Shown here piece by piece: positions 1 through 64,000 of a DNA stretch of 64,000 bases (positions are counted from its first letter, which is position 1; every line of letters starts with the position of its first letter). The notes beneath the pieces are model-generated. The model did no database searches. It had not been told where the DNA came from and saw only the letters and a program-made list of their open reading frames with translations. Position numbers and translations under genes: made by a program. This stretch comes from Galaxea fascicularis (lineage: Eukaryota; Cnidaria; Anthozoa; Scleractinia; Euphylliidae): contig OX419344.1 of assembly GCA_948470475.1 (NCBI GenBank), forward strand, positions 16,949,495-17,013,494. The letters run 5' to 3'.

Positions 1-1383
1 TCTGATGTGGGAATAAAGTGGGAAGCGGAATGAACCATTCGGTTTTCCTTGTCGGCTCTTCTACTCTTATTGCCCAGAAAAGGCAACGAGTACTGAAACA
101 GAGTGGTAACTGAAGTGAAGTACGCGATACTAAAGTAAAGTACGGGATATCAAATGATAATGGGCAATCTCATATAATTCTTCGCGATCCTGCAGAACAC
201 TACAGGATTGTATCAGACACTAAGAGCACTATGAGATTGTATAGACAACAGAGTGATCCAACAGAGTCACATTGTTTTGCACAAACACAAAGGATCGGAT
301 GTCTGCACGGATTCTTTCAAAGAGCTGCAGGTTACCGATAGCTTAGTGCGGTACACTATAAGGTGTTTCACATAACAAACAGTGTATCCTATGCCGCAGC
401 TAAAATCTAATTCATTACTCTAACATGTCAACCGTGAGACACTTTTTAGTACAGATTTCTTCAAGTTTATTTCGCATACAGAGGCCTTCTGCGTTATGAG
501 GGATGCTAAAGTTAAGAATAATACCGGATCCACCAGGATCCCACAGGAGACGTAATTCATGCAGATACGTAATTCATGGCTTACTTGAATTAGTAGATTA
601 CGCCGGGGACCTTTAGTGTAATAGGCTACTTAACTCGGTTTTCATGTCGATCTCGAGCAGCGGCTGCCAATCGAGCCTATGTTTTCTGTTACTTTTTTAT
701 AGCGTGTCCAAAACCTTGTGTCTGTGCTCCTTGGTTGTCGGATAGATCCTTGACTCGTGTCACCTGTGCCGGAATGCAACTAACTTCTGTTCCACGACCA
801 TTGCCGTTGACTACTGCTGTGCTGTAAGTACCATCCGTAGTTTTATTAGAAAAATACTGCAGCATAACTAACTTTAGCATGAAAAGTATTCGTAATTCTG
901 GTTGCAAGTGAGAGTAAAGATAAGAGTTTTTCTCACGATTTAGACACATTGATGTGGATCGCTACGTTTCGGCCACTTTTAAATAACACAAGTTTAATAA
1001 TAATCATATTTATAGCCTTATTTAATTTGTGACCTTTAGGTATTGAACAATAAACGTACGCTGGCTACCAGACGTTTTCAAAAAAAAAGTTGTATAACTA
1101 GACATTTATCGTCGATGCACATGGATTCGTTATAAGTGGTCTCCATGGATAACCAGTAAAATTACTGTGTAAAGCTCGTAGAAGAGATAAGCCGTATCGG
1201 AGCGGCACAAACATACCGGGCATCATGCCACTAATGCAATCAAACAACACTATTTCTCAGAAAACTCAGGGGAAATCCGCCCATGTAAAACATGAAATCA
1301 TATAAAAGAGTTCAACTTACATCAGCAGCAGCAAGTTATCAAATATTCCGGTTACACAGCTAAGGTAATCGAGCAATTAATAC
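1..1383. other. No recognisable gene
   Basis: I see no recognisable gene here. The stretch has short imperfect direct repeats, for example ACGTAATTCATG occurring twice around 549-577, and an open frame of 86 codons on the minus strand (689-949) that I do not recognise and that has no supporting motif. It may be decayed repeat or intron sequence. Confidence 0.5.
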
Positions 1384-2430
1384 TTGAAAAGATATGGAGG
1401 AAGCTTTCGACTGATAAACATTTTACCAAAATCGCGCCAACCTAAGCTAGGGAAACAGGTTGTGGAAGCTAAACCTTTAGGTGGTCTGAATCTATTTAAC
1501 GCCCCCTGGTACAAAAAAAATTATCTTTTTAGTTTCCGAGTGCCGATACTTTTTTTTTGCAACTTGATGAAGAAAATTTGTTACAAGAAAGCCATTGGCC
1601 TTAACATAATCTCTTGTAAATTGCTAAATATACTTGCTCTTAGTCTTGCACCTGCACTTACCACCAAATTCGGTAAGTGCGGTGCAAAACTAGTCAGTTC
1701 AGGTCTCAGTTGTCTTCATAGTGCCTTAACGGCTCTGCTTAAGGCAACAAACAACCAGTCAATTAACATTGACGATGGTCTACTAAACGGCATAGTTTTT
1801 ATTGACCTTAAAATTGCCTTTAACATAATTGACCAATAAATTATTTTGCGCAAGTTGTCCTAACGTTTTGCAGACAAGGAAACTGTCAAGTGTTTCCAGT
1901 TGTTCTTAACAAATTGAACTCAAAGAACGTTAATGGCAAACTGTCAACTGGCTACACTGCTAGTTTTGGCGTACTTCAATTAGACTACCTTGTCTTTTTC
2001 TTCTTTGATCAGTATGTTGATGACCTGCCCAACGACCTGGCATCCCCTTGCCGTCCTTCTGCCAACCCCCACCCCCCCCCACCCACCCCCTCCGAATGGC
2101 AGCAGTCTCAGTTCCTGGCTTAAACCAGCATGCTAAGTTATACTTAGGCGAAGACTGAGGTGAGGATTGTCGGGTTTTCAACGCGCAACGTGAAAACATT
2201 GATAGGGTGATTGATCAGGATTGTCGATCGCACTGAGTCGTTGGGACTCACCATCAATGATCCACTCACTTGGTCTGAACACGTCGACGAAATATTATAG
2301 CAAATCTCTTCAGTTCTTGGCGCTACTGAAAACTCTGCGCGGTAAAAAATCTGGAAAGCTTTAATATTAACACACGACGATTACTGCAGCTTTATCTGGG
2401 ATTGTTTGAGCCGTAACACGATCCTCGATA
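1384..2430 (+). pseudogene. Broken non-LTR retrotransposon reverse transcriptase (LINE remnant)
   Basis: This is a decayed reverse transcriptase of a LINE, which would copy the element's RNA into DNA at the target site. An N-terminal block (about 1590-1670) resembles the K-A-x-G-x-D/N-x-I region. FIDLKIAFNIIDQ (about 1798-1836) matches the F-x-D-L-x-K-A-F-D catalytic block, although the usual D is N. SFGVLQ and YVDDLPNDL (1960-2037) correspond to the 'GVPQGSVLGP...YINDLP' region with its core damaged. A shifted frame near 2250-2310 gives LGLTINDPLTWSEHVDEI, the conserved 'SLGVTID..LTW..HI' stretch. The YADD core is missing between these blocks, replaced by a C-rich run at 2067-2090. Frameshifts and a deletion make it inactive. 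The clade, CR1/L2-like, is inferred from block order only. Confidence 0.75.
2035..2100. repeat. C-rich low-complexity tract
   Basis: A run dominated by C (CCCCACCCCCCCCCCACCCA and similar) interrupts the LINE remnant exactly where its catalytic YADD core would be expected. A complementary G-rich tract lies at 2487-2532. It may be slippage-prone or an assembly-sensitive spot. Confidence 0.7.
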
Positions 2431-3774
2431 AATGGACTGTCAATTCAAATTAGGTGACAAGCTGCAGAAGAAGAGGTATAACGAGAGGTGGGGGTGAGTG
2501 GCGCGGGAAGGGGAGGAGGGGGGGGGGGTTAGGGGCAGATATGAAGAAGGTAGCGGCTGACCGGTAATGATTCCAAGGTGAAGATTAACACACAAGTCAC
2601 TGCTGCATGAATCTACTTCCACGCGTAGATAATATTTATGCAACACTAAAATTGGGTTTAGTGCTTAATGTCCTTGACTTGCGCCAATCCTTAGTTGACA
2701 AATGTAAAATGAGGACCAATCCAGGCAATATCCCTCAAGCAACACAAAGAGGAGGCTGTACCAGTTAGTACGCGCGCCGTGATTGGTCAATTTTGCGGGC
2801 CGCACTTTACTTTACGGCCCGCTAAATTTGAAAGTTTTCCTTTCTCGTGCGCCAGACTAACCTCACTGTAAGTTACGGATTCTCGTTTTTTTCCCGTTGA
2901 TTTATGGCCTGCGCGCTTCGCGCTTGGGCCATAAGCGAACCTCAGACGGACCTCAAACTCGCTTAGTAAGAGGTATATATTTAGCTACGCTATTAGCGGG
3001 AACCTGATTATGTGAAAAACAACAACAACAACAACAAGGTGAATGAAAAGAGTTCTTTGATACTGAAGGGATTACTGCTTAAGTTAAATTTAAATTTCTG
3101 TTGTATTCTTGCGGCTTCCCGCGTTACCATGGTGGAGCAAAAGGCCGCAGATCGCCTCATTTTGCTTGCAAAGGTTAGGGAGATCATCTTTATCGTCTTT
3201 CTAAACACCGTGAAGATATCCGCGGATACTTAGTCGTCTTTCTGTGGCGCCAATTTATAAAACTCTTTCGCTTAAGGTAAAAATGATGCAAGTTGATAGC
3301 ATTTGCAGAGGTAGACGTGCACCGGTCAGTAATCATCGCTTTCGTCCCGATATTTTGTTAGCGTTGACAATAAAACAAGTTTTGTAATGCGCACGCGCAT
3401 TTAAAATTACCAAGTTGCCTTTATACGTTGCCTACGTTTCCGTTGCGTTTGAATCAAAAGAATGAAAACTTATTTACTATTAGTGTAATTTTGTTATCAT
3501 TTCATTGGAGTAACTTAATGATGGTAAAATCGGAATATGGTATTCTTTATCTTTTGTGATGTTTATAATATTACGGTCAATCAATTGTTGGATTGGGGTA
3601 TGACTGGCCTTAACAACAGGCAGGATGACCACGTTTCTTAATTGCACATTTCCTGTGATAAATATAATGATAATAACAATAATTTATTGACAAGAAAGCT
3701 AACAATTAAAACCTATTTACAATTAATTTTGCTGAAGAGAAAAAAACTATCCGGTCAAAGCAAAAAAGTTTCTT
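2431..3774. other. No recognisable gene; simple repeats and a possible MITE
   Basis: No gene is recognised. There is a G-rich tract (2487-2532). Around 2790-2822, GCGGGCCGCACTTTAC is followed by TTTACGGCCCGC, a small inverted repeat that looks like part of a MITE. (AAC)n lies near 3018-3037. Short open frames at 3008-3233 exist on both strands and have no motifs. An A+T-rich tail occupies 3480-3770. Confidence 0.45.
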
Positions 3775-4680
3775 TAAAATATTCCTAAAAAATAATAATA
3801 ATAATTCGGGCAGGCTCTAATGTTTTCGATCTGTGAATCTGAATCAACAAAGTCTTGTTGTCGTCTTCTGGATCTTGAGCCTCTCAAGGATAGTAGCGCA
3901 GAGCGTTCGATGGCAAAGGACACTTTGGCTCTTATCCAGGAAATTGCGCTTGAGCAGTCTGTCGTGGCAGTTAACACACTCATCCGCCATTCCCCCTCGT
4001 GAAAACTAGGGGGGGGGGGTGAACGTTTCCTGTTCGCATACTGTCTTCGTCTTCTCGTTCTCGTGTTTCTTATAGATCTGCTTATGAGTCAAGTCTCTGT
4101 AAGAGTCTGCGTTAGGCTGACACACTCGAACATCGAAAAATGCGGATCTTTATCTCTCCCAAAAGCCTCTAGATAGCATGAATATCCAAACGGGCATCAG
4201 GAGCTTAGCGCCATGATTTAATGTCTTCCTAATGACCTCCTGAAGGACCGGCTCAACTTCCACATCATTACAGACCATCCTTAGCATCTCTGCTTCCACT
4301 GAGAGGTCGCGCGGTTCGTTGTGACGCTGAATAATGAACCCGCCGTGCTGACACACCATTGCGTGATCCACGCTAAATTAATCACCACATGCGCACATCA
4401 TGGGGGGTCCTTTATCTCCCAGTCATACCTTAGTTTGATTGCATCTCTAAATTCCTTCTTACTCAGATTGTAGGCCAGCTCTTTGAGGGCAATCACGGTC
4501 AGCCAATTTGATGATCCCTTCTCCGTAGCCAACTAGCTCAACATCTCGCTCAGTTTTTGTCGGCAGGGAATTCTTCAACTGCTCCAGCCTCTCACTTTTT
4601 GTTTTCGCGTGCTCTGTTGCAGTGTATATGAGGCATCTGGAGGCTGGTGCGCTTGCTCAACAATTCGCCCCACGAGCGGA
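3775..4680 (-). pseudogene. C-terminal part of a retroelement-type protein family (decayed)
   Basis: Read on the minus strand, blocks appear in this order: [20 protein letters not shown] followed by [20 protein letters not shown] (about 4520-4410), then [20 protein letters not shown] (about 4366-4307), then CNDVEVEP, then GFWER and [20 protein letters not shown] (about 4160-4080), and finally ISWIRAKVSFAIERSALL with SLRGSR (about 3940-3860). This order matches the tail of a protein family I know as abundant and transposon-like in coral gene sets. The D...FFDVRV arrangement is reminiscent of a PD-(D/E)XK nuclease, which is inference. An in-frame stop after IKDPP and missing pieces show that it is dead. 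Confidence 0.6.
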
Positions 4681-5747
4681 TTAGTAACTATGATTGAAGC
4701 CTCGTATTCAGAAGATGAGGTCGCTACAGGATCTGTAAATCCTGTGATTGATGCAAAAATTAGAGTTTTTATATATGACAGTCGTGGAAGGCTAAGAAGT
4801 TTAATTTCGAATGAAATTCTTAACCTGCAGTAGAGGCAAAGATTAATACAACAAATATTTGTGAGAATCGGAGGTTTGTATTAGTAGTTTATTCAACTAC
4901 ATTTTGTTTATTTTTTATGTTACAAGTTCCCACTAATGACTTATTTTTCTCTTACTGTATATCAACTACACACAATCGACAAATGTTTCACTCTGAGGAA
5001 AGGCGAACGGTTGGAACATCAGCTTTTAAATCAATTATAATGGTGGTGACTTTATTGTTATAACTGAGGAATTCCGAGCACGAAATTACGAATTAAGAAC
5101 GAACCTTGTTGAGACACAACCACTGTACTCTTTTTTTTTACTATCCTCTACTGCGCGAGCGCATATATGTAGCTCAACGTATGACGTAATAAGACGGACA
5201 AAAGCCACGATATAACGATATTTATATCATCAAACTAAATTTTCGGGTACCACTTTCCAACCAACGCAGTTTCTTTAGAAACATATTGAATGCAGAGAGA
5301 TTTGAAATGGTCATGTCGAGTTAACGACGATGCCGGTTCCAAGGTGGCGCACGGGAAAGATTTTTTCCTGGGGGAGCTGTGGAAAATTGAGTTGTGATCT
5401 ACCTGACTAGCAATAAAGTTCTAAATTACGTACCAGAATATATTACTCATTGCTTATTGGGAAAAGGGTCAGATTAGGCGGAGGCATCCTTTTATGTCAA
5501 GAATTATAAGTCTCGACTTTTTACTTCATGTTCAGTTTATAAGTCAGGAAAGCGCAAGGCACCTTCGTCAAGTTTGCAGACATAAACATAGTTGCGTATT
5601 AAAATCATGGTATAACTGATAACATTGCTTTACTCTTGTTTCATGATCACCCGCGACATATAAAAAATAAGAGTTATTTAGTTGTAGGGGAAATCTGACA
5701 TGGTTCGTTGAACCGTTGCACAACATTAACCTTCCTCACAACGTAGC
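4681..5747. other. No recognisable gene apart from a possible Penelope tail
   Basis: Besides the possible Penelope-type tail described separately, I see only A+T-rich sequence with short unsupported frames such as 4609-4833 (+). Confidence 0.4.
4965..5062 (+). repeat. Possible Penelope-like element tail with degenerate hammerhead-like core
   Basis: The segment contains CTCTGAGGAAAGGCGAACGG followed by TTGGAACATCAGCTTTTAAATC and then a GGTGG motif. This layout (CTGANGA, a short stem, GAA, then a CAGCTTTTAAATC-type tail) is what I associate with Penelope-like retroelement termini, which often carry small hammerhead ribozymes. Here the core GAAA reads GAAC, so ribozyme activity is doubtful. The assignment rests on memory of the motif order, not on an alignment. 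Confidence 0.35.
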
Positions 5748-6720
5748 TTACTAACATTTCATCTATTTGCTGATGACACTAATCTTTATTTCTCCAGCAA
5801 AAACCTTAGTCACCTCAAAGCAACCCTAAATCACGAATTAAAATCTGTTGCTGAATGGATGAAATGTAATCGATTAGCACTTAATATCTCTAAAACTAAT
5901 TTTATACTTTTTCATTCTAGTAAACTTAAACCTAAGCAGTCATTAAGAATTAAAATTGACGATGCGCTTATTAAACAAACTGAATCTACTAAGTACCTAG
6001 GCATAACATTCGATTCCAACTTAACTTGAAAAGTCATATTAATGAGCTTTGTCTGAAACTATCAAAAACGGTAGGTATCTTGTCAAAAGTGAGACATTTT
6101 GTTGACAACCATATTCTTGTCATGCTTTATTATTCTGTTATCTATCCCTTCCTCACTTATGGTGCCCATGTCTGGGGTCTAACCTTCCCCTCATTTCTAA
6201 CACAACTATTTATTACCCCAAAAAAGCAATCAGAATAATTTATTTCTTTAATCCCATTCTGAGCCACTTTTCAAATCCTTCAACCTGCTAAAGCTTAATA
6301 ATGTTATTGAATCACAGATACTCTCTTTTGTTTATAAATGGTCACGCAGATTGTTACCCCCCTGTTTCAATGAATATTTCAAATTTACTTCAGTCTTCTG
6401 TTCATTCCTATTCAACAAGGCAATCATGTAATAAAAACCTTTATGTAGCCTCTGTTAATACCACTCAATATGACTTACGCTCTCTAAAATTCACTGGTCC
6501 TCGTCTTTGGAACTCTTTGTCTACAAGTATCACTAATTCAAGTTCTCTTAGAGTATTTCGTAAAAACCTTAAGAATTCTATCCTTAATTGTTATTCTAAC
6601 TCTTGTCTGCCTTAGCGCATGAAGAAATACTTTTTTTTTTTAAATATATTTATACTCTTAATTTTGTCTGTAATTGTATTTCAATAGAGGGGTCATCCAC
6701 TAGATTAGCCTTTGCTATTT
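5748..6720 (+). pseudogene. LINE reverse transcriptase, C-terminal half plus 3' tail (CR1/L2-like)
   Basis: The frame at 5757-6026 reads HLFADDTNLYFSS, the catalytic F/YADD block, then MKCNRLALNISKTNF, then STKYLGITFDSNLT. A single missing base at about 6027 turns the expected Trp codon into a stop and shifts the frame. Reading continues at 6026-6238 with KSHINELCLKLSKTVGILSK and YGAHVWG. The C-terminal domain at 6380-6612 carries SYSTRQSCNKNLYV, GPRLWNSLSTSITNSSSL and FRKNLKNSIL, the typical 'GP.LWNSLP...S...F...LK' ending. A run of T, A+T-rich sequence and a presumed 3' UTR follow. Only the 3' part is present, consistent with 5' truncation during target-primed integration. Confidence 0.85.
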
Positions 6721-7330
6721 AGATGATCCCAACTTGCTTTCGTCTTGGTAGTTCCACACATCAATGCAAAGCGAAATGGTCAATTTAACATGTGGCCGGA
6801 AAACCAGCGATCTTTTTGGCCCGCTAACGGTGATTTAAGGCGAATAAGTCGATTAATTTTGTTGAGAATTTATTGGCCTTCACATGCTGACGGTTAGCGG
6901 TGGCAGTCACCGGCTTTCCCTCTTTTTTTAGAGCTCGGGTGAAAAAAAAATCGATTAAATGTCGTTTAAACCAACCCGGCAGAGCACACCAAAGTACATT
7001 GATTTACCAAAGGGAGCCCAAGTGTTTTATAGCTATTTAGGAGCTTATAGCTTACTGATACCATTACAAAGTGCTCAACGATTTCGTCTCTTTAGTGGGT
7101 CAAACACATGCAACATATCTGTACCTCCCGCTAATCACCATTTTAGTGATTATCCTTCGGCCATTAATTCATGTAGCTCGTTCTTCTTTGAGTCTTTAGT
7201 CAGCCACTCCCATGGAAATCGAAACTGAAATTTTACTTTATGGCTCATGTTCCTGTCCTATTCGCGTGCTGAGATCCTCCAGTAGTGTATTTTCTCTACT
7301 ACTGGCACAAATAATGGATATTTATACCGT
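6721..7330 (+). repeat. Non-coding sequence with a diverged piece of the LRR-cassette repeat
   Basis: No gene is seen. At about 6995-7090, GATTTACCAAAGGGAGCCC, TTTATAG and TTACTGATACCATTA occur in the same order and spacing as in the LRR cassettes (10970-11030 and 14120-14170). This suggests an old, diverged cassette piece outside the recognisable array. I found no LRR exon near it. The open frame at 6959-7228 has no recognised motif. Confidence 0.4.
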
Positions 7331-7339
7331 GACACGACA

Positions 7340-7720
7340 ATACCCATCTTAATTAAGGCATGTAAAAGTCATTCACGTATTTAAGAGTGGCGATGAAACT
7401 GAACCTAGTAACTACCGCCTTATTTCTCTCTTTTTCACTTTTTAATCGACTCTAGGAGAAAATTTTCTGGTGAACTCAATGAACTCCTGTAAAATGGCCA
7501 GTATGGTTTTCGCGAGAATAATTTCTCAACTTCGGCCTTTGGCAAAAGCTGTCAATTAACGGTAACAAATTTCCATAAAAAGCTTCTCTTGACAAGGCTG
7601 GAATCGCTTTGGAAAGGAGCTGTTCGATAACAATAATTATTGTTTTGTCGAATGTAACCACGATTCTGTTCGTAAGGTAAGCCGTGCCCAATTTGTAGAG
7701 CTTATGTTTTTATTGTCTAC
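7340..7720 (+). pseudogene. LINE reverse transcriptase N-terminal fragment
   Basis: The frame around 7370-7440 reads VFKSGDETEPSNYRLISL, the conserved 'FKSGD..DPSNYRPISLL' block that begins the RT domain of CR1/L2-type LINEs. A second frame near 7497-7545 gives GQYGFRENNFSTSAF, the next conserved block ('QFGFRKNHST'). The two lie in different frames, an in-frame stop follows the first block, and the rest of the RT is absent. It is a short, dead fragment. Confidence 0.7.
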
Positions 7721-8667
7721 AAGCAAAGCAATCAAATCAAGGTTGTTTGCGCGAAACGGTTCAGCCACTCTAACAAGGACGGTCTTTTGGTCGTTGCAAA
7801 ACCAAACTCTAAGTAACGAAAATTATTTACGGTAAATAATTATGTAAATTTTATGTGGCGGCTATTTGCTTTTGCCTTAGGTTTATAGTTCTCCCCAGCA
7901 CCACGAAAATTCCTTTTTTAAGAATATTCACAGAAAGAGAGTCCTTAGGACCTGTGGATTAGGGATCAATTTTCAGTGCACGGTGTCGCGTTGGGCCATT
8001 TTACGGCTTTTATTTACGAACTTACAACTTACAACATGACAATATGGCGGCTAGTATGTTCTCTTTTTTCTCTCGCACGTGTTCTCGGGAATCCCGCAGG
8101 TCCAAATTTCATGGAGCGAGTTTCTCCATGACACACGGAGCAATTTGTCACTCTCGAAGTCCTCGAAGGAACGTGAACGTGGCATCTGAGGCCATCGCCC
8201 TTTTGTTTTGGAATCTTGATCGATAAAAGAATTTACAGTCTTTGAATGATTGAAACAAAAGACTGAAGGTACAGAAGTTATCTATCTTGATGAATTCTCT
8301 CTGCCACTGTGCAGAGGGTGAGAAGTCAACCTACCCAAAACACTCCCACAGGACTACACAATAGCCAAGAGGTAAGAGAACCATATTAATCTAGCTTACA
8401 TTTCATTCAACTTTGGGAGCAAAAAAATGCAAAGTTCCGAATTTTATGACGTATTTTCATCCATCGCTTCACTCAGAATGATATCAACCGTTGCAAATTG
8501 CAGTGAACTGCACACAGGGAGCAGAGGAGTCCTATTTGACCAAATTGATAGTTAAATTCACCGAACAATGGCAACGTGAAATCATCTTGTAAGAGACAAC
8601 GACCAGAGTATTTATACCATCCACTGACGTTACACAAATCACTTGAATCTGATGATAATTTTCATCA
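7721..8667. other. No recognisable gene
   Basis: No gene or clear repeat is recognised. Short frames such as 8044-8226 (+) show no motif. The sequence is ordinary A+T-rich non-coding DNA. Confidence 0.4.
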
Positions 8668-8950
8668 GGGGAGCAGGGTTGGCGCAGTGGTGAGAGCGCT
8701 CGCAATGGCGCCATATGTGAGTTGAGTTTGTTGTTGGTTCTCTACTCTGCTCCGAGAGGTTTTTCCCCGGGTACTCCGGTTTTCCCCTCTCCCCAAAAAC
8801 CAACATTCAGTCCAAATTCCAATTTGATCTGGGGTGCACGGACATGTTTAAACGAGTCCCCTCAAGCTCTTTGGTGTTCCGTGGGTAAACATATTACAAA
8901 CAAATTACAATTACATTACACTGCCACCACAAACAGTCCTTCTCAGGACT
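8668..8950 (+). mobile_element. tRNA-derived SINE with a deletion in its tRNA head
   Basis: The head GGTTGGCGCAGTGGTGAGAG (8678-8697) is an RNA polymerase III A-box region like that of a tRNA. It is followed by CGCTCGCAATGGCGCCATAT. The body has GTTGGTTCTCTACTCTGCTC and TTTTCCCCGGGTACTCCGG, segments I know from a widespread cnidarian SINE. In that family the head normally continues through an anticodon arm and a B box (GGTTCGATTCC). Both are missing here, so an internal deletion of roughly 40-50 nt is inferred. Such SINEs are moved by LINE reverse transcriptase. Confidence 0.65.
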
Positions 8951-8951
8951 G

Positions 8952-9155
8952 CAAGTGATGGAACAGAGAATTAACTCTGAAGTGTAAATTAAAGTGCTGA
9001 TAGAAACCTATGAAAAGCCCACTGGGCGTTAGCCCTAGTAAAGGGTACCAGGGAACCACACGAGGCAAAGAAAAAATTCTTATGACCTCGGTGGGAATCG
9101 AACCCACGACCTCCGGAAGGATCTACCGTTGCTCTGCCGACTAAGCTACGAGGTC
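8952..9155 (-). mobile_element. tRNA-derived SINE (complete head and body)
   Basis: The tRNA-like head lies at 9084-9155 on the minus strand: acceptor arms GACCTCG and CGAGGTC pair over 7 bp, the A box is TAGCTTAGTCGGCAGAGC and the B box is GGTTCGATTCC. The anticodon arm does not fold properly and no T precedes a plausible anticodon, so this is not a working tRNA gene. The body (9083 down to 8952) ends in AATTCTCTGTTCCATCACTT, which matches a cnidarian SINE tail I recognise. A second copy of the same body, without head, lies 300 bp away. Confidence 0.7.
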
Positions 9156-9251
9156 GGACAGAGAAAGTCGGGGACGATTAAGATGGTGAATCGCGGCGAA
9201 GAGAAAGTAAGGGTACATATATGTTGTGCCGCGTAGCACTATAAACACATA

Positions 9252-9382
9252 CAAGTGATGGAACAGAGAATTAACTCTGAAGTGTAAATTAAAGTGCTGA
9301 TAGAAACCCATGAAAAGCCCACTGGGCGTTAGCCCTAGTAAAGGGTATCAGGGAACCACACGAGGCAAAGAAAAAATTCTTA
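9252..9382 (-). mobile_element. Second SINE body, head missing
   Basis: This 131-bp segment repeats 8952-9082 with only two differences by eye, at an exact 300-bp offset. The tRNA-like head is absent; instead position 9383 onward is LRR-cassette sequence. Either a 5'-truncated SINE or a local duplication cut by later rearrangement explains it. It forms the left edge of the first recognisable LRR cassette. Confidence 0.65.
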
Positions 9383-11859
9383 ATTAATAGCAACCAAATA
9401 TTGGATAAGAGACTCAGCTCACTGAATGTTCACAATTTTAGGAGGCTATTTTACAAAATTCAGTAATAAGCAAATAATCGAACAGATGTGAACTTAGCGA
9501 TGAAGTTGAGAAGAACAACTTAACACGCATTTGAATGGTTTGTAAACAAATAACTCAAACCCAGCAGATAATTCAACCCTATTATCAATTCGGCAAAGAC
9601 TCGGAGAGAAATTGTAATGAAGGCATTTTTCTTTTCATCCGCAAACACTCCCAAACAATGATTATTTTCTTTAATAATCTTCAAACGAGTCGATCGATGC
9701 TTTTAATGTTAGGCTACGTGTTGCTAATGTGTAATATACATATTCCAAAACCTTATCCCGGGAAATGAATTTCCATGGAACACAGTACACTCAAGTAACC
9801 GAAGAAAAAGGGACCAAAGGCAAGCATTTCAAAGTGCACTAAAAGGCACTTAAGTTTTGTAAAGGTGTTCGGATATTGGATAAAGAGCGTGGTTTGAGAG
9901 TCATGTTAAAGCTATGATATGCAAGCAACAGGTTCCTGGTATTCCTTTCCCTCCTTATGTCTCGTCATCCTACCCTGGGAGCAGTCTCGTTTGATCTTCC
10001 TTTACAAAATCGGGCAATCGACAAAATATTTTTTTCACAATGGCGTGCGGATTTTAGAATGATTGTGAGACCGTATTATAACAGACATTGACATAAATTT
10101 TCTGAACTGAAGGTCGAGTCGGGACACATGGCTGTGAACTTCATATTCATAAAGAAACAATATTGGTAGGGATGTTACTTTAAACAACTTTATATCAAAC
10201 GTTTGAAAGACGATTACGTTAAAACTTAACAGAGGTATTGAAATTGAATAAAAGTGCAGAAGCATGTTTTTTTTTATTGCACAGATCGCGCTTGGTGATG
10301 ATGCTATAGGTCATCAAAGTTATTTCTTTTAATAAACGGTTTTGTGCACAAGTTTTCTCTTCCAGAAGAAAACAAAGAAAGTTGATTTAGCACTGTGATC
10401 TGTTAAGACCTGTTTTGTTTCATATCTGACGTTCTTTTTTTTATTTTGACTTTTACTGAACGTTATTTATTTTTAAAGGGGAAGAATGTATCATGTTAGA
10501 ATTGGAAGCATGCAATCTTACCTTCTAAAGCTTATTCAAAGATTTGGCCTCACAACATGCACACCTAGTTTACTTCCCTGCCTGTCAACTCATGAAATTC
10601 TTTGTCCGAGCTGGATGCTTGGTCAGAAAATTGCTTGTTTTTACGTTTCCGAAGGCCTCCCGCGCAAAGACGAGTGAACTACTTAATGCCGTGCAAGAAC
10701 AGCAATCTTGGTACTTTTATTCCGCGAGTTATCATTGGTACCGCACCCGGAAAAGAACATTGCATTGCTATTTTATTGGTTATGCACAACAAGTTCTTGC
10801 GCCAGCATTTGAATCGCGTGCGGTTATCGAGGCAGAAACAAAATTTTGGAGGCACCTGCCATAAATATTTCGATGGTCGGTATTAGTCGTCGCACTCATG
10901 CATGCATATTCTTTACATAAACGCTTACTGATCAGTACCCTTCCCACTTGACCTGAACTGCACATTTAGCGGATTTACCAAAAGAAGCCCTTTTTATAGG
11001 CTTTATGGGTTACTGATACCATTAAGATAAAAGACAGAGTAGATTACCCATACGTCTGTCTCTTTCTTTAGTTATTAGTTGATACTTGCAATATGAGACG
11101 TTAATATGACCTCCAGTCTCCATCGCACCAGAGGCTTTAACATCAAACAGAGAAATCGTCTTCGCTGCCATGCAGATCCGTTCCAAAACGACCAAAAAAG
11201 ACAGACCAATAGATGAATCTCTTTTTTTCCATTGCAATAGTATCAGTAAAATTAATTATAAATCTTATATATAGCTATAAAGCGGCCTTTCTGTGGATTT
11301 ATGAAAGAGTCCAATAAAGAGAGGGAAATGTTAGATGTTAGTTAATATCAGTTGCGATTCTATTGCATATTATTATTGCGCTTCCAAAACAATCCGATTG
11401 CGGAAGCTGCCCAAACAGGGATCGAAATTGCCGGAAAAAGTCTGGACTTTCCTTTTGGTGACTAGAAACGAAAAAAGTATTCGTCAATGCAAAAGCGTAG
11501 TAGTCAGATAGTGAGAAAGTGGACTCTTAGCTACCGTCACGCTTAATGATGCTCATCAGGCAGCCACTACAAATGAAAAATGGCTGCAAACATAGCAAAA
11601 ATCGCAAGCAAACCGAACTTGGGCCGTTCTTGTAGCTCCACGGATGAAAAATAGCTAGTGATAATGACGTTTTCAGAAATCTTGAGCCTCCAGTGCCTTA
11701 GGACAGCACCACTTTCCATGGTAGTTTCATATAAAGAGTCACGAGATGCTATGGATCGTTTATGGGTGGAGAATCACTCTCAAAACGTAAAAACGGCTGG
11801 TAGTCAATGGGCTAATAACGAAGGTTTGTGGACAGCATGTTTTGATTGATTGTTAATAG

Positions 11860-11931
11860 GTTCCTGCATAAGAACCAGCTGAAAGACCTGCCTCCAGGAG
11901 TTTTTGATCACAATACAGGACTGTCGTCTCT
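11860..11931 (+). CDS. LRR exon 1 (one 24-residue leucine-rich repeat)
   Basis: The exon follows TTGATTGATTGTTAATAG and is followed by GTAAGT. It is 72 nt with phase-2 introns on both sides: the first base G completes the codon begun by CT at the end of the preceding exon. The translation starts FLHKNQLKDLPPGVFDHN and continues TGLSS plus Leu across the junction. It fits the LxxLxLxxNxLxxLPxGxFxxLxxL consensus. One LRR per 72-nt phase-2 exon is the layout known from LGR-type and Slit-like genes. LRR solenoids usually form extracellular binding surfaces. Lys at the variable position before the conserved Asn is Asn in exon 2. I see no other exon of the gene in this cassette with confidence. Confidence 0.8.
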
Positions 11932-11995
11932 GTAAGTGCAACTCTTCTTTACTTTTGTATTCCGAATTATCATTGATGCTATTGGGTCTGTCCAG

Positions 11996-12104
11996 TGAAG
12001 AGCAGATGGAGGTGGAAAGTGCACACGAGGAGTTCCAGTGTCATGAAGATACTGTCTACCGTTTGTATGGGATGTCTACCATACATTTATTCCGCATTGA
12101 CTGA
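11996..12104 (+). other. Possible alternative terminal exon downstream of LRR exon 1
   Basis: After a 64-nt gap that ends in GTCTGTCCAG, a frame compatible with the phase-2 LRR exon reads EEQMEVESAHEEFQCHEDTV and continues to a stop at 12102-12104. The same layout follows LRR exon 2 (17595-17703, identical) and, diverged, exon 3 (23728-23797, reading WEQIEIESALKELEYQYY before its stop). In the tandem array the frame stops after 14 codons. It could be a short terminal exon giving a truncated product, or simply conserved intron. I lean to the latter. Confidence 0.2.
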
Positions 12105-12256
12105 AAGCTGGCACTTGGTGCAAAACTCTCATTACATTATCAGTAGTAAGTCAAGCGCTACAACCAGTTGCAAAATTGTTGAGAAATTCGCAATCAAAAA
12201 CATCTTTTCTTTCTCTAAAACGCCGCTGTAAGAAATCTGTGAGATACAATGCACAT

Positions 12257-12348
12257 CCCCCTCCCTCTCCCCCTTTTAATGTTCTTTCTCAAAGTTTCGA
12301 GCATGGTGTTGCACTGTTAGCAACTTGATAAGAGGGGGAGGGGGAGGG
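12257..12348. repeat. C-rich/G-rich inverted repeat in cassette 1
   Basis: CCCCCTCCCTCTCCCCCTTT pairs with AGAGGGGGAGGGGGAGGG about 55 nt later, so the strand could fold into a hairpin or form G-quadruplex-type structures. It recurs at 17856-17947 in cassette 2, and a related arrangement lies at 20644-20745. Confidence 0.6.
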
Positions 12349-12533
12349 AAAGCGGAAGATCATGGAAACATCATTAAAGGCCAAATGACGTACAGTGTCT
12401 CAAGTATTCTTGCAACTCGTTGTAGCATTTTGGTCATTTGACTGCTTCTTTGTTTGCTGTATCATCGCTGTTATAAAATTAACATTCAGTACGGGAAAAG
12501 CCGAATGCAAGAACAAAACCTATGGAATAATAA

Positions 12534-14938
12534 ATAGCAACCAAATATTGGATAAGAGACTCAGCTCACTGAATGTTCACAATTTTAGGAGGCTATTTTA
12601 CAAAATTCAGTAATAAGCAAATAATCGAACAGATGTGAACTTAGCGATGAAGTTAAGAACAACAACTTAACACGCATTTAAATGGTTTGTAAACAAATAA
12701 CTCAAACCCAGCAGATAATTCAACCCTATTATCAATTCGGCAAAGACTCGGAGAGAAATTGTAATGAAGGCATTTTTCTTTTCATCCGCAAACACTCCCA
12801 AACAATGATTATTTTCTTTAATAATCTTCAAACGAGTCGATCGATGCTTTTAATGTTAGGCTACGTGTTGCTAATGTGTAATATACATATTCCAAAACCT
12901 TATCCCGGGAAATGAATTTCCATGGAACACAGTACACTCAAGTAACCGAAGAAAAAGGGACCAAAGGCAAGCATTTCAAAGTGCACTAAAAGGCACTTAA
13001 GTTTTGTAAAGGTGTTCGGATATTGGATAAAGAGCGTGGTTTGAGAGTCATGTTAAAGCTATGATATGCAAGCAACAGGTTCCTGGTATTCCTTTCCCTC
13101 CTTATGTCTCGTCATCCTACCCTGGGAGCAGTCTCGTTTGATCTTCCTTTACAAAATCGGGCAATCGACAAAATATTTTTTTCACAATGGCGTGCGGATT
13201 TTAGAATGATTGTGAGACCGTATTATAACAGACATTGACATAAATTTTCTGAACTGAAGGTCGAGTCGGGACACATGGCTGTGAACTTCATATTCATAAA
13301 GAAACAATATTGGTAGGGATGTTACTTTAAACAACTTTATATCAAACGTTTGAAAGACGATTACGTTAAAACTTAACAGAGGTATTGAAATTGAATAAAA
13401 GTGCAGAAGCATGTTTTTTTTTATTGCACAGATCGCGCTTGGTGATGATGCTATAGGTCATCAAAGTTATTTCTTTTAATAAACGGTTTTGTGCACAAGT
13501 TTTCTCTTCCAGAAGAAAACAAAGAAAGTTGATTTAGCACTGTGATCTGTTAAGACCTGTTTTGTTTCATATCTGACGTTCTTTTTTTTATTTTGACTTT
13601 TACTGAACGTTATTTATTTTTAAAGGGGAAGAATGTATCATGTTAGAATTGGAAGCATGCAATCTTACCTTCTAAAGCTTATTCAAAGATTTGGCCTCAC
13701 AACATGCACACCTAGTTTACTTCCCTGCCTGTCAACTCATGAAATTCTTTGTCCGAGCTGGATGCTTGGTCAGAAAATTGCTTGTTTTTACGTTTCCGAA
13801 GGCCTCCCGCGCAAAGACGAGTGAACTACTTAATGCCGTGCAAGAACAGCAATCTTGGTACTTTTATTCCGCGAGTTATCATTGGTACCGCACCCGGAAA
13901 AGAACATTGCATTGCTATTTTATTGGTTATGCACAACAAGTTCTTGCGCCAGCATTTGAATCGCGTGCGGTTATCGAGGCAGAAACAAAATTTTGGAGGC
14001 ACCTGCCATAAATATTTCGATGGTCGGTATTAGTCGTCGCACTCATGCATGCATATTCTTTACATAAACGCTTACTGATCAGTACCCTTCCCACTTGACC
14101 TGAACTGCACATTTAGCGGATTTACCAAAAGAAGCCCTTTTTATAGGCTTTATGGGTTACTGATACCATTAAGATAAAAGACAGAGTAGATTACCCATAC
14201 GTCTGTCTCTTTCTTTAGTTATTAGTTGATACTTGCAATATGAGACGTTAATATGACCTCCAGTCTCCATCGCACCAGAGGCTTTAACATCAAACAGAGA
14301 AATCGTCTTCGCTGCCATGCAGATCCGTTCCAAAACGACCAAAAAAGACAGACCAATAGATGAATCTCTTTTTTTCCATTGCAATAGTATCAGTAAAATT
14401 AATTATAAATCTTATATATAGCTATAAAGCGGCCTTTCTGTGGATTTATGAAAGAGTCCAATAAAGAGAGGGAAATGTTAGATGTTAGTTAATATCAGTT
14501 GCGATTCTATTGCATATTATTATTGCGCTTCCAAAACAATCCGATTGCGGAAGCTGCCCAAACAGGGATCGAAATTGCCGGAAAAAGTCTGGACTTTCCT
14601 TTTGGTGACTAGAAACGAAAAAAGTATTCGTCAATGCAAAAGCGTAGTAGTCAGATAGTGAGAAAGTGGACTCTTAGCTACCGTCACGCTTAATGATGCT
14701 CATCAGGCAGCCACTACAAATGAAAAATGGCTGCAAACATAGCAAAAATCGCAAGCAAACCGAACTTGGGCCGTTCTTGTAGCTCCACGGATGAAAAATA
14801 GCTAGTGATAATGACGTTTTCAGAAATCTTGAGCCTCCAGTGCCTTAGGACAGCACCACTTTCCATGGTAGTTTCATATAAAGAGTCACGAGATGCTATG
14901 GATCGTTTATGGGTGGAGAATCACTCTCAAAACGTAAA
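12534..14938 (+). repeat. LRR cassette 2, left part
   Basis: This is the second copy of the 3,147-bp duplication (matches 9387-11791). It is cut after GTAAA at 14938 by a 2,449-bp insertion and resumes at 17388. Cassette 1 provides the empty site, which fixes the insertion point to within a run of A. Confidence 0.85.
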
Positions 14939-17387
14939 CATAGGCACGCAATGCGTGCTTGAGCTATTTTGTGAAGAGTGGTAAAATGTTGATAAGATAG
15001 GGAGAAGTCAGAAAATGGTGAATGGTGAGTCATTTAACTGTGGCGCTTTTGGTTTTTGCTATGGTATCGGAGAAGTACGAGCAAACTGTTTTTCATTTGA
15101 TTTTTGTTTAGTTTTCTTATTTCTAAGACTGATTTTGAGTTTGATTTGTACCAATTAAATAGTCATTCATTCTACATTTTTTGAAACAAGAGTTTCATTA
15201 ATTCCGCAATAACCGATATGTAATATATTTTCTATTATTTGTTTATTTTCTTTCTCCGCACTTTCGCAAACACTATATTCTTCCGGTCCCTCAAAACCCC
15301 CAAAATATACGTACACATGCTGAAACAGTTCCAGGACCACATGAAGAAATATTCGCAAACAAACGAACCACCAAAGACACCGTAATATACAACACCAGCA
15401 AAAACAAATCAACGTTGAACAAATAGTACTGATAACGAATATAAATGTAATTGCCATAATTTATCGATTTCTGATGTGCTTTGTACTTTTTACTTCGGAC
15501 AGCAAAAATAGCCCGACCTAAACAAACGCTCTTATTTTAGTGTTGGGCCTTTTGCTGACAACGTCTGTGTACAGTAAGCAGATGAGCGTAACACCGCGTT
15601 ATATCCCGAAATAAGGGCAATATTAAACTTACCGACTCGAAAACAAACCACCACTTAATTCCAAAATAAGCTCATCCGAATTAAGAGCGTCAACAGTTGT
15701 ACAATGTTAAAAAACCCGATCAACAGACAAACAACGGATCGAAATCCGCCAATAAGAAGAAGAGAAAATTGAAGTTGAGAAAAGTAACCAATAAAAAACG
15801 GTTAAAAGTGACCAATCATTGTAACAGAAAATAAATTCAATTAGAAGTTGTTGTAAACAAGTTGAATTGACCACGTGCAAATCTTGTGATTGATCAAAGG
15901 TCGTGTTGGATGCACGTGACCGATCAAAGATCGGAGTCGCATTTAACCAACAGCGTTGCGTTATTCATGTGGGAATTAACCAAAGAACTTGCTATTACCC
16001 AACGTATGCACGTGATAGATCAAAGTTGAAAATCGCATTTGATAAACAGGCCTGTATGTCTTGGTGCCTGTTTACACGTGAGAGACAAAAGTAATTTGAC
16101 AAATGACCTTGCTCACTATCCGAAATCACCATTTTCATTGTTTAACATAAAAACGGCTTCACTTCAAGGGGAACAAATATCCAGATTAAGGATTCCCTTC
16201 CATAGCATTTTTCTTCCGTGCAAATATCACTTGTGGAAACAGCCACTTCTGATCAGACTAATATTTATAGTTTTCAAATCCGTCAAACATATGTTTATTT
16301 TCGTCACACAATGTTCTTGCGGTTTTGACAAAATAAGCAAAGGAACCAAAAAAAAAAAAGAAAAATTACAAAACTAAGCACTCGTCCACTTCGAAACGAA
16401 ATATTTGCTCCCCGAGTAGGAACCGCTCAACCAAATTACCTTGATGCTGAATCAATTACCACTAGCATTATTCGTTTAACGTTTTTTGCCGCTTTTCACC
16501 GCCTGTATTATTTCCGATAATCAGAGCATTCAATCAGTTCAATGGCATATAGTAATATGCGATTTAAAGAACACTGCTTGATCTCAGAACGGCATTTCTT
16601 CCCCGCTAGGTCTCTCGCGGTTACACCACGGGTTGTTTGAATAACGCGACGTTTTAATTCTCAAAAACTAAATTTCATTGTTTTTAACCCTTAAAAATTC
16701 TCCTCAGAAGTGGTCGAGTGCCACTAACATAGTTCTACTTTCGTTTTCATCGGGAGAGATGAAAAACTCCGGCTGATATTTGCTAACAATGGGAAAGGAA
16801 TGAGCTGCTCGTTTCAGCAGACGGTCATTGGAGAGGAAAGATTGCGTGACGAACCAAAAGAGCGTCTGCGAAGGAGACTAAACACACGGTTGTTATAACC
16901 AACAAGCCGCGGCCGTAAACTTCAAATACTTTCGTCCCCACCTTACTACCTTCATCATCCATCGAAACAGCACAACTCATACTTCATTCTAATCTGACTC
17001 CAGTATCTCACGCCTATCGTTGTTATTCACGCATGCGTTAAATATACAAACCCTTTTCTCCGGAAAGACTACCATAATGGTGGTACCCCATGGCGTGATA
17101 GTAATAAATAAATCACGCAAAAGCAGATAGATGACGCGTGACATTCCACGCTGATGTTCCTTTGAGCGTAATCAACACGCATGTGTAACTTAGTCTCAGT
17201 GCTGACCATCACTGACCACATGCTTTCAAAAACACTTTAAAACAGGGAATTAGATTGACCGCTGGCTGAAACAATGCCATCTAAAGAAACCTTTATTTCA
17301 TTGGTTCAAGGCAGAACCACCCGACCAAGGAAGAATTTCTTGAGCTTCATGCTGACATAGAGCGATTTTGTTTACACAAAATAGCTC
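14939..17387 (-). mobile_element. Non-autonomous Helentron-like (Helitron2/HINE type) insertion
   Basis: Comparison with cassette 1 shows that 2,449 bp were inserted in a run of A. On the minus strand the element starts GAGCTATTTTGTG (17387 downward). Near its other end the inverse complement of this start, CACAAAATAGCTC (14973-14961), is followed by the hairpin GCACGCATTGCGTGC (about 14957-14943) and then CTATG at the border. Unequal inverted ends with a terminal hairpin outside one of them, insertion within T-runs and an internal minisatellite are the hallmarks of Helentrons and their non-autonomous derivatives. The internal repeat is visible: ATGCACGTG...GATCAAAG...TCGCATTT begins at 15910 and 16006. 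No Rep/helicase ORF is present. The ORF at 15167-15457 is unrecognised. Confidence 0.5.
15862..16100. repeat. Internal minisatellite-like repeats
   Basis: CACGTG followed a few bases later by GATCAAAG recurs. The clearest pair starts at 15910 and 16006 (period 96), with partial copies before (about 15872) and after (about 16076). Central tandem repeats are typical of Helentron-derived elements. Confidence 0.55.
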
Positions 17388-18127
17388 AAAAACGGCTGGT
17401 AGTCAATGGGCTAATAACGAAGGTTTGTGGACAGCATGTTTTGATTGATTGTTAATAGGTTCCTGCATAACAACCAGCTGAAAGGCCTGCCTCCAGGAGT
17501 TTTTGATCACAATACAGGACTGTCGTCTCTGTAAGTGCAACTCTTCTTTACTTTTGTATTCCGAATTATCATTGATGCTATTGGGTCTGTCCAGTGAAGA
17601 GCAGATGGAGGTGGAAAGTGCACACGAGGAGTTCCAGTGTCATGAAGATACTGTCTACCGTTTGTATGGGATGTCTACCATACATTTATTCCGCATTGAC
17701 TGAAAGCTGGCACTTGGTGCAAAACTCTCATTACATTATCAGTAGTAAGTCAAGCGCTACAACCAGTTGCAAAATTGTTGAGAAATTCGCAATCAAAAAC
17801 ATCTTTTCTTTCTCTAAAACGCCGCTGTAAGAAATCTGTGAGATACAATGCACATCCCCCTCCCTCTCCCCCTTTTAATGTTCTTTCTCAAAGTTTCGAG
17901 CATGGTGTTGCACTGTTAGCAACTTGATAAGAGGGGGAGGGGGAGGGAAAGCGGAAGATCATGGAAACATCATTAAAGGCCAAATGACGTACAGTGTCTC
18001 AAGTATTCTTGCAACTCGTTGTAGCATTTTGGTCATTTGACTGCTTCTTTGTTTGCTGTATCATCGCTGTTATAAAATTAACATTCAGTACGGGAAAAGC
18101 CGAATGCAAGAACAAAACCTATGGAAC
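17388..18127 (+). repeat. LRR cassette 2, right part
   Basis: It is identical to 11789-12528 at offset 5,599 except for two bases, 17471 (C against G) and 17485 (G against A), both inside the LRR exon. From about 18128 the similarity switches to the slightly different cassette form seen again at 30320. Confidence 0.85.
17459..17530 (+). CDS. LRR exon 2 (one 24-residue leucine-rich repeat)
   Basis: The exon has the same acceptor (TTAATAG), donor (GTAAGT), 72-nt length and phase 2/2 as exon 1. The translation starts FLHNNQLKGLPPGVFDHN, then TGLSS and Leu across the junction. It differs from exon 1 by Lys to Asn just before the conserved Asn, a position on the concave face in LRR folds, and by Asp to Gly three residues before the PPG motif. 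These are the only two differences over 740 bp of aligned DNA. The exon is otherwise complete, with no stop or frameshift. Confidence 0.8.
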
Positions 18128-18560
18128 AATTAATAGTTCACAATTTTAGAAGGCTATTTTACAAAATTAATAAGCAAATAATGGAACACATGTGAACTTA
18201 GTGATGAAGTTGAGAAGAACAACTTACGCATTTAAATGTTTTATAAACAAATAACTCAAACCGAGCAGATAGTTCGCCCCATTTATTTAACAATTCGGGA
18301 AAGACTCCGAGAGAAATTGTAATGAAGGCATTTTTCTGTTCATCTGCAAACACTCCCAAACAATGACTATTTTCTTTACTAATCTTCAAACTAGTCGATC
18401 GATGCTTTTAATGTTAGGCTACGCGTTACTAATGTGTAATATTTAGCGACACACCGCATAAAAAATAGCTACAGATTCCAAAACCCTATTCCGAGAAATG
18501 AACTTCCCTGGAAGACAGTACACTCCTGTAGCCGAAAAAAAAGGGATCAAAGGCAAACAT
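18128..18560 (+). repeat. Cassette 3, first part
   Basis: This continues the array. Its sequence (for example AATAAGCAAATAATGGAACA and CATTTATTTAACAATTCG) matches 30327-30785 closely, whereas cassette 1 at the corresponding place is more distant. It ends in GGCAAACAT where a MITE begins. Confidence 0.7.
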
Positions 18561-18565
18561 GGCCC

Positions 18566-19299
18566 GGCCCGGCCAAACGGATCCAACATGTTGATGCAAC
18601 ATCATCCAGCATTGTTGAATCCAACATGTTGCACTCGTTTGGCCACCATGTTGCACGATGTTGCATGATGTTAGATTATGTTGAACGAAGTTTGATTTCC
18701 ATCAAACATCGTCTTCAACATCATCCAACATTTCTTTTGTTCTTAAGTGTGAACAAACATGTTGCATTCGTTTGGCCACCGTGTTCAACATTGTTTAACG
18801 CGCGCATGCCCACTAAGCCGACATCGCGGGTATATGTTTCCATGGCAATGATTCACTGTTTATACTTGCTTTATGCGTTCCGCGTGGATGTTAAGATACG
18901 GTATGGTGAATGAGGAAAGTTTTCAGTCGCTGTCCGAAGAAAGTACAAGCGATCTCTCCGCTAACAGAAAAAGAAAGGGAAAAGCAGCCGTTGAAAACCC
19001 GAGAACTTTGAAATCAAGAAGATGGTGCGACGCAGAGGTAGATAGACTTATCGAACTACTTGTAAGCTATCGCCGCCCTCGAAATACGAAACTGGAAACT
19101 TAGGGATCGATAAGTTTCTCCTGTCGCGAGGAATCGTAGAGTCACAGTTAATCTTTCGGCTACAGCTATCACTTTGTGACCCATGTGTTGAATCCAACAT
19201 GTTGCATTCGTTTGGCCACCTCGTCCAACAATGTGCATTATCGTCCAACAATGTTGGATTCAACAATGTTGGATGATGTTGGATCCGTTTGGCCGGGCC
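18566..19299. mobile_element. Non-autonomous DNA transposon with GGCCCGGCCAAACGG terminal inverted repeats
   Basis: The left end GGCCCGGCCAAACGGATCC and the right end GGATCCGTTTGGCCGGGCC are perfect inverse complements, and the match continues through CAACAT. Inside, the motif CAACATGTTGCAYTCGTTTG with GGCCACC occurs near 18623, 18757 and 19196, resembling repeated transposase-binding sites. The 734-bp element is too short for a transposase but carries part of a Myb/SANT-like coding segment. That content, and the GG-starting ends, hint at the PIF/Harbinger group, which encodes a Myb-like partner protein. I could not define a target-site duplication because the right flank is rearranged. Confidence 0.6.
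18903..19103 (+). pseudogene. Myb/SANT-like DNA-binding fragment inside the transposon
   Basis: The frame reads MVNEESFQSLSEESTSDLSA, then a basic stretch with RKRKGK, then KSRRWCDAEVDRLIELLVSY before it ends RRPRNTKLET. The RRW...E...LIELL pattern resembles the first helix of a Myb/SANT-like or trihelix domain. Ser-rich and Lys/Arg-rich sequence precedes it. Only the beginning of the domain is present and then a stop occurs. It could be a relic of the element's own accessory protein or a captured host exon. Confidence 0.45.
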
Positions 19300-19304
19300 T
19301 TTAC

Positions 19305-19600
19305 ACAGTGTGTCGGTCTTTTGTTTGTCGCTGCTTTTTATATATAAATATGCTTCAAATATGATTTCCAGTGCTTTTGTGTAGGCAATACTCAAGGACA
19401 TTCTAACTGTTATAATCTGTATAATTTCATTCGACATTGCCTATCTATTCTGTTTCATTTTGAGGGAGCTCATAGCTCATAAGCCCAGTGGTTTCTTAAC
19501 ATGAGCTTCCTCGCCATTTTATTTCAAATAATTTTTCATAATTTGTATCTTATATTTTATCTCTTATGAAATGGCAAATAAACTGAACTGAACTGAACTA
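19305..19600 (+). mobile_element. LINE 3' end with CTGAA repeats
   Basis: This non-coding stretch ends in ATGGCAAATAAACTGAACTG then AACTGAACTA, a short tandem repeat tail of the (CTGAA)n kind found at the 3' ends of CR1/L2-type LINEs. The upstream sequence resembles a 3' UTR (ACATGAGCTTCCTCGCC and so on). It abuts the transposon at 18566-19299, so one probably truncated the other. No RT is present here. Confidence 0.5.
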
Positions 19601-20259
19601 CAACATTTCGTGAACCAAACAATGCCCTTAACTTTGTTAGTGCTTTTGCATAAGATCTGAAAAGTAGCAGTAGGTCACCAGGGATCTTGTCATGCTTGCC
19701 TTGGCCCCTGATTATATTGTTTAATTACAGAGCACGATTGTTGTCGGTGTCCCTCTGCACGTCCGTGCAAGTTTCCACGTATCCGCGCATGTATCCTACA
19801 TGACTTGCATCGAACAGGTCACGCTGAAAGTTGTGTATATACAACGCATGGTTGGTTAACGATTTGTGGTTCCTTTTCACGATCATTAAGGTATTAACAT
19901 GATTTGAGGCTACGAAACGCGGGTTAGATGATTATATGTACTTTGCATTTTGACGCTAAGAACGATCTAGCAGGATAAGCCGAAGGTTGACTGCTTTGAA
20001 TCGCTTTGAATGGCAAAAAATCACGAATAGACTCTCTTGTTTGTTCAGCTGACGGTAAAGACTGGAATAGGTTTATTATTCTGAGCAGTAGCGAGTCAAA
20101 AGAACTAAGCGTAGATTGAATGATCACAGTTGAAGGAACTATCACCGTCAAGTTTACTATATATTAGACATAACTTTATGCTGAATGGATTCTTTTGTTG
20201 TACAAAAAGTTAAAAAAGTTAAGCATGACTGAAAGAAATGCTGAGCACTTCTTGTCTGG
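19601..20259. other. No recognisable gene
   Basis: Nothing is recognised. The open frame on the minus strand at 19924-20151 has no motif. Confidence 0.4.
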
Positions 20260-20570
20260 ATGCGATTTCCCACGCAATGGTTACCGCACCCCACTCGCAG
20301 GTTTCCTTCCTTAAGTTGTTTTACGATCGTGTTTGCGTGCGGAGTTTGCTATGATTATGAGACCGTAATTTTACAGGCATTGAGCACACATGTATATGAA
20401 TATACTTATAAGGCAAAAAAGGAGCAGGGCTGTTGCTTCGGAAAACTTAATATCATAAACGTTTACCAGTAACAAAAGTGCATGAGGCCGGATTGCTTTT
20501 TATTGCACAGACCGGGCTTTGTGGCAATGCTGTAAGCCATTAAAGCTACAATCTTGGACAAAACTACTTG
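20260..20570 (+). repeat. Diverged LRR-cassette segment
   Basis: TGCGGAGTTTGCTATGATTA followed by TGAGACCGTA...ACAGGCATTG and CACAGACCGGGCTTTGTGGC follow the order of the cassette sequence around 10050-10310 and 51380-51640, at clearly lower identity. This indicates an older cassette. Confidence 0.55.
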
Positions 20571-21225
20571 AGAAAACTGGCCTCTTCGCGCCCAAAAATC
20601 GTTCACGAAAACCTCTGGCTCAACAGTATTACTATAGTAACTTCCCCCTCCCCCTCCCCCTATTTAATGTTGAATTTAGGAAGCTGCAAATTCTTAGGCA
20701 AACGTTTACCACAAACAACATTGAATTGGGGGAGGGGGGTGGGGTGGTGAAACTCGGTTGTTAGTGTTCTCACAAAAAGACAGATTATGCACAACGACAG
20801 GAATAAACTAATGAAATAGGATCATTAGCATCCGGAAAAAAATATGATGAACACAATTGATTGGTAATAGGCAGCTTAATAAGCTAAACAAACTAAACAG
20901 GCGCAGACATTAACAATGAATGGTTACAAAATGTTATGAAATATATGAATTGATTTTGGATAGTAAATTAGGTGTCTCAATATAATCCTCCTCGCCTTCT
21001 AGAGCTGCGAATAGCTTTGCGATTTGATTTCTTGAACGCCAGTGTTGGTAGATTACGTACTTGCGATGGGAGGCAATTCCACGCTTTCGCGCCCTCACAC
21101 ATGTCCAATATACACGAACTGAGTCGGGTCACGATGAAAATCAACAAACTACAGTTTCAAAATACGTGAAATAATAATCACAATAGTCCGAAGAGTAAAA
21201 AAGTTACTTGCATCTTCCCTTCGAT
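20571..21225 (-). pseudogene. Possible LINE C-terminal fragment
   Basis: On the minus strand around 21110-20990 a frame reads CEGAKAWNCLPSQVRNLPTL followed by AFKKSNRKAI. This resembles the 'GA..WNSLP...R...S...FK' ending of LINE reverse transcriptases. It is short and has no other domain. The rest of the stretch shows nothing recognisable. Confidence 0.4.
20644..20745. repeat. Pyrimidine/purine inverted repeat
   Basis: CCCCCTCCCCCTCCCCCTA with TTTAATGTTGAATT pairs with CAACATTGAATTGGGGGAGG about 40 nt later. It resembles the hairpins at 12257 and 17856 and may be a small foldback element. Confidence 0.5.
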
Positions 21226-21275
21226 TCATACCTCTTTATAGAATCCAATATGTCCAGTATCGGAAATTGCATTTC

Positions 21276-21500
21276 CAAAAGCCTCCGTTGGCTCCACATA
21301 CCTGAATTTTTCCCACCACCAGCATTTCCGAAAGTCGGGTCGACTTTTCAAATACAACTCATTACAAACTAAACGGGTCGATACAACCGACAACACTTTC
21401 CAAGTCTCGCGGCCTCCGGTGAACTCCACATACGCGACTTTTTCTAAGTCTCTCACCACCAGACATTTCTAAAAGACGGGTCGACTTTTCTAATGACGGC
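21276..21500. repeat. Two diverged tandem copies of an ~140-bp unit
   Basis: GCCTCCGTTGGCTCCACATA ... CGGGTCGACTTTTC (21283-21355) is followed by GCCTCCGGTGAACTCCACAT ... CGGGTCGACTTTTC (21412-21491). AAAAAGTCGACCC in the opposite sense lies at 21640-21652. Together these look like the terminal region of an unclassified transposon. Confidence 0.5.
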
Positions 21501-21838
21501 TCGACACAAACTAGAAGTGTCGTCAGGACCCGTCACCGTTTGACAAACGGTTCCTCCAACCTTCTTTCATGTAGGAACTTCCTGTTACTTTACTTCCGCT
21601 CCAACCATGACCTGACCTCCGCTTGACGGGTCGTCTACACTAAAAAGTCGACCCAACTCAGTTCGTGTGTATTGGACAACCCGCTTTCGCGCCAAAGCAT
21701 AATAAAGAGTTCCGCTGTTGAGTCAGACGTGAAAATTTCGTATGATATTTGTAACAAGATGAAGCCCTCGTGTTCAACACGGGTTTCAATAAGTTTTGAA
21801 ATAGCCGTCTGAGCTTGCTAAAGTAAGCGGCGACCTGA
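21501..21838. other. No recognisable gene
   Basis: Nothing is recognised beyond the inverted AAGTCGACCC motif near 21643. Confidence 0.35.
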
Positions 21839-22600
21839 TTAATTTGTTTTAATCATTTTGGTGAAATCTAGACAAAGTAGGAGGCGGTGAGAGTTAAATT
21901 CTGACAAACTAGGCGGCGATTTTCGCCGGTTGCCGGCTTCTAATGAAACCCCTGGTGTTGTATGAAGGAATCGAGCTGGACTTGACAAATGTTTCAGCGA
22001 TAGCTTCTGGAGCAGAGTCATTTAAAACATCATACATAGACTGTAAGATAGCTTCAAAGTAAAGCAGATGAATGGGTAATATTTTTGAAGAAATAAAAAA
22101 AGGAATAGCATGAGTTCTTGGATTTAGAAAATGCATGATACGTAGTGCACGTTTTTGTAGCAACAATAATTTGTTAAGATGGGCTTTTGCGGCTTGGCCC
22201 CAAGCAGTCAAACCATATGTAAAGTAGGGAAGGATGAGGGAAAAATATATACTTCTTAAAGTACAGAAATGAAGGGAAGTGTCTTAGACAAGCTATTACT
22301 CCAACAATTTTACTAATCTTCACGGCGATATAGTCTACGTGATATTCCCGGGACAAATGATTGTCAATCAGAACACCTAAGTACATAATATATTCCTTAC
22401 ATTCCAGATCTGACGATATGCTGGTGCTGTTGTCTATTACTTTTAGTTTAATCTCATAATTTAGCGATCGCGTACCCTTCGGTGACCAGTTTAAACCGCT
22501 TTTTGTGCCATGTCTGATTCCGATTTTATGCAAGATTTCCGCACAGCCCCATACAGTAATCATGGATTCATTTTGTTACTCAAACTGTACACGTTTTTGG
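21839..22600 (-). pseudogene. LINE reverse transcriptase, C-terminal half
   Basis: Minus-strand blocks in order: SLNYEIKLKVID (about 22470), YLGVLIDNHLSREYHVD (about 22385-22335), KISKIVGVIACLRHF, PYFTYGLTAWGQAAKAHLNK (about 22230-22170), LLLQKRALRIMHF, and a C-terminal part with LLYFEAILQSMYDVLND and SIPSYNTRGF (about 22070-21950). This is the usual order after the catalytic core: 'YLGV.ID', 'LPYL.YG...WG', 'LQK.A.R'. A frameshift separates two open parts near 22190, and the catalytic YADD block is missing. The opposite orientation to the cassettes and a broken frame mark it as an inserted, dead, 5'-truncated copy. Confidence 0.8.
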
Positions 22601-22664
22601 AACAGGGTTAGTGTGACAGTGTTGCATGTATAGCTAATGTATGAATATGGAAATCTTTCCCAAT

Positions 22665-23225
22665 TTCTTTTTTATTTGACTTAAAAAGGTGCAAAATCTA
22701 TCATGCTAGAATTGGAACCCTACAATTTTCCCTTCCAAACCTTATTTGAAAATTTAGCCTCAGACATGACAACGTTGACAACAGAACGTCTTTACCTCCC
22801 TGCCCTGCCAACTCATGAAATACTTGTGCGAACTGTATTCTATACACATAATTGCGTGTTTGCATGTTTCCCGAAGACTTCCCAAGCAAACACGAGTGAA
22901 CTATTCCATACAAAAAGTAAACAATTTTGGTAATTTTAATCCATGGGTTATCGTACGCACTGTGCGCAGAAAAAAGACATTGCGTTGCCATTTCAGTGTT
23001 TTTTATCAAATACTTCAAACGCTCAACAAGTTCATGAGACAGGATTTGAATCACGTGTAATTACTGAGCTCCTGATCGAGGTAGAAACAGAATATTTTAA
23101 GGAACCTGCCCTGAATATTTCGAGTGTTGTCGGTATTAGTTCTCGCACTTCATGCATACTGTTTCCATAAACGCATACTGATCAGTATCCTGTCCTCTTG
23201 ACCTGAACTGCACATTCAGGATATG
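22665..23225 (+). repeat. Diverged LRR-cassette segment
   Basis: ATCATGCTAGAATTGGAA, AACTCATGAAATACTTGTG, GAGTGAACTA and CATACTGATCAGTATCCTGT align in order with 10490-10965 of cassette 1, with many substitutions and small indels. It is the left part of the unit that carries LRR exon 3, separated from 20260-20570 by the LINE insertion. Confidence 0.7.
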
Positions 23226-23586
23226 GTAAAATCCCTCCTCTGATTATGTTGTTTCCAAAGGTAAATCTATTTCTTAGAATTGTCGGTCTTATCGTTTGAG
23301 CAAAACTAGTGTCCGTGTCTGTAATTTGACTTCCAAAGCACTTGCGTTTGCTCGCTTTTAATACATAAAAAACTGGCGTAATCAATAAGGGCCCCAGGAC
23401 AGATAATGGTTTTGGTGGAAAAAACAAACAAACAACAACAACAACAGCAACAACAAGGGGTGTAAAACGCGGTTGTCGTAAGTCACACTCAGTACTGTCG
23501 CTTCTATAAGTTAGCGCGCCTTAGTTAATGCCGGTGACCAGAACTAAACGTTTAGGTAACAGCATGTTATGATTGATTGTTGGTAG
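23226..23586. other. Cassette 3 intron-like sequence
   Basis: No gene is recognised. A short (CAA)n run (23428-23456) is present. From about 23461 the sequence again parallels the stretch before LRR exons, including ACAGCATGTTATGATTGATT just upstream of the acceptor. Confidence 0.5.
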
Positions 23587-23658
23587 GACCCTGAGCAGCA
23601 ACCATCTGGAACACCTGCCCCGTGGAGTCTTTGATAACAATACAAGGCTGCAATGGCT
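23587..23658 (+). CDS. LRR exon 3 (one 24-residue leucine-rich repeat, diverged)
   Basis: Acceptor TTGTTGGTAG, donor GTAAGT, 72 nt, phase 2/2. The translation starts TLSSNHLEHLPRGVFDNN, then TRLQW and Leu across the junction. The structural positions (Leu, Asn, Leu, Leu-Pro, Gly-Val-Phe, Leu) are all kept while many exposed positions differ from exons 1, 2 and 4-9. The surrounding non-coding sequence has diverged and been interrupted, yet the exon keeps its frame and both splice sites. That favours a functional exon over neutral repeat DNA. Confidence 0.8.
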
Positions 23659-24624
23659 GTAAGTGCAACTATTCTTCAGTTTTGCATGTGTTCCGAACTG
23701 ACGTTGATTCCTATTGTTTCTGTCCAGTTGGGAGCAGATAGAGATAGAAAGTGCACTTAAAGAACTCGAGTATCAGTATTATAAGGAAACTACCTAGCGG
23801 GCGTATAGGATATCTTCCAATTATCCATTAAGGGGCAGAAAAGAAAGGCTTGACAGTCTCTCTTTTCAGATCTATTGTCAACATCCGTGGCTTCATGTGA
23901 AAAGAAGCAGATGACATGACTTGGCTCAGTATTGTCCCACAAAAAATGCATGTTTTTTTTCCCGTAATGATTCCAACCTAAAGACTTTGTAATGATTGAT
24001 GGAGGTACTAGTAAAGAGAGTTCTAAAACGGCTGGAATTGTGTTCGACCTAGTTTTAATCTTAGGACACCCAATGAGAAAAACGTCTTGTGAGGTAGGAT
24101 GTCAGCTACATGACTGATTTGATTATGCAGGTTAATTACTATTTATAGCCGAGGATATGTAGTTTTAAGTGAGATTTGTACAAAATTAGCATTTTCCGCC
24201 TACACGATTTCCTTTTAGGTTGGAGTTTATGAACAGTTCATATCTATATTCTTAGCAAATCGTAATACTTTTCTTCTTTCCTTTCCCCGACACTCTATTC
24301 TCAAAATGGGCCCAACTTTAAGGCTTCTTAATGATTGACTGACACCATTAGAAAAGAAAGTTCTAAAACACCTGGAATTGTCTTACACCTAGTTTAAAAA
24401 ACTCCAGGTATAAATAGTTTTATCACTCTATACCTACTAAGGGGCTGAGAACGAATCCAAACGTTATTGAGAATCTTTCATTGAACTAAAAACAGGTTTC
24501 CTCTTACGAAACGACATTTTAAAATTAGTAGTTTTGGAGTGTTTAACCAGCAGTTAAACATCACAAAGTTACCATAGAAGAATCTCTCCAGTCTCTCTTA
24601 GAAAGTGCGTCCGCCCAATCATAC
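23659..24624. other. Non-coding; cassette remnant and a short direct repeat
   Basis: The sequence up to about 23800 follows the cassette layout downstream of an LRR exon. TTCTAAAACGGCTGGAATTG (24021) and TTCTAAAACACCTGGAATTG (24361), each followed by a CCTAGTTT motif, form a direct repeat with a period of about 340 bp. No gene is seen. Confidence 0.45.
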
Positions 24625-24780
24625 AATAGACAATATTCGTATTCTCGGTATTGAAATGGATCTAACATGAAGGGGAGGCTCTTGCGGGGTAATACATTTC
24701 CATGTGAAAAGACCCCCCTGCAAGAGCCTCCACTTCATGCTAAATCCAGTTCTATACCGAGAATATGAATATTATCTATT
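24625..24780. mobile_element. Foldback MITE (~156 bp)
   Basis: The two halves are inverse complements over about 65 bp with a few mismatches: AATAGACAATATTCGTATTC ... GGAGGCTCTTGC on the left against GCAAGAGCCTCC ... GAATATGAATATTATCTATT on the right. About 25 nt of loop separates them. It could fold into a long hairpin. No coding capacity. Confidence 0.7.
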
Positions 24781-25249
24781 AAAAGCGCAGGAGGTTAGCA
24801 GCAGTTTTTTGGCATGTGGGTGTACCTGTTGAAATCAGAATTTCTCAAAGAAAACAAACTTGGATTTTCTTGACACTACAACACGTATGACGTATGATGT
24901 ATGACGAAAGTTTATTTTCTGCACTTACCAGAAGTGAATAGTGAAACGATAAACGAAAATAATCAACAAATCCTGGAGAATATTGGATATGGCCTGAGAG
25001 TAACGCCATAACCCACTTTAATGATGGTGAACAAACTGAACATAACTACAGCAAACTTAAACTACATGTAAGCGCGCCAGGGTGGCCAGAAAAAACCTGA
25101 CCCAAAAAATCCCGAAGGGAAAAAAGGACAGGAAATCTGGGATGGGCCAGGCACAACTTATGTCCCCCGCCAGGACTCAATATAAATAAATTACTCAAAA
25201 TGACAAAAACAGCAACGCGAAAATCCTATAAGGATAATATACGAATATC
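24781..25249. other. Non-coding, probably retroelement 3' end
   Basis: No gene is recognised. GTATGAC-like short repeats occur at 24889-24905. The A+T-rich part after 25080 adjoins the DIRS-like element and may be its terminal region. Confidence 0.35.
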
Positions 25250-26403
25250 ATAAACAATTAAATTGAAAGTGTCTTAGACAAGGCTAAACACTCCTTAAGA
25301 CCATGCTTAATATACCTATGCTTAGTGGATTCGGACCTCCAACCAGCATGGATATCAGTTTAACAAATCGCCAGCTATTTTCCTACAAGCCGGATTGGAA
25401 GCCGCACCAGACTTCATACTGTGCGTACCGTACTTAGAAATATCGCTAACAAATGGCTTAATGTGCTTCTTGAATTCCTCCCTTAAAGTGGAAACAGAAA
25501 CACCCAAACTAGAATGAAAATACACCTTAGACTTGGCTTTTACAATTCTGCGAACTAATGGGAACGCCGAGGAAGACTGAGGCAAAAGCTTAATCAACCG
25601 CTCGGTCACAGCTACAGGACAAGTAACCTTGCCGGTTCTAGCGAGAAAGGCAGTGTGGCCTTCCCTATGCTGGTCGTTCTTGCGCTGCGGCACATAAACT
25701 GACATATGATCACTATATATAGAGACATCACGAAGCGTTATATTCCTAAGATCGTCAATGCGAAAAAACCCTGCAAAACCAACCAAAAGAATAAATAAAA
25801 AACGAAGATCAGAAAGTAAAACGTTAGAGGCAAATTAGCAGCAATCGCCTGAACGGTATCAACCGACAGCGGCTCCTTGGGCTGAATAGGACGCGCAAGC
25901 CGTCGTTTGGCGCCTTCTAAAGCGAACTTCACCAAGGGATGACTAACAGGACAAGCCTCAATACCAGCCATAGCGTGGCCCCACTTAATAGCATAGACGG
26001 CAGATTATATAGAAGATACACCGATGTTATTCTCGGACGAACGTTTAGCTAGCTCAGATATAAACAATGCGATATGCAACGGCTTTCCTGGAATAACGGG
26101 AACACCGATCTTCGACAGAGCCCACTCACCCCACCGCAACCAGCCAGATTTGTACTTCAGCACCGTGGACGGAGCCCTAGCATCTAATTGCAGATCAATG
26201 AGGCCTGGAATTATATCACTCAGAGAAGAATCGGACAACGAGGCTGCTTCAAGCCAAATCCGGGAACGCGGCGCATCTGAAAGAAAAGAAAATATCGTGA
26301 AAATAAAAAAAAAATCCTGCGCTAATGACCAATCGCAACAAACATACCTATACAGGCAGCACAAACATGTGCGACGAGACCGAGTTGACCCGAAGAACGC
26401 CAA
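25250..26403 (-). pseudogene. Tyrosine recombinase of a DIRS-like retrotransposon (broken)
   Basis: DIRS elements integrate with a phage-type tyrosine recombinase. On the minus strand an N-terminal core-binding part is visible at about 26220-26010 (APSTVLKYKSGWLRWGEWAL, GKPLHIALFISELAKR). Then come AGIEACPVSHPLVKFALEGA (25970-25910) and the catalytic part GFAGFFRIDDLRNITL (about 25780-25735), with the first Arg of the active site. THSMKSGAAS (about 25420-25395) corresponds to the usual HSLRSG box, with Lys at the second Arg position. A one-base frameshift near 25355 follows, and in the shifted frame DIHAGWRSESTKHRYIKH (about 25350-25300) holds the expected catalytic Tyr. Frameshifts near 25750 and 26000 also break it. 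Confidence 0.8.
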
Positions 26404-26462
26404 ATAAGGCGCAAACTATGCCAAATCAGGCTCAAAACACTATCCGTGACAGTACCAAAAAC

Positions 26463-27260
26463 TCACCCAAAATCCACACGCAAAGCCAACATTCTGAATT
26501 TCGGGCAACCGTGAAAAACGGATGGGTGAGACCTATAGATCTGCCTCTGACCTGGGCCCTCCAAAATAAGATCATTTATAGCGGGAAGCACAAAAACCTC
26601 CATGACGAATGACTGAAACTGGGAAGATCCATCACAAAGAAGAGGCCAAAAATAGACCGACCGCCGTTTAGGAAAAATCAAAGTCCCACGGAGCAAGCCG
26701 TGAGAACTTGAACGGCGCCCACGATGAGACCAACCGGAGGACAAACCCAGTTATTCTCCCCAGTCCAATCCTGCACTAAGGCGTCGACACCGCTGCAACC
26801 AGGAGAAGCAAACTTAGAATTAAAACGCGTAAGCTGAGCGTTATAATAAGAAGCGAAGCGATCAATCGTGTGGAGACGCCATTTGGCATCCACAAGCCGA
26901 AACACGGAGGGATTAACTTGCCAATCGTCCTTATCAACGAACCGGCTTAAAAGATCGGCCCTGTCGTTAAGCGACCTTGGAATCCACTGCGCTTCCAAGA
27001 CAATACCATGAGAAAAACAAAAACGAGAAATGCTGAGAGCCACCGACTGAAGATGGACCTTAGAGCTACCAACGGAAACAATCCTGGCAGCACTCTGGTT
27101 GACGGTAAAAATTTTAACCCTCCTGTGCTTGAGGTGCTCAATAAAAGAAAGCAAGACACAAAAAATAGCTTTCAGCTCGCGAAAAGTAGAACTCTAGAAA
27201 TCAGACGACTTAGAACAAAAAGAACTCAAGTGGCCGAACTCTTGCACTATAAAAACAAAC
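26463..27260 (-). pseudogene. RNase H region of the DIRS-like retrotransposon (broken)
   Basis: Upstream of the recombinase on the same strand, a frame at 27154-26678 reads LKHRRVKIFTVNQSAARIVS (RNase H-like 'TDNQ' block with D replaced by V), HGIVLEAQWIPRSLNDRADL with LSR (the 'WIPR..N..AD.LSR' block typical of DIRS and Ty3-like RNase H), DDWQVNPSVF, then HTIDRFAS with RFNSKFASPGCSGVDAL. A shifted frame continues to 26463 with KRRSVYFWPLLCDGSSQFQS and ILEGPGQ. Domain order RNase H then tyrosine recombinase identifies a DIRS-like element. The reverse transcriptase is not visible beyond 27260, so the 5' part is lost. Confidence 0.75.
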
Positions 27261-28160
27261 AAATATGATCGATTGGGCTGAATGACTGGAAAGGGGAAAA
27301 GAAAGAGCAATAAAATAAAACGAAACGAAACCGTGGGTTGTAGGCGTTCACAGACCCGAAGGATGAATATGAATGAACACGACACTTATATAACCGTATG
27401 CAAAATACTTAACACCACTTAAATGCCGAGGCACATACAGACACCACAATACACCTAATTAACCAAATAAGAACGTGCAGAAAACAAATATCTGCTAAAC
27501 TGCGTACCGCAGATATTTTAGCATTCCCATCGATTTTCGAGCTACAGCTGTTACCATAGCAACTGTAAGGTAAGAGGGCTCATTTCATAAACGCTCGATT
27601 ATCTCGAAATCCGGTCAGACACTTCATCACAGCTTGCAGGCCAAACGAGAAAAAAATCTGCCAGAGTGCTTTCAAGTAAATTGCAATTAAATATTTTGTT
27701 TTGTTCATTTCCCTATTTTTCTTCAAGATTTTAAAGAAATATGAAACTTTTACACCATGTTTTCTCGCTTTAAAAAGAATAATTCTCATTGTGGCAACAT
27801 AGAAATAAATAAATATCCAAGTTCTGGATCGTTTGCGTGTTGATGGAATACTATCAGATATTTTGACATTTTTTTCTTTGCTTTCTCGCAGAAAGTTTAT
27901 TTTCACATTTTGAAATTTTACGTAGTTACATTACTCCTTACAGACTAACTTACATGACATTGCTAACATGCTATGAACATACTAACATGTCTGACACAAA
28001 ATGATTACATAATACTTACTCACCGTACTTACTACTCTTCACTTACTTACATTGCTTACTTGCACACTAATTACAAGACACGAGAGTTACAGTACTAACT
28101 AATTATGCTATCTACGTGCATCATATTTTGAGTGTTGAGAAAGATGACGACATTAGAGAG
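27261..28160. other. No recognisable gene
   Basis: No gene is recognised. Repeated CTTACT/ACTTAC-type short motifs occur at 27940-28090. The open frame at 27580-27906 (-) has no motif. Confidence 0.4.
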
Positions 28161-28501
28161 CTTACCCAACTACGACGGCGACGGCAACGAGAACCTCATT
28201 TAAAAATATAACTTAGCGTTTTTAATTCCAACTTGTTTAACTTGGAAAATGCTGGCGAACTCTCCAGGAACGAAGTTCACGAACGACGTCAAAGTAAGGA
28301 AAAAGAGAGAAGATTTTGCCGTCATACGTTTACGTTCTCGAGAAAACCTAAACTTTGGTCATTCCATCACGTTGCTGTTTTGCACAGGAAGGTAAAGAAA
28401 TGTACCAAAATGTAAAACGCACGTGCAGAGCGATTGTTTTTCCTCATTGAGCCCATGGTTTTGTGGCGGTCTCGTTGCCGTAGTCGTCGTCGTTGCGTAA
28501 G
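28161..28501. mobile_element. MITE with GACGGCGACGGCAACGAGA-type inverted ends (~341 bp)
   Basis: The left end CTTACCCAACTACGACGGCG with ACGGCAACGAGAACC pairs with the right end GGTCTCGTTGCCGTAGTCGT with CGTCGTTGCGTAAG, with several mismatches. I associate this trinucleotide-rich end with a common cnidarian MITE. The interior has no transposase. Confidence 0.6.
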
Positions 28502-29061
28502 GACCCTATTGTCTCAGGTGATGTTGTTGAATCTGACACCAACTGATAATTCATTCAAAGATATATCGTATAATAAAACTGGTGAATTGAGTCGCTTTTT
28601 ACCTGTTCATGAACAACACCAAAAGGACCTATATGCTGTAAGCAGTTAGCTCTCTGGTTAAGAACCAATGTCTTGGCCTACTATTGAAGATCAGCCATTA
28701 AATGAATAACAAAAATTCCATATCTTCTTAATATGGCATTTCCTACACTGTTACCTAATTGTAAGCGAGACTCAACCAATAATCCATTGCCAAGAGATTT
28801 TTCGCTGAGATAGTTAATGGTAATTGGATTTACCGGGTTCCCAGAAATCCCAGGTTTTCTTACTGATTCTTACTGATTCAGAAAATAACAACAGTGGTAG
28901 CCTGCTTGCAGGCGGTAGTTTGTATACGCGCGAGACTTCGAAGCCCGGCTAAATCCGGTCGCTATATTGGACGGGTTAGTGGAAGATCTGGGACGAGTGA
29001 ATAAAGCGAGCGGAAAGGGGGGGGGGAGGGTAGTTGTCAAATTCACTTGTAGAAATCGCAG
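28502..29061. other. No recognisable gene
   Basis: Nothing is recognised except a G run at 29019-29030. The sequence leads into the broken gene at 29062. Confidence 0.4.
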
Positions 29062-30163
29062 ATGGAACGGGACGATGATACGCCAAAGAAAGCGGTAAAC
29101 AAGGCAAAATCAAGAGGAAATTTGGCAAACGAGGAATATGGAATTTGTAAAACCAGACTAGTCTTTCGATATCGGAAAACAAGTTACGTTTCAACGGAGA
29201 ACTTATTTTTCATCCCGAAAAGAAAAGAATACAGTGGCCCCGAGTTTCAGGATTTAGCGAACAAAAGTTTGTATGAGTTATCTTGCGAACTTGGTTGCAA
29301 CTTTACGCCTTCGTCTGTGTTATTAGACAGAGTTTGCAAGCCATATGGTCGCAATTTGCGAAGCACGTAGCGTTTTTTCAAATTACCCAAGTCGGTCGAG
29401 GACAAACCTAAAACTTACAACAATGGTAGTGAGTCACACACACAGTGCGAAGAAGCGACAAGATTTAAGAGGTAATTGTCTACGACGATCTCGCCAGAAA
29501 GAACACTCTCAAAAGTTGGCAGAAAATCAAGCACAACACAGAGGTCACTCGATTTCGGACAAAAAGAAAACAAAACCTCTCTTTTAGCGTACATAAATGT
29601 AGAGAAAACTTGTCAACAAGCAGGCCGCCACCGAGGTAAAAGTTGTTGTTGTTCATTCTAATGGAAACGCTGGAAAGCCGCAGCTCTTTCTCTAAAGAAT
29701 CAAAAACACAGATTGTAAATATCTTCAAAAAGAATTGGAGGACTGAAGCAAACGCAGTATTCAACAATCAGTAGATTACGCCAGAACTTTCAGAAACCTT
29801 ACGAAGAACCGACCCGTGGACGGAGAGTTGAACCCAGGAATATTGCAGAGATAACCGGAAATCGATGTTACTTACAAAAACGCCTGTCGGAGTTTCCCGA
29901 TTTTCCAGCAAAGAATTCGTTGAAGAATTCTCCCTCTCCTGCTCGTTTAGCACTGCTGGACTTAAAGGAGCTATTGGAGTATGAGACCGGAAACAATCGA
30001 AGATAACGTAAAGACCCTCAATAGTATGGCTCTATCTACAGCATCTGCAGCAAAAGCAAGAAACCAGAAGATGCCGGCGTTTCCTTACCGGATATCGACC
30101 ATTCTGTTTCACAGTGGAGTTAAAAGTGAAGATCAAGAGCGGCTTTGCAATCTAATGGGGTAG
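29062..30163 (+). pseudogene. Broken gene of unknown function, possibly from a coral-expanded family
   Basis: The frame at 29062-29367 is coding-like: MERDDDTPKKAVNKAKSRGN, then GICKTRLVFRYRKTSYVSTE, then FQDLANKSLYELSCELGCNF and LLDRVCKPYGRNLRS, followed by a stop. Further pieces lie in other frames: TTISPERTLSKVGRKSSTTQ (29480-29540), SRSSFSKESKTQIVNIFKKN (about 29675-29735), and RPETIEDNVKTLNSMALSTA then ARNQKMPAFPYRISTILFHS with GVKSEDQERLCNLMG (29984-30160). The last block resembles a conserved stretch in large uncharacterised protein families of corals that I believe include DUF6589-type proteins; this is from memory and uncertain. Multiple stops and frame changes show a pseudogene or decayed transposon gene. 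Confidence 0.5.
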
Positions 30164-31534
30164 GACATTTCTCAAAGTTTGAATATATTTATGGCAAGGA
30201 TGTGATAAAACACTGTATAGCTACCTTAGATGGTAGATAGCTACCTTTGTTTGCCGTATCATCGCTACTATAATATTAACATTCAGTACGGAAAAAGCCG
30301 AATGCAAGAACAAAACCTATGGAACAATTAATAGCAACCAAATATTGGACAAGAGACTCACCTGACTAAATGTTCACAATTTTAGAAGGCTATTTTACAA
30401 AATTAATAAGCAAATAACCGAACACATGTGAACTTAGTGATGAAGTTGAGAAGAACAACTTACGCATTCAAATGTTTTATAAACAAATAACTCGAGCCGA
30501 GCAGATAATTCACCCCATTTATTTAACAATTCGTCAAAGACTCGACGAGGAATTGTAATGAAGGCATTTTTCTGTTCATCCGCAAACACTCCCAAACAAT
30601 GATAATAATCTTCAAACTAGTCGATCGATGCTTTTAATGTTAGGCTACGCGTTACTAATGTGTAATATTTAGCGACACACGGCATAAAAAATAGCTACAA
30701 ATTCCAAAACCATATTCCGAGATATCAACTTCCCTGGAAGACAGTACACTCCTGTACCCGAAAAAAAAGGGATCAAAGGCAAACATTAAAAGTGCACTAA
30801 AAGGCACTTACGTTTTATAAAGGTGTAAAGATGTGGGATAAAGAGCGTGGTTTGAGGGTCATGTTAAAGCTATGATATGCAAGCAACAGGTTCCTGGTAT
30901 TCCTTTCCCTCCTTATGTCTCTTCATCCTACCCTGCGAGCCGAGCCTCGTTCGATCTTCCTCAGTTGCCAAAATCGGGCAATCGACAAAATGTTCTTTCC
31001 CAATGGTGTGCAGATTTTGCAATGATTGTGAGACCGTACTATAACAGACATTGTCACAAATTTTCTAAACTGAAGGTCGGGTGTGACACATGGCTGAGAA
31101 CTTCATATTCATAAAGAAAAAATATTGGCAGCGATGTTACTTTAAACAACTTTATATCATACTGAAACGTTTGAAAGACGATTCTGTTAAAACTTAACAG
31201 AGTCATTGAGATTGAATAAAAGTGCAGAAACATTTTTTGTTCTATTTTGAATGCATAAATCCCGCTTTCTGGTGATGCTGTAGGTCAATAAAGTTAGTTA
31301 TTAAATTGCGTTTACAACTGCGAGAATCAACCTTCATTTGATTTCATTTACACAGTTTATATATGATTTATTTTCAGATACATCATTCTCAAAATATCAT
31401 CGATAATCCACACATTGTAGACCGGTCTCGTATATACCCAGGGATTACAGAACTTTATTAAGCACTGGTTATATACATGTAATACTCTTGATGGGAAATC
31501 GCATAGCTATACCAAGGTATAGCTACACTGCTAT

Positions 31535-31708
31535 GGCATTGCTAAACTAAAGAATGACCCAGGTGTTTGTCAACTCTTTAAGACTGCCTCGCAGATAATT
31601 CGTAAAGATGTACATGATACAGGTACAACACAACTTGACCAGGATATTAAAGCAGGCAATAAAGCTGCTGACACAGCTCGTCAGTATGATGATTGCTTGT
31701 TATTTTAA
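31535..31708 (+). pseudogene. 57-codon ORF fragment repeated in every array unit
   Basis: A stop-bounded frame without a start Met reads GIAKLKNDPGVCQLFKTASQ, then IIRKDVHDTGTTQLDQDIKA, then GNKAADTARQYDDCLLF and a stop. It recurs with almost no change in each unit (about 34941, 38338, 41729, 45120 and 48508). The composition is protein-like. An in-frame stop lies just upstream, so it is either a short exon or the C-terminal relic of a captured gene or transposon ORF. I do not recognise the family. Confidence 0.35.
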
Positions 31709-32379
31709 CTATTAATCAAATCCCACCAAAAGACGAATAAATATAGGAACACAAGTGCATCCATGTCAGAAATGTTACAAAGACGACTCTGATTCAGAAA
31801 GAGATAATAATATCTTAAAGTGCATATGAAGTAAAAAAGTATGTTCGCTTATTTAAAAGACCTTCAAAAGTGAGCAAGAATGGCATTTCCTGTTCTTTTA
31901 AGATATTCTTTTATTCCCGACTTTTTAAGTTTTAAATTGAAAATTGATGACGTCACAAATGGTTAAAGCAAGAGCGTAAATATTTGAGCGAAGCAATGCA
32001 ACTTGACTCCAGTAATGTACGTCAAGAAAGACACAGGACGACACTCCCTGTGCCGTTATTTTGCAAACGTTCTGCTTCTTGATCTGTTTCCTTCAGCATT
32101 CACTGTCCCAGGGGTTTTTGTCTCAATGTTGTTCACCGAAAAGACGTAAGGTATTATGGGATCACGTGAGTTTCAAGTAGGACCATCTGTCACCCCTCAT
32201 GAGGTCAAAAATGGAGTTATATGCCTCTTGACAAACAAGGCCTCGAGCCCAGAGTGTTACCATGACAACATCTCAGTGGGTATCATATTGCATCTTACCT
32301 GACTTACATTACTGGTCCCAAGTTTGAAGAAAAAAATATCGGCTTACGTGTTTATATGGACTATTTACATTTCCTTATA

Positions 32380-32969
32380 CAGTCAACTCTCTCGTAAGCG
32401 ACCACCCTTGGTGCACGACAAAGTGGTCGCTTACGGGAGGTGGTCGCTTACGGGAAAGATCAACAAAATAACTCTAACACTGGATTGATCATTTAATTAC
32501 ATAAACATATTACCTAATCAGCTAAAATTAGGCAAATAGAAACTAATTTATTTGATTTTTTTCACATGCAACAAGTTTCGGGAAAAGTAGAGTGGAGTGT
32601 ACAGTACTTGTCAATGTGTCTCATGTTAATTAAAATCACCTGAAATTTAAACCGATCGAACAAAACCTAGGAAAACAACGGGGTAGCGTCATTAAGAATT
32701 GAACTTCTGTCACTTCTGAGTAGTGATTTACTAACGATTATACGTGATTATGTTGGGTGGTCGCTTACCAGAAACAGAAAACAAAAGAATGTGTCAAATT
32801 TCTGGCCTAAAAAGTGGTCGCGGTCGCTTTAGAAATTTGAGTGGTGGTCGCTTACGAGAGAGCTCTGGGAACAGGATTTAACTGAGAGACACAAAACGGT
32901 TGTTTGCCAAGTGGTCGCTTACAGGAGGTGGTCGCTTACGAGAAGTGGTCACTATGAGAGAGTTGACTG
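32380..32969. mobile_element. TA-flanked MITE, copy in unit 1
   Basis: The ends CAGTCAACTCTCTCGTAAGC and GAGAGAGTTGACTG are inverse complements, and TA flanks both sides. This fits a Tc1/mariner-type target. The interior repeats GTGGTCGCTTACG several times in both halves. At 590 bp it has no transposase and depends on another element. The same element at the same place in six units shows that it inserted before the tandem amplification. Confidence 0.75.
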
Positions 32970-33290
32970 TAATTTTTTTTACAAAAGTGAGAACTCAATG
33001 CGGGAGAAATTTAAACCATAGTTTGAAGGAAAACATGATTATCGTAAGTGAGTAACTTACAACCTCTTAGCTTTAGTGAGTTGAGTCATTTTTATTCTTG
33101 ATATCGATTGAACGGATGTCTTAACTACAAAGCGGCCAGGATCGATACAAGTTTTGAGAAAAATAAAGATTACGAGCCTGTGAGACGCAATAGTCGTAAA
33201 TTTCACTTAGAACTGTCGCTTTTGTCAGTTTGCAAGCTTTACTTAGTAACGAAGGTTTGTGAACAGCATGTTTTGATTGATCGTTAATAG

Positions 33291-33356
33291 GCACCTGGGT
33301 AACAACCAGCTGAAAGACCTGCAACCAGGAGTCTTCAATAAAGAGCTGACGGAGCT
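33291..33356 (+). CDS. LRR exon 4 (22-residue leucine-rich repeat)
   Basis: Acceptor TTGATCGTTAATAG, donor GTAAGT, phase 2/2. It is 66 nt, two codons shorter than exons 1-3, but still a multiple of three. The translation starts HLGNNQLKDLQPGVFNKE, then LTE and Leu across the junction. The missing residues lie in the variable loop after GVF (DHNTGL-type in exon 1), so the LRR core is intact but shorter than the 24-residue class. Exons 5, 6, 7 and 9 have the same sequence. Confidence 0.8.
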
Positions 33357-35777
33357 GTAAGTGCAACTATTCTTAACTTTTGTATGGCGAACTATCATTG
33401 ACCTATTGTGTCTGTCCAGTGAAGAGCTGATGGAGGTGAAAATTGCACACGAGGAGTTCTAGTTTCATAAAGATACTATCTATCGTATGTATAGGATATC
33501 TACCATGCATTTATTCATTGACTTAGTGAAAGCTGGCATTTTGAGCAAAACTCTTATTACATTATCAGCAGTAAGTCAAGCGCTAGCATTTTGGTCGTTT
33601 GACTGCCTCTTTGTTTGCTATATAATCACTATTATAAAATTAACATTCAGTACGAGAAAAGCCGAATGCAAGAAACAAACCTATGGAATACTGAGTTAAG
33701 AGCAAGCAAATATTCTGAATATTGGATAAGAGACTCAGCTTTGTGACTGATGTTCACAATCTTAGGAGGCTATTTTACAACTCAGTAACCTCAATAAGCA
33801 AATAATCGAACAAATGTGAACTTAGCAATGTCCTTCGAGAAGACTGAACAACTTAATACGCATTTAAATCTTTTGTAAACAGGCAACTCAAACCCAGCAG
33901 GTAGTTCATCTCCGTTATGAATTCGGCAGAAAACTCGGAGAGGAATTGTAATAAAGACAGTTCCCAGTTTATTCGCAAACACTGCCAAACAATGACTATT
34001 TTCTCTAGAAACCTTTAAACTAGTCGGTCGATGCATGTGATCTTAGGCTACGCGTTACCAACGTGTAAAACTTAGCGACACACGGCATAAAAAATAGCTA
34101 CAAATTCCAAAAGCTTACGCCGGGAAATACATTTCCCTGGAAGACAGTACACTCCAATAGCCGAAAAAAAGAGGAAGAAAGGCAAAAATTCAAAAGTGGC
34201 CTAAAAGGCACTTACTTTTCTAAGCGTGTGGATATGGGATAAAGAGCATGGTTTGAGGGTCATGTTAAAGCTATGATATGCAAGCAACAGGTTCCTGGTA
34301 TTCCTTTCCCTCCTTATGTCTCTTCATCCTACCCTGCGAGCAAAGTCTCGTTCGATCTTCCTTGCCAAAATCGGGCAATCGACAAAATATTCTTTCCCAA
34401 TGGTGTGCGGATTTTGCAATGATTGTGAGACCGTACTATAACAGACATTGTCACAAATTTTCTGAACTGAAGGTCGGGTGTGACACATGGCTGAGAACTC
34501 CATATTCATAAAGAAAAAATGTTGGCAGCGATGTTACTTTAAACAACTTTATATCATACTGAAACGTTTGAAAGACGATTCTGTTAAAACTTAACAGAGT
34601 CATTGAGATTGAATAAAAGTGCAGAAACATTTTTTTGTTCTATTTTGAATGCATAAATCCCGCTTTCTGGTGATGCTGTAGGTCAATAAAGTTAGTTATT
34701 AAATTGCGTTCACAACTGCGAGAATCAACCTTCATTTGATTTCATTTACACAGTTTATATATGATTTATTTTCAGATACATCATTCTCAAAATATCATCG
34801 ATAATCCACACATTGTAGACCGGTCTCGTATATACCCAAGGATTACAGAACTTTATTAAGCACTGGTTATATACATGTAATACTCTTGATGGGAAATCGC
34901 ATAGCTATACCAAGGTATAGCTACACTGCTATGGCATTGCTAAACTAAAGAATGACCCAGGTGTGTGTCAACTCTTTAAGACTGCCTCGCAGATAATTCG
35001 TAAAGATGTACATGATACAGGTACAACACAACTTGACCAGGATATTAAAGCAGGCAATAAAGCTGCTGACACAGCTCGTCAGTATGATGATTGCTTGTTA
35101 TTTTAACTATTAATCAAATCCCACCAAAAGACGAATAAATATAGGAACACAAGTGCATCCATGTCAGAAATGTTACAAAGACGACTCTGATTCAGAAAGA
35201 GATAATAATATCTTAAAGTGCATATGAAGTAAAAAAGTATGTTCGCTTATTTAAAAGACCTTCAAAAGTGAGCAAGAATGGCATTTCCTGTTCTTTTAAG
35301 ATATTCTTTTATTCCCGACTTTTTAAGTTTTAAATTGAAAATTGATGACGTCACAAATGGTTAAAGCAAGAACGTAAATATTTGAGCGAAGCAATGCAAC
35401 TTGACTCCAGTAATGTACGTCAAGAGAGACACAGGACGACACTCCCTGTGCCGTTATTTTGCAAACGTTCTGCTTCTTGATCTGTTTCCTTCAGCATTCA
35501 CTGTCCCAGGGGTTTTTGTCTCAATGTTGTTCACCGAAAAGACGCAAGGTATTATGGGATCACGTGAGTTTCAGGTAGGACCATCTGTCACCCCTCATGA
35601 GGTCAAAAATGGAGTTATATGCCTCTTGACAAACAAGGCCTCGAGCCCAGAGTGTTACCATGACAACATCTCAGTGGGTATCATATTGCATCTTACCTGA
35701 CTTACATTACTGGTCCCAAGTTTGAAGAAAAAAATATCGGCTTACGTGTTTATATAGACTATTTACATTTCCTTATA

Positions 35778-36367
35778 CAGTCAACTCTCTCGTAAGCGAC
35801 CACCCTTGGTGCACGACAAAGTGGTCGCTTACGGGAGGTGGTCGCTTACGGGAAAGATCAACAAAATAACTCTAACACTGGATTGATCATTTAATTACAT
35901 AAACATATTACCTAATCAGCTAAAATTAGGCAAATAGAAACTAATTTATTTGATTTTTTTCACATGCAACAAGTTTCGGGAAAAGTAGAGTGGAGTGTAC
36001 AGTACTTTTCAATGTATCTCATGTTAATTAAAATCACCTGAAATTTAAACCGATCGAACAAAACCTAGGAAAACAACGGGGTAGCGTCATTAAGAATTGA
36101 ACTTCTGTCACTTCTGAGTAGTGATTTACTAACGATTATACGTGATTATGTTGGGTGGTCGCTTACCAGAAACAGAAAACAAAAGAATGTGTCAAATTTC
36201 TGGCCTAAAAAGTGGTCGCGGTCGCTTTAGAAATTTGAGTAGTGGTCGCTTACGAGAGAGCTCTGGGAACAGGATTTAACTGAGAGACACAAAACGGTTG
36301 TTTGCCAAGTGGTCGCTTACAGGAGGTGGTCGCTTACGAGAAGTGGTCACTATGAGAGAGTTGACTG
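35778..36367. mobile_element. TA-flanked MITE, copy in unit 2
   Basis: Same element and flanks as at 32380-32969 (offset 3,398). It was copied with the unit, not inserted separately. Confidence 0.75.
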
Positions 36368-36687
36368 TAATTTTTTTTACAAAAGTGAGAACTCAATGCG
36401 GGAGAAATTTAAACCATAGTTTGAAGGAAAACATGATTATCGTAAGTGAGTAACTTACAACCTCTTAGCTTTAGTGAGTTGAGTCATTTTTATTCTTGAT
36501 ATCGATTGAACGATGTCTTAACTACAAAGCGGCCAGGATCGATACAAGTTTTGAGAAAAATAAAGATTACGAGCCTGTGAGACGCAATAGTCGTAAATTT
36601 CACTTAGAACTGTCGCTTTTGTCAGTTTGCAAGCTTTACTTAGTAACGAAGGTTTGTGAACAGCATGTTTTGATTGATCGTTAATAG

Positions 36688-36753
36688 GCACCTGGGTAAC
36701 AACCAGCTGAAAGACCTGCAACCAGGAGTCTTCAATAAAGAGCTGACGGAGCT
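36688..36753 (+). CDS. LRR exon 5 (22-residue leucine-rich repeat)
   Basis: 66 nt, same sequence as exon 4 (HLGNNQLKDLQPGVFNKE...), with TTAATAG acceptor, GTAAGT donor and phase 2/2. If transcribed, it would splice in frame with any other LRR exon of the array. Confidence 0.8.
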
Positions 36754-39174
36754 GTAAGTGCAACTATTCTTAACTTTTGTATGGCGAACTATCATTGACC
36801 TATTGTGTCTGTCCAGTGAAGAGCTGATGGAGGTGAAAATTGCACACGAGGAGTTCTAGTTTCATAAAGATACTATCTATCGTATGTATAGGATATCTAC
36901 CATGCATTTATTCATTGACTTAGTGAAAGCTGGCATTTTGAGCAAAACTCTTATTACATTATCAGCAGTAAGTCAAGCGCTAGCATTTTGGTCGTTTGAC
37001 TGCCTCTTTGTTTGCTATATAATCACTATTATAAAATTAACATTCAGTACGAGAAAAGCCGAATGCAAGAAACAAACCTATGGAATACTGAGTTAAGAGC
37101 AAGCAAATATTCTGAATATTGGATAAGAGACTCAGCTTTGTGACTGATGTTCACAATCTTAGGAGGCTATTTTACAACTCAGTAACCTCAATAAGCAAAT
37201 AATCGAACAAATGTGAACTTAGCAATGTCCTTCGAGAAGACTGAACAACTTAATACGCATTTAAATCTTTTGTAAACAGGCAACTCAAACCCAGCAGGTA
37301 GTTCATCTCCGTTATGAATTCGGCAGAAAACTCGGAGAGGAATTGTAATAAAGACAGTTCCCAGTTTATTCGCAAACACTGCCAAACAATGACTATTTTC
37401 TCTAGAAACCTTTAAACTAGTCGGTCGATGCATGTGATCTTAGGCTACGCGTTACCAACGTGTAAAACTTAGCGACACACGGCATAAAAAATAGCTACAA
37501 ATTCCAAAAGCTTACGCCGGGAAATACATTTCCCTGGAAGACAGTACACTCCAATAGCCGAAAAAAAGAGGAAGAAAGGCAAAAATTCAAAAGTGGCCTA
37601 AAAGGCACTTACTTTTCTAAGCGTGTGGATATGGGATAAAGAGCATGGTTTGAGGGTCATGTTAAAGCTATGATATGCAAGCAACAGGTTCCTGGTATTC
37701 CTTTCCCTCCTTATGTCTCTTCATCCTACCCTGCGAGCAAAGTCTCGTTCGATCTTCCTTGCCAAAATCGGGCAATCGACAAAATATTCTTTCCCAATGG
37801 TGTGAGGATTTTGCAATGATTGTGAGACCGTACTATAACAGACATTGTCACAAATTTTCTGAACTGAAGGTCGGGTGTGACACATGGCTGAGAACTCCAT
37901 ATTCATAAAGAAAAAATGTTGGCAGCGATGTTACTTTAAACAACTTTATATCATACTGAAACGTTTGAAAGACGATTCTGTTAAAACTTAACAGAGTCAT
38001 TGAGATTGAATAAAAGTGCAGAAACATTTTTTTGTTCTATTTTGAATGCATAAATCCCGCTTTCTGGTGATGCTGTAGGTCAATAAAGTTAGTTATTAAA
38101 TTGCGTTCACAACTGCGAGAATCAACCTTCATTTGATTTCATTTACACAGTTTATATATGATTTATTTTCAGATACATCATTCTCAAAATATCATCGATA
38201 ATCCACACATTGTAGACCGGTCTCGTATATACCCAAGGATTACAGAACTTTATTAAGCACTGGTTATATACATGTAATACTCTTGATGGGAAATCGCATA
38301 GCTATACCAAGGTATAGCTACACTGCTATGGCAATGCTAAACTAAAGAATGACCCAGGTGTGTGTCAACTCTTTAAGACTGCCTCGCAGATAATTCGTAA
38401 AGATGTACATGATACAGGTACAACACAACTTGACCAGGATATTAAAGCAGGCAATAAAGCTGCTGACACAGCTCGTCAGTATGATGATTGCTTGTTATTT
38501 TAACTATTAATCAAATCCCACCAAAAGACGAATAAATATAGGAACACAAGTGCATCCATGTCAGAAATGTTACAAAGACGACTCTGATTCAGAAAGAGAT
38601 AATAATATCTTAAAGTGCATATGAAGTAAAAAAGTATGTTCGCTTATTTAAAAGACCTTCAAAAGTGAGCAAGAATGGCATTTCCTGTTCTTTTAAGATA
38701 TTCTTTTATTCCCGACTTTTTAAGTTTTAAATTGAAAATTGATGACGTCACAAATGGTTAAAGCAAGAACGTAAATATTTGAGCGAAGCAATGCAACTTG
38801 ACTCCAGTAATGTACGTCAAGAGAGACACAGGACGACACTCCCTGTGCCGTTATTTTGCAAACGTTCTGCTTCTTGATCTGTTTCCTTCAGCATTCACTG
38901 TCCCAGGGGTTTTTGTCTCAATGTTGTTCACCGAAAAGACGTAAGGTATTATGGGATCACGTGAGTTTCAAGTAGGACCATCTGTCACCCCTCATGAGGT
39001 CAAAAATGGAGTTATATGCCTCTTGACAAACAAGGCCTCGAGCCCAGAGTGTTACCATGACAACATCTCAGTGGGTATCATATTGCATCTTACCTGACTT
39101 ACATTACTGGTCCCAAGTTTGAAGAAAAAAATATCGGCTTACGTGTTTATATAGACTATTTACATTTCCTTATA

Positions 39175-39764
39175 CAGTCAACTCTCTCGTAAGCGACCAC
39201 CCTTGGTGCACGACAAAGTGGTCGCTTACGGGAGGTGGTCGCTTACGGGAAAGATCAACAAAATAACTCTAACACTGGATTGATCATTTAATTACATAAA
39301 CATATTACCTAATCAGCTAAAATTAGGCAAATAGAAACTAATTTATTTGATTTTTTTCACATGCAACAAGTTTCGGGAAAAGTAGAGTGGAGTGTACAGT
39401 ACTTTTCAATGTATCTCATGTTAACTAAAATCACCTGAAATTTAAACCGATCGAACAAAACCTAGGAAAACAACGGGGTAGCGTCATTAAGAATTGAACT
39501 TCTGTCACTTCTGAGTAGTGATTTACTAACGATTATACGTGATTATGTTGGGTGGTCGCTTACCAGAAACAGAAAACAAAAGAATGTGTCAAATTTCTGG
39601 CCTAAAAAGTGGTCGCGGTCGCTTTAGAAATTTGAGTAGTGGTCGCTTACGAGAAAGCTCTGGGAACAGGATTTAACTGAGAGACACAAAACGGTTGTTT
39701 GCCAAGTGGTCGCTTACAGGAGGTGGTCGCTTACGAGAAGTGGTCACTATGAGAGAGTTGACTG
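39175..39764. mobile_element. TA-flanked MITE, copy in unit 3
   Basis: 590 bp with CAGTCAACT and AGTTGACTG ends and TA flanks, offset 3,397 from unit 2. Confidence 0.75.
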
Positions 39765-40084
39765 TAATTTTTTTTACAAAAGTGAGAACTCAATGCGGGA
39801 GAAATTTAAACCATAGTTTGAAGGAAAACATGATTATCGTAAGTGAGTAACTTACAACCTCTTAGCTTTAGTGAGTTGAGTCATTTTTATTCTTGATATC
39901 GATTGAACGATGTCTTAACTACAAAGCGGCCAGGATCGATACAAGTTTTGAGGAAAATAAAGATTACGAGCCTGTGAGACGCAATAGTCGTAAATTTCAC
40001 TTAGAACTGTCGCTTTTGTCAGTTTGCAAGCTTTACTTAGTAACGAAGGTTTGTGAACAGCATGTTTTGATTGATCGTTAATAG

Positions 40085-40150
40085 GCACCTGGGTAACAAC
40101 CAGCTGAAAGACCTGCAACCAGGAGTCTTCAATAAAGAGCTGACGGAGCT
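40085..40150 (+). CDS. LRR exon 6 (22-residue leucine-rich repeat)
   Basis: 66 nt, identical to exons 4, 5, 7 and 9 by eye, with intact acceptor and donor and phase 2/2. Confidence 0.8.
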
Positions 40151-42565
40151 GTAAGTGCAACTATTCTTAACTTTTGTATGGCGAACTATCATTGACCTAT
40201 TGTGTCTGTCCAGTGAAGAGCTGATGGAGGTGAAAATTGCACACGAGGAGTTCTAGTTTCATAAAGATACTATCTATCGTATGTATAGGATATCTACCAT
40301 GCATTTATTCATTGACTTAGTGAAAGCTGGCATTTTGAGCAAAACTCTTATTACATTATCAGCAGTAAGTCAAGCGCTAGCATTTTGGTCGTTTGACTGC
40401 CTCTTTGTTTGCTATATAATCACTATTATAAAATTAACATTCAGTACGAGAAAAGCCGAATGCAAGAAACAAACCTATGGAATACTGAGTTAAGAGCAAG
40501 CAAATATTCTGAATATTGGATAAGAGACTCAGCTTTGTGACTGATGTTCACAATCTTAGGAGGCTATTTTACAACTCAGTAACCTCAATAAGCAAATAAT
40601 CGAACAAATGTGAACTTAGCAATGTCCTTCGAGAAGACTGAACAACTTAATACGCATTTAAATCTTTTGTAAACAGGCAACTCAAACCCAGCAGGTAGTT
40701 CATCTCCGTTATGAATTCGGCAGAAAACTCGGAGAGGAATTGTAATAAAGACAGTTCCCAGTTTATTCGCAAACACTGCCAAACAATGACTATTTTCTCT
40801 AGAAACCTTTAAACTAGTCGGTCGATGCATGTGATCTTAGGCTACGCGTTACCAACGTGTCGAAAATACACGGCATAAAAAATAGCTACAAATTCCAAAA
40901 GCTTACGCCGGGAAATACATTTCCCTGGAAGACAGTACACTCCAATAGCCGAAAAAAAGAGGAAGAAAGGCAAAAATTCAAAAGTGGCCTAAAAGGCACT
41001 TACTTTTCTAAGCGTGTGGATATGGGATAAAGAGCATGGTTTGAGGGTCATGTTAAAGCTATGATATGCAAGCAACAGGTTCCTGGTATTCCTTTCTCTC
41101 CTTATGTCTCTTCATCCTACCCTGCGAGCAAAGTCTCGTTCGATCTTCCTTGCCAAAATCGGGCAATCGACAAAATATTCTTTCCCAATGGTGTGCGGAT
41201 TTTGCAATGATTGTGAGACCGTACTATAACAGACATTGTCACAAATTTTCTGAACTGAAGGTCGGGTGTGACACATGGCTGAGAACTCCATATTCATAAA
41301 GAAAAAATGTTGGCAGCGATGTTACTTTAAACAACTTTATATCATACTGAAACGTTTGAAAGACGATTCTGTTAAAACTTAACAGAGTCATTGAGATTGA
41401 ATAAAAGTGCAGAAACATTTTTTTGTTCTATTTTGAATGCATAAATCCCGCTTTCTGGTGATGCTGTAGGTCAATAAAGTTAGTTATTAAATTGCGTTCA
41501 CAACTGCGAGAATCAACCTTCATTTGATTTCATTTACACAGTTTATATATGATTTATTTTCAGATACATCATTCTCAAAATATCATCGATAATCCACACA
41601 TTGTAGACCGGTCTCGTATATACCCAAGGATTACAGAACTTTATTAAGCACTGGTTATATACATGTAATACTCTTGATGGGAAATCGCATAGCTATACCA
41701 AGGTATAGCTACACTGCTATGGCATTGCTAAACTAAAGAATGACCCAGGTGTGTGTCAACTCTTTAAGACTGCCTCGCAGATAATTCGTAAAGATGTACA
41801 TGATACAGGTACAACACAACTTGACCAGGATATTAAAGCAGGCAATAAAGCTGCTGACACAGCTCGTCAGTATGATGATTGCTTGTTATTTTAACTATTA
41901 ATCAAATCCCACCAAAAGACGAATAAATATAGGAACACAAGTGCATCCATGTCAGAAATGTTACAAAGACGACTCTGATTCAGAAAGAGATAATAATATC
42001 TTAAAGTGCATATGAAGTAAAAAAGTATGTTCGCTTATTTAAAAGACCTTCAAAAGTGAGCAAGAATGGCATTTCCTGTTCTTTTAAGATATTCTTTTAT
42101 TCCCGACTTTTTAAGTTTTAAATTGAAAATTGATGACGTCACAAATGGTTAAAGCAAGAACGTAAATATTTGAGCGAAGCAATGCAACTTGACTCCAGTA
42201 ATGTACGTCAAGAGAGACACAGGACGACACTCCCTGTGCCGTTATTTTGCAAACGTTCTGCTTCTTGATCTGTTTCCTTCAGCATTCACTGTCCCAGGGG
42301 GTTTTGTCTCAATGTTGTTCACCGAAAAGACGTAAGGTATTATGGGATCACGTGAGTTTCAAGTAGGACCATCTGTCACCCCTCATGAGGTCAAAAATGG
42401 AGTTATATGCCTCTTGACAAACAAGGCCTCGAGCCCAGAGTGTTACCATGACAACATCTCAGTGGGTATCATATTGCATCTTACCTGACTTACATTACTG
42501 GTCCCAAGTTTGAAGAAAAAAATATCGGCTTACGTGTTTATATAGACTATTTACATTTCCTTATA

Positions 42566-43155
42566 CAGTCAACTCTCTCGTAAGCGACCACCCTTGGTGC
42601 ACGACAAAGTGGTCGCTTACGGGAGGTGGTCGCTTACGGGAAAGATCAACAAAATAACTCTAACACTGGATTGATCATTTAATTACATAAACATATTACC
42701 TAATCAGCTAAAATTAGGCAAATAGAAACTAATTTATTTGATTTTTTTCACATGCAACAAGTTTCGGGAAAAGTAGAGTGGAGTGTACAGTACTTTTCAA
42801 TGTATCTCATGTTAATTAAAATCACCTGAAATTTAAACCGATCGAACAAAACCTAGGAAAACAACGGGGTAGCGTCATTAAGAATTGAACTTCTGTCACT
42901 TCTGAGTAGTGATTTACTAACGATTATACGTGATTATGTTGGGTGGTCGCTTACCAGAAACAGAAAACAAAAGAATGTGTCAAATTTCTGGCCTAAAAAG
43001 TGGTCGCGGTCGCTTTAGAAATTTGAGTAGTGGTCGCTTACGAGAGAGCTCTGGGAACAGGATTTAACTGAGAGACACAAAACGGTTGTTTGCCAAGTGG
43101 TCGCTTACAGGAGGTGGTCGCTTACGAGAAGTGGTCACTATGAGAGAGTTGACTG
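42566..43155. mobile_element. TA-flanked MITE, copy in unit 4
   Basis: Same 590-bp element, TA-flanked, same position within the unit. Confidence 0.75.
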
Positions 43156-43475
43156 TAATTTTTTTTACAAAAGTGAGAACTCAATGCGGGAGAAATTTAA
43201 ACCATAGTTTGAAGGAAAACATGATTATCGTAAGTGAGTAACTTACAACCTCTTAGCTTTAGTGAGTTGAGTCATTTTTATTCTTGATATCGATTGAACG
43301 ATGTCTTAACTACAAAGCGGCCAGGATCGATACAAGTTTTGAGGAAAATAAAGATTACGAGCCTGTGAGACGCAATAGTCGTAAATTTCACTTAGAACTG
43401 TCGCTTTTGTCAGTTTGCAAGCTTTACTTAGTAACGAAGGTTTGTGAACAGCATGTTTTGATTGATCGTTAATAG

Positions 43476-43541
43476 GCACCTGGGTAACAACCAGCTGAAA
43501 GACCTGCAACCAGGAGTCTTCAATAAAGAGCTGACGGAGCT
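43476..43541 (+). CDS. LRR exon 7 (22-residue leucine-rich repeat)
   Basis: 66 nt, same sequence and splice sites as exons 4-6, phase 2/2. Confidence 0.8.
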
Positions 43542-45962
43542 GTAAGTGCAACTATTCTTAACTTTTGTATGGCGAACTATCATTGACCTATTGTGTCTGT
43601 CCAGTGAAGAGCTGATGGAGGTGAAAATTGCACACGAGGAGTTCTAGTTTCATAAAGATACTATCTATCGTATGTATAGGATATCTACCATGCATTTATT
43701 CATTGACTTAGTGAAAGCTGGCATTTTGAGCAAAACTCTTATTACATTATCAGCAGTAAGTCAAGCGCTAGCATTTTGGTCGTTTGACTGCCTCTTTGTT
43801 TGCTATATAATCACTATTATAAAATTAACATTCAGTACGAGAAAAGCCGAATGCAAGAAACAAACCTATGGAATACTGAGTTAAGAGCAAGCAAATATTC
43901 TGAATATTGGATAAGAGACTCAGCTTTGTGACTGATGTTCACAATCTTAGGAGGCTATTTTACAACTCAGTAACCTCAATAAGCAAATAATCGAACAAAT
44001 GTGAACTTAGCAATGTCCTTCGAGAAGACTGAACAACTTAATACGCATTTAAATCTTTTGTAAACAGGCAACTCAAACCCAGCAGGTAGTTCATCTCCGT
44101 TATGAATTCGGCAGAAAACTCGGAGAGGAATTGTAATAAAGACAGTTCCCAGTTTATTCGCAAACACTGCCAAACAATGACTATTTTCTCTAGAAACCTT
44201 TAAACTAGTCGGTCGATGCATGTGATCTTAGGCTACGCGTTACCAACGTGTAAAACTTAGCGACACACGGCATAAAAAATAGCTACAAATTCCAAAAGCT
44301 TACGCCGGGAAATACATTTCCCTGGAAGACAGTACACTCCAATAGCCGAAAAAAAGAGGAAGAAAGGCAAAAATTCAAAAGTGGCCTAAAAGGCACTTAC
44401 TTTTCTAAGCGTGTGGATATGGGATAAAGAGCATGGTTTGAGGGTCATGTTAAAGCTATGATATGCAAGCAACAGGTTCCTGGTATTCCTTTCTCTCCTT
44501 ATGTCTCTTCATCCTACCCTGCGAGCAAAGTCTCGTTCGATCTTCCTTGCCAAAATCGGGCAATCGACAAAATATTCTTTCCCAATGGTGTGCGGATTTT
44601 GCAATGATTGTGAGACCGTACTATAACAGACATTGTCACAAATTTTCTGAACTGAAGGTCGGGTGTGACACATGGCTGAGAACTCCATATTCATAAAGAA
44701 AAAATGTTGGCAGCGATGTTACTTTAAACAACTTTATATCATACTGAAACGTTTGAAAGACGATTCTGTTAAAACTTAACAGAGTCATTGAGATTGAATA
44801 AAAGTGCAGAAACATTTTTTTGTTCTATTTTGAATGCATAAATCCCGCTTTCTGGTGATGCTGTAGGTCAATAAAGTTAGTTATTAAATTGCGTTCACAA
44901 CTGCGAGAATCAACCTTCATTTGATTTCATTTACACAGTTTATATATGATTTATTTTCAGATACATCATTCTCAAAATATCATCGATAATCCACACATTG
45001 TAGACCGGTCTCGTATATACCCAAGGATTACAGAACTTTATTAAGCACTGGTTATATACATGTAATACTCTTGATGGGAAATCGCATAGCTATACCAAGG
45101 TATAGCTACACTGCTATGGCATTGCTAAACTAAAGAATGACCCAGGTGTGTGTCAACTCTTTAAGACTGCCTCGCAGATAATTCGTAAAGATGTACATGA
45201 TACAGGTACAACACAACTTGACCAGGATATTAAAGCAGGCAATAAAGCTGCTGACACAGCTCGTCAGTATGATGATTGCTTGTTATTTTAACTATTAATC
45301 AAATCCCACCAAAAGACGAATAAATATAGGAACACAAGTGCATCCATGTCAGAAATGTTACAAAGACGACTCTGATTCAGAAAGAGATAATAATATCTTA
45401 AAGTGCATATGAAGTAAAAAAGTATGTTCGCTTATTTAAAAGACCTTCAAAAGTGAGCAAGAATGGCATTTCCTGTTCTTTTAAGATATTCTTTTATTCC
45501 CGACTTTTTAAGTTTTAAATTGAAAATTGATGACGTCACAAATGGTTAAAGCAAGAACGTAAATATTTGAGCGAAGCAATGCAACTTGACTCCAGTAATG
45601 TACGTCAAGAGAGACACAGGACGACACTCCCTGTGCCGTTATTTTGCAAACGTTCTGCTTCTTGATCTGTTTCCTTCAGCATTCACTGTCCCAGGGGTTT
45701 TTGTCTCAATGTTGTTCACCGAAAAGACGTAAGGTATTATGGGATCACGTGAGTTTCAAGTAGGACCATCTGTCACCCCTCATGAGGTCAAAAATGGAGT
45801 TATATGCCTCTTGACAAACAAGGCCTCGAGCCCAGAGTGTTACCATGACAACATCTCAGTGGGTATCATATTGCATCTTACCTGACTTACATTACTGGTC
45901 CCAAGTTTGAAGAAAAAAATATCGGCTTACGTGTTTATATAGACTATTTACATTTCCTTATA

Positions 45963-46535
45963 CAGTCAACTCTCTCGTAAGCGACCACCCTTGGTGCACG
46001 ACAAAGTGGTCGCTTACGGGAAAGATCAACAAAATAACTCTAACACTGGATTGATCATTTAATTACATAAACATATTACCTAATCAGCTAAAATTAGGCA
46101 AATAGAAACTAATTTATTTGATTTTTTTCACATGCAACAAGTTTCGGGAAAAGTAGAGTGGAGTGTACAGTACTTTTCAATGTATCTCATGTTAATTAAA
46201 ATCACCTGAAATTTAAACCGATCGAACAAAACCTAGGAAAACAACGGGGTAGCGTCATTAAGAATTGAACTTCTGTCACTTCTGAGTAGTGATTTACTAA
46301 CGATTATACGTGATTATGTTGGGTGGTCGCTTACCAGAAACAGAAAACAAAAGAATGTGTCAAATTTCTGGCCTAAAAAGTGGTCGCGGTCGCTTTAGAA
46401 ATTTGAGTAGTGGTCGCTTACGAGAGAGCTCTGGGAACAGGATTTAACTGAGAGACACAAAACGGTTGTTTGCCAAGTGGTCGCTTACAGGAGGTGGTCG
46501 CTTACGATAAGTGGTCACTATGAGAGAGTTGACTG
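45963..46535. mobile_element. TA-flanked MITE, copy in unit 5 (573 bp)
   Basis: Same element, but one of two adjacent 17-bp GAGGTGGTCGCTTACGG repeats near the left end is missing, probably lost by slippage or unequal pairing. Confidence 0.75.
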
Positions 46536-46857
46536 TACTTTTTTTTTACAAAAGTGAGAACTCAATGCGGGAGAAATTTAAACCATAGTTTGAAGGAAAA
46601 CATGATTATCGTAAGTGAGTAACTTACAACCTCTTAGCTTTAGTGAGTTGAGTCATTTTTATTCTTGATATCGATTGAACGGATGTCTTACCTACAAAGC
46701 GGCCAGGATCGATACAATTTTTGAGGAAAATAAAGATTACGAGCCTGTGAGACGCAATAGTCGTAAATTTCACTTAGAACTGTCGCTTTTGTCAGTTTGC
46801 AAGCTTAACTTAGTAACGAAGGTTTGTGAACAGCATGTTTTGATTGATTGTTAATAG

Positions 46858-46929
46858 GCACCTGGATAACAACCAGCTGAAAGACCTGCAACCAGGAGTC
46901 TTTGATCACAATACAAAGCTGACAGAGCT
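46858..46929 (+). CDS. LRR exon 8 (24-residue leucine-rich repeat, variant)
   Basis: Acceptor TTGATTGTTAATAG, donor GTAAGT, 72 nt, phase 2/2. The translation starts HLDNNQLKDLQPGVFDHN, then TKLTE and Leu across the junction. Compared with exons 4-7 and 9, Gly is replaced by Asp at the third residue and the loop after GVF has the longer DHNTKL form as in exons 1-3. Within the array this is the only exon that differs, and its flanks differ as well, while the rest of the unit does not. Confidence 0.8.
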
Positions 46930-49350
46930 GTAAGTGCAACTATTCTTAACTTTTGTATGGCGAACTATCATTGACCTATTGTGTCTGTCCAGTGAAGAGC
47001 TGATGGAGGTGAAAATTGTACACGAGGAGTTGTAATTTCATAAAGATACTATTTATCGCTTGTATAGGATATCTACCATGCATTTATTCATTGACTTAGT
47101 GAAAGCTGGCATTTTGAGCAAAACTCTTATTACATTATCAGCAGTAAGTCAAGCGCTAGCATTTTGGTCGTTTGACTGCCTCTTTGTTTGCTATATAATC
47201 ACTATTATAAAATTAACATTCAGTACGAGAAAAGCCGAATGCAAGAAACAAACCTATGGAATACTGAGTTAAGAGCAAGCAAATATTCTGAATATTGGAT
47301 AAGAGACTCAGCTTTGTGACTGATGTTCACAATCTTAGGAGGCTATTTTACAACTCAGTAACCTCAATAAGCAAATAATCGAACAAATGTGAACTTAGCA
47401 ATGTCCTTCGAGAAGACTGAACAACTTAATACGCATTTAAATCTTTTGTAAACAGGCAACTCAAACCCAGCAGGTAGTTCATCTCCGTTATGAATTCGGC
47501 AGAAAACTCGGAGAGGAATTGTAATAAAGACAGTTCCCAGTTTATTCGCAAACACTGCCAAACAATGACTATTTTCTCTAGAAACCTTTAAACTAGTCGG
47601 TCGATGCATGTGATCTTAGGCTACGCGTTACCAACGTGTAAAACTTAGCGACACACGGCATAAAAAATAGCTACAAATTCCAAAAGCTTACGCCGGGAAA
47701 TACATTTCCCTGGAAGACAGTACACTCCAATAGCCGAAAAAAAGAGGAAGAAAGGCAAAAATTCAAAAGTGGCCTAAAAGGCACTTACTTTTCTAAGCGT
47801 GTGGATATGGGATAAAGAGCATGGTTTGAGGGTCATGTTAAAGCTATGATATGCAAGCAACAGGTTCCTGGTATTCCTTTCCCTCCTTATGTCTCTTCAT
47901 CCTACCCTGCGAGCAAAGTCTCGTTCGATCTTCCTTGCCAAAATCGGGCAATCGACAAAATATTCTTTCCCAATGGTGCGCGGATTTTGCAATGATTGTG
48001 AGACCGTACTATAACAGACATTGTCACAAATTTTCTGAACTGAAGGTCGGGTGTGACACATGGCTGAGAACTCCATATTCATAAAGAAAAAATGTTGGCA
48101 GCGATGTTACTTTAAACAACTTTATATCATACTGAAACGTTTGAAAGACGATTCTGTTAAAACTTAACAGAGTCATTGAGATTGAATAAAAGTGCAGAAA
48201 CATTTTTTTGTTCTATTTTGAATGCATAAATCCCGCTTTCTGGTGATGCTGTAGGTCAATAAAGTTAGTTATTAAATTGCGTTCACAACTGCGAGAATCA
48301 ACCTTCATTTGATTTCATTTACACAGTTTATATATGATTTATTTTCAGATACATCATTCTCAAAATATCATCGATAATCCACACATTGTAGACCGGTCTC
48401 GTATATACCCAAGGATTACAGAACTTTATTAAGCACTGGTTATATACATGTAATACTCTTGATGGGAAATCGCATAGCTATACCAAGGTATAGCTACACT
48501 GCTATGGCATTGCTAAACTAAAGAATGACCCAGGTGTGTGTCAACTCTTTAAGACTGCCTCGCAGATAATTCGTAAAGATGTACATGATACAGGTACAAC
48601 ACAACTTGACCAGGATATTAAAGCAGGCAATAAAGCTGCTGACACAGCTCGTCAGTATGATGATTGCTTGTTATTTTAACTATTAATCAAATCCCACCAA
48701 AAGACGAATAAATATAGGAACACAAGTGCATCCATGTCAGAAATGTTACAAAGACGACTCTGATTCAGAAAGAGATAATAATATCTTAAAGTGCATATGA
48801 AGTAAAAAAGTATGTTCGCTTATTTAAAAGACCTTCAAAAGTGAGCAAGAATGGCATTTCCTGTTCTTTTAAGATATTCTTTTATTCCCGACTTTTTAAG
48901 TTTTAAATTGAAAATTGATGACGTCACAAATGGTTAAAGCAAGAACGTAAATATTTGAGCGAAGCAATGCAACTTGACTCCAGTAATGTACGTCAAGAGA
49001 GACACAGGACGACACTCCCTGTGCCGTTATTTTGCAAACGTTCTGCTTCTTGATCTGTTTCCTTCAGCATTCACTGTCCCAGGGGTTTTTGTCTCAATGT
49101 TGTTCACCGAAAAGACGTAAGGTATTATGGGATCACGTGAGTTTCAAGTAGGACCATCTGTCACCCCTCATGAGGTCAAAAATGGAGTTATATGCCTCTT
49201 GACAAACAAGGCCTCGAGCCCAGAGTGTTACCATGACAACATCTCAGTGGGTATCATATTGCATCTTACCTGACTTACATTACTGGTCCCAAGTTTGAAG
49301 AAAAAAATATCGGCTTACGTGTTTATATAGACTATTTACATTTCCTTATA

Positions 49351-49940
49351 CAGTCAACTCTCTCGTAAGCGACCACCCTTGGTGCACGACAAAGTGGTCG
49401 CTTACGGGAGGTGGTCGCTTACGGGAAAGATCAACAAAATAACTCTAACACTGGATTGATCATTTAATTACATAAACATATTACCTAATCAGCTAAAATT
49501 AGGCAAATAGAAACTAATTTATTTGATTTTTTTCACATGCAACAAGTTTCGGGAAAAGTAGAGTGGAGTGTACAGTACTTTTCAATGTATCTCATGTTAA
49601 TTAAAATCACCTGAAATTTAAACCGATCGAACAAAACCTAGGAAAACAACGGGGTAGCGTCATTAAGAATTGAACTTCTGTCACTTCTGAGTAGTGATTT
49701 ACTAACGATTATACGTGATTATGTTGGGTGGTCGCTTACCAGAAACAGAAAACAAAAGAATGTGTCAAATTTCTGGCCTAAAAAGTGGTCGCGGTCGCTT
49801 TAGAAATTTGAGTAGTGGTCGCTTACGAGAGAGCTCTGGGAACAGGATTTAACTGAGAGACACAAAACGGTTGTTTGCCAAGTGGTCGCTTACAGGAGGT
49901 GGTCGCTTACGAGAAGTGGTCACTATGAGAGAGTTGACTG
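49351..49940. mobile_element. TA-flanked MITE, copy in unit 6
   Basis: 590 bp, same ends and flanks as in the other units. Confidence 0.75.
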
Positions 49941-50261
49941 TAATTTTTTTTACAAAAGTGAGAACTCAATGCGGGAGAAATTTAAACCATAGTTTGAAGG
50001 AAAACATGATTATCGTAAGTGAGTAACTTACAACCTCTTAGCTTTAGTGAGTTGAGTCATTTTTATTCTTGATATCGATTGAACGGATGTCTTAACTACA
50101 AAGCGGCCAGGATCGATACAAGTTTTGAGAAAAATAAAGATTACGAGCCTGTGAGACGCAATAGTCGTAAATTTCACTTAGAACTGTCGCTTTTGTCAGT
50201 TTGCAAGCTTTACTTAGTAACGAAGGTTTGTGAACAGCATGTTTTGATTGATCGTTAATAG

Positions 50262-50327
50262 GCACCTGGGTAACAACCAGCTGAAAGACCTGCAACCAGG
50301 AGTCTTCAATAAAGAGCTGACGGAGCT
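50262..50327 (+). CDS. LRR exon 9 (22-residue leucine-rich repeat)
   Basis: 66 nt, identical to exons 4-7 by eye, intact splice sites, phase 2/2. It is the last LRR exon I find in the window. No exon encoding an LRR cap, membrane segment or stop follows on the + strand with confidence. Confidence 0.8.
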
Positions 50328-52549
50328 GTAAGTGCAACTATTCTTAACTTTTGTATGGCGAACTATCATTGACCTATTGTGTCTGTCCAGTGAAGAGCTG
50401 ATGGAGGTGAAAATTGCACACGAGGAGTTCTAGTTTCATAAAGATACTATCTATCGTATGTATAGGATATCTACCATGCATTTATTCATTGACTTAGTGA
50501 AAGCTGGCATTTTGAGCAAAACTCTTATTACATTATCAGCAGTAAGTCAAGCGCTAGCATTTTGGTCGTTTGACTGCCTCTTTGTTTGCTATATAATCAC
50601 TATTATAAAATTAACATTCAGTACGAGAAAAGCCGAAGGCAAGAAACAAACCTATGGAATACTGAGTTAAGAGCAAGCAAATATTCTGAATATTGGATAA
50701 GAGACTCAGCTTTGTGACTGATGTTCACAATCTTAGGAGGCTATTTTACAACTCAGTAACCTCAATAAGCAAATAATCGAACAAATGTGAACTTAGCAAT
50801 GTCCTTCGAGAAGACTGAACAACTTAATACGCATTTAAATCTTTTGTAAACAGGCAACTCAAACCCAGCAGGTAGTTCATCTCCGTTATGAATTCGGCAG
50901 AAAACTCGGAGAGGAATTGTAATAAAGACAGTTCCCAGTTTATTCGCAAACACTGCCAAACAATGACTATTTTCTCTAGAAACCTTTAAACTAGTCGGTC
51001 GATGCATGTGATCTTAGGCTACGCGTTACCAACGTGTCGAAAACTTAGCGACACACGGCATAAAAAATAGCTACAAATTCCAAAAGCTTACGCCGGGAAA
51101 TACATTTCCCTGGAAGACAGTACACTCCAATAGCCGAAAAAAAGAGGAAGAAAAGCAAAAATTCAAAAGTGGCCTAAAAGGCACTTACTTTTCTAAGCGT
51201 GTGGATATGGGATAAAGAGCATGGTTTGAGGGTCATGTTAAAGCTATGATATGCAAGCAACAGGTTCCTGGTATTCCTTTCCCTCCTTATGTCTCTTCAT
51301 CCTACCCTGCGAGCAAAGTCTCGTTCGATCTTCCTTGCCAAAATCGGGCAATCGACAAAATATTCTTTCCCAATGGTGTGCGGATTTTGCAATGATTGTG
51401 AGACCGTACTATAACAGACATTGTCACAAATTTTCAGAATTGAAGGTCGGGTGCGACACACGGCTGTAAACTTCATATTCATAAAGAAACAATATTGGCA
51501 GCGATGTTACTTTAAACAATTTTATACCATGAACGTTTGAAAGACGATATTGACGGATTGAATGGAAGTGCAGAAACATCGTTTTTTTATTGCACAGATC
51601 GCGCTTGGCTTTGTGATAATGCTGTAGGTCATTAAAGTTGGTTCTTTTAATAAACGTTGTTTTGTGTACAAGTTTTCTGCTCCAGAAGAACACAAAGGAA
51701 GATGATTTTAGCACTGTGATCTAAAACCTGTTTTGTGTCATATCTGACTTTCTTTTTTTTTTATTTCGACTTATACTGAACGTTATCAATTTTTAAAGGG
51801 GAAAAATGTATCATACCGGAATTGGAAGCATGCAATCTTACCTTCTGAAGCTTAATTAAAGATTTGGCCTCACAACAGACCTAGTTTACTTCCCTGCCTG
51901 TCAACTCATGAAATTCTTTGTCCGAGCTGGATGCTTGGTCAGAAAATTTCTTGTTTTTACGTTTCAACAACAAAATTTTTAACATGTTTTCGTATCAACG
52001 CTATGCAGACACATACCAGTCATCGCCGAACAAGAATGCATTAATTACTCTAATAAATCTGTCGTTGTTTATCCACAAATTAAGCATTGATAACAAAGAA
52101 GATTACATGCTCGCCATGTCGGCCAAGATGGGTTGAGCAAGTGACAGAAGAAACTCGGTAAATGGAACGATAAATTTCGGTCGGGATATTCCGACCGGAA
52201 TATCAGGACCACCTCCAGAGGTGATCCCGAATATTCTGGTCAGAGGAAACCGAAACGGACCTTTCCATTCGATTTCCGACCGAAATTTCCGGAATCTTTG
52301 GCATAATGGAGAGCACCCAAAATTTTTGAAGGCACCTTTACGTATATATTTCGATGGTCGGTATTAGTTGTCCCACTCATGCATATTCTTTACTTAAACG
52401 CATACCGATCAGTATCCTGTCCCACTTAACCTGAACTGCAGACATTTAGCGAATTTGCCAAAAGAAGCCCTATTTATAGGCGTAATGCGTTATTGATACT
52501 ATTAGAATAAAAGACAGAATCGATTACCCATACTTCTGTGTCTCTCTTA

Positions 52550-52800
52550 AAGGTGGATTTCCACTGTCGCGTAATTTTTACGTACGTTCGGACGTAAACT
52601 TTAAATGGCTTTACGCACGTAAATAAAATAGAGACGAAAAATGAAAGCTCGCGCGTAAAAGTAAAAGTTGAACCTTGCTCAACTTTTACGTTTACACGCG
52701 AGCTTTCATATATCGTCTCTATTTTATTTACGCGCGTAAAGCAAGTTGAAGTTTTCGTCCGAACGCACGTAAAAATTACGCGACAGTGGAAATCCACCTT
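52550..52800. mobile_element. Palindromic TA-flanked MITE (251 bp)
   Basis: The ends AAGGTGGATTTCCACTGTCG and CGACAGTGGAAATCCACCTT are perfect inverse complements, with TA at 52548-52549 and 52801-52802. The inverted arms extend through most of the element (CGCGTAA...TTTTACG). The empty site is visible in the paralogous cassette near 11070, where CTTTAGTTATTAG is uninterrupted. No ORF. Confidence 0.8.
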
Positions 52801-52938
52801 TAGTTATTAGTTTACGTTAATATGGTCTCCACTCTCCAACGCACCGGAGGCTTTAAAATCAAACAGAGAAACCATCTTCGCTGTCATGCAGATCAGACAC
52901 AGACGCACAGATGAATCTCTCCTTTTTTTTTATTAATA

Positions 52939-53105
52939 GACCCTATGCAAAAATGGCTGCCTTTAAATTATTCTTTTGTTCATATTCAAAATAGACAAAC
53001 TAACCTGGTTCGCGATAACAAATTCTGTATCAAAAAGAGGTTAGTTGGGCTATTTTGAATATGAACAAAATAATAATTTAAAGCCAGCCATTTTTGCATA
53101 GGGTC
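52939..53105. mobile_element. TA-flanked MITE (167 bp)
   Basis: GACCCTATGCAAAAATGGCT and AGCCATTTTTGCATAGGGTC form inverted ends. The arms continue with ATTTTGAATATGAACA-type sequence. TA flanks both sides (52937-52938 and 53106-53107). The cassette 1 equivalent near 11240 (AATAGTATCAG) lacks it. Confidence 0.75.
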
Positions 53106-55111
53106 TAAAGTATCAGTAAATTATAAATTTTATACATAGCTCTAAAGCGGGCTTTCTGTGGATTTACCAAAGCGCCCAATAAAGAGAGGGAAATGTTAGA
53201 TGTTAGTTAATATCAGTTGCGATTCTATTGCATATTATTATTGCGGTTACAAAACAATCCGATTGCGGTAGCTGCCCAAACAGGGCTCGAAATTGCCGGA
53301 AAAAGTTTCCTTTTGGTGACAAGAAACCCAAAAAATAGTCGTCAAATTGAAAAGAGTAGTCGCCAGATTGTATAAGAACAGGAAATCGGAACGGTTCTAT
53401 AAAAGGTTTTTCTGTTGCTCTACGATCCTGTACCACTAAGTAACCATAACAACCCAAATAAAGCGATTTTATTGGTACTTTATAAACAAATCCTTTTACG
53501 CGCAGGGACCACTAAGCATTTCCGCAACGATCGAGTACGCCGTGTTTAACTTTGTCCTAAATTCAAAACGTCTTCCGTGGAAGAAATGCCACGCCTTGAT
53601 CAGGAGCTCTCCTCAGAGCTCATTGAATCCCCAGTCAAGCCTGCTTTCTTGCACATGTCTACACCTCTAAAAGGGTTACGATCCGATGTTCCATCTACAA
53701 ATCAACGGGGGAAACCCTCTGGCAGTGACGCTCTATCAGCAGTCCAGATGCGGAAATGTTTGGTACTCTCCAGTATAATTTGTATCAAATTGGTAATCAA
53801 ATCTCATCCAGTTGCCGAGGTCGTGTAGCGCTCAACGTCTGAATGGAAGAATGGCCTACGTTACGAAAAACATTCCTAACGCAAACAGGAAAAAAAAAAA
53901 CACGTGATGCCGTAAGATCAGTCTGCACAGTACTGGCGCACCACTGCACGTCACCCCGATGAATTACCGACACGAGACGTTATCGCCAACCTACAAAAAA
54001 GGGAGAAGCAGAACTGGTTTGAGAAAACCAAAGACTGTCTAAAGAACTTCGAGGTAAAAATTATTAATTATTTAAATTACAATCCACCAATTCATTGTAA
54101 GAAAAACAATCATATTTGATAACGTTAGTGTCAGAACTAAATTTCCGCTCAACTCAATGTTCTTTAGTTAATTGAGTATTTGAAACAGTCAAGGTTAAAA
54201 TATCAGGAGATGGAACAAGAATGTCCCATAGTTGTAACCTACAGTACTTCTTTGTTCCTTTGCACTGATAGAGGATGGACAAAACTGAGATATTCTAACC
54301 GTTGATGGCAAAACAGTTAAGCTCGAGCTCTACTTGGGAGGTGACTACAAGATAAGCCTTTCAACAAAAGGCTGAGATTTCCTTTACATTAAAGATTTTC
54401 TTAATATTGATAATATTGGGAACCACAAGGGCTAAACAGGTGTTCTTTCTTTTTGTTACAGTTTTTGCTGATTGCCATGGGCATGAAGAAAACATCATCA
54501 AACAGCAGCTGGAGCAAACATCATAAAAATGAAAGGTTGGTGATGTGGATAACTCCCTTACCTACTTTGAGTTTAAAGTTGATTATAATGATGATATATA
54601 CTGTAATATTATTATCTGTTTTGAGTTGGTGTTTACATGTATGTTGGTCTCTAGGTGCAACATGTCACACTCCTGTGACCACTTTCTTGGTGGAGCATAC
54701 AGTGTAAGCCAGAATTCCAGATGACACAATTTTTAGCCCAAACAGCTAGGCTGTCATTCACTTCCAATGTTCAACATTACTATTCCACTTTCAAAATACT
54801 GTCCTGGATGAGCCCCACCCAATGCTGTGAACTACAGACAGGTTGAAAGAGGGCCTCATCTTTCATAATTATCCTGAAATGAGACCCATGGGAAACAGTG
54901 AGTAATTATCCACACAACTTCAACAGTTTTGATAACAAAATAACACATGCAAAGAAACTAAGACTTAATATTACACAAGCAAATCTTGTTTTAGGGCTTC
55001 AAATAATTATTTGTGGATAAAGTTTTAACAATACAATATTATATTGGTGTATGAAATTGCAGCAGTATAATTGGCTGATCTCACAGAGCAACACTAATAA
55101 AAGAAATTTAA

Positions 55112-55319
55112 CCCTTTCAACCCCAAGAGTGGCCGGCATCAAAATTCTCCTTGTAATTTCAATGGTTTACAAAGCAGAGTGGTCACGAGAATTTAGGACA
55201 GTATCACAAAAGATGAATATGCTTGATATTTTAACAACTTCTCCCCACAACTTCTGTAAGAAAAGACAGTGTAGAGGTAACAAATGAGAATTGAAATTTT
55301 GATCTTGGGGCTTAAAGGG
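55112..55319. mobile_element. TTAA-flanked MITE (208 bp)
   Basis: The ends CCCTTTCAACCCCAAGAGTG and CTTGGGGCTTAAAGGG are inverted, and TTAA flanks both sides (55108-55111 and 55320-55323). Inner parts also pair (ATCAAAATTCTC with GAGAATTGAAATTTTGAT). TTAA targets are typical of piggyBac-type transposition. The CCCTTT...CCCCAAGAGTG end is one I associate with an abundant cnidarian MITE. Confidence 0.7.
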
Positions 55320-56021
55320 TTAAAGCCACAAGTATACTTACACGTACTTTAAATTTTTTAACAGGATAACAATCACAGCAGACCCTGAAACATGAAGACA
55401 GAAGAGTACCTTAACAACTTTATCTCAACAGTGCGTTTTCTTGGTGTCACTGATGGTGAGGGTATACAAAGTGAATGATAAGTGGGAGTAGATATTCTTG
55501 CTGGACTGGTGAGAAAAAGGTTCTACTGAGAAACCTACAATGTACCAAATCACTTTGAAAAGATTTTTCCTGCAGAAAAAATTAAGAGAAGGAAACTGTG
55601 GATTGTATTAGTGGCAGTTATCATTCCGTTTAAACAAAACAGTCAGTTCATTTCTTGTTTTGAAAAAAACAATTTGAAGTTGTTAGTTTTTTAATATTGA
55701 ATGAGAGCTGTAAATATCGATTTTAATGTCTGTCTTTTTCTCACTCATTGAATAACATGGAGAATACAATGAGGGCTGCTGGAAAAATTGAATAAGGAAC
55801 TCATCAAGGATGATGACGTTAAGGTCAAAGCAAAGGTTGGTGATACTGAAACTATCAAGGTAGCCATGATCTTTTGCAAGCAAACAACTAAACGAATATA
55901 CCCGTGAAGTTTTACTTTGAAAGTCTTAACTCAACCATCAACTATTTTTGTGTTGCAGGCATTAAGGTGGGGCAAGGAGATCATTGGTATGTCAGGAAGT
56001 GGGTCTGGTCACATGAAAGGG

Positions 56022-56028
56022 ATAATAA

Positions 56029-56062
<34 letters not shown>
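56022..56062. repeat. (ATT)n microsatellite
   Basis: About twelve consecutive ATT/TTA units follow GGGATAATAAA. Nothing else is notable. Confidence 0.85.
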
Positions 56063-56063
<1 letters not shown>

Positions 56064-56994
56064 ACCCTATGTGTACAAGCACAGCATGATCTTTATGTTC
56101 CTACAATGACAAAGATGCATGGTAGATGTACTTTAAGGCAATTTAGTGATCAATTATACAGGTGTACTACATATGTCTGATTTACTTATGGATGAAAGTG
56201 AATCAAAATTTAAAAAACAGTCATATCTTGATAATTGCTCAAAACTGCATTTGCTGGAATGTATCTACATGGCGTCAACTAGGCAGATGACCGTTTTCTT
56301 CTTTGTTAAGGGGCCATTGACATAATTCACTTCTTCACCGCTTTAATGTCAGCTGAATGTTTAGTGAGGGGGGCGGGGGAATGTCAGTGTAGGGAATTTT
56401 TTAACAAAAGCAAACTGAGCCAATTTTTAATAAAGTTAACATTATTTTGACAATGACACACGTGGCATTATTAAAGGCAAAACACAATTCGCTGGTTTTA
56501 TCTTCCGGCTGATTGAAGCCAGCAGAAAAAACATCAATAGGAAAAAGCAGGTATACAGATGTTGCAACAGAACAGGTACAGTGTACTGCATGTAGCAAAA
56601 AGCACCATTTGATTTCTAAATGTTTTCTCTATGTTGTAAAGCAGAAAAGAGTATTGAAACTGTTCATGCATGTGGATAATCTTCACTTAAGTTATGTCAC
56701 TAATGTACTAAACTTTAGCGACGGAATGCATTGATTTTTGGGCAGCAAAAAATTCACATGGATGTTTGGTTGACGTTAAGTGGGGAAGAAGTGAAAATGT
56801 CACTGGACCCTGTAAGTCATACTTTAATTTGCAAGCATTAACAAGGAGCAGATTTCTAAGGACACCTAATTTACAACCAATTTCCAAAAAAAGATACACA
56901 AGTGAACTGTGAGAACCCTGAGCAGCCACACTGTCTTTATGACAACAATGATGGATTGATACTTATTTTTGAATTCCTTTTTTGTTTCAAACAG

Positions 56995-57097
56995 GGGTGC
57001 AAAGCTTATGGAGAAGCGACAAGACCAGCTATTAAAGGGAGAATAAAAGGGGAAAGTGAAGTTGTGTTAAGAGAAAGACATCATTCTGGGTTGAGGG
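56995..57097 (+). CDS. Candidate exon of an unrecognised gene
   Basis: The stretch follows TTTTGTTTCAAACAG and is followed by GTAAAC. The frame reads GCKAYGEATRPAIKGRIKGE, then SEVVLRERHHSGLR, with no stop. Codon usage and composition look protein-like, but no family is recognised. A frame extends it past the donor without support. Confidence 0.35.
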
Positions 57098-57240
57098 TAA
57101 ACATGAATCAACAAAAAGGTAGTGTGCACACATGTACATTTATCTGCACCACTCTGGCAATGGATGAGGCTGCACAAAGCATAAGACAGGGCTACACCCA
57201 CAAGAACATCAAAAAATGAAAGTGTCAGATCTTGGTGTCC

Positions 57241-58770
57241 TCAGTGAACTAACATTTAAGGAAAGTGCTCAACCAGCAAACAAGTAAATAAGACTTGATT
57301 TAAGTCTTAATGGCAGCTTATTAAGAACTATGAGCAAATTAAAACACCTCTGGATCCTTTTGGAGCTAACCAAATCCTGTACATTGTAAGTCTAATCGTG
57401 GTGTTAGATACATGCATGCACACAATTGTACTGCACTTGTACAGGAACCATTACCGCTCCTTTAGGAGCATACATTGTACACACCTGTTAAAGCTTATTG
57501 TGTGTGTGATGATAATTAATAATAATTAATAATTAATTATGCGATTCTTTAAACCAGATCTATTTATTTTTCATTTTATGGCAGAAATTAAAAAAGTACT
57601 AACAAGAAACTAAGAAACTAACCGAGAAATCTGTAAAAGACTGCCTTTACTTCAATTTGTTAGTGTTTGCTACATGTACATGTAGTTCTCATCTCAGACA
57701 GCAGTAGCACTGAAAAACTAAGCTCAACTTTGCTTGTGAAAGTTTACATGTATGCGGTACAGTAACATTAGTTTGTATAAACGTAGGATGTACATGTATT
57801 CAAAACATTTGACAGGGATAAAAAATTAATTGGCCTACAATAGATTTACCTGAAAATGCACACTAAAAACAATTCTCCCATTTGTTTCATGAATACAAGC
57901 TTTTAAAATGGCTGAAAATGTTGGATTGTTTTTGTGTCAACAAACATGAGCTGAAAGGTTGGATTTGACTAAGAGATTCCTGAGAATGAGGCAGAGCAAT
58001 CCCATCGGAGGCCTCTGGGTGTTATATTTGAAAAATCTTTCATACATTAATGGCTTTTCAGTGGGTGTTAAATTCAGATAACAATGGTGAAATGTACAAA
58101 TGCTGGTGGACGAACAAAACAAGCTAATGAGAGATCTATTGTTTACCGTCCACCAGCATGGCGGCGATGACGTAACGTGAAAATCACCTATAATTATAGA
58201 GCTTACATTTTGTAATTTTTTCATGACTTGTGCATGTGTCTGAAGTGATCGTTTTTATGTGATCACCTGAAAAATATGTAAGCATGAACTTTTAATAGCG
58301 AATCTACATGTAGGAACTATAAAAAAAACATCTTAGTCTAGTCTTCTTGTGAATTACTTCTCATGTTGCAGCTAGTCTGATCCCTATTGGAAAAATGATT
58401 GACTGCAAATGAAGAGCTCAGATTTTTATGACTCAAATATTGATTGTGTTTTCAATTGTACGGCATGTACATGAGCTGTAAAATGGAGACAGAAAGGCTT
58501 CAAGAATAAAGTCACCACAAGTCCTGACAGTACTGTATGTTAAGAAACCTTGGTTCTTTAACATGAAAGAAATGACTTTAAAAGGCTGGAATGACTAAAA
58601 CAGCAAACATTTTTTTCCTGTGGAATTTAAATTCATATGAACACAAGAATTACAGTGTACTTCTGTCTTAATAGCTTCTGTCATGTGGTACTGAGTCTTG
58701 ATGTATAAACTATGATTGTTCTTACATGTATAAATCAGTGCTGGAAACAACAATCAGTCATCAGGCAATA
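57241..58770. other. Non-coding, with a short inverted repeat
   Basis: No gene is recognised. GCTGGTGGACG (58100-58110) and CGTCCACCAGC (58146-58156) form an inverted repeat beside ATGGCGGCGATGACGTAACG, a combination I associate with repeated coral sequences, perhaps a MITE end or promoter-like repeat. Sequence around 57500-57540 is AATTAATA-rich. Confidence 0.4.
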
Positions 58771-59739
58771 CGGACCTTTAGCAAAGACGACGAGAACGTG
58801 AACGTCGATGACCGGAAGTCAAGAAATCGACATTAGGTGGTACTGCGCATGCCTGCATGTCTACAACTCGTCGTCCACATGCGTTCAGGACGCCATTTCG
58901 GGGCATTTCACGTCGTGCGGTGAACGTGAGTATTTTCTGTAATGTTTTCACGTTTTGTTACTTTCCTCGGACAGTATGTGAATTTCTTAAGATGTTTGGC
59001 TTCTTGAAAGGTTTTAGAAGAACCAAGACTTGTCTCTGGTTGCAGATCTTCCCTTACGGTCTTGGATCCTTACCACGAAAAGATGGAACAAGGCAAGTCT
59101 TCTCTTGAACGTCAACAAGACAAGTTCTTTGCATTTTTTCTGGGCTTTCGATGCTTAGAATTGCAGTTTCTGTTGTATTCTAAATGTTTCTACATTTGAA
59201 AACAAAAACATGCGGTAAACTAAAAGATCACAATCACTCAATTATTGTTTACTATCTTATCGCTGTCGGCTGAACTTCAGAATGCCCGACCACTTATTTG
59301 CATGTGAATAGTGTGTATTGTTATCTGTCTCGTTCCGATGCCTTTTTCGCATGAGGATCTAACTTTTGTAAAGCAATTTTGTAATAAAATTTAGCTGGGG
59401 TTTGATGCTGGCATAAATAGTTCTCGCACTTACTGGTTAGCTTCTTTCGTAAACAACGTAAATTTCTCGCTCGATCCAGTTTCGCTTGTTACTCTTTCCC
59501 GACATTTGTACGCAAAGAAGGCTTGATAATTTTGCTGGAATCTGTGTAAACCACTGCTTTAAAAGAAACCATTTTCGAAAGAGTTAGTGATCATTCTCAA
59601 CTTTGTTTCAGTCTTCGTTCACCACGTCTTAACCCGCTAAAGCTTTTATTTTTCCCGCCGTGAACGAAGGTCTCGACCCAGTTTCCTAACTGATGTAGAC
59701 GTCGACGTTCACGTTCTCGTCCTCTTTGCTGAAGGTCCG
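58771..59739. mobile_element. TA-flanked non-autonomous DNA element (~969 bp)
   Basis: The left end CGGACCTTTAGCAAAGACGA with CGAGAACGTGAACGTCGA and the right end TCGACGTTCACGTTCTCGTC with CTCTTTGCTGAAGGTCCG are inverse complements with few mismatches. TA is present on both sides (58769-58770 and 59740-59741). The interior has no transposase. A short frame at 58857-58925 (MSTTRRPHAFRTPF...) runs into GTGAGT and could be chance. Confidence 0.65.
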
Positions 59740-59995
59740 TAATTTGTCTGATGAAATATTGAAAATGTCTGACCAATTTCACATGAACATGATGTCCAAC
59801 CAAATTTAAATACAGATTTCAAAATTCTGTATTGAATCATGTTATGCTAATTAATGTCCAGTCAAATTGGTATAAATTAATGTCCAACCAAAAGGAAGAT
59901 TTGAAAGAACAAAATTAATGGCCTGTCATGGAAGAAAAATTATTTCCAGCACTGTAAGTGAATTTAAAAGGCGTAGTTTAAAAAAAATTAATATT

Positions 59996-60045
59996 TTGTT
60001 TAGTAGAATGATTACACTAAATAGTGTAATCATTCTACTAAACAA
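59996..60045. repeat. Perfect 50-bp palindrome
   Basis: TTGTTTAGTAGAATGATTAC with ACTA is followed by two A and then the exact inverse complement, TAGTGTAATCATTCTACTAA with ACAA. Each arm is 24 nt with no mismatch. Such a sequence can extrude a cruciform and is often unstable. It lies inside an open frame (59918-60310) and interrupts it with a mirrored segment. Confidence 0.85.
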
Positions 60046-60105
60046 GTTTTATGTCAGAGAAAGAGCCTGCTACTACTTCAGTTGTCTAGAGGAGCAGTAT
60101 GATGA

Positions 60106-60583
60106 GTGCGAGAATCAGCAGTGGGTGGAGCCTTGGAGAGAAGTGCAACTGCAGAGAGAACCAAGTGCAGCACAAACAAGATCAACAAAAGATGCGCGGG
60201 TGACATTGAACACTCTGTTTATCTGGCTGAACTTACAGGCGAAGGAAGTGTTGTTGCAGTTGCTGCGGATGACGACATTCACTATGACTAGTAATGGTAG
60301 TAATTACTAGTAAGTTCTTAGTAATGGTGTGGTCACACTTGACAGTGACTTTGAGGATGACTATGGGTCAATTTTCTCTTGTGGACAAAAAGTGCTACTG
60401 GGACACTTTTTCCTCAGGGAGAACTTGATTGATTTCACTTTCAAGCTACATGTAGAAGCAAGGAAACAGGCAGCTGTCCTTTCTGGAACATACTGTTCGC
60501 CACATATGCAGAGACCTTGTCTTGAAGTCAAAAGAAACCAAAAGACAGTTATTGAGTATGAGGAAATTATGGCTTCATTGTGA
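60106..60583 (+). other. Two coding-like fragments, unrecognised
   Basis: MRESAVGGALERSATAERTK with HSVYLAELTGEGSVVAVAAD (60106-60288) and, in another frame, MVTLDSDFEDDYGSIFSCGQ with KLHVEARKQAAVLSGTYCSP (60329-60580) look protein-like. A stop and a direct repeat of TAGTAATGGT around 60289-60330 separate them. No domain is recognised. They may be parts of a decayed gene related to the coding-like pieces upstream. Confidence 0.3.
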
Positions 60584-60911
60584 ACCTTTTAGCTTTATCA
60601 TGATAAAAGTGTATAAAAAATTAATAATAGGAATAACTCACAAGATTATATGAAGTTATTAACTTTGATTATGGTAATTTTTGAAAATTGATATGCCCAC
60701 AAGGCATTGTGGGTAATTCATAAAATTGGTTTTTCTCGCTATGTTAGTACAAAAAATGACATTTTAGAATGAGATGTAAGTTTCCTAAAGCATTCTGTAG
60801 TTGTATGTTCATTTAGATCAACTTTTGGGAGGATAATAAAAAGTTTTGTAAAATTTCACTGTGTTACACAAATGTACGTCATGCATGATTGTGCTACTCA
60901 TCTAAATAATA
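60584..60911. other. No recognisable gene
   Basis: A+T-rich sequence with an ACAAGGCATTGTGGGTAA stretch at 60699-60716. Nothing else is recognised. Confidence 0.4.
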
Positions 60912-60915
60912 TTAA

Positions 60916-62292
60916 GGTTACTGTCAACCTTCAGGGGTGTCTTTCGGAAAATCACTGGTACATGTACATGTAAAAAAATAAATGTGCATTGTTTTTAAAG
61001 AAACCCCAAGAAAATATATATCACTGGAAAGCTAATAAAATCAGTATAGAAGCTAAAAATAACTCTAACTTTGACAACTTTTGTTTTCGTTGGCAAGTGC
61101 AAGCGTTCAAACGCAAATCTACTGTAACCATGTTTACTCAACGGAATTAATTGCCTGTGCATTACAATGTACCATGGACATCCAAACAAATTGGACTATA
61201 ATTATCACTCAGGAGATAACAGGCCAACAAAGTGTGTGAGGCCTTTTTGATATTTCCATTGGTTCCTGAGAAAATCCATTGTAAAGTTGGCCAATACAAT
61301 TTTTCTCCATACGTGTCACGTGCTTGGATGCCACGAGTTTTTGGCCTTCAAAGATTTTCACAGCTTTCACGCCTCATCAAAGTTGCTCTCAACGAGGTCA
61401 TACTGCCGACCAATAGAGAACAACCAAAGAACCCCCCGAAGAGGAAACCTGACATACAGCTTCATTCATTCGTGGGAAAGTTGATTCCTCATTCAGTGAC
61501 AGGCGAGGAGTCTATTTTTTATAGAGTGGGGAGGAACAGAATAGGGAGGAGGGAGAAATGGCCCAAAAAAAGTTGGGAGAAGGGAGAAATAGGGGGAAAA
61601 AGTAGGGAGGAGGGAGAAAAAGAAAAGTTGGGAGTAGGGAGAATTGAACTCGATGGACCTGGATGAGTAGGGAGGAGGGAGAAATTGGCTCAGAAAGTAG
61701 GGAGAAGGGAGATTTACTCCCCTGTTCCTCCCCCCTCTTTATATTAATTTTATTATTTTTAAATGGGAAGAAATGAGTTGGCCACGGAAAGTTCGTTGAA
61801 CCCCACAAAAACGAGAAGACAGCCTAAAACAGCACGTAGAGTGAAAAGCAAAGAAATTCACCTGAAGCAAGTGCTGGTTGCACCCTGTAAATGCGCACGG
61901 TAAGTTTCTATTTCTTCATTCTGCTCGGATTTTTTTTTTTTGCCCTTGTCAAATTTTTTTGGGAATCTTTTATGTACAGCTAACATCTAATCTAGGTTTG
62001 ATGGCGATTTCTTTGCATGAAACCTTGAAAAAAGCACGGAGACAAAAGTGGAGCGAGGAAAGCTACTGCGAAAAATGTTAACAGACTGCTGGATACCAAA
62101 TAGGATTATCACACCTCTCCCTGTACTTATTACATGTAACTTTAGTCGAAATCATTTTTTTTTTCGTTTTTCTCACGTTGTTTTGCAAATGTTGTAAATT
62201 TTCTTTTGCCAATTGCTAGTATTATTCGTTTAACCAATGAGTGAAAAACTCAAATTTTAAGAAAATATGACCACTGAAGGTTGACAGTAACC
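60916..62292. mobile_element. TTAA-flanked DNA element (~1.38 kb)
   Basis: The ends GGTTACTGTCAACCTTCAG and CTGAAGGTTGACAGTAACC are exact inverse complements, with TTAA at 60912-60915 and 62293-62296. This is the layout of piggyBac-type elements. No transposase is visible. The interior contains a purine-rich segment (61515-61745). The ORF at 61232-61666 owes much of its length to that simple sequence, and I do not call it a gene. Confidence 0.65.
61515..61745. repeat. GGGAGAAGGGAGGAG-rich repeat with inverted ends
   Basis: Repeats of GGGAGGAGGGAGAAAT and GTAGGGAGAAGGGAG fill the segment. ATAGAGTGGGGAGGAACAG (61521-61539) and CTGTTCCTCCCCCCTCTTTA (61722-61741) are near inverse complements, so it may be a small element nested in the larger one. 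The strand asymmetry could favour triplex formation. Confidence 0.55.
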
Positions 62293-62296
62293 TTAA

Positions 62297-63110
62297 AGTG
62301 CTACTATGATCAAATTTTTAGCCCTGGAATTTTTAGGTTTATCACGTATTGTAGAATTCTAGGAAAGATTTAAGACGCTGTTTGCCGTTTTCAAATACCT
62401 GCTTGGTTCCGGAGATATTGAGTTTGAAAAATGTATAAACTATGCAAATGAGGGGACTCAGATGACATCATACACTAATAGAGCTATCTCAGTCATTTTG
62501 AAGCAGAGACCATTGAAACTTGGTAGGCTATTAATAGTTATACAGGTAACACACCTACAGCTTTAAAAAATTTGGTTTCCATGGCCACTCACTCTTCTCC
62601 AATCCCGTCCAACCTAAATTCAATATTTTAGTGATTTTCAGATTGAAAAAAAAATTTAACAAAGCCACAAACTCGACCTAACATATTTATATGCTTGTTG
62701 GATTATGCAGATGAGGCAACATTGGCAAATATCAAGATAGAATGCCAAAGGTAGCCAGCCAAGCAATTAATATCAGGGAGGTCTGGAACCCATTATGTTG
62801 CCATGGCAACAAAACTGGTAAGCTCATATTGTGGAGCACATCTGGTAGAATCTTACTGCAAAAAATCAAGCATGTCTGATACAAATTGGCTGAGATAAAA
62901 TTATCTCTTTTCATCTTATTTGATCAAAATTTTGTTGAGTTTATGACATCATCAATTGGCTAATTTGCATATTTTAAAAACTTGACTATGTCTTGAACAA
63001 AAGAGATATTTCAAAATAGAAAGCAGCATTCTTCTTCTCATACAGACTACTTGTTTTTATTTTAAAATGGCTCAGATAGGAGAAGATGCAAATTTTGTCA
63101 TAGTAGCACT
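62297..63110. mobile_element. TTAA-flanked MITE (814 bp) sharing a TTAA with its neighbour
   Basis: The ends AGTGCTACTATGATCAAA and TTTTGTCATAGTAGCACT are near-perfect inverted repeats, flanked by TTAA at 62293-62296 and 63111-63114. The left TTAA is also the right flank of the element at 60916-62292. No transposase is present. The end AGTGCTACTATGA is one I know from an abundant cnidarian MITE. Confidence 0.7.
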
Positions 63111-63114
63111 TTAA

Positions 63115-64000
63115 ATGTTCTTTGATACTGAAGTTCTGTACCCCAAAATGCGTAGACTAAAAAAAAAGCAAACACTGAAATGTAAAGTTGAATCCCTGTA
63201 TCATTTTTATGTAGCTGGATTAACTCTGTTCCTTCTTCTGCATGCACTTATCAGTGTAGTGCTCTAATGCCAAATATTATTTCTTTTATTGGGCCAGTCT
63301 CGGAATATACAATTCTTAGCCTTCTAATGTTTTAGATGTAACTTGTAGCAGGACGTAACATGTCGATAATTCCAATAGTCGATAAAATTCGATCGTTGTC
63401 GATCACACAATTTCTTGTGATTATCAACTTTGTTCAATTATGATTGATTTTTATCGATTTCGATCGATTTCAATCGACAAGTATCAGAAATACATAAAAC
63501 GATGTATGGTGGGAACAACGAACAACGCTAGATCTGGCAAGATTAACTGTCTATACATGGGTTCGTACTCTCTGATACTGAGCAATCGAAATTTGTTGTA
63601 TTTTTACTGTCATACGTAGGTTGCAGACTGGTACAACAATCATAGGCACAAGGAGAAGCAAGGGGCATACCAACCCGGTGAATTTAGCCAACCTAGCGGA
63701 GAGGGAGGACAGTCGTAGCAGCTTGTGTTTGTCAAATGTTGAGCGGAGTGAAAACACTGATGAAAATAAAATGCCAATTCACTTTACTTTTTAATTACTT
63801 TGCTGGCCTTGATTTTCCCTCATCTAGACTAAACTTTGGCCTGTTCTGCCCCCCCCCCCCCTAAGAAACAGGATCTCTCATCTCTCCCGCCTAGAGAGAC
63901 CCTGGGAACTTAAGGTTGGTCCGAGTTATGTTACAGATCGCGATTTCGGTAAGCTGAAACTGTTAATCAATCATTTCTCGAGGTAATTTAAACATTCTAT
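63115..64000. other. No recognisable gene
   Basis: No gene is recognised. The stretch at 63362-63482 is unusually rich in CGAT, GATCG and ATCGA motifs on both strands. A C-run lies at 63850-63863. The minus-strand frame at 63551-63757 has no motif. Confidence 0.4.

Follow-up and report, generated by a model that had tools for sequence, protein, structure and literature searches.

Single-LRR exons of Galaxea fascicularis as a probable expanding and diversifying array in one LGR-like receptor gene

Nine single-LRR exons in a 64,000-nt stretch of Galaxea fascicularis DNA (the window, whose coordinates are here continued upstream and downstream) are very probably LRR modules of one LGR/relaxin-receptor-like gene of ~260 kb, with the order CUB-Ig-LRRNT-LRR-7TM, in which the cassettes would be used in series and are growing in number and diversifying. 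Judged from its sequence, the gene's LRR array looks like the functional, expanding, and diversifying ectodomain of an LGR, because its cassettes are intact, the scaffold residues and the 7TM are constrained, the concave face changes fast, and there are tandem copies and tract exchange. LGRs have been known chiefly for being conserved hormone receptors; the present receptor, of LGR type, seems to be evolving in the manner of a recognition gene, with amplification of exons and with presumed ligand-contact residues that outpace the introns. In the literature that we searched, we found no description of exon amplification and concave-face diversification in an LGR.

Array Exons

All nine exons are 72 or 66 nt long, encode one LRR apiece, lie on the + strand, and are in phase 2 on both sides, with AG ahead and the donor GTAAGTGC behind, as an earlier note on this DNA had described them. 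When one scans for AG, then an open stretch of 66 or 72 nt that is in phase 2 and begins like an LRR, and then GTAAGT, there are nine matches on the + strand and none on the - strand, whereas 100 dinucleotide shuffles together gave a single match. A regular expression for LRRs, applied naively to six frames, gave pure noise, and a 69-nt reading at 134531 (PIQSNSIAKEQRNSICMGTVFV), which came from a broad scan, was taken as chance.

The first exon (11860..11931; FLHKNQLKDLPPGVFDHNTGLSS) and the second (17459..17530; FLHNNQLKGLPPGVFDHNTGLSS) are both 72 nt long and differ at 2/72 positions, both nonsynonymous, with 1/670 differences in their flanks. The third, also of 72 nt (23587..23658; TLSSNHLEHLPRGVFDNNTRLQW), has a duplicate at window coordinate 84374. 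The others belong to a recent tandem duplication on the + strand (30245..51548), which is made up of six near-identical units of ~3.4 kb with one LRR exon per unit. The 66-nt exon of unit 1 (33291..33356; HLGNNQLKDLQPGVFNKELTE) is identical to those of unit 2 (36688..36753), unit 3 (40085..40150), unit 4 (43476..43541), and unit 6 (50262..50327), that is, to every other 66-nt exon of the array, so that only five different sequences are found among the nine exons. The 72-nt exon of unit 5 (46858..46929; HLDNNQLKDLQPGVFDHNTKLTE) is unlike its sisters. Five identical cassettes in series would make an odd receptor, which counts against our main reading.

The spacing of tandem cassettes, 3.4 kb here, is 3337 bp at C10:15.95 Mb and 2650 bp at C10:17.55 Mb. 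Around the unit-5 exon lies a tract of local divergence on the + strand (46508..47060, from ~-348 to +197 of the exon, with approximate ends), which holds 16/17 of the substitutions private to unit 5 in ~15% of the compared length. On sequence grounds we read this as a tract exchange, by gene conversion or double crossover; a local comparison found no donor for it among the other loci compared.

At least three more array cassettes lie past the exons of the window, at window coordinates 84374, 98044, and 174330. All 12 known array exons of the gene are in phase 2/2; they share one donor, and their acceptors are almost alike, so any subset of them would splice in frame. This is what one might expect if the array offered alternatives from which splicing picks subsets, giving many ectodomains from one gene (Dscam-like in effect); the array introns, which are kilobases long, also favor such optional use, as do the five identical copies, which would be redundant in series. 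We nevertheless regard it as doubtful, since four or five such LRRs follow one another in the relative P0046, as use in series would have it, and the gene model P0026 likewise has such LRRs in a row. The contig behind the 344 residues of P0046 is 1713 bases long, so P0046 is probably a cDNA. A constitutive layout of one LRR per exon is, moreover, ordinary in LGR genes, and cassettes in series remain our preferred reading.

The Gene that Holds the Array

The flanks of the array were checked for a gene able to hold the exons, and CUB, Ig, LRRNT, LRR, and 7TM exons were found with matching phases. Upstream of the window are the exon for the second half of CUB (-12015..-11822; phase 2/1; ~12 kb before the window) and the Ig exon (-3773..-3537; phase 1/1; ~3.7 kb before it). 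The 121-nt LRRNT exon, at 703..823 on the + strand, rests on tblastn with P0026, P0161, and P0046, on reading, and on Pfam. It is entered in phase 1 and left in phase 2, with the borders TATAG/CG..CT/GTAAGTA and the peptide (A)CPKPCVCAPWLSDRSLTRVTCAGMQLTSVPRPLPLTTAV(L), and its Pfam match of 3.1e-4 falls short of the curated cut-off for LRRNT. Downstream of the array there are eight 72-nt LRR exons in phase 2/2, of other sequence than the array, between window coordinates 234934 and 245415, and then one intact 7TM exon of 343 aa (246032-247064), which starts in phase 2.

In the order CUB, Ig, LRRNT, array LRR, eight other LRR, and 7TM, phases are compatible throughout. Pfam recognizes LRR_8, Ig_2, LRRNT, and CUB on the spliced exons, with LRR_8 alone passing its curated cut-off. 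The earlier note had proposed a search on both sides for exons encoding a signal peptide and a membrane part; the latter is present as the 7TM exon, whereas the signal peptide, together with the first half of CUB, was not found upstream.

Parts of the segment from 20.9 to 62 kb in the window recur as 92-97% copies at 80-116 kb, and these could be a second gene, with the nine exons divided among two or more neighbors. However, a single LRRNT match and a single 7TM match flank the array in the stretches of the locus that were covered. The LRRNT exon matches 8 places in the genome, none of which lies between the LRRNT at 703-823 and the next 7TM exon, and no 7TM on C10 between 16.73 and 17.1955 Mb is among the matches listed (54/221 candidates scored). 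A division among genes is thus quite unlikely, and we keep to a single gene, of which sister copies are present in the same genome.

Receptor Class

The 7TM exon matches 7tm_1 at 5.5e-28 over positions 2-260 of 260, which makes it a rhodopsin-type 7TM. Its closest solved relative is Relaxin receptor 1 (RXFP1; 2.8e-43), followed in order by TSHR (2.6e-26), LHCGR, a family-1 GPCR, and FSHR; the best match named as anything other than an LGR is the B1 bradykinin receptor (5e-10). An LRR ectodomain ahead of this 7TM in the same protein would fit the exon order, strand, and phases, and P0238 has both in one protein model. The LGR precedent suggested for the array holds good because the last exon of the gene encodes a 7TM of the LGR/relaxin-receptor-like kind. 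The suggestion that cassette duplication expands an LRR ectodomain also gains support.

A genome-wide search for LRRCT with a short model gave one place, on C11, and none near the locus. An LRRCT or single-pass ending was dropped, since no LRRCT is nearby and a 7TM was found, and a VLR-type ending of LRRCT and stalk without 7TM does not apply because the 7TM exon closes the gene. Following P0021 in search of the gene brought no result.

Cassette Variation and Selection

We examined 42 cassettes, of which 41 are intact, although these are the best matches of similarity searches, a sampling that favors intact ones. They comprise 27 DNA types and 26 peptides. The single broken cassette, on C16, has a 1-nt insertion and has lost its donor. 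It tells us that decay occurs, and intron-exon units have plainly been duplicated in tandem in recent times; both would suit neutral debris, in which tandem exon copies hitchhike, unused, on the duplication of introns. This we consider very improbable, given the intact state of the other cassettes and the outcome of a sensitive profile scan across 264 kb of the region, which gave the same 11 cassettes again, with nothing degenerate rising above noise. Splice signals are the same, the 7TM exon is intact and constrained, and the eight scaffold residues have 1 nonsynonymous change versus 14-15 synonymous ones (nonsynonymous 0.06 per site). Constraint is also seen in sister 7TM exons, with N:S of 1:10, 10:20, and 12:21, where the control consisted of the last LRR exon plus the 7TM exon of three loci.

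The five concave-face residues (HCS 2, 3, 5, 7, and 8) vary between cassettes, so the array exons, described earlier as interchangeable, are so in phase but not in sequence. Nonsynonymous changes at these residues come to 5.2-5.4 per site versus 1.23 changes per site in the flanking intron, that is, ~4 times faster per site, in tree-based counts that recombination inflates. Within the concave class, N/site exceeds S/site by 1.3-1.4 fold only, on 2.4 synonymous sites. In 48/49 close cassette pairs with differing exons, the exon has diverged more than its flanks, and the exon changes are all nonsynonymous in the pairs 11860/98044 (9/9), 23587/84374 (3/3), and 11860/17459 (2/2), while some close pairs are rich in synonymous changes (e.g., L048/L052, with N 4 and S 4).

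Instead of positive selection, gene conversion may have kept the introns alike while the exons retained older differences. In the pair L042/L046 the flanks are identical over 379 bases and the exons differ at 3/69; the flanks of L042/L050 are only 0.9% different, though these cassettes are 1.6 Mb apart; and the tract-exchange scar in unit 5 points the same way. Homogenization alone, however, does not put differences on concave residues, nor does it yield the three wholly nonsynonymous pairs, but synonymous changes do occur in other pairs. As a substitute for selection we hold it rather doubtful; homogenized introns could account for part of the contrast between exon and intron.

Proposed Mechanism and Implications

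In the mechanism that we propose under the single-gene reading, array cassettes would be spliced in series, and the length of the array would set that of the LRR horseshoe. Cassette number would grow via unequal crossing-over of exon-plus-intron units, and short tracts would be exchanged between cassettes. The concave face may be driven by selection to recognize changing ligands, be they microbe, symbiont, self/non-self, or prey, with the downstream LRRs and the 7TM linking ligand binding to G-protein signaling.

A bolder extension, which we would sooner doubt than accept, is that the coral LGR family serves as a recognition repertoire, in which LRR cassettes are amplified and exchanged in the germline and subsets arise by splicing or arrays differ between individuals. 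If this were true, the concave surfaces of each colony would be numerous while the G-protein-coupled signaling module that carries them stayed the same, and the family would be the GPCR equivalent of an assembled LRR receptor system. Rhodopsin-type receptors are expanded in corals, where no other domain is as abundant in the amplified families (34/192 groups; PMC10236652). The array gene makes it testable whether these receptors recognize symbionts, microbes, or self.

Comparison with Known Systems

The CUB-Ig-LRR proteins P0026, P0046, P0161, and P0235-P0237 (Pocillopora, Stylophora, and another contig) have the order CUB-Ig-LRRNT-LRR as far as the models reach, and the Stylophora pistillata 'Relaxin receptor 1' model P0238 has the same order, CUB-Ig-LRR-7tm_1. 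These relatives, which were compared as proteins, are mostly partial gene models, perhaps because at least 20 exons of 66-72 nt are spread over ~260 kb. In an AlphaFold model of P0046 (mean pLDDT 68.7), the strands of the LRRs coincide with the x-L-x-L segments.

The 24-residue LRR modules of lamprey and hagfish variable lymphocyte receptors (VLRs) are very like the cassettes; in the cassette similarity search, a VLR was the best match and VLRs made up 19 of the 120 matches listed. The parallel with jawless vertebrates drawn in the earlier note fits the variation of the concave face, the surface that forms the VLR antigen binding site in the part of PMC4731796 considered, but the same positional profile occurs in other LRR proteins. 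A VLR-specific variability profile was accordingly rejected (rho 0.70 versus VLRs and 0.73 versus the other LRR proteins in the set). Unlike VLRs, the array gene appears to be complete in the germline, with no sign of somatic assembly in the genome sequence examined, and ends in a 7TM, with no LRRCT found at the locus.

Nematostella LGR-4, with CUB plus an LDL domain, and Trichoplax LGR-15, with 34 LRRs, are, like the array gene, pre-bilaterian LGRs with an extra N-terminal CUB or very long LRR tracts, as given in the sections of PMC9545775 considered here. Those sections make no mention of exon amplification or concave-face diversification, and the word immunoglobulin is absent from the text of that article.

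The relaxin receptor RXFP1 (LGR7), a type C LGR, resembles the predicted product of the array gene, in which a rhodopsin-type 7TM would follow the LRR ectodomain. LGR genes are laid out with one LRR per exon, as is the array gene. No LDLa was reported in the spliced exons of the array gene, a set from which the first exons are absent, or in P0238. In contrast to RXFP1, the array gene has CUB and Ig ahead of LRRNT, and its LRR exon array multiplies and diversifies.

The repeated LRR exons

The nine single-LRR exons reported in the earlier note are real and lie where it had placed them, as we found on re-reading the sequence. A scan of the window (G000:C10:16949495-17013494, in a genome of 416.6 Mb and 170 contigs) for a pattern of AG, an open phase-2 stretch of 66 or 72 nt that begins like an LRR, and GTAAGT returned nine exons on the + strand and none on the - strand; 100 dinucleotide shuffles returned one in total. 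The nine exons amount to only five different sequences, since all five 66-nt exons are the same. These five and exon 46858 sit in six near-identical units of ~3.4 kb, between which we counted 6 to 32 substitutions, a range that argues against an assembly copy error.

Unit 5, which holds exon 46858, differs from its sister units almost only within about -348 to +197 of the exon. This tract, ~15% of the compared length, contains 16 of the 17 private substitutions of the unit, as well as a 1-nt insertion and the 6 nt by which the exon differs in length; beyond the tract, the unit has a 17-nt deletion and the remaining private substitution. Such a pattern points to tract exchange, either into unit 5 or among the sister units; the loci compared included no donor.

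A 2.4-kb direct duplication (99.8% identical; 9381-11791 and 12528-14938) flanks the first array exon, and parts of it are 80-86% like stretches of the 3.4-kb units. Pieces of 20934-61596, from ~21 kb onward, recur at window coordinates 80195-116500 with 92-97% identity, probably as a larger duplication within the gene; in this downstream copy, as far as it was read, array exon 98044 is present and a six-unit tandem copy was not seen.

Other elements occur nearby. Open frames at 25355-27195 (-), with a 95-96% alike copy at 154001-159356, look by eye like the tyrosine recombinase and RNase H of a DIRS-type retroelement, and those at 1381-1839 and 21909-22575 like pieces of non-LTR reverse transcriptases. 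The tRNA-Asp (anticodon atc) called by ARAGORN at 9083-9155 (-) is perhaps a tRNA-like repeat.

The probable gene containing the exons

A protein search with the joined exons found 184 proteins, the best 120 of which include 19 VLRs of hagfish or lamprey as well as some proteins from corals. Among these coral proteins, P0026 has an LRRNT that aligned to 705-818, where reading gave an LRRNT exon at 703-823 (phase 1 to 2). CUB-like and Ig parts precede the LRRNT in the relatives P0046 and P0161 (named relatives with this layout are from Pocillopora and Stylophora), and matches to these two proteins led to two upstream exons: -12015..-11822 (phase 2 to 1) codes for the second half of a CUB, and -3773..-3537 (phase 1 to 1) for an Ig domain. 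In Pfam, the spliced exons gave LRR_8 (1.5e-9), Ig_2 (1.1e-5), LRRNT (3.1e-4), and CUB (0.04), of which only LRR_8 passes the curated cut-off.

A third protein search found the Stylophora model P0238, a CUB-Ig-LRR-7tm_1 protein that its source names Relaxin receptor 1. Among the matches listed, its 7TM part meets the Galaxea genome at eight places with 61-68% identity and at others with lower identity; one of the eight is C10:17195515-17195976 (+). The 7TM exon there spans window coordinates 246032-247064 (+), with 343 residues from a phase-2 acceptor. Just before it, in loci L035 and L032, are eight 72-nt phase-2/2 LRR exons (234934, 238252, 239011, 239490, 240428, 241302, 243543, and 245344), whose acceptors are unlike those of the array exons. 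A 63-nt candidate at 241302 is a shorter reading of the 72-nt exon there. Further array exons at 84374, 98044, and 174330 bring the known array cassettes to 12.

The order of the CUB, Ig, LRRNT, array, downstream LRR, and 7TM exons, and the LRRNT DNA, which matches eight places genome-wide but none between the LRRNT and 7TM exons, lead us to read one gene, ~260 kb long, that would encode 20 or more LRRs; this reading covers the first 200 kb of flank less 57.5 kb and locus L033 less 5 kb, with ~50 kb outside. The flanks thus hold a candidate gene able to contain the exons. The earlier note had proposed to seek membrane and signal-peptide exons there: the 7TM exon answers the first, and the signal peptide, like the first CUB half, was not found in the flank stretches read.

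Judged by its 7TM, for which RXFP1 is the nearest among solved structures, the product would be an LGR, and the gene structure is real, unusual, and apparently functional. Our preferred mechanism is that the array exons would be spliced in series. Optional splicing or individual-specific arrays may occur and, if true, would be the most interesting outcome.

Variation among cassettes

We examined 42 cassettes: 11 in the window or its near flank, two further sets of 20 and 10, and one from L034. Intact cassettes number 41, though those outside the window are best matches of similarity searches, a choice that favours intact ones; the exception, L047 on C16, has a 1-nt insertion and has lost its donor. 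At the DNA level the 42 fall into 27 types, at the peptide level into 26. A single amino acid occupies each of residues 2, 7, 10, 13, 14, 15, 16, and 21 (with more than one codon at six of them), and residue 5 has one change. The most variable residues are 22, 23, 1, 20, 11, 3, 9, and 4, of which 22, 23, 1, 3, and 4 are what we take to be positions 2, 3, 5, 7, and 8 in LxxLxLxxN numbering, on the concave strand.

By parsimony on two trees, with counts that recombination inflates, nonsynonymous changes per site were 5.2-5.4 at these five residues, 1.3-1.5 at ten others, and 0.06 at eight scaffold residues, as against 1.23 changes per site in the flanking intron and 1.8-1.9 for scaffold synonymous changes. 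The concave-class N/S is only 1.3-1.4, since its synonymous rate is likewise high (3.7-4.3, on 2.4 sites).

In a tree-free comparison of 27 cassettes with longer flanks, 58 of 351 pairs had 350 or more aligned bases of flank, with a flank divergence of no more than 7.5%. Exons were identical in nine; in 48 of the other 49 (non-independent) pairs, the exon had diverged more than the flanks, the exception being L041/L046 (4.3% vs 4.5%). The pairs 11860/17459 (exon 2/72, flanks 1/670), 11860/98044 (9/72 vs 51/1235), and 23587/84374 (3/72 vs 34/1094) differ by 14 exon substitutions, all nonsynonymous; more distant pairs with exon 46858 have 13-14 nonsynonymous and one synonymous. Synonymous equal nonsynonymous changes in some close pairs (L048/L052, four each).

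The 7TM exon behaves differently. Sister loci L030 and L032 have one nonsynonymous and 10 synonymous changes there, 0/72 in the last LRR exon (of the eight downstream LRR exons, the only one used as a control), and 20/1244 in introns; L031/L032 have 10 and 20 (introns 181/658) and L030/L031 have 12 and 21. Set against the cassette changes, these counts indicate a constrained 7TM and a diversifying array.

Related loci in the genome

Matches to cassette DNA occur in at least 40 places (scores cover 40 of 95 and 40 of 127 candidates); most of those scored lie in C10:15.87-17.71 Mb or C3:17.23-17.53 Mb. The order LRRNT, cassettes, 7TM is repeated at C10:17.496-17.789 Mb (+), at C4:1.386-1.269 Mb (-), and at C3:17.545-17.104 Mb (-). 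At C10:16.188-15.866 Mb (-), an LRRNT and cassettes are followed by no 7TM match among the matches listed, and the cassettes and 7TM at C10:16.487-16.729 Mb (+) lack an LRRNT match.

Regular cassette spacings differ between the window (3.4 kb), C10:15.95 Mb (3337 bp), and C10:17.55 Mb (2650 bp), from which we infer separate amplifications; however, cassettes and near flanks at the latter two places are only 0.9% apart, which indicates a recent common source and counts against full independence.

C3:17104347-17545269 (-) has LRRNT exons at 17545096 and 17405931, many cassettes, and, among the 7TM matches listed, a single one (17104347); these could be two genes, or two 5' halves with one common 7TM exon. 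Within C3:17227301-17267789 (-), a spacing of 6121-6122 bp between paired cassettes recurs three times; hence the unit amplified there was a larger one that carries two LRR exons.

Comparison with known receptors

Published accounts describe LGRs of cnidarians and placozoans that bear CUB domains or are very long, and an expansion of GPCRs in corals (PMC9545775, PMC4079206, PMC10236652, PMC12314368, PMC9897584, PMC4731796). The literature searched, which excludes most subscription journals and all bioRxiv preprints, yielded no GPCR of the CUB-Ig-LRR kind whose LRR exon array amplifies and diversifies.

From the sequence comparisons, evolution of the ectodomain resembles that of recognition receptors. 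The gene is not a VLR, as it ends in a 7TM and an LRRCT was not found in it. The parallel with jawless-vertebrate receptors that the earlier note had drawn holds in part: in variability profile the cassettes are as near to LRR proteins of other kinds (rho 0.73) as to VLRs (0.70), so the likeness to VLRs rests on the sequence of the modules and on changes at the concave face among duplicates.
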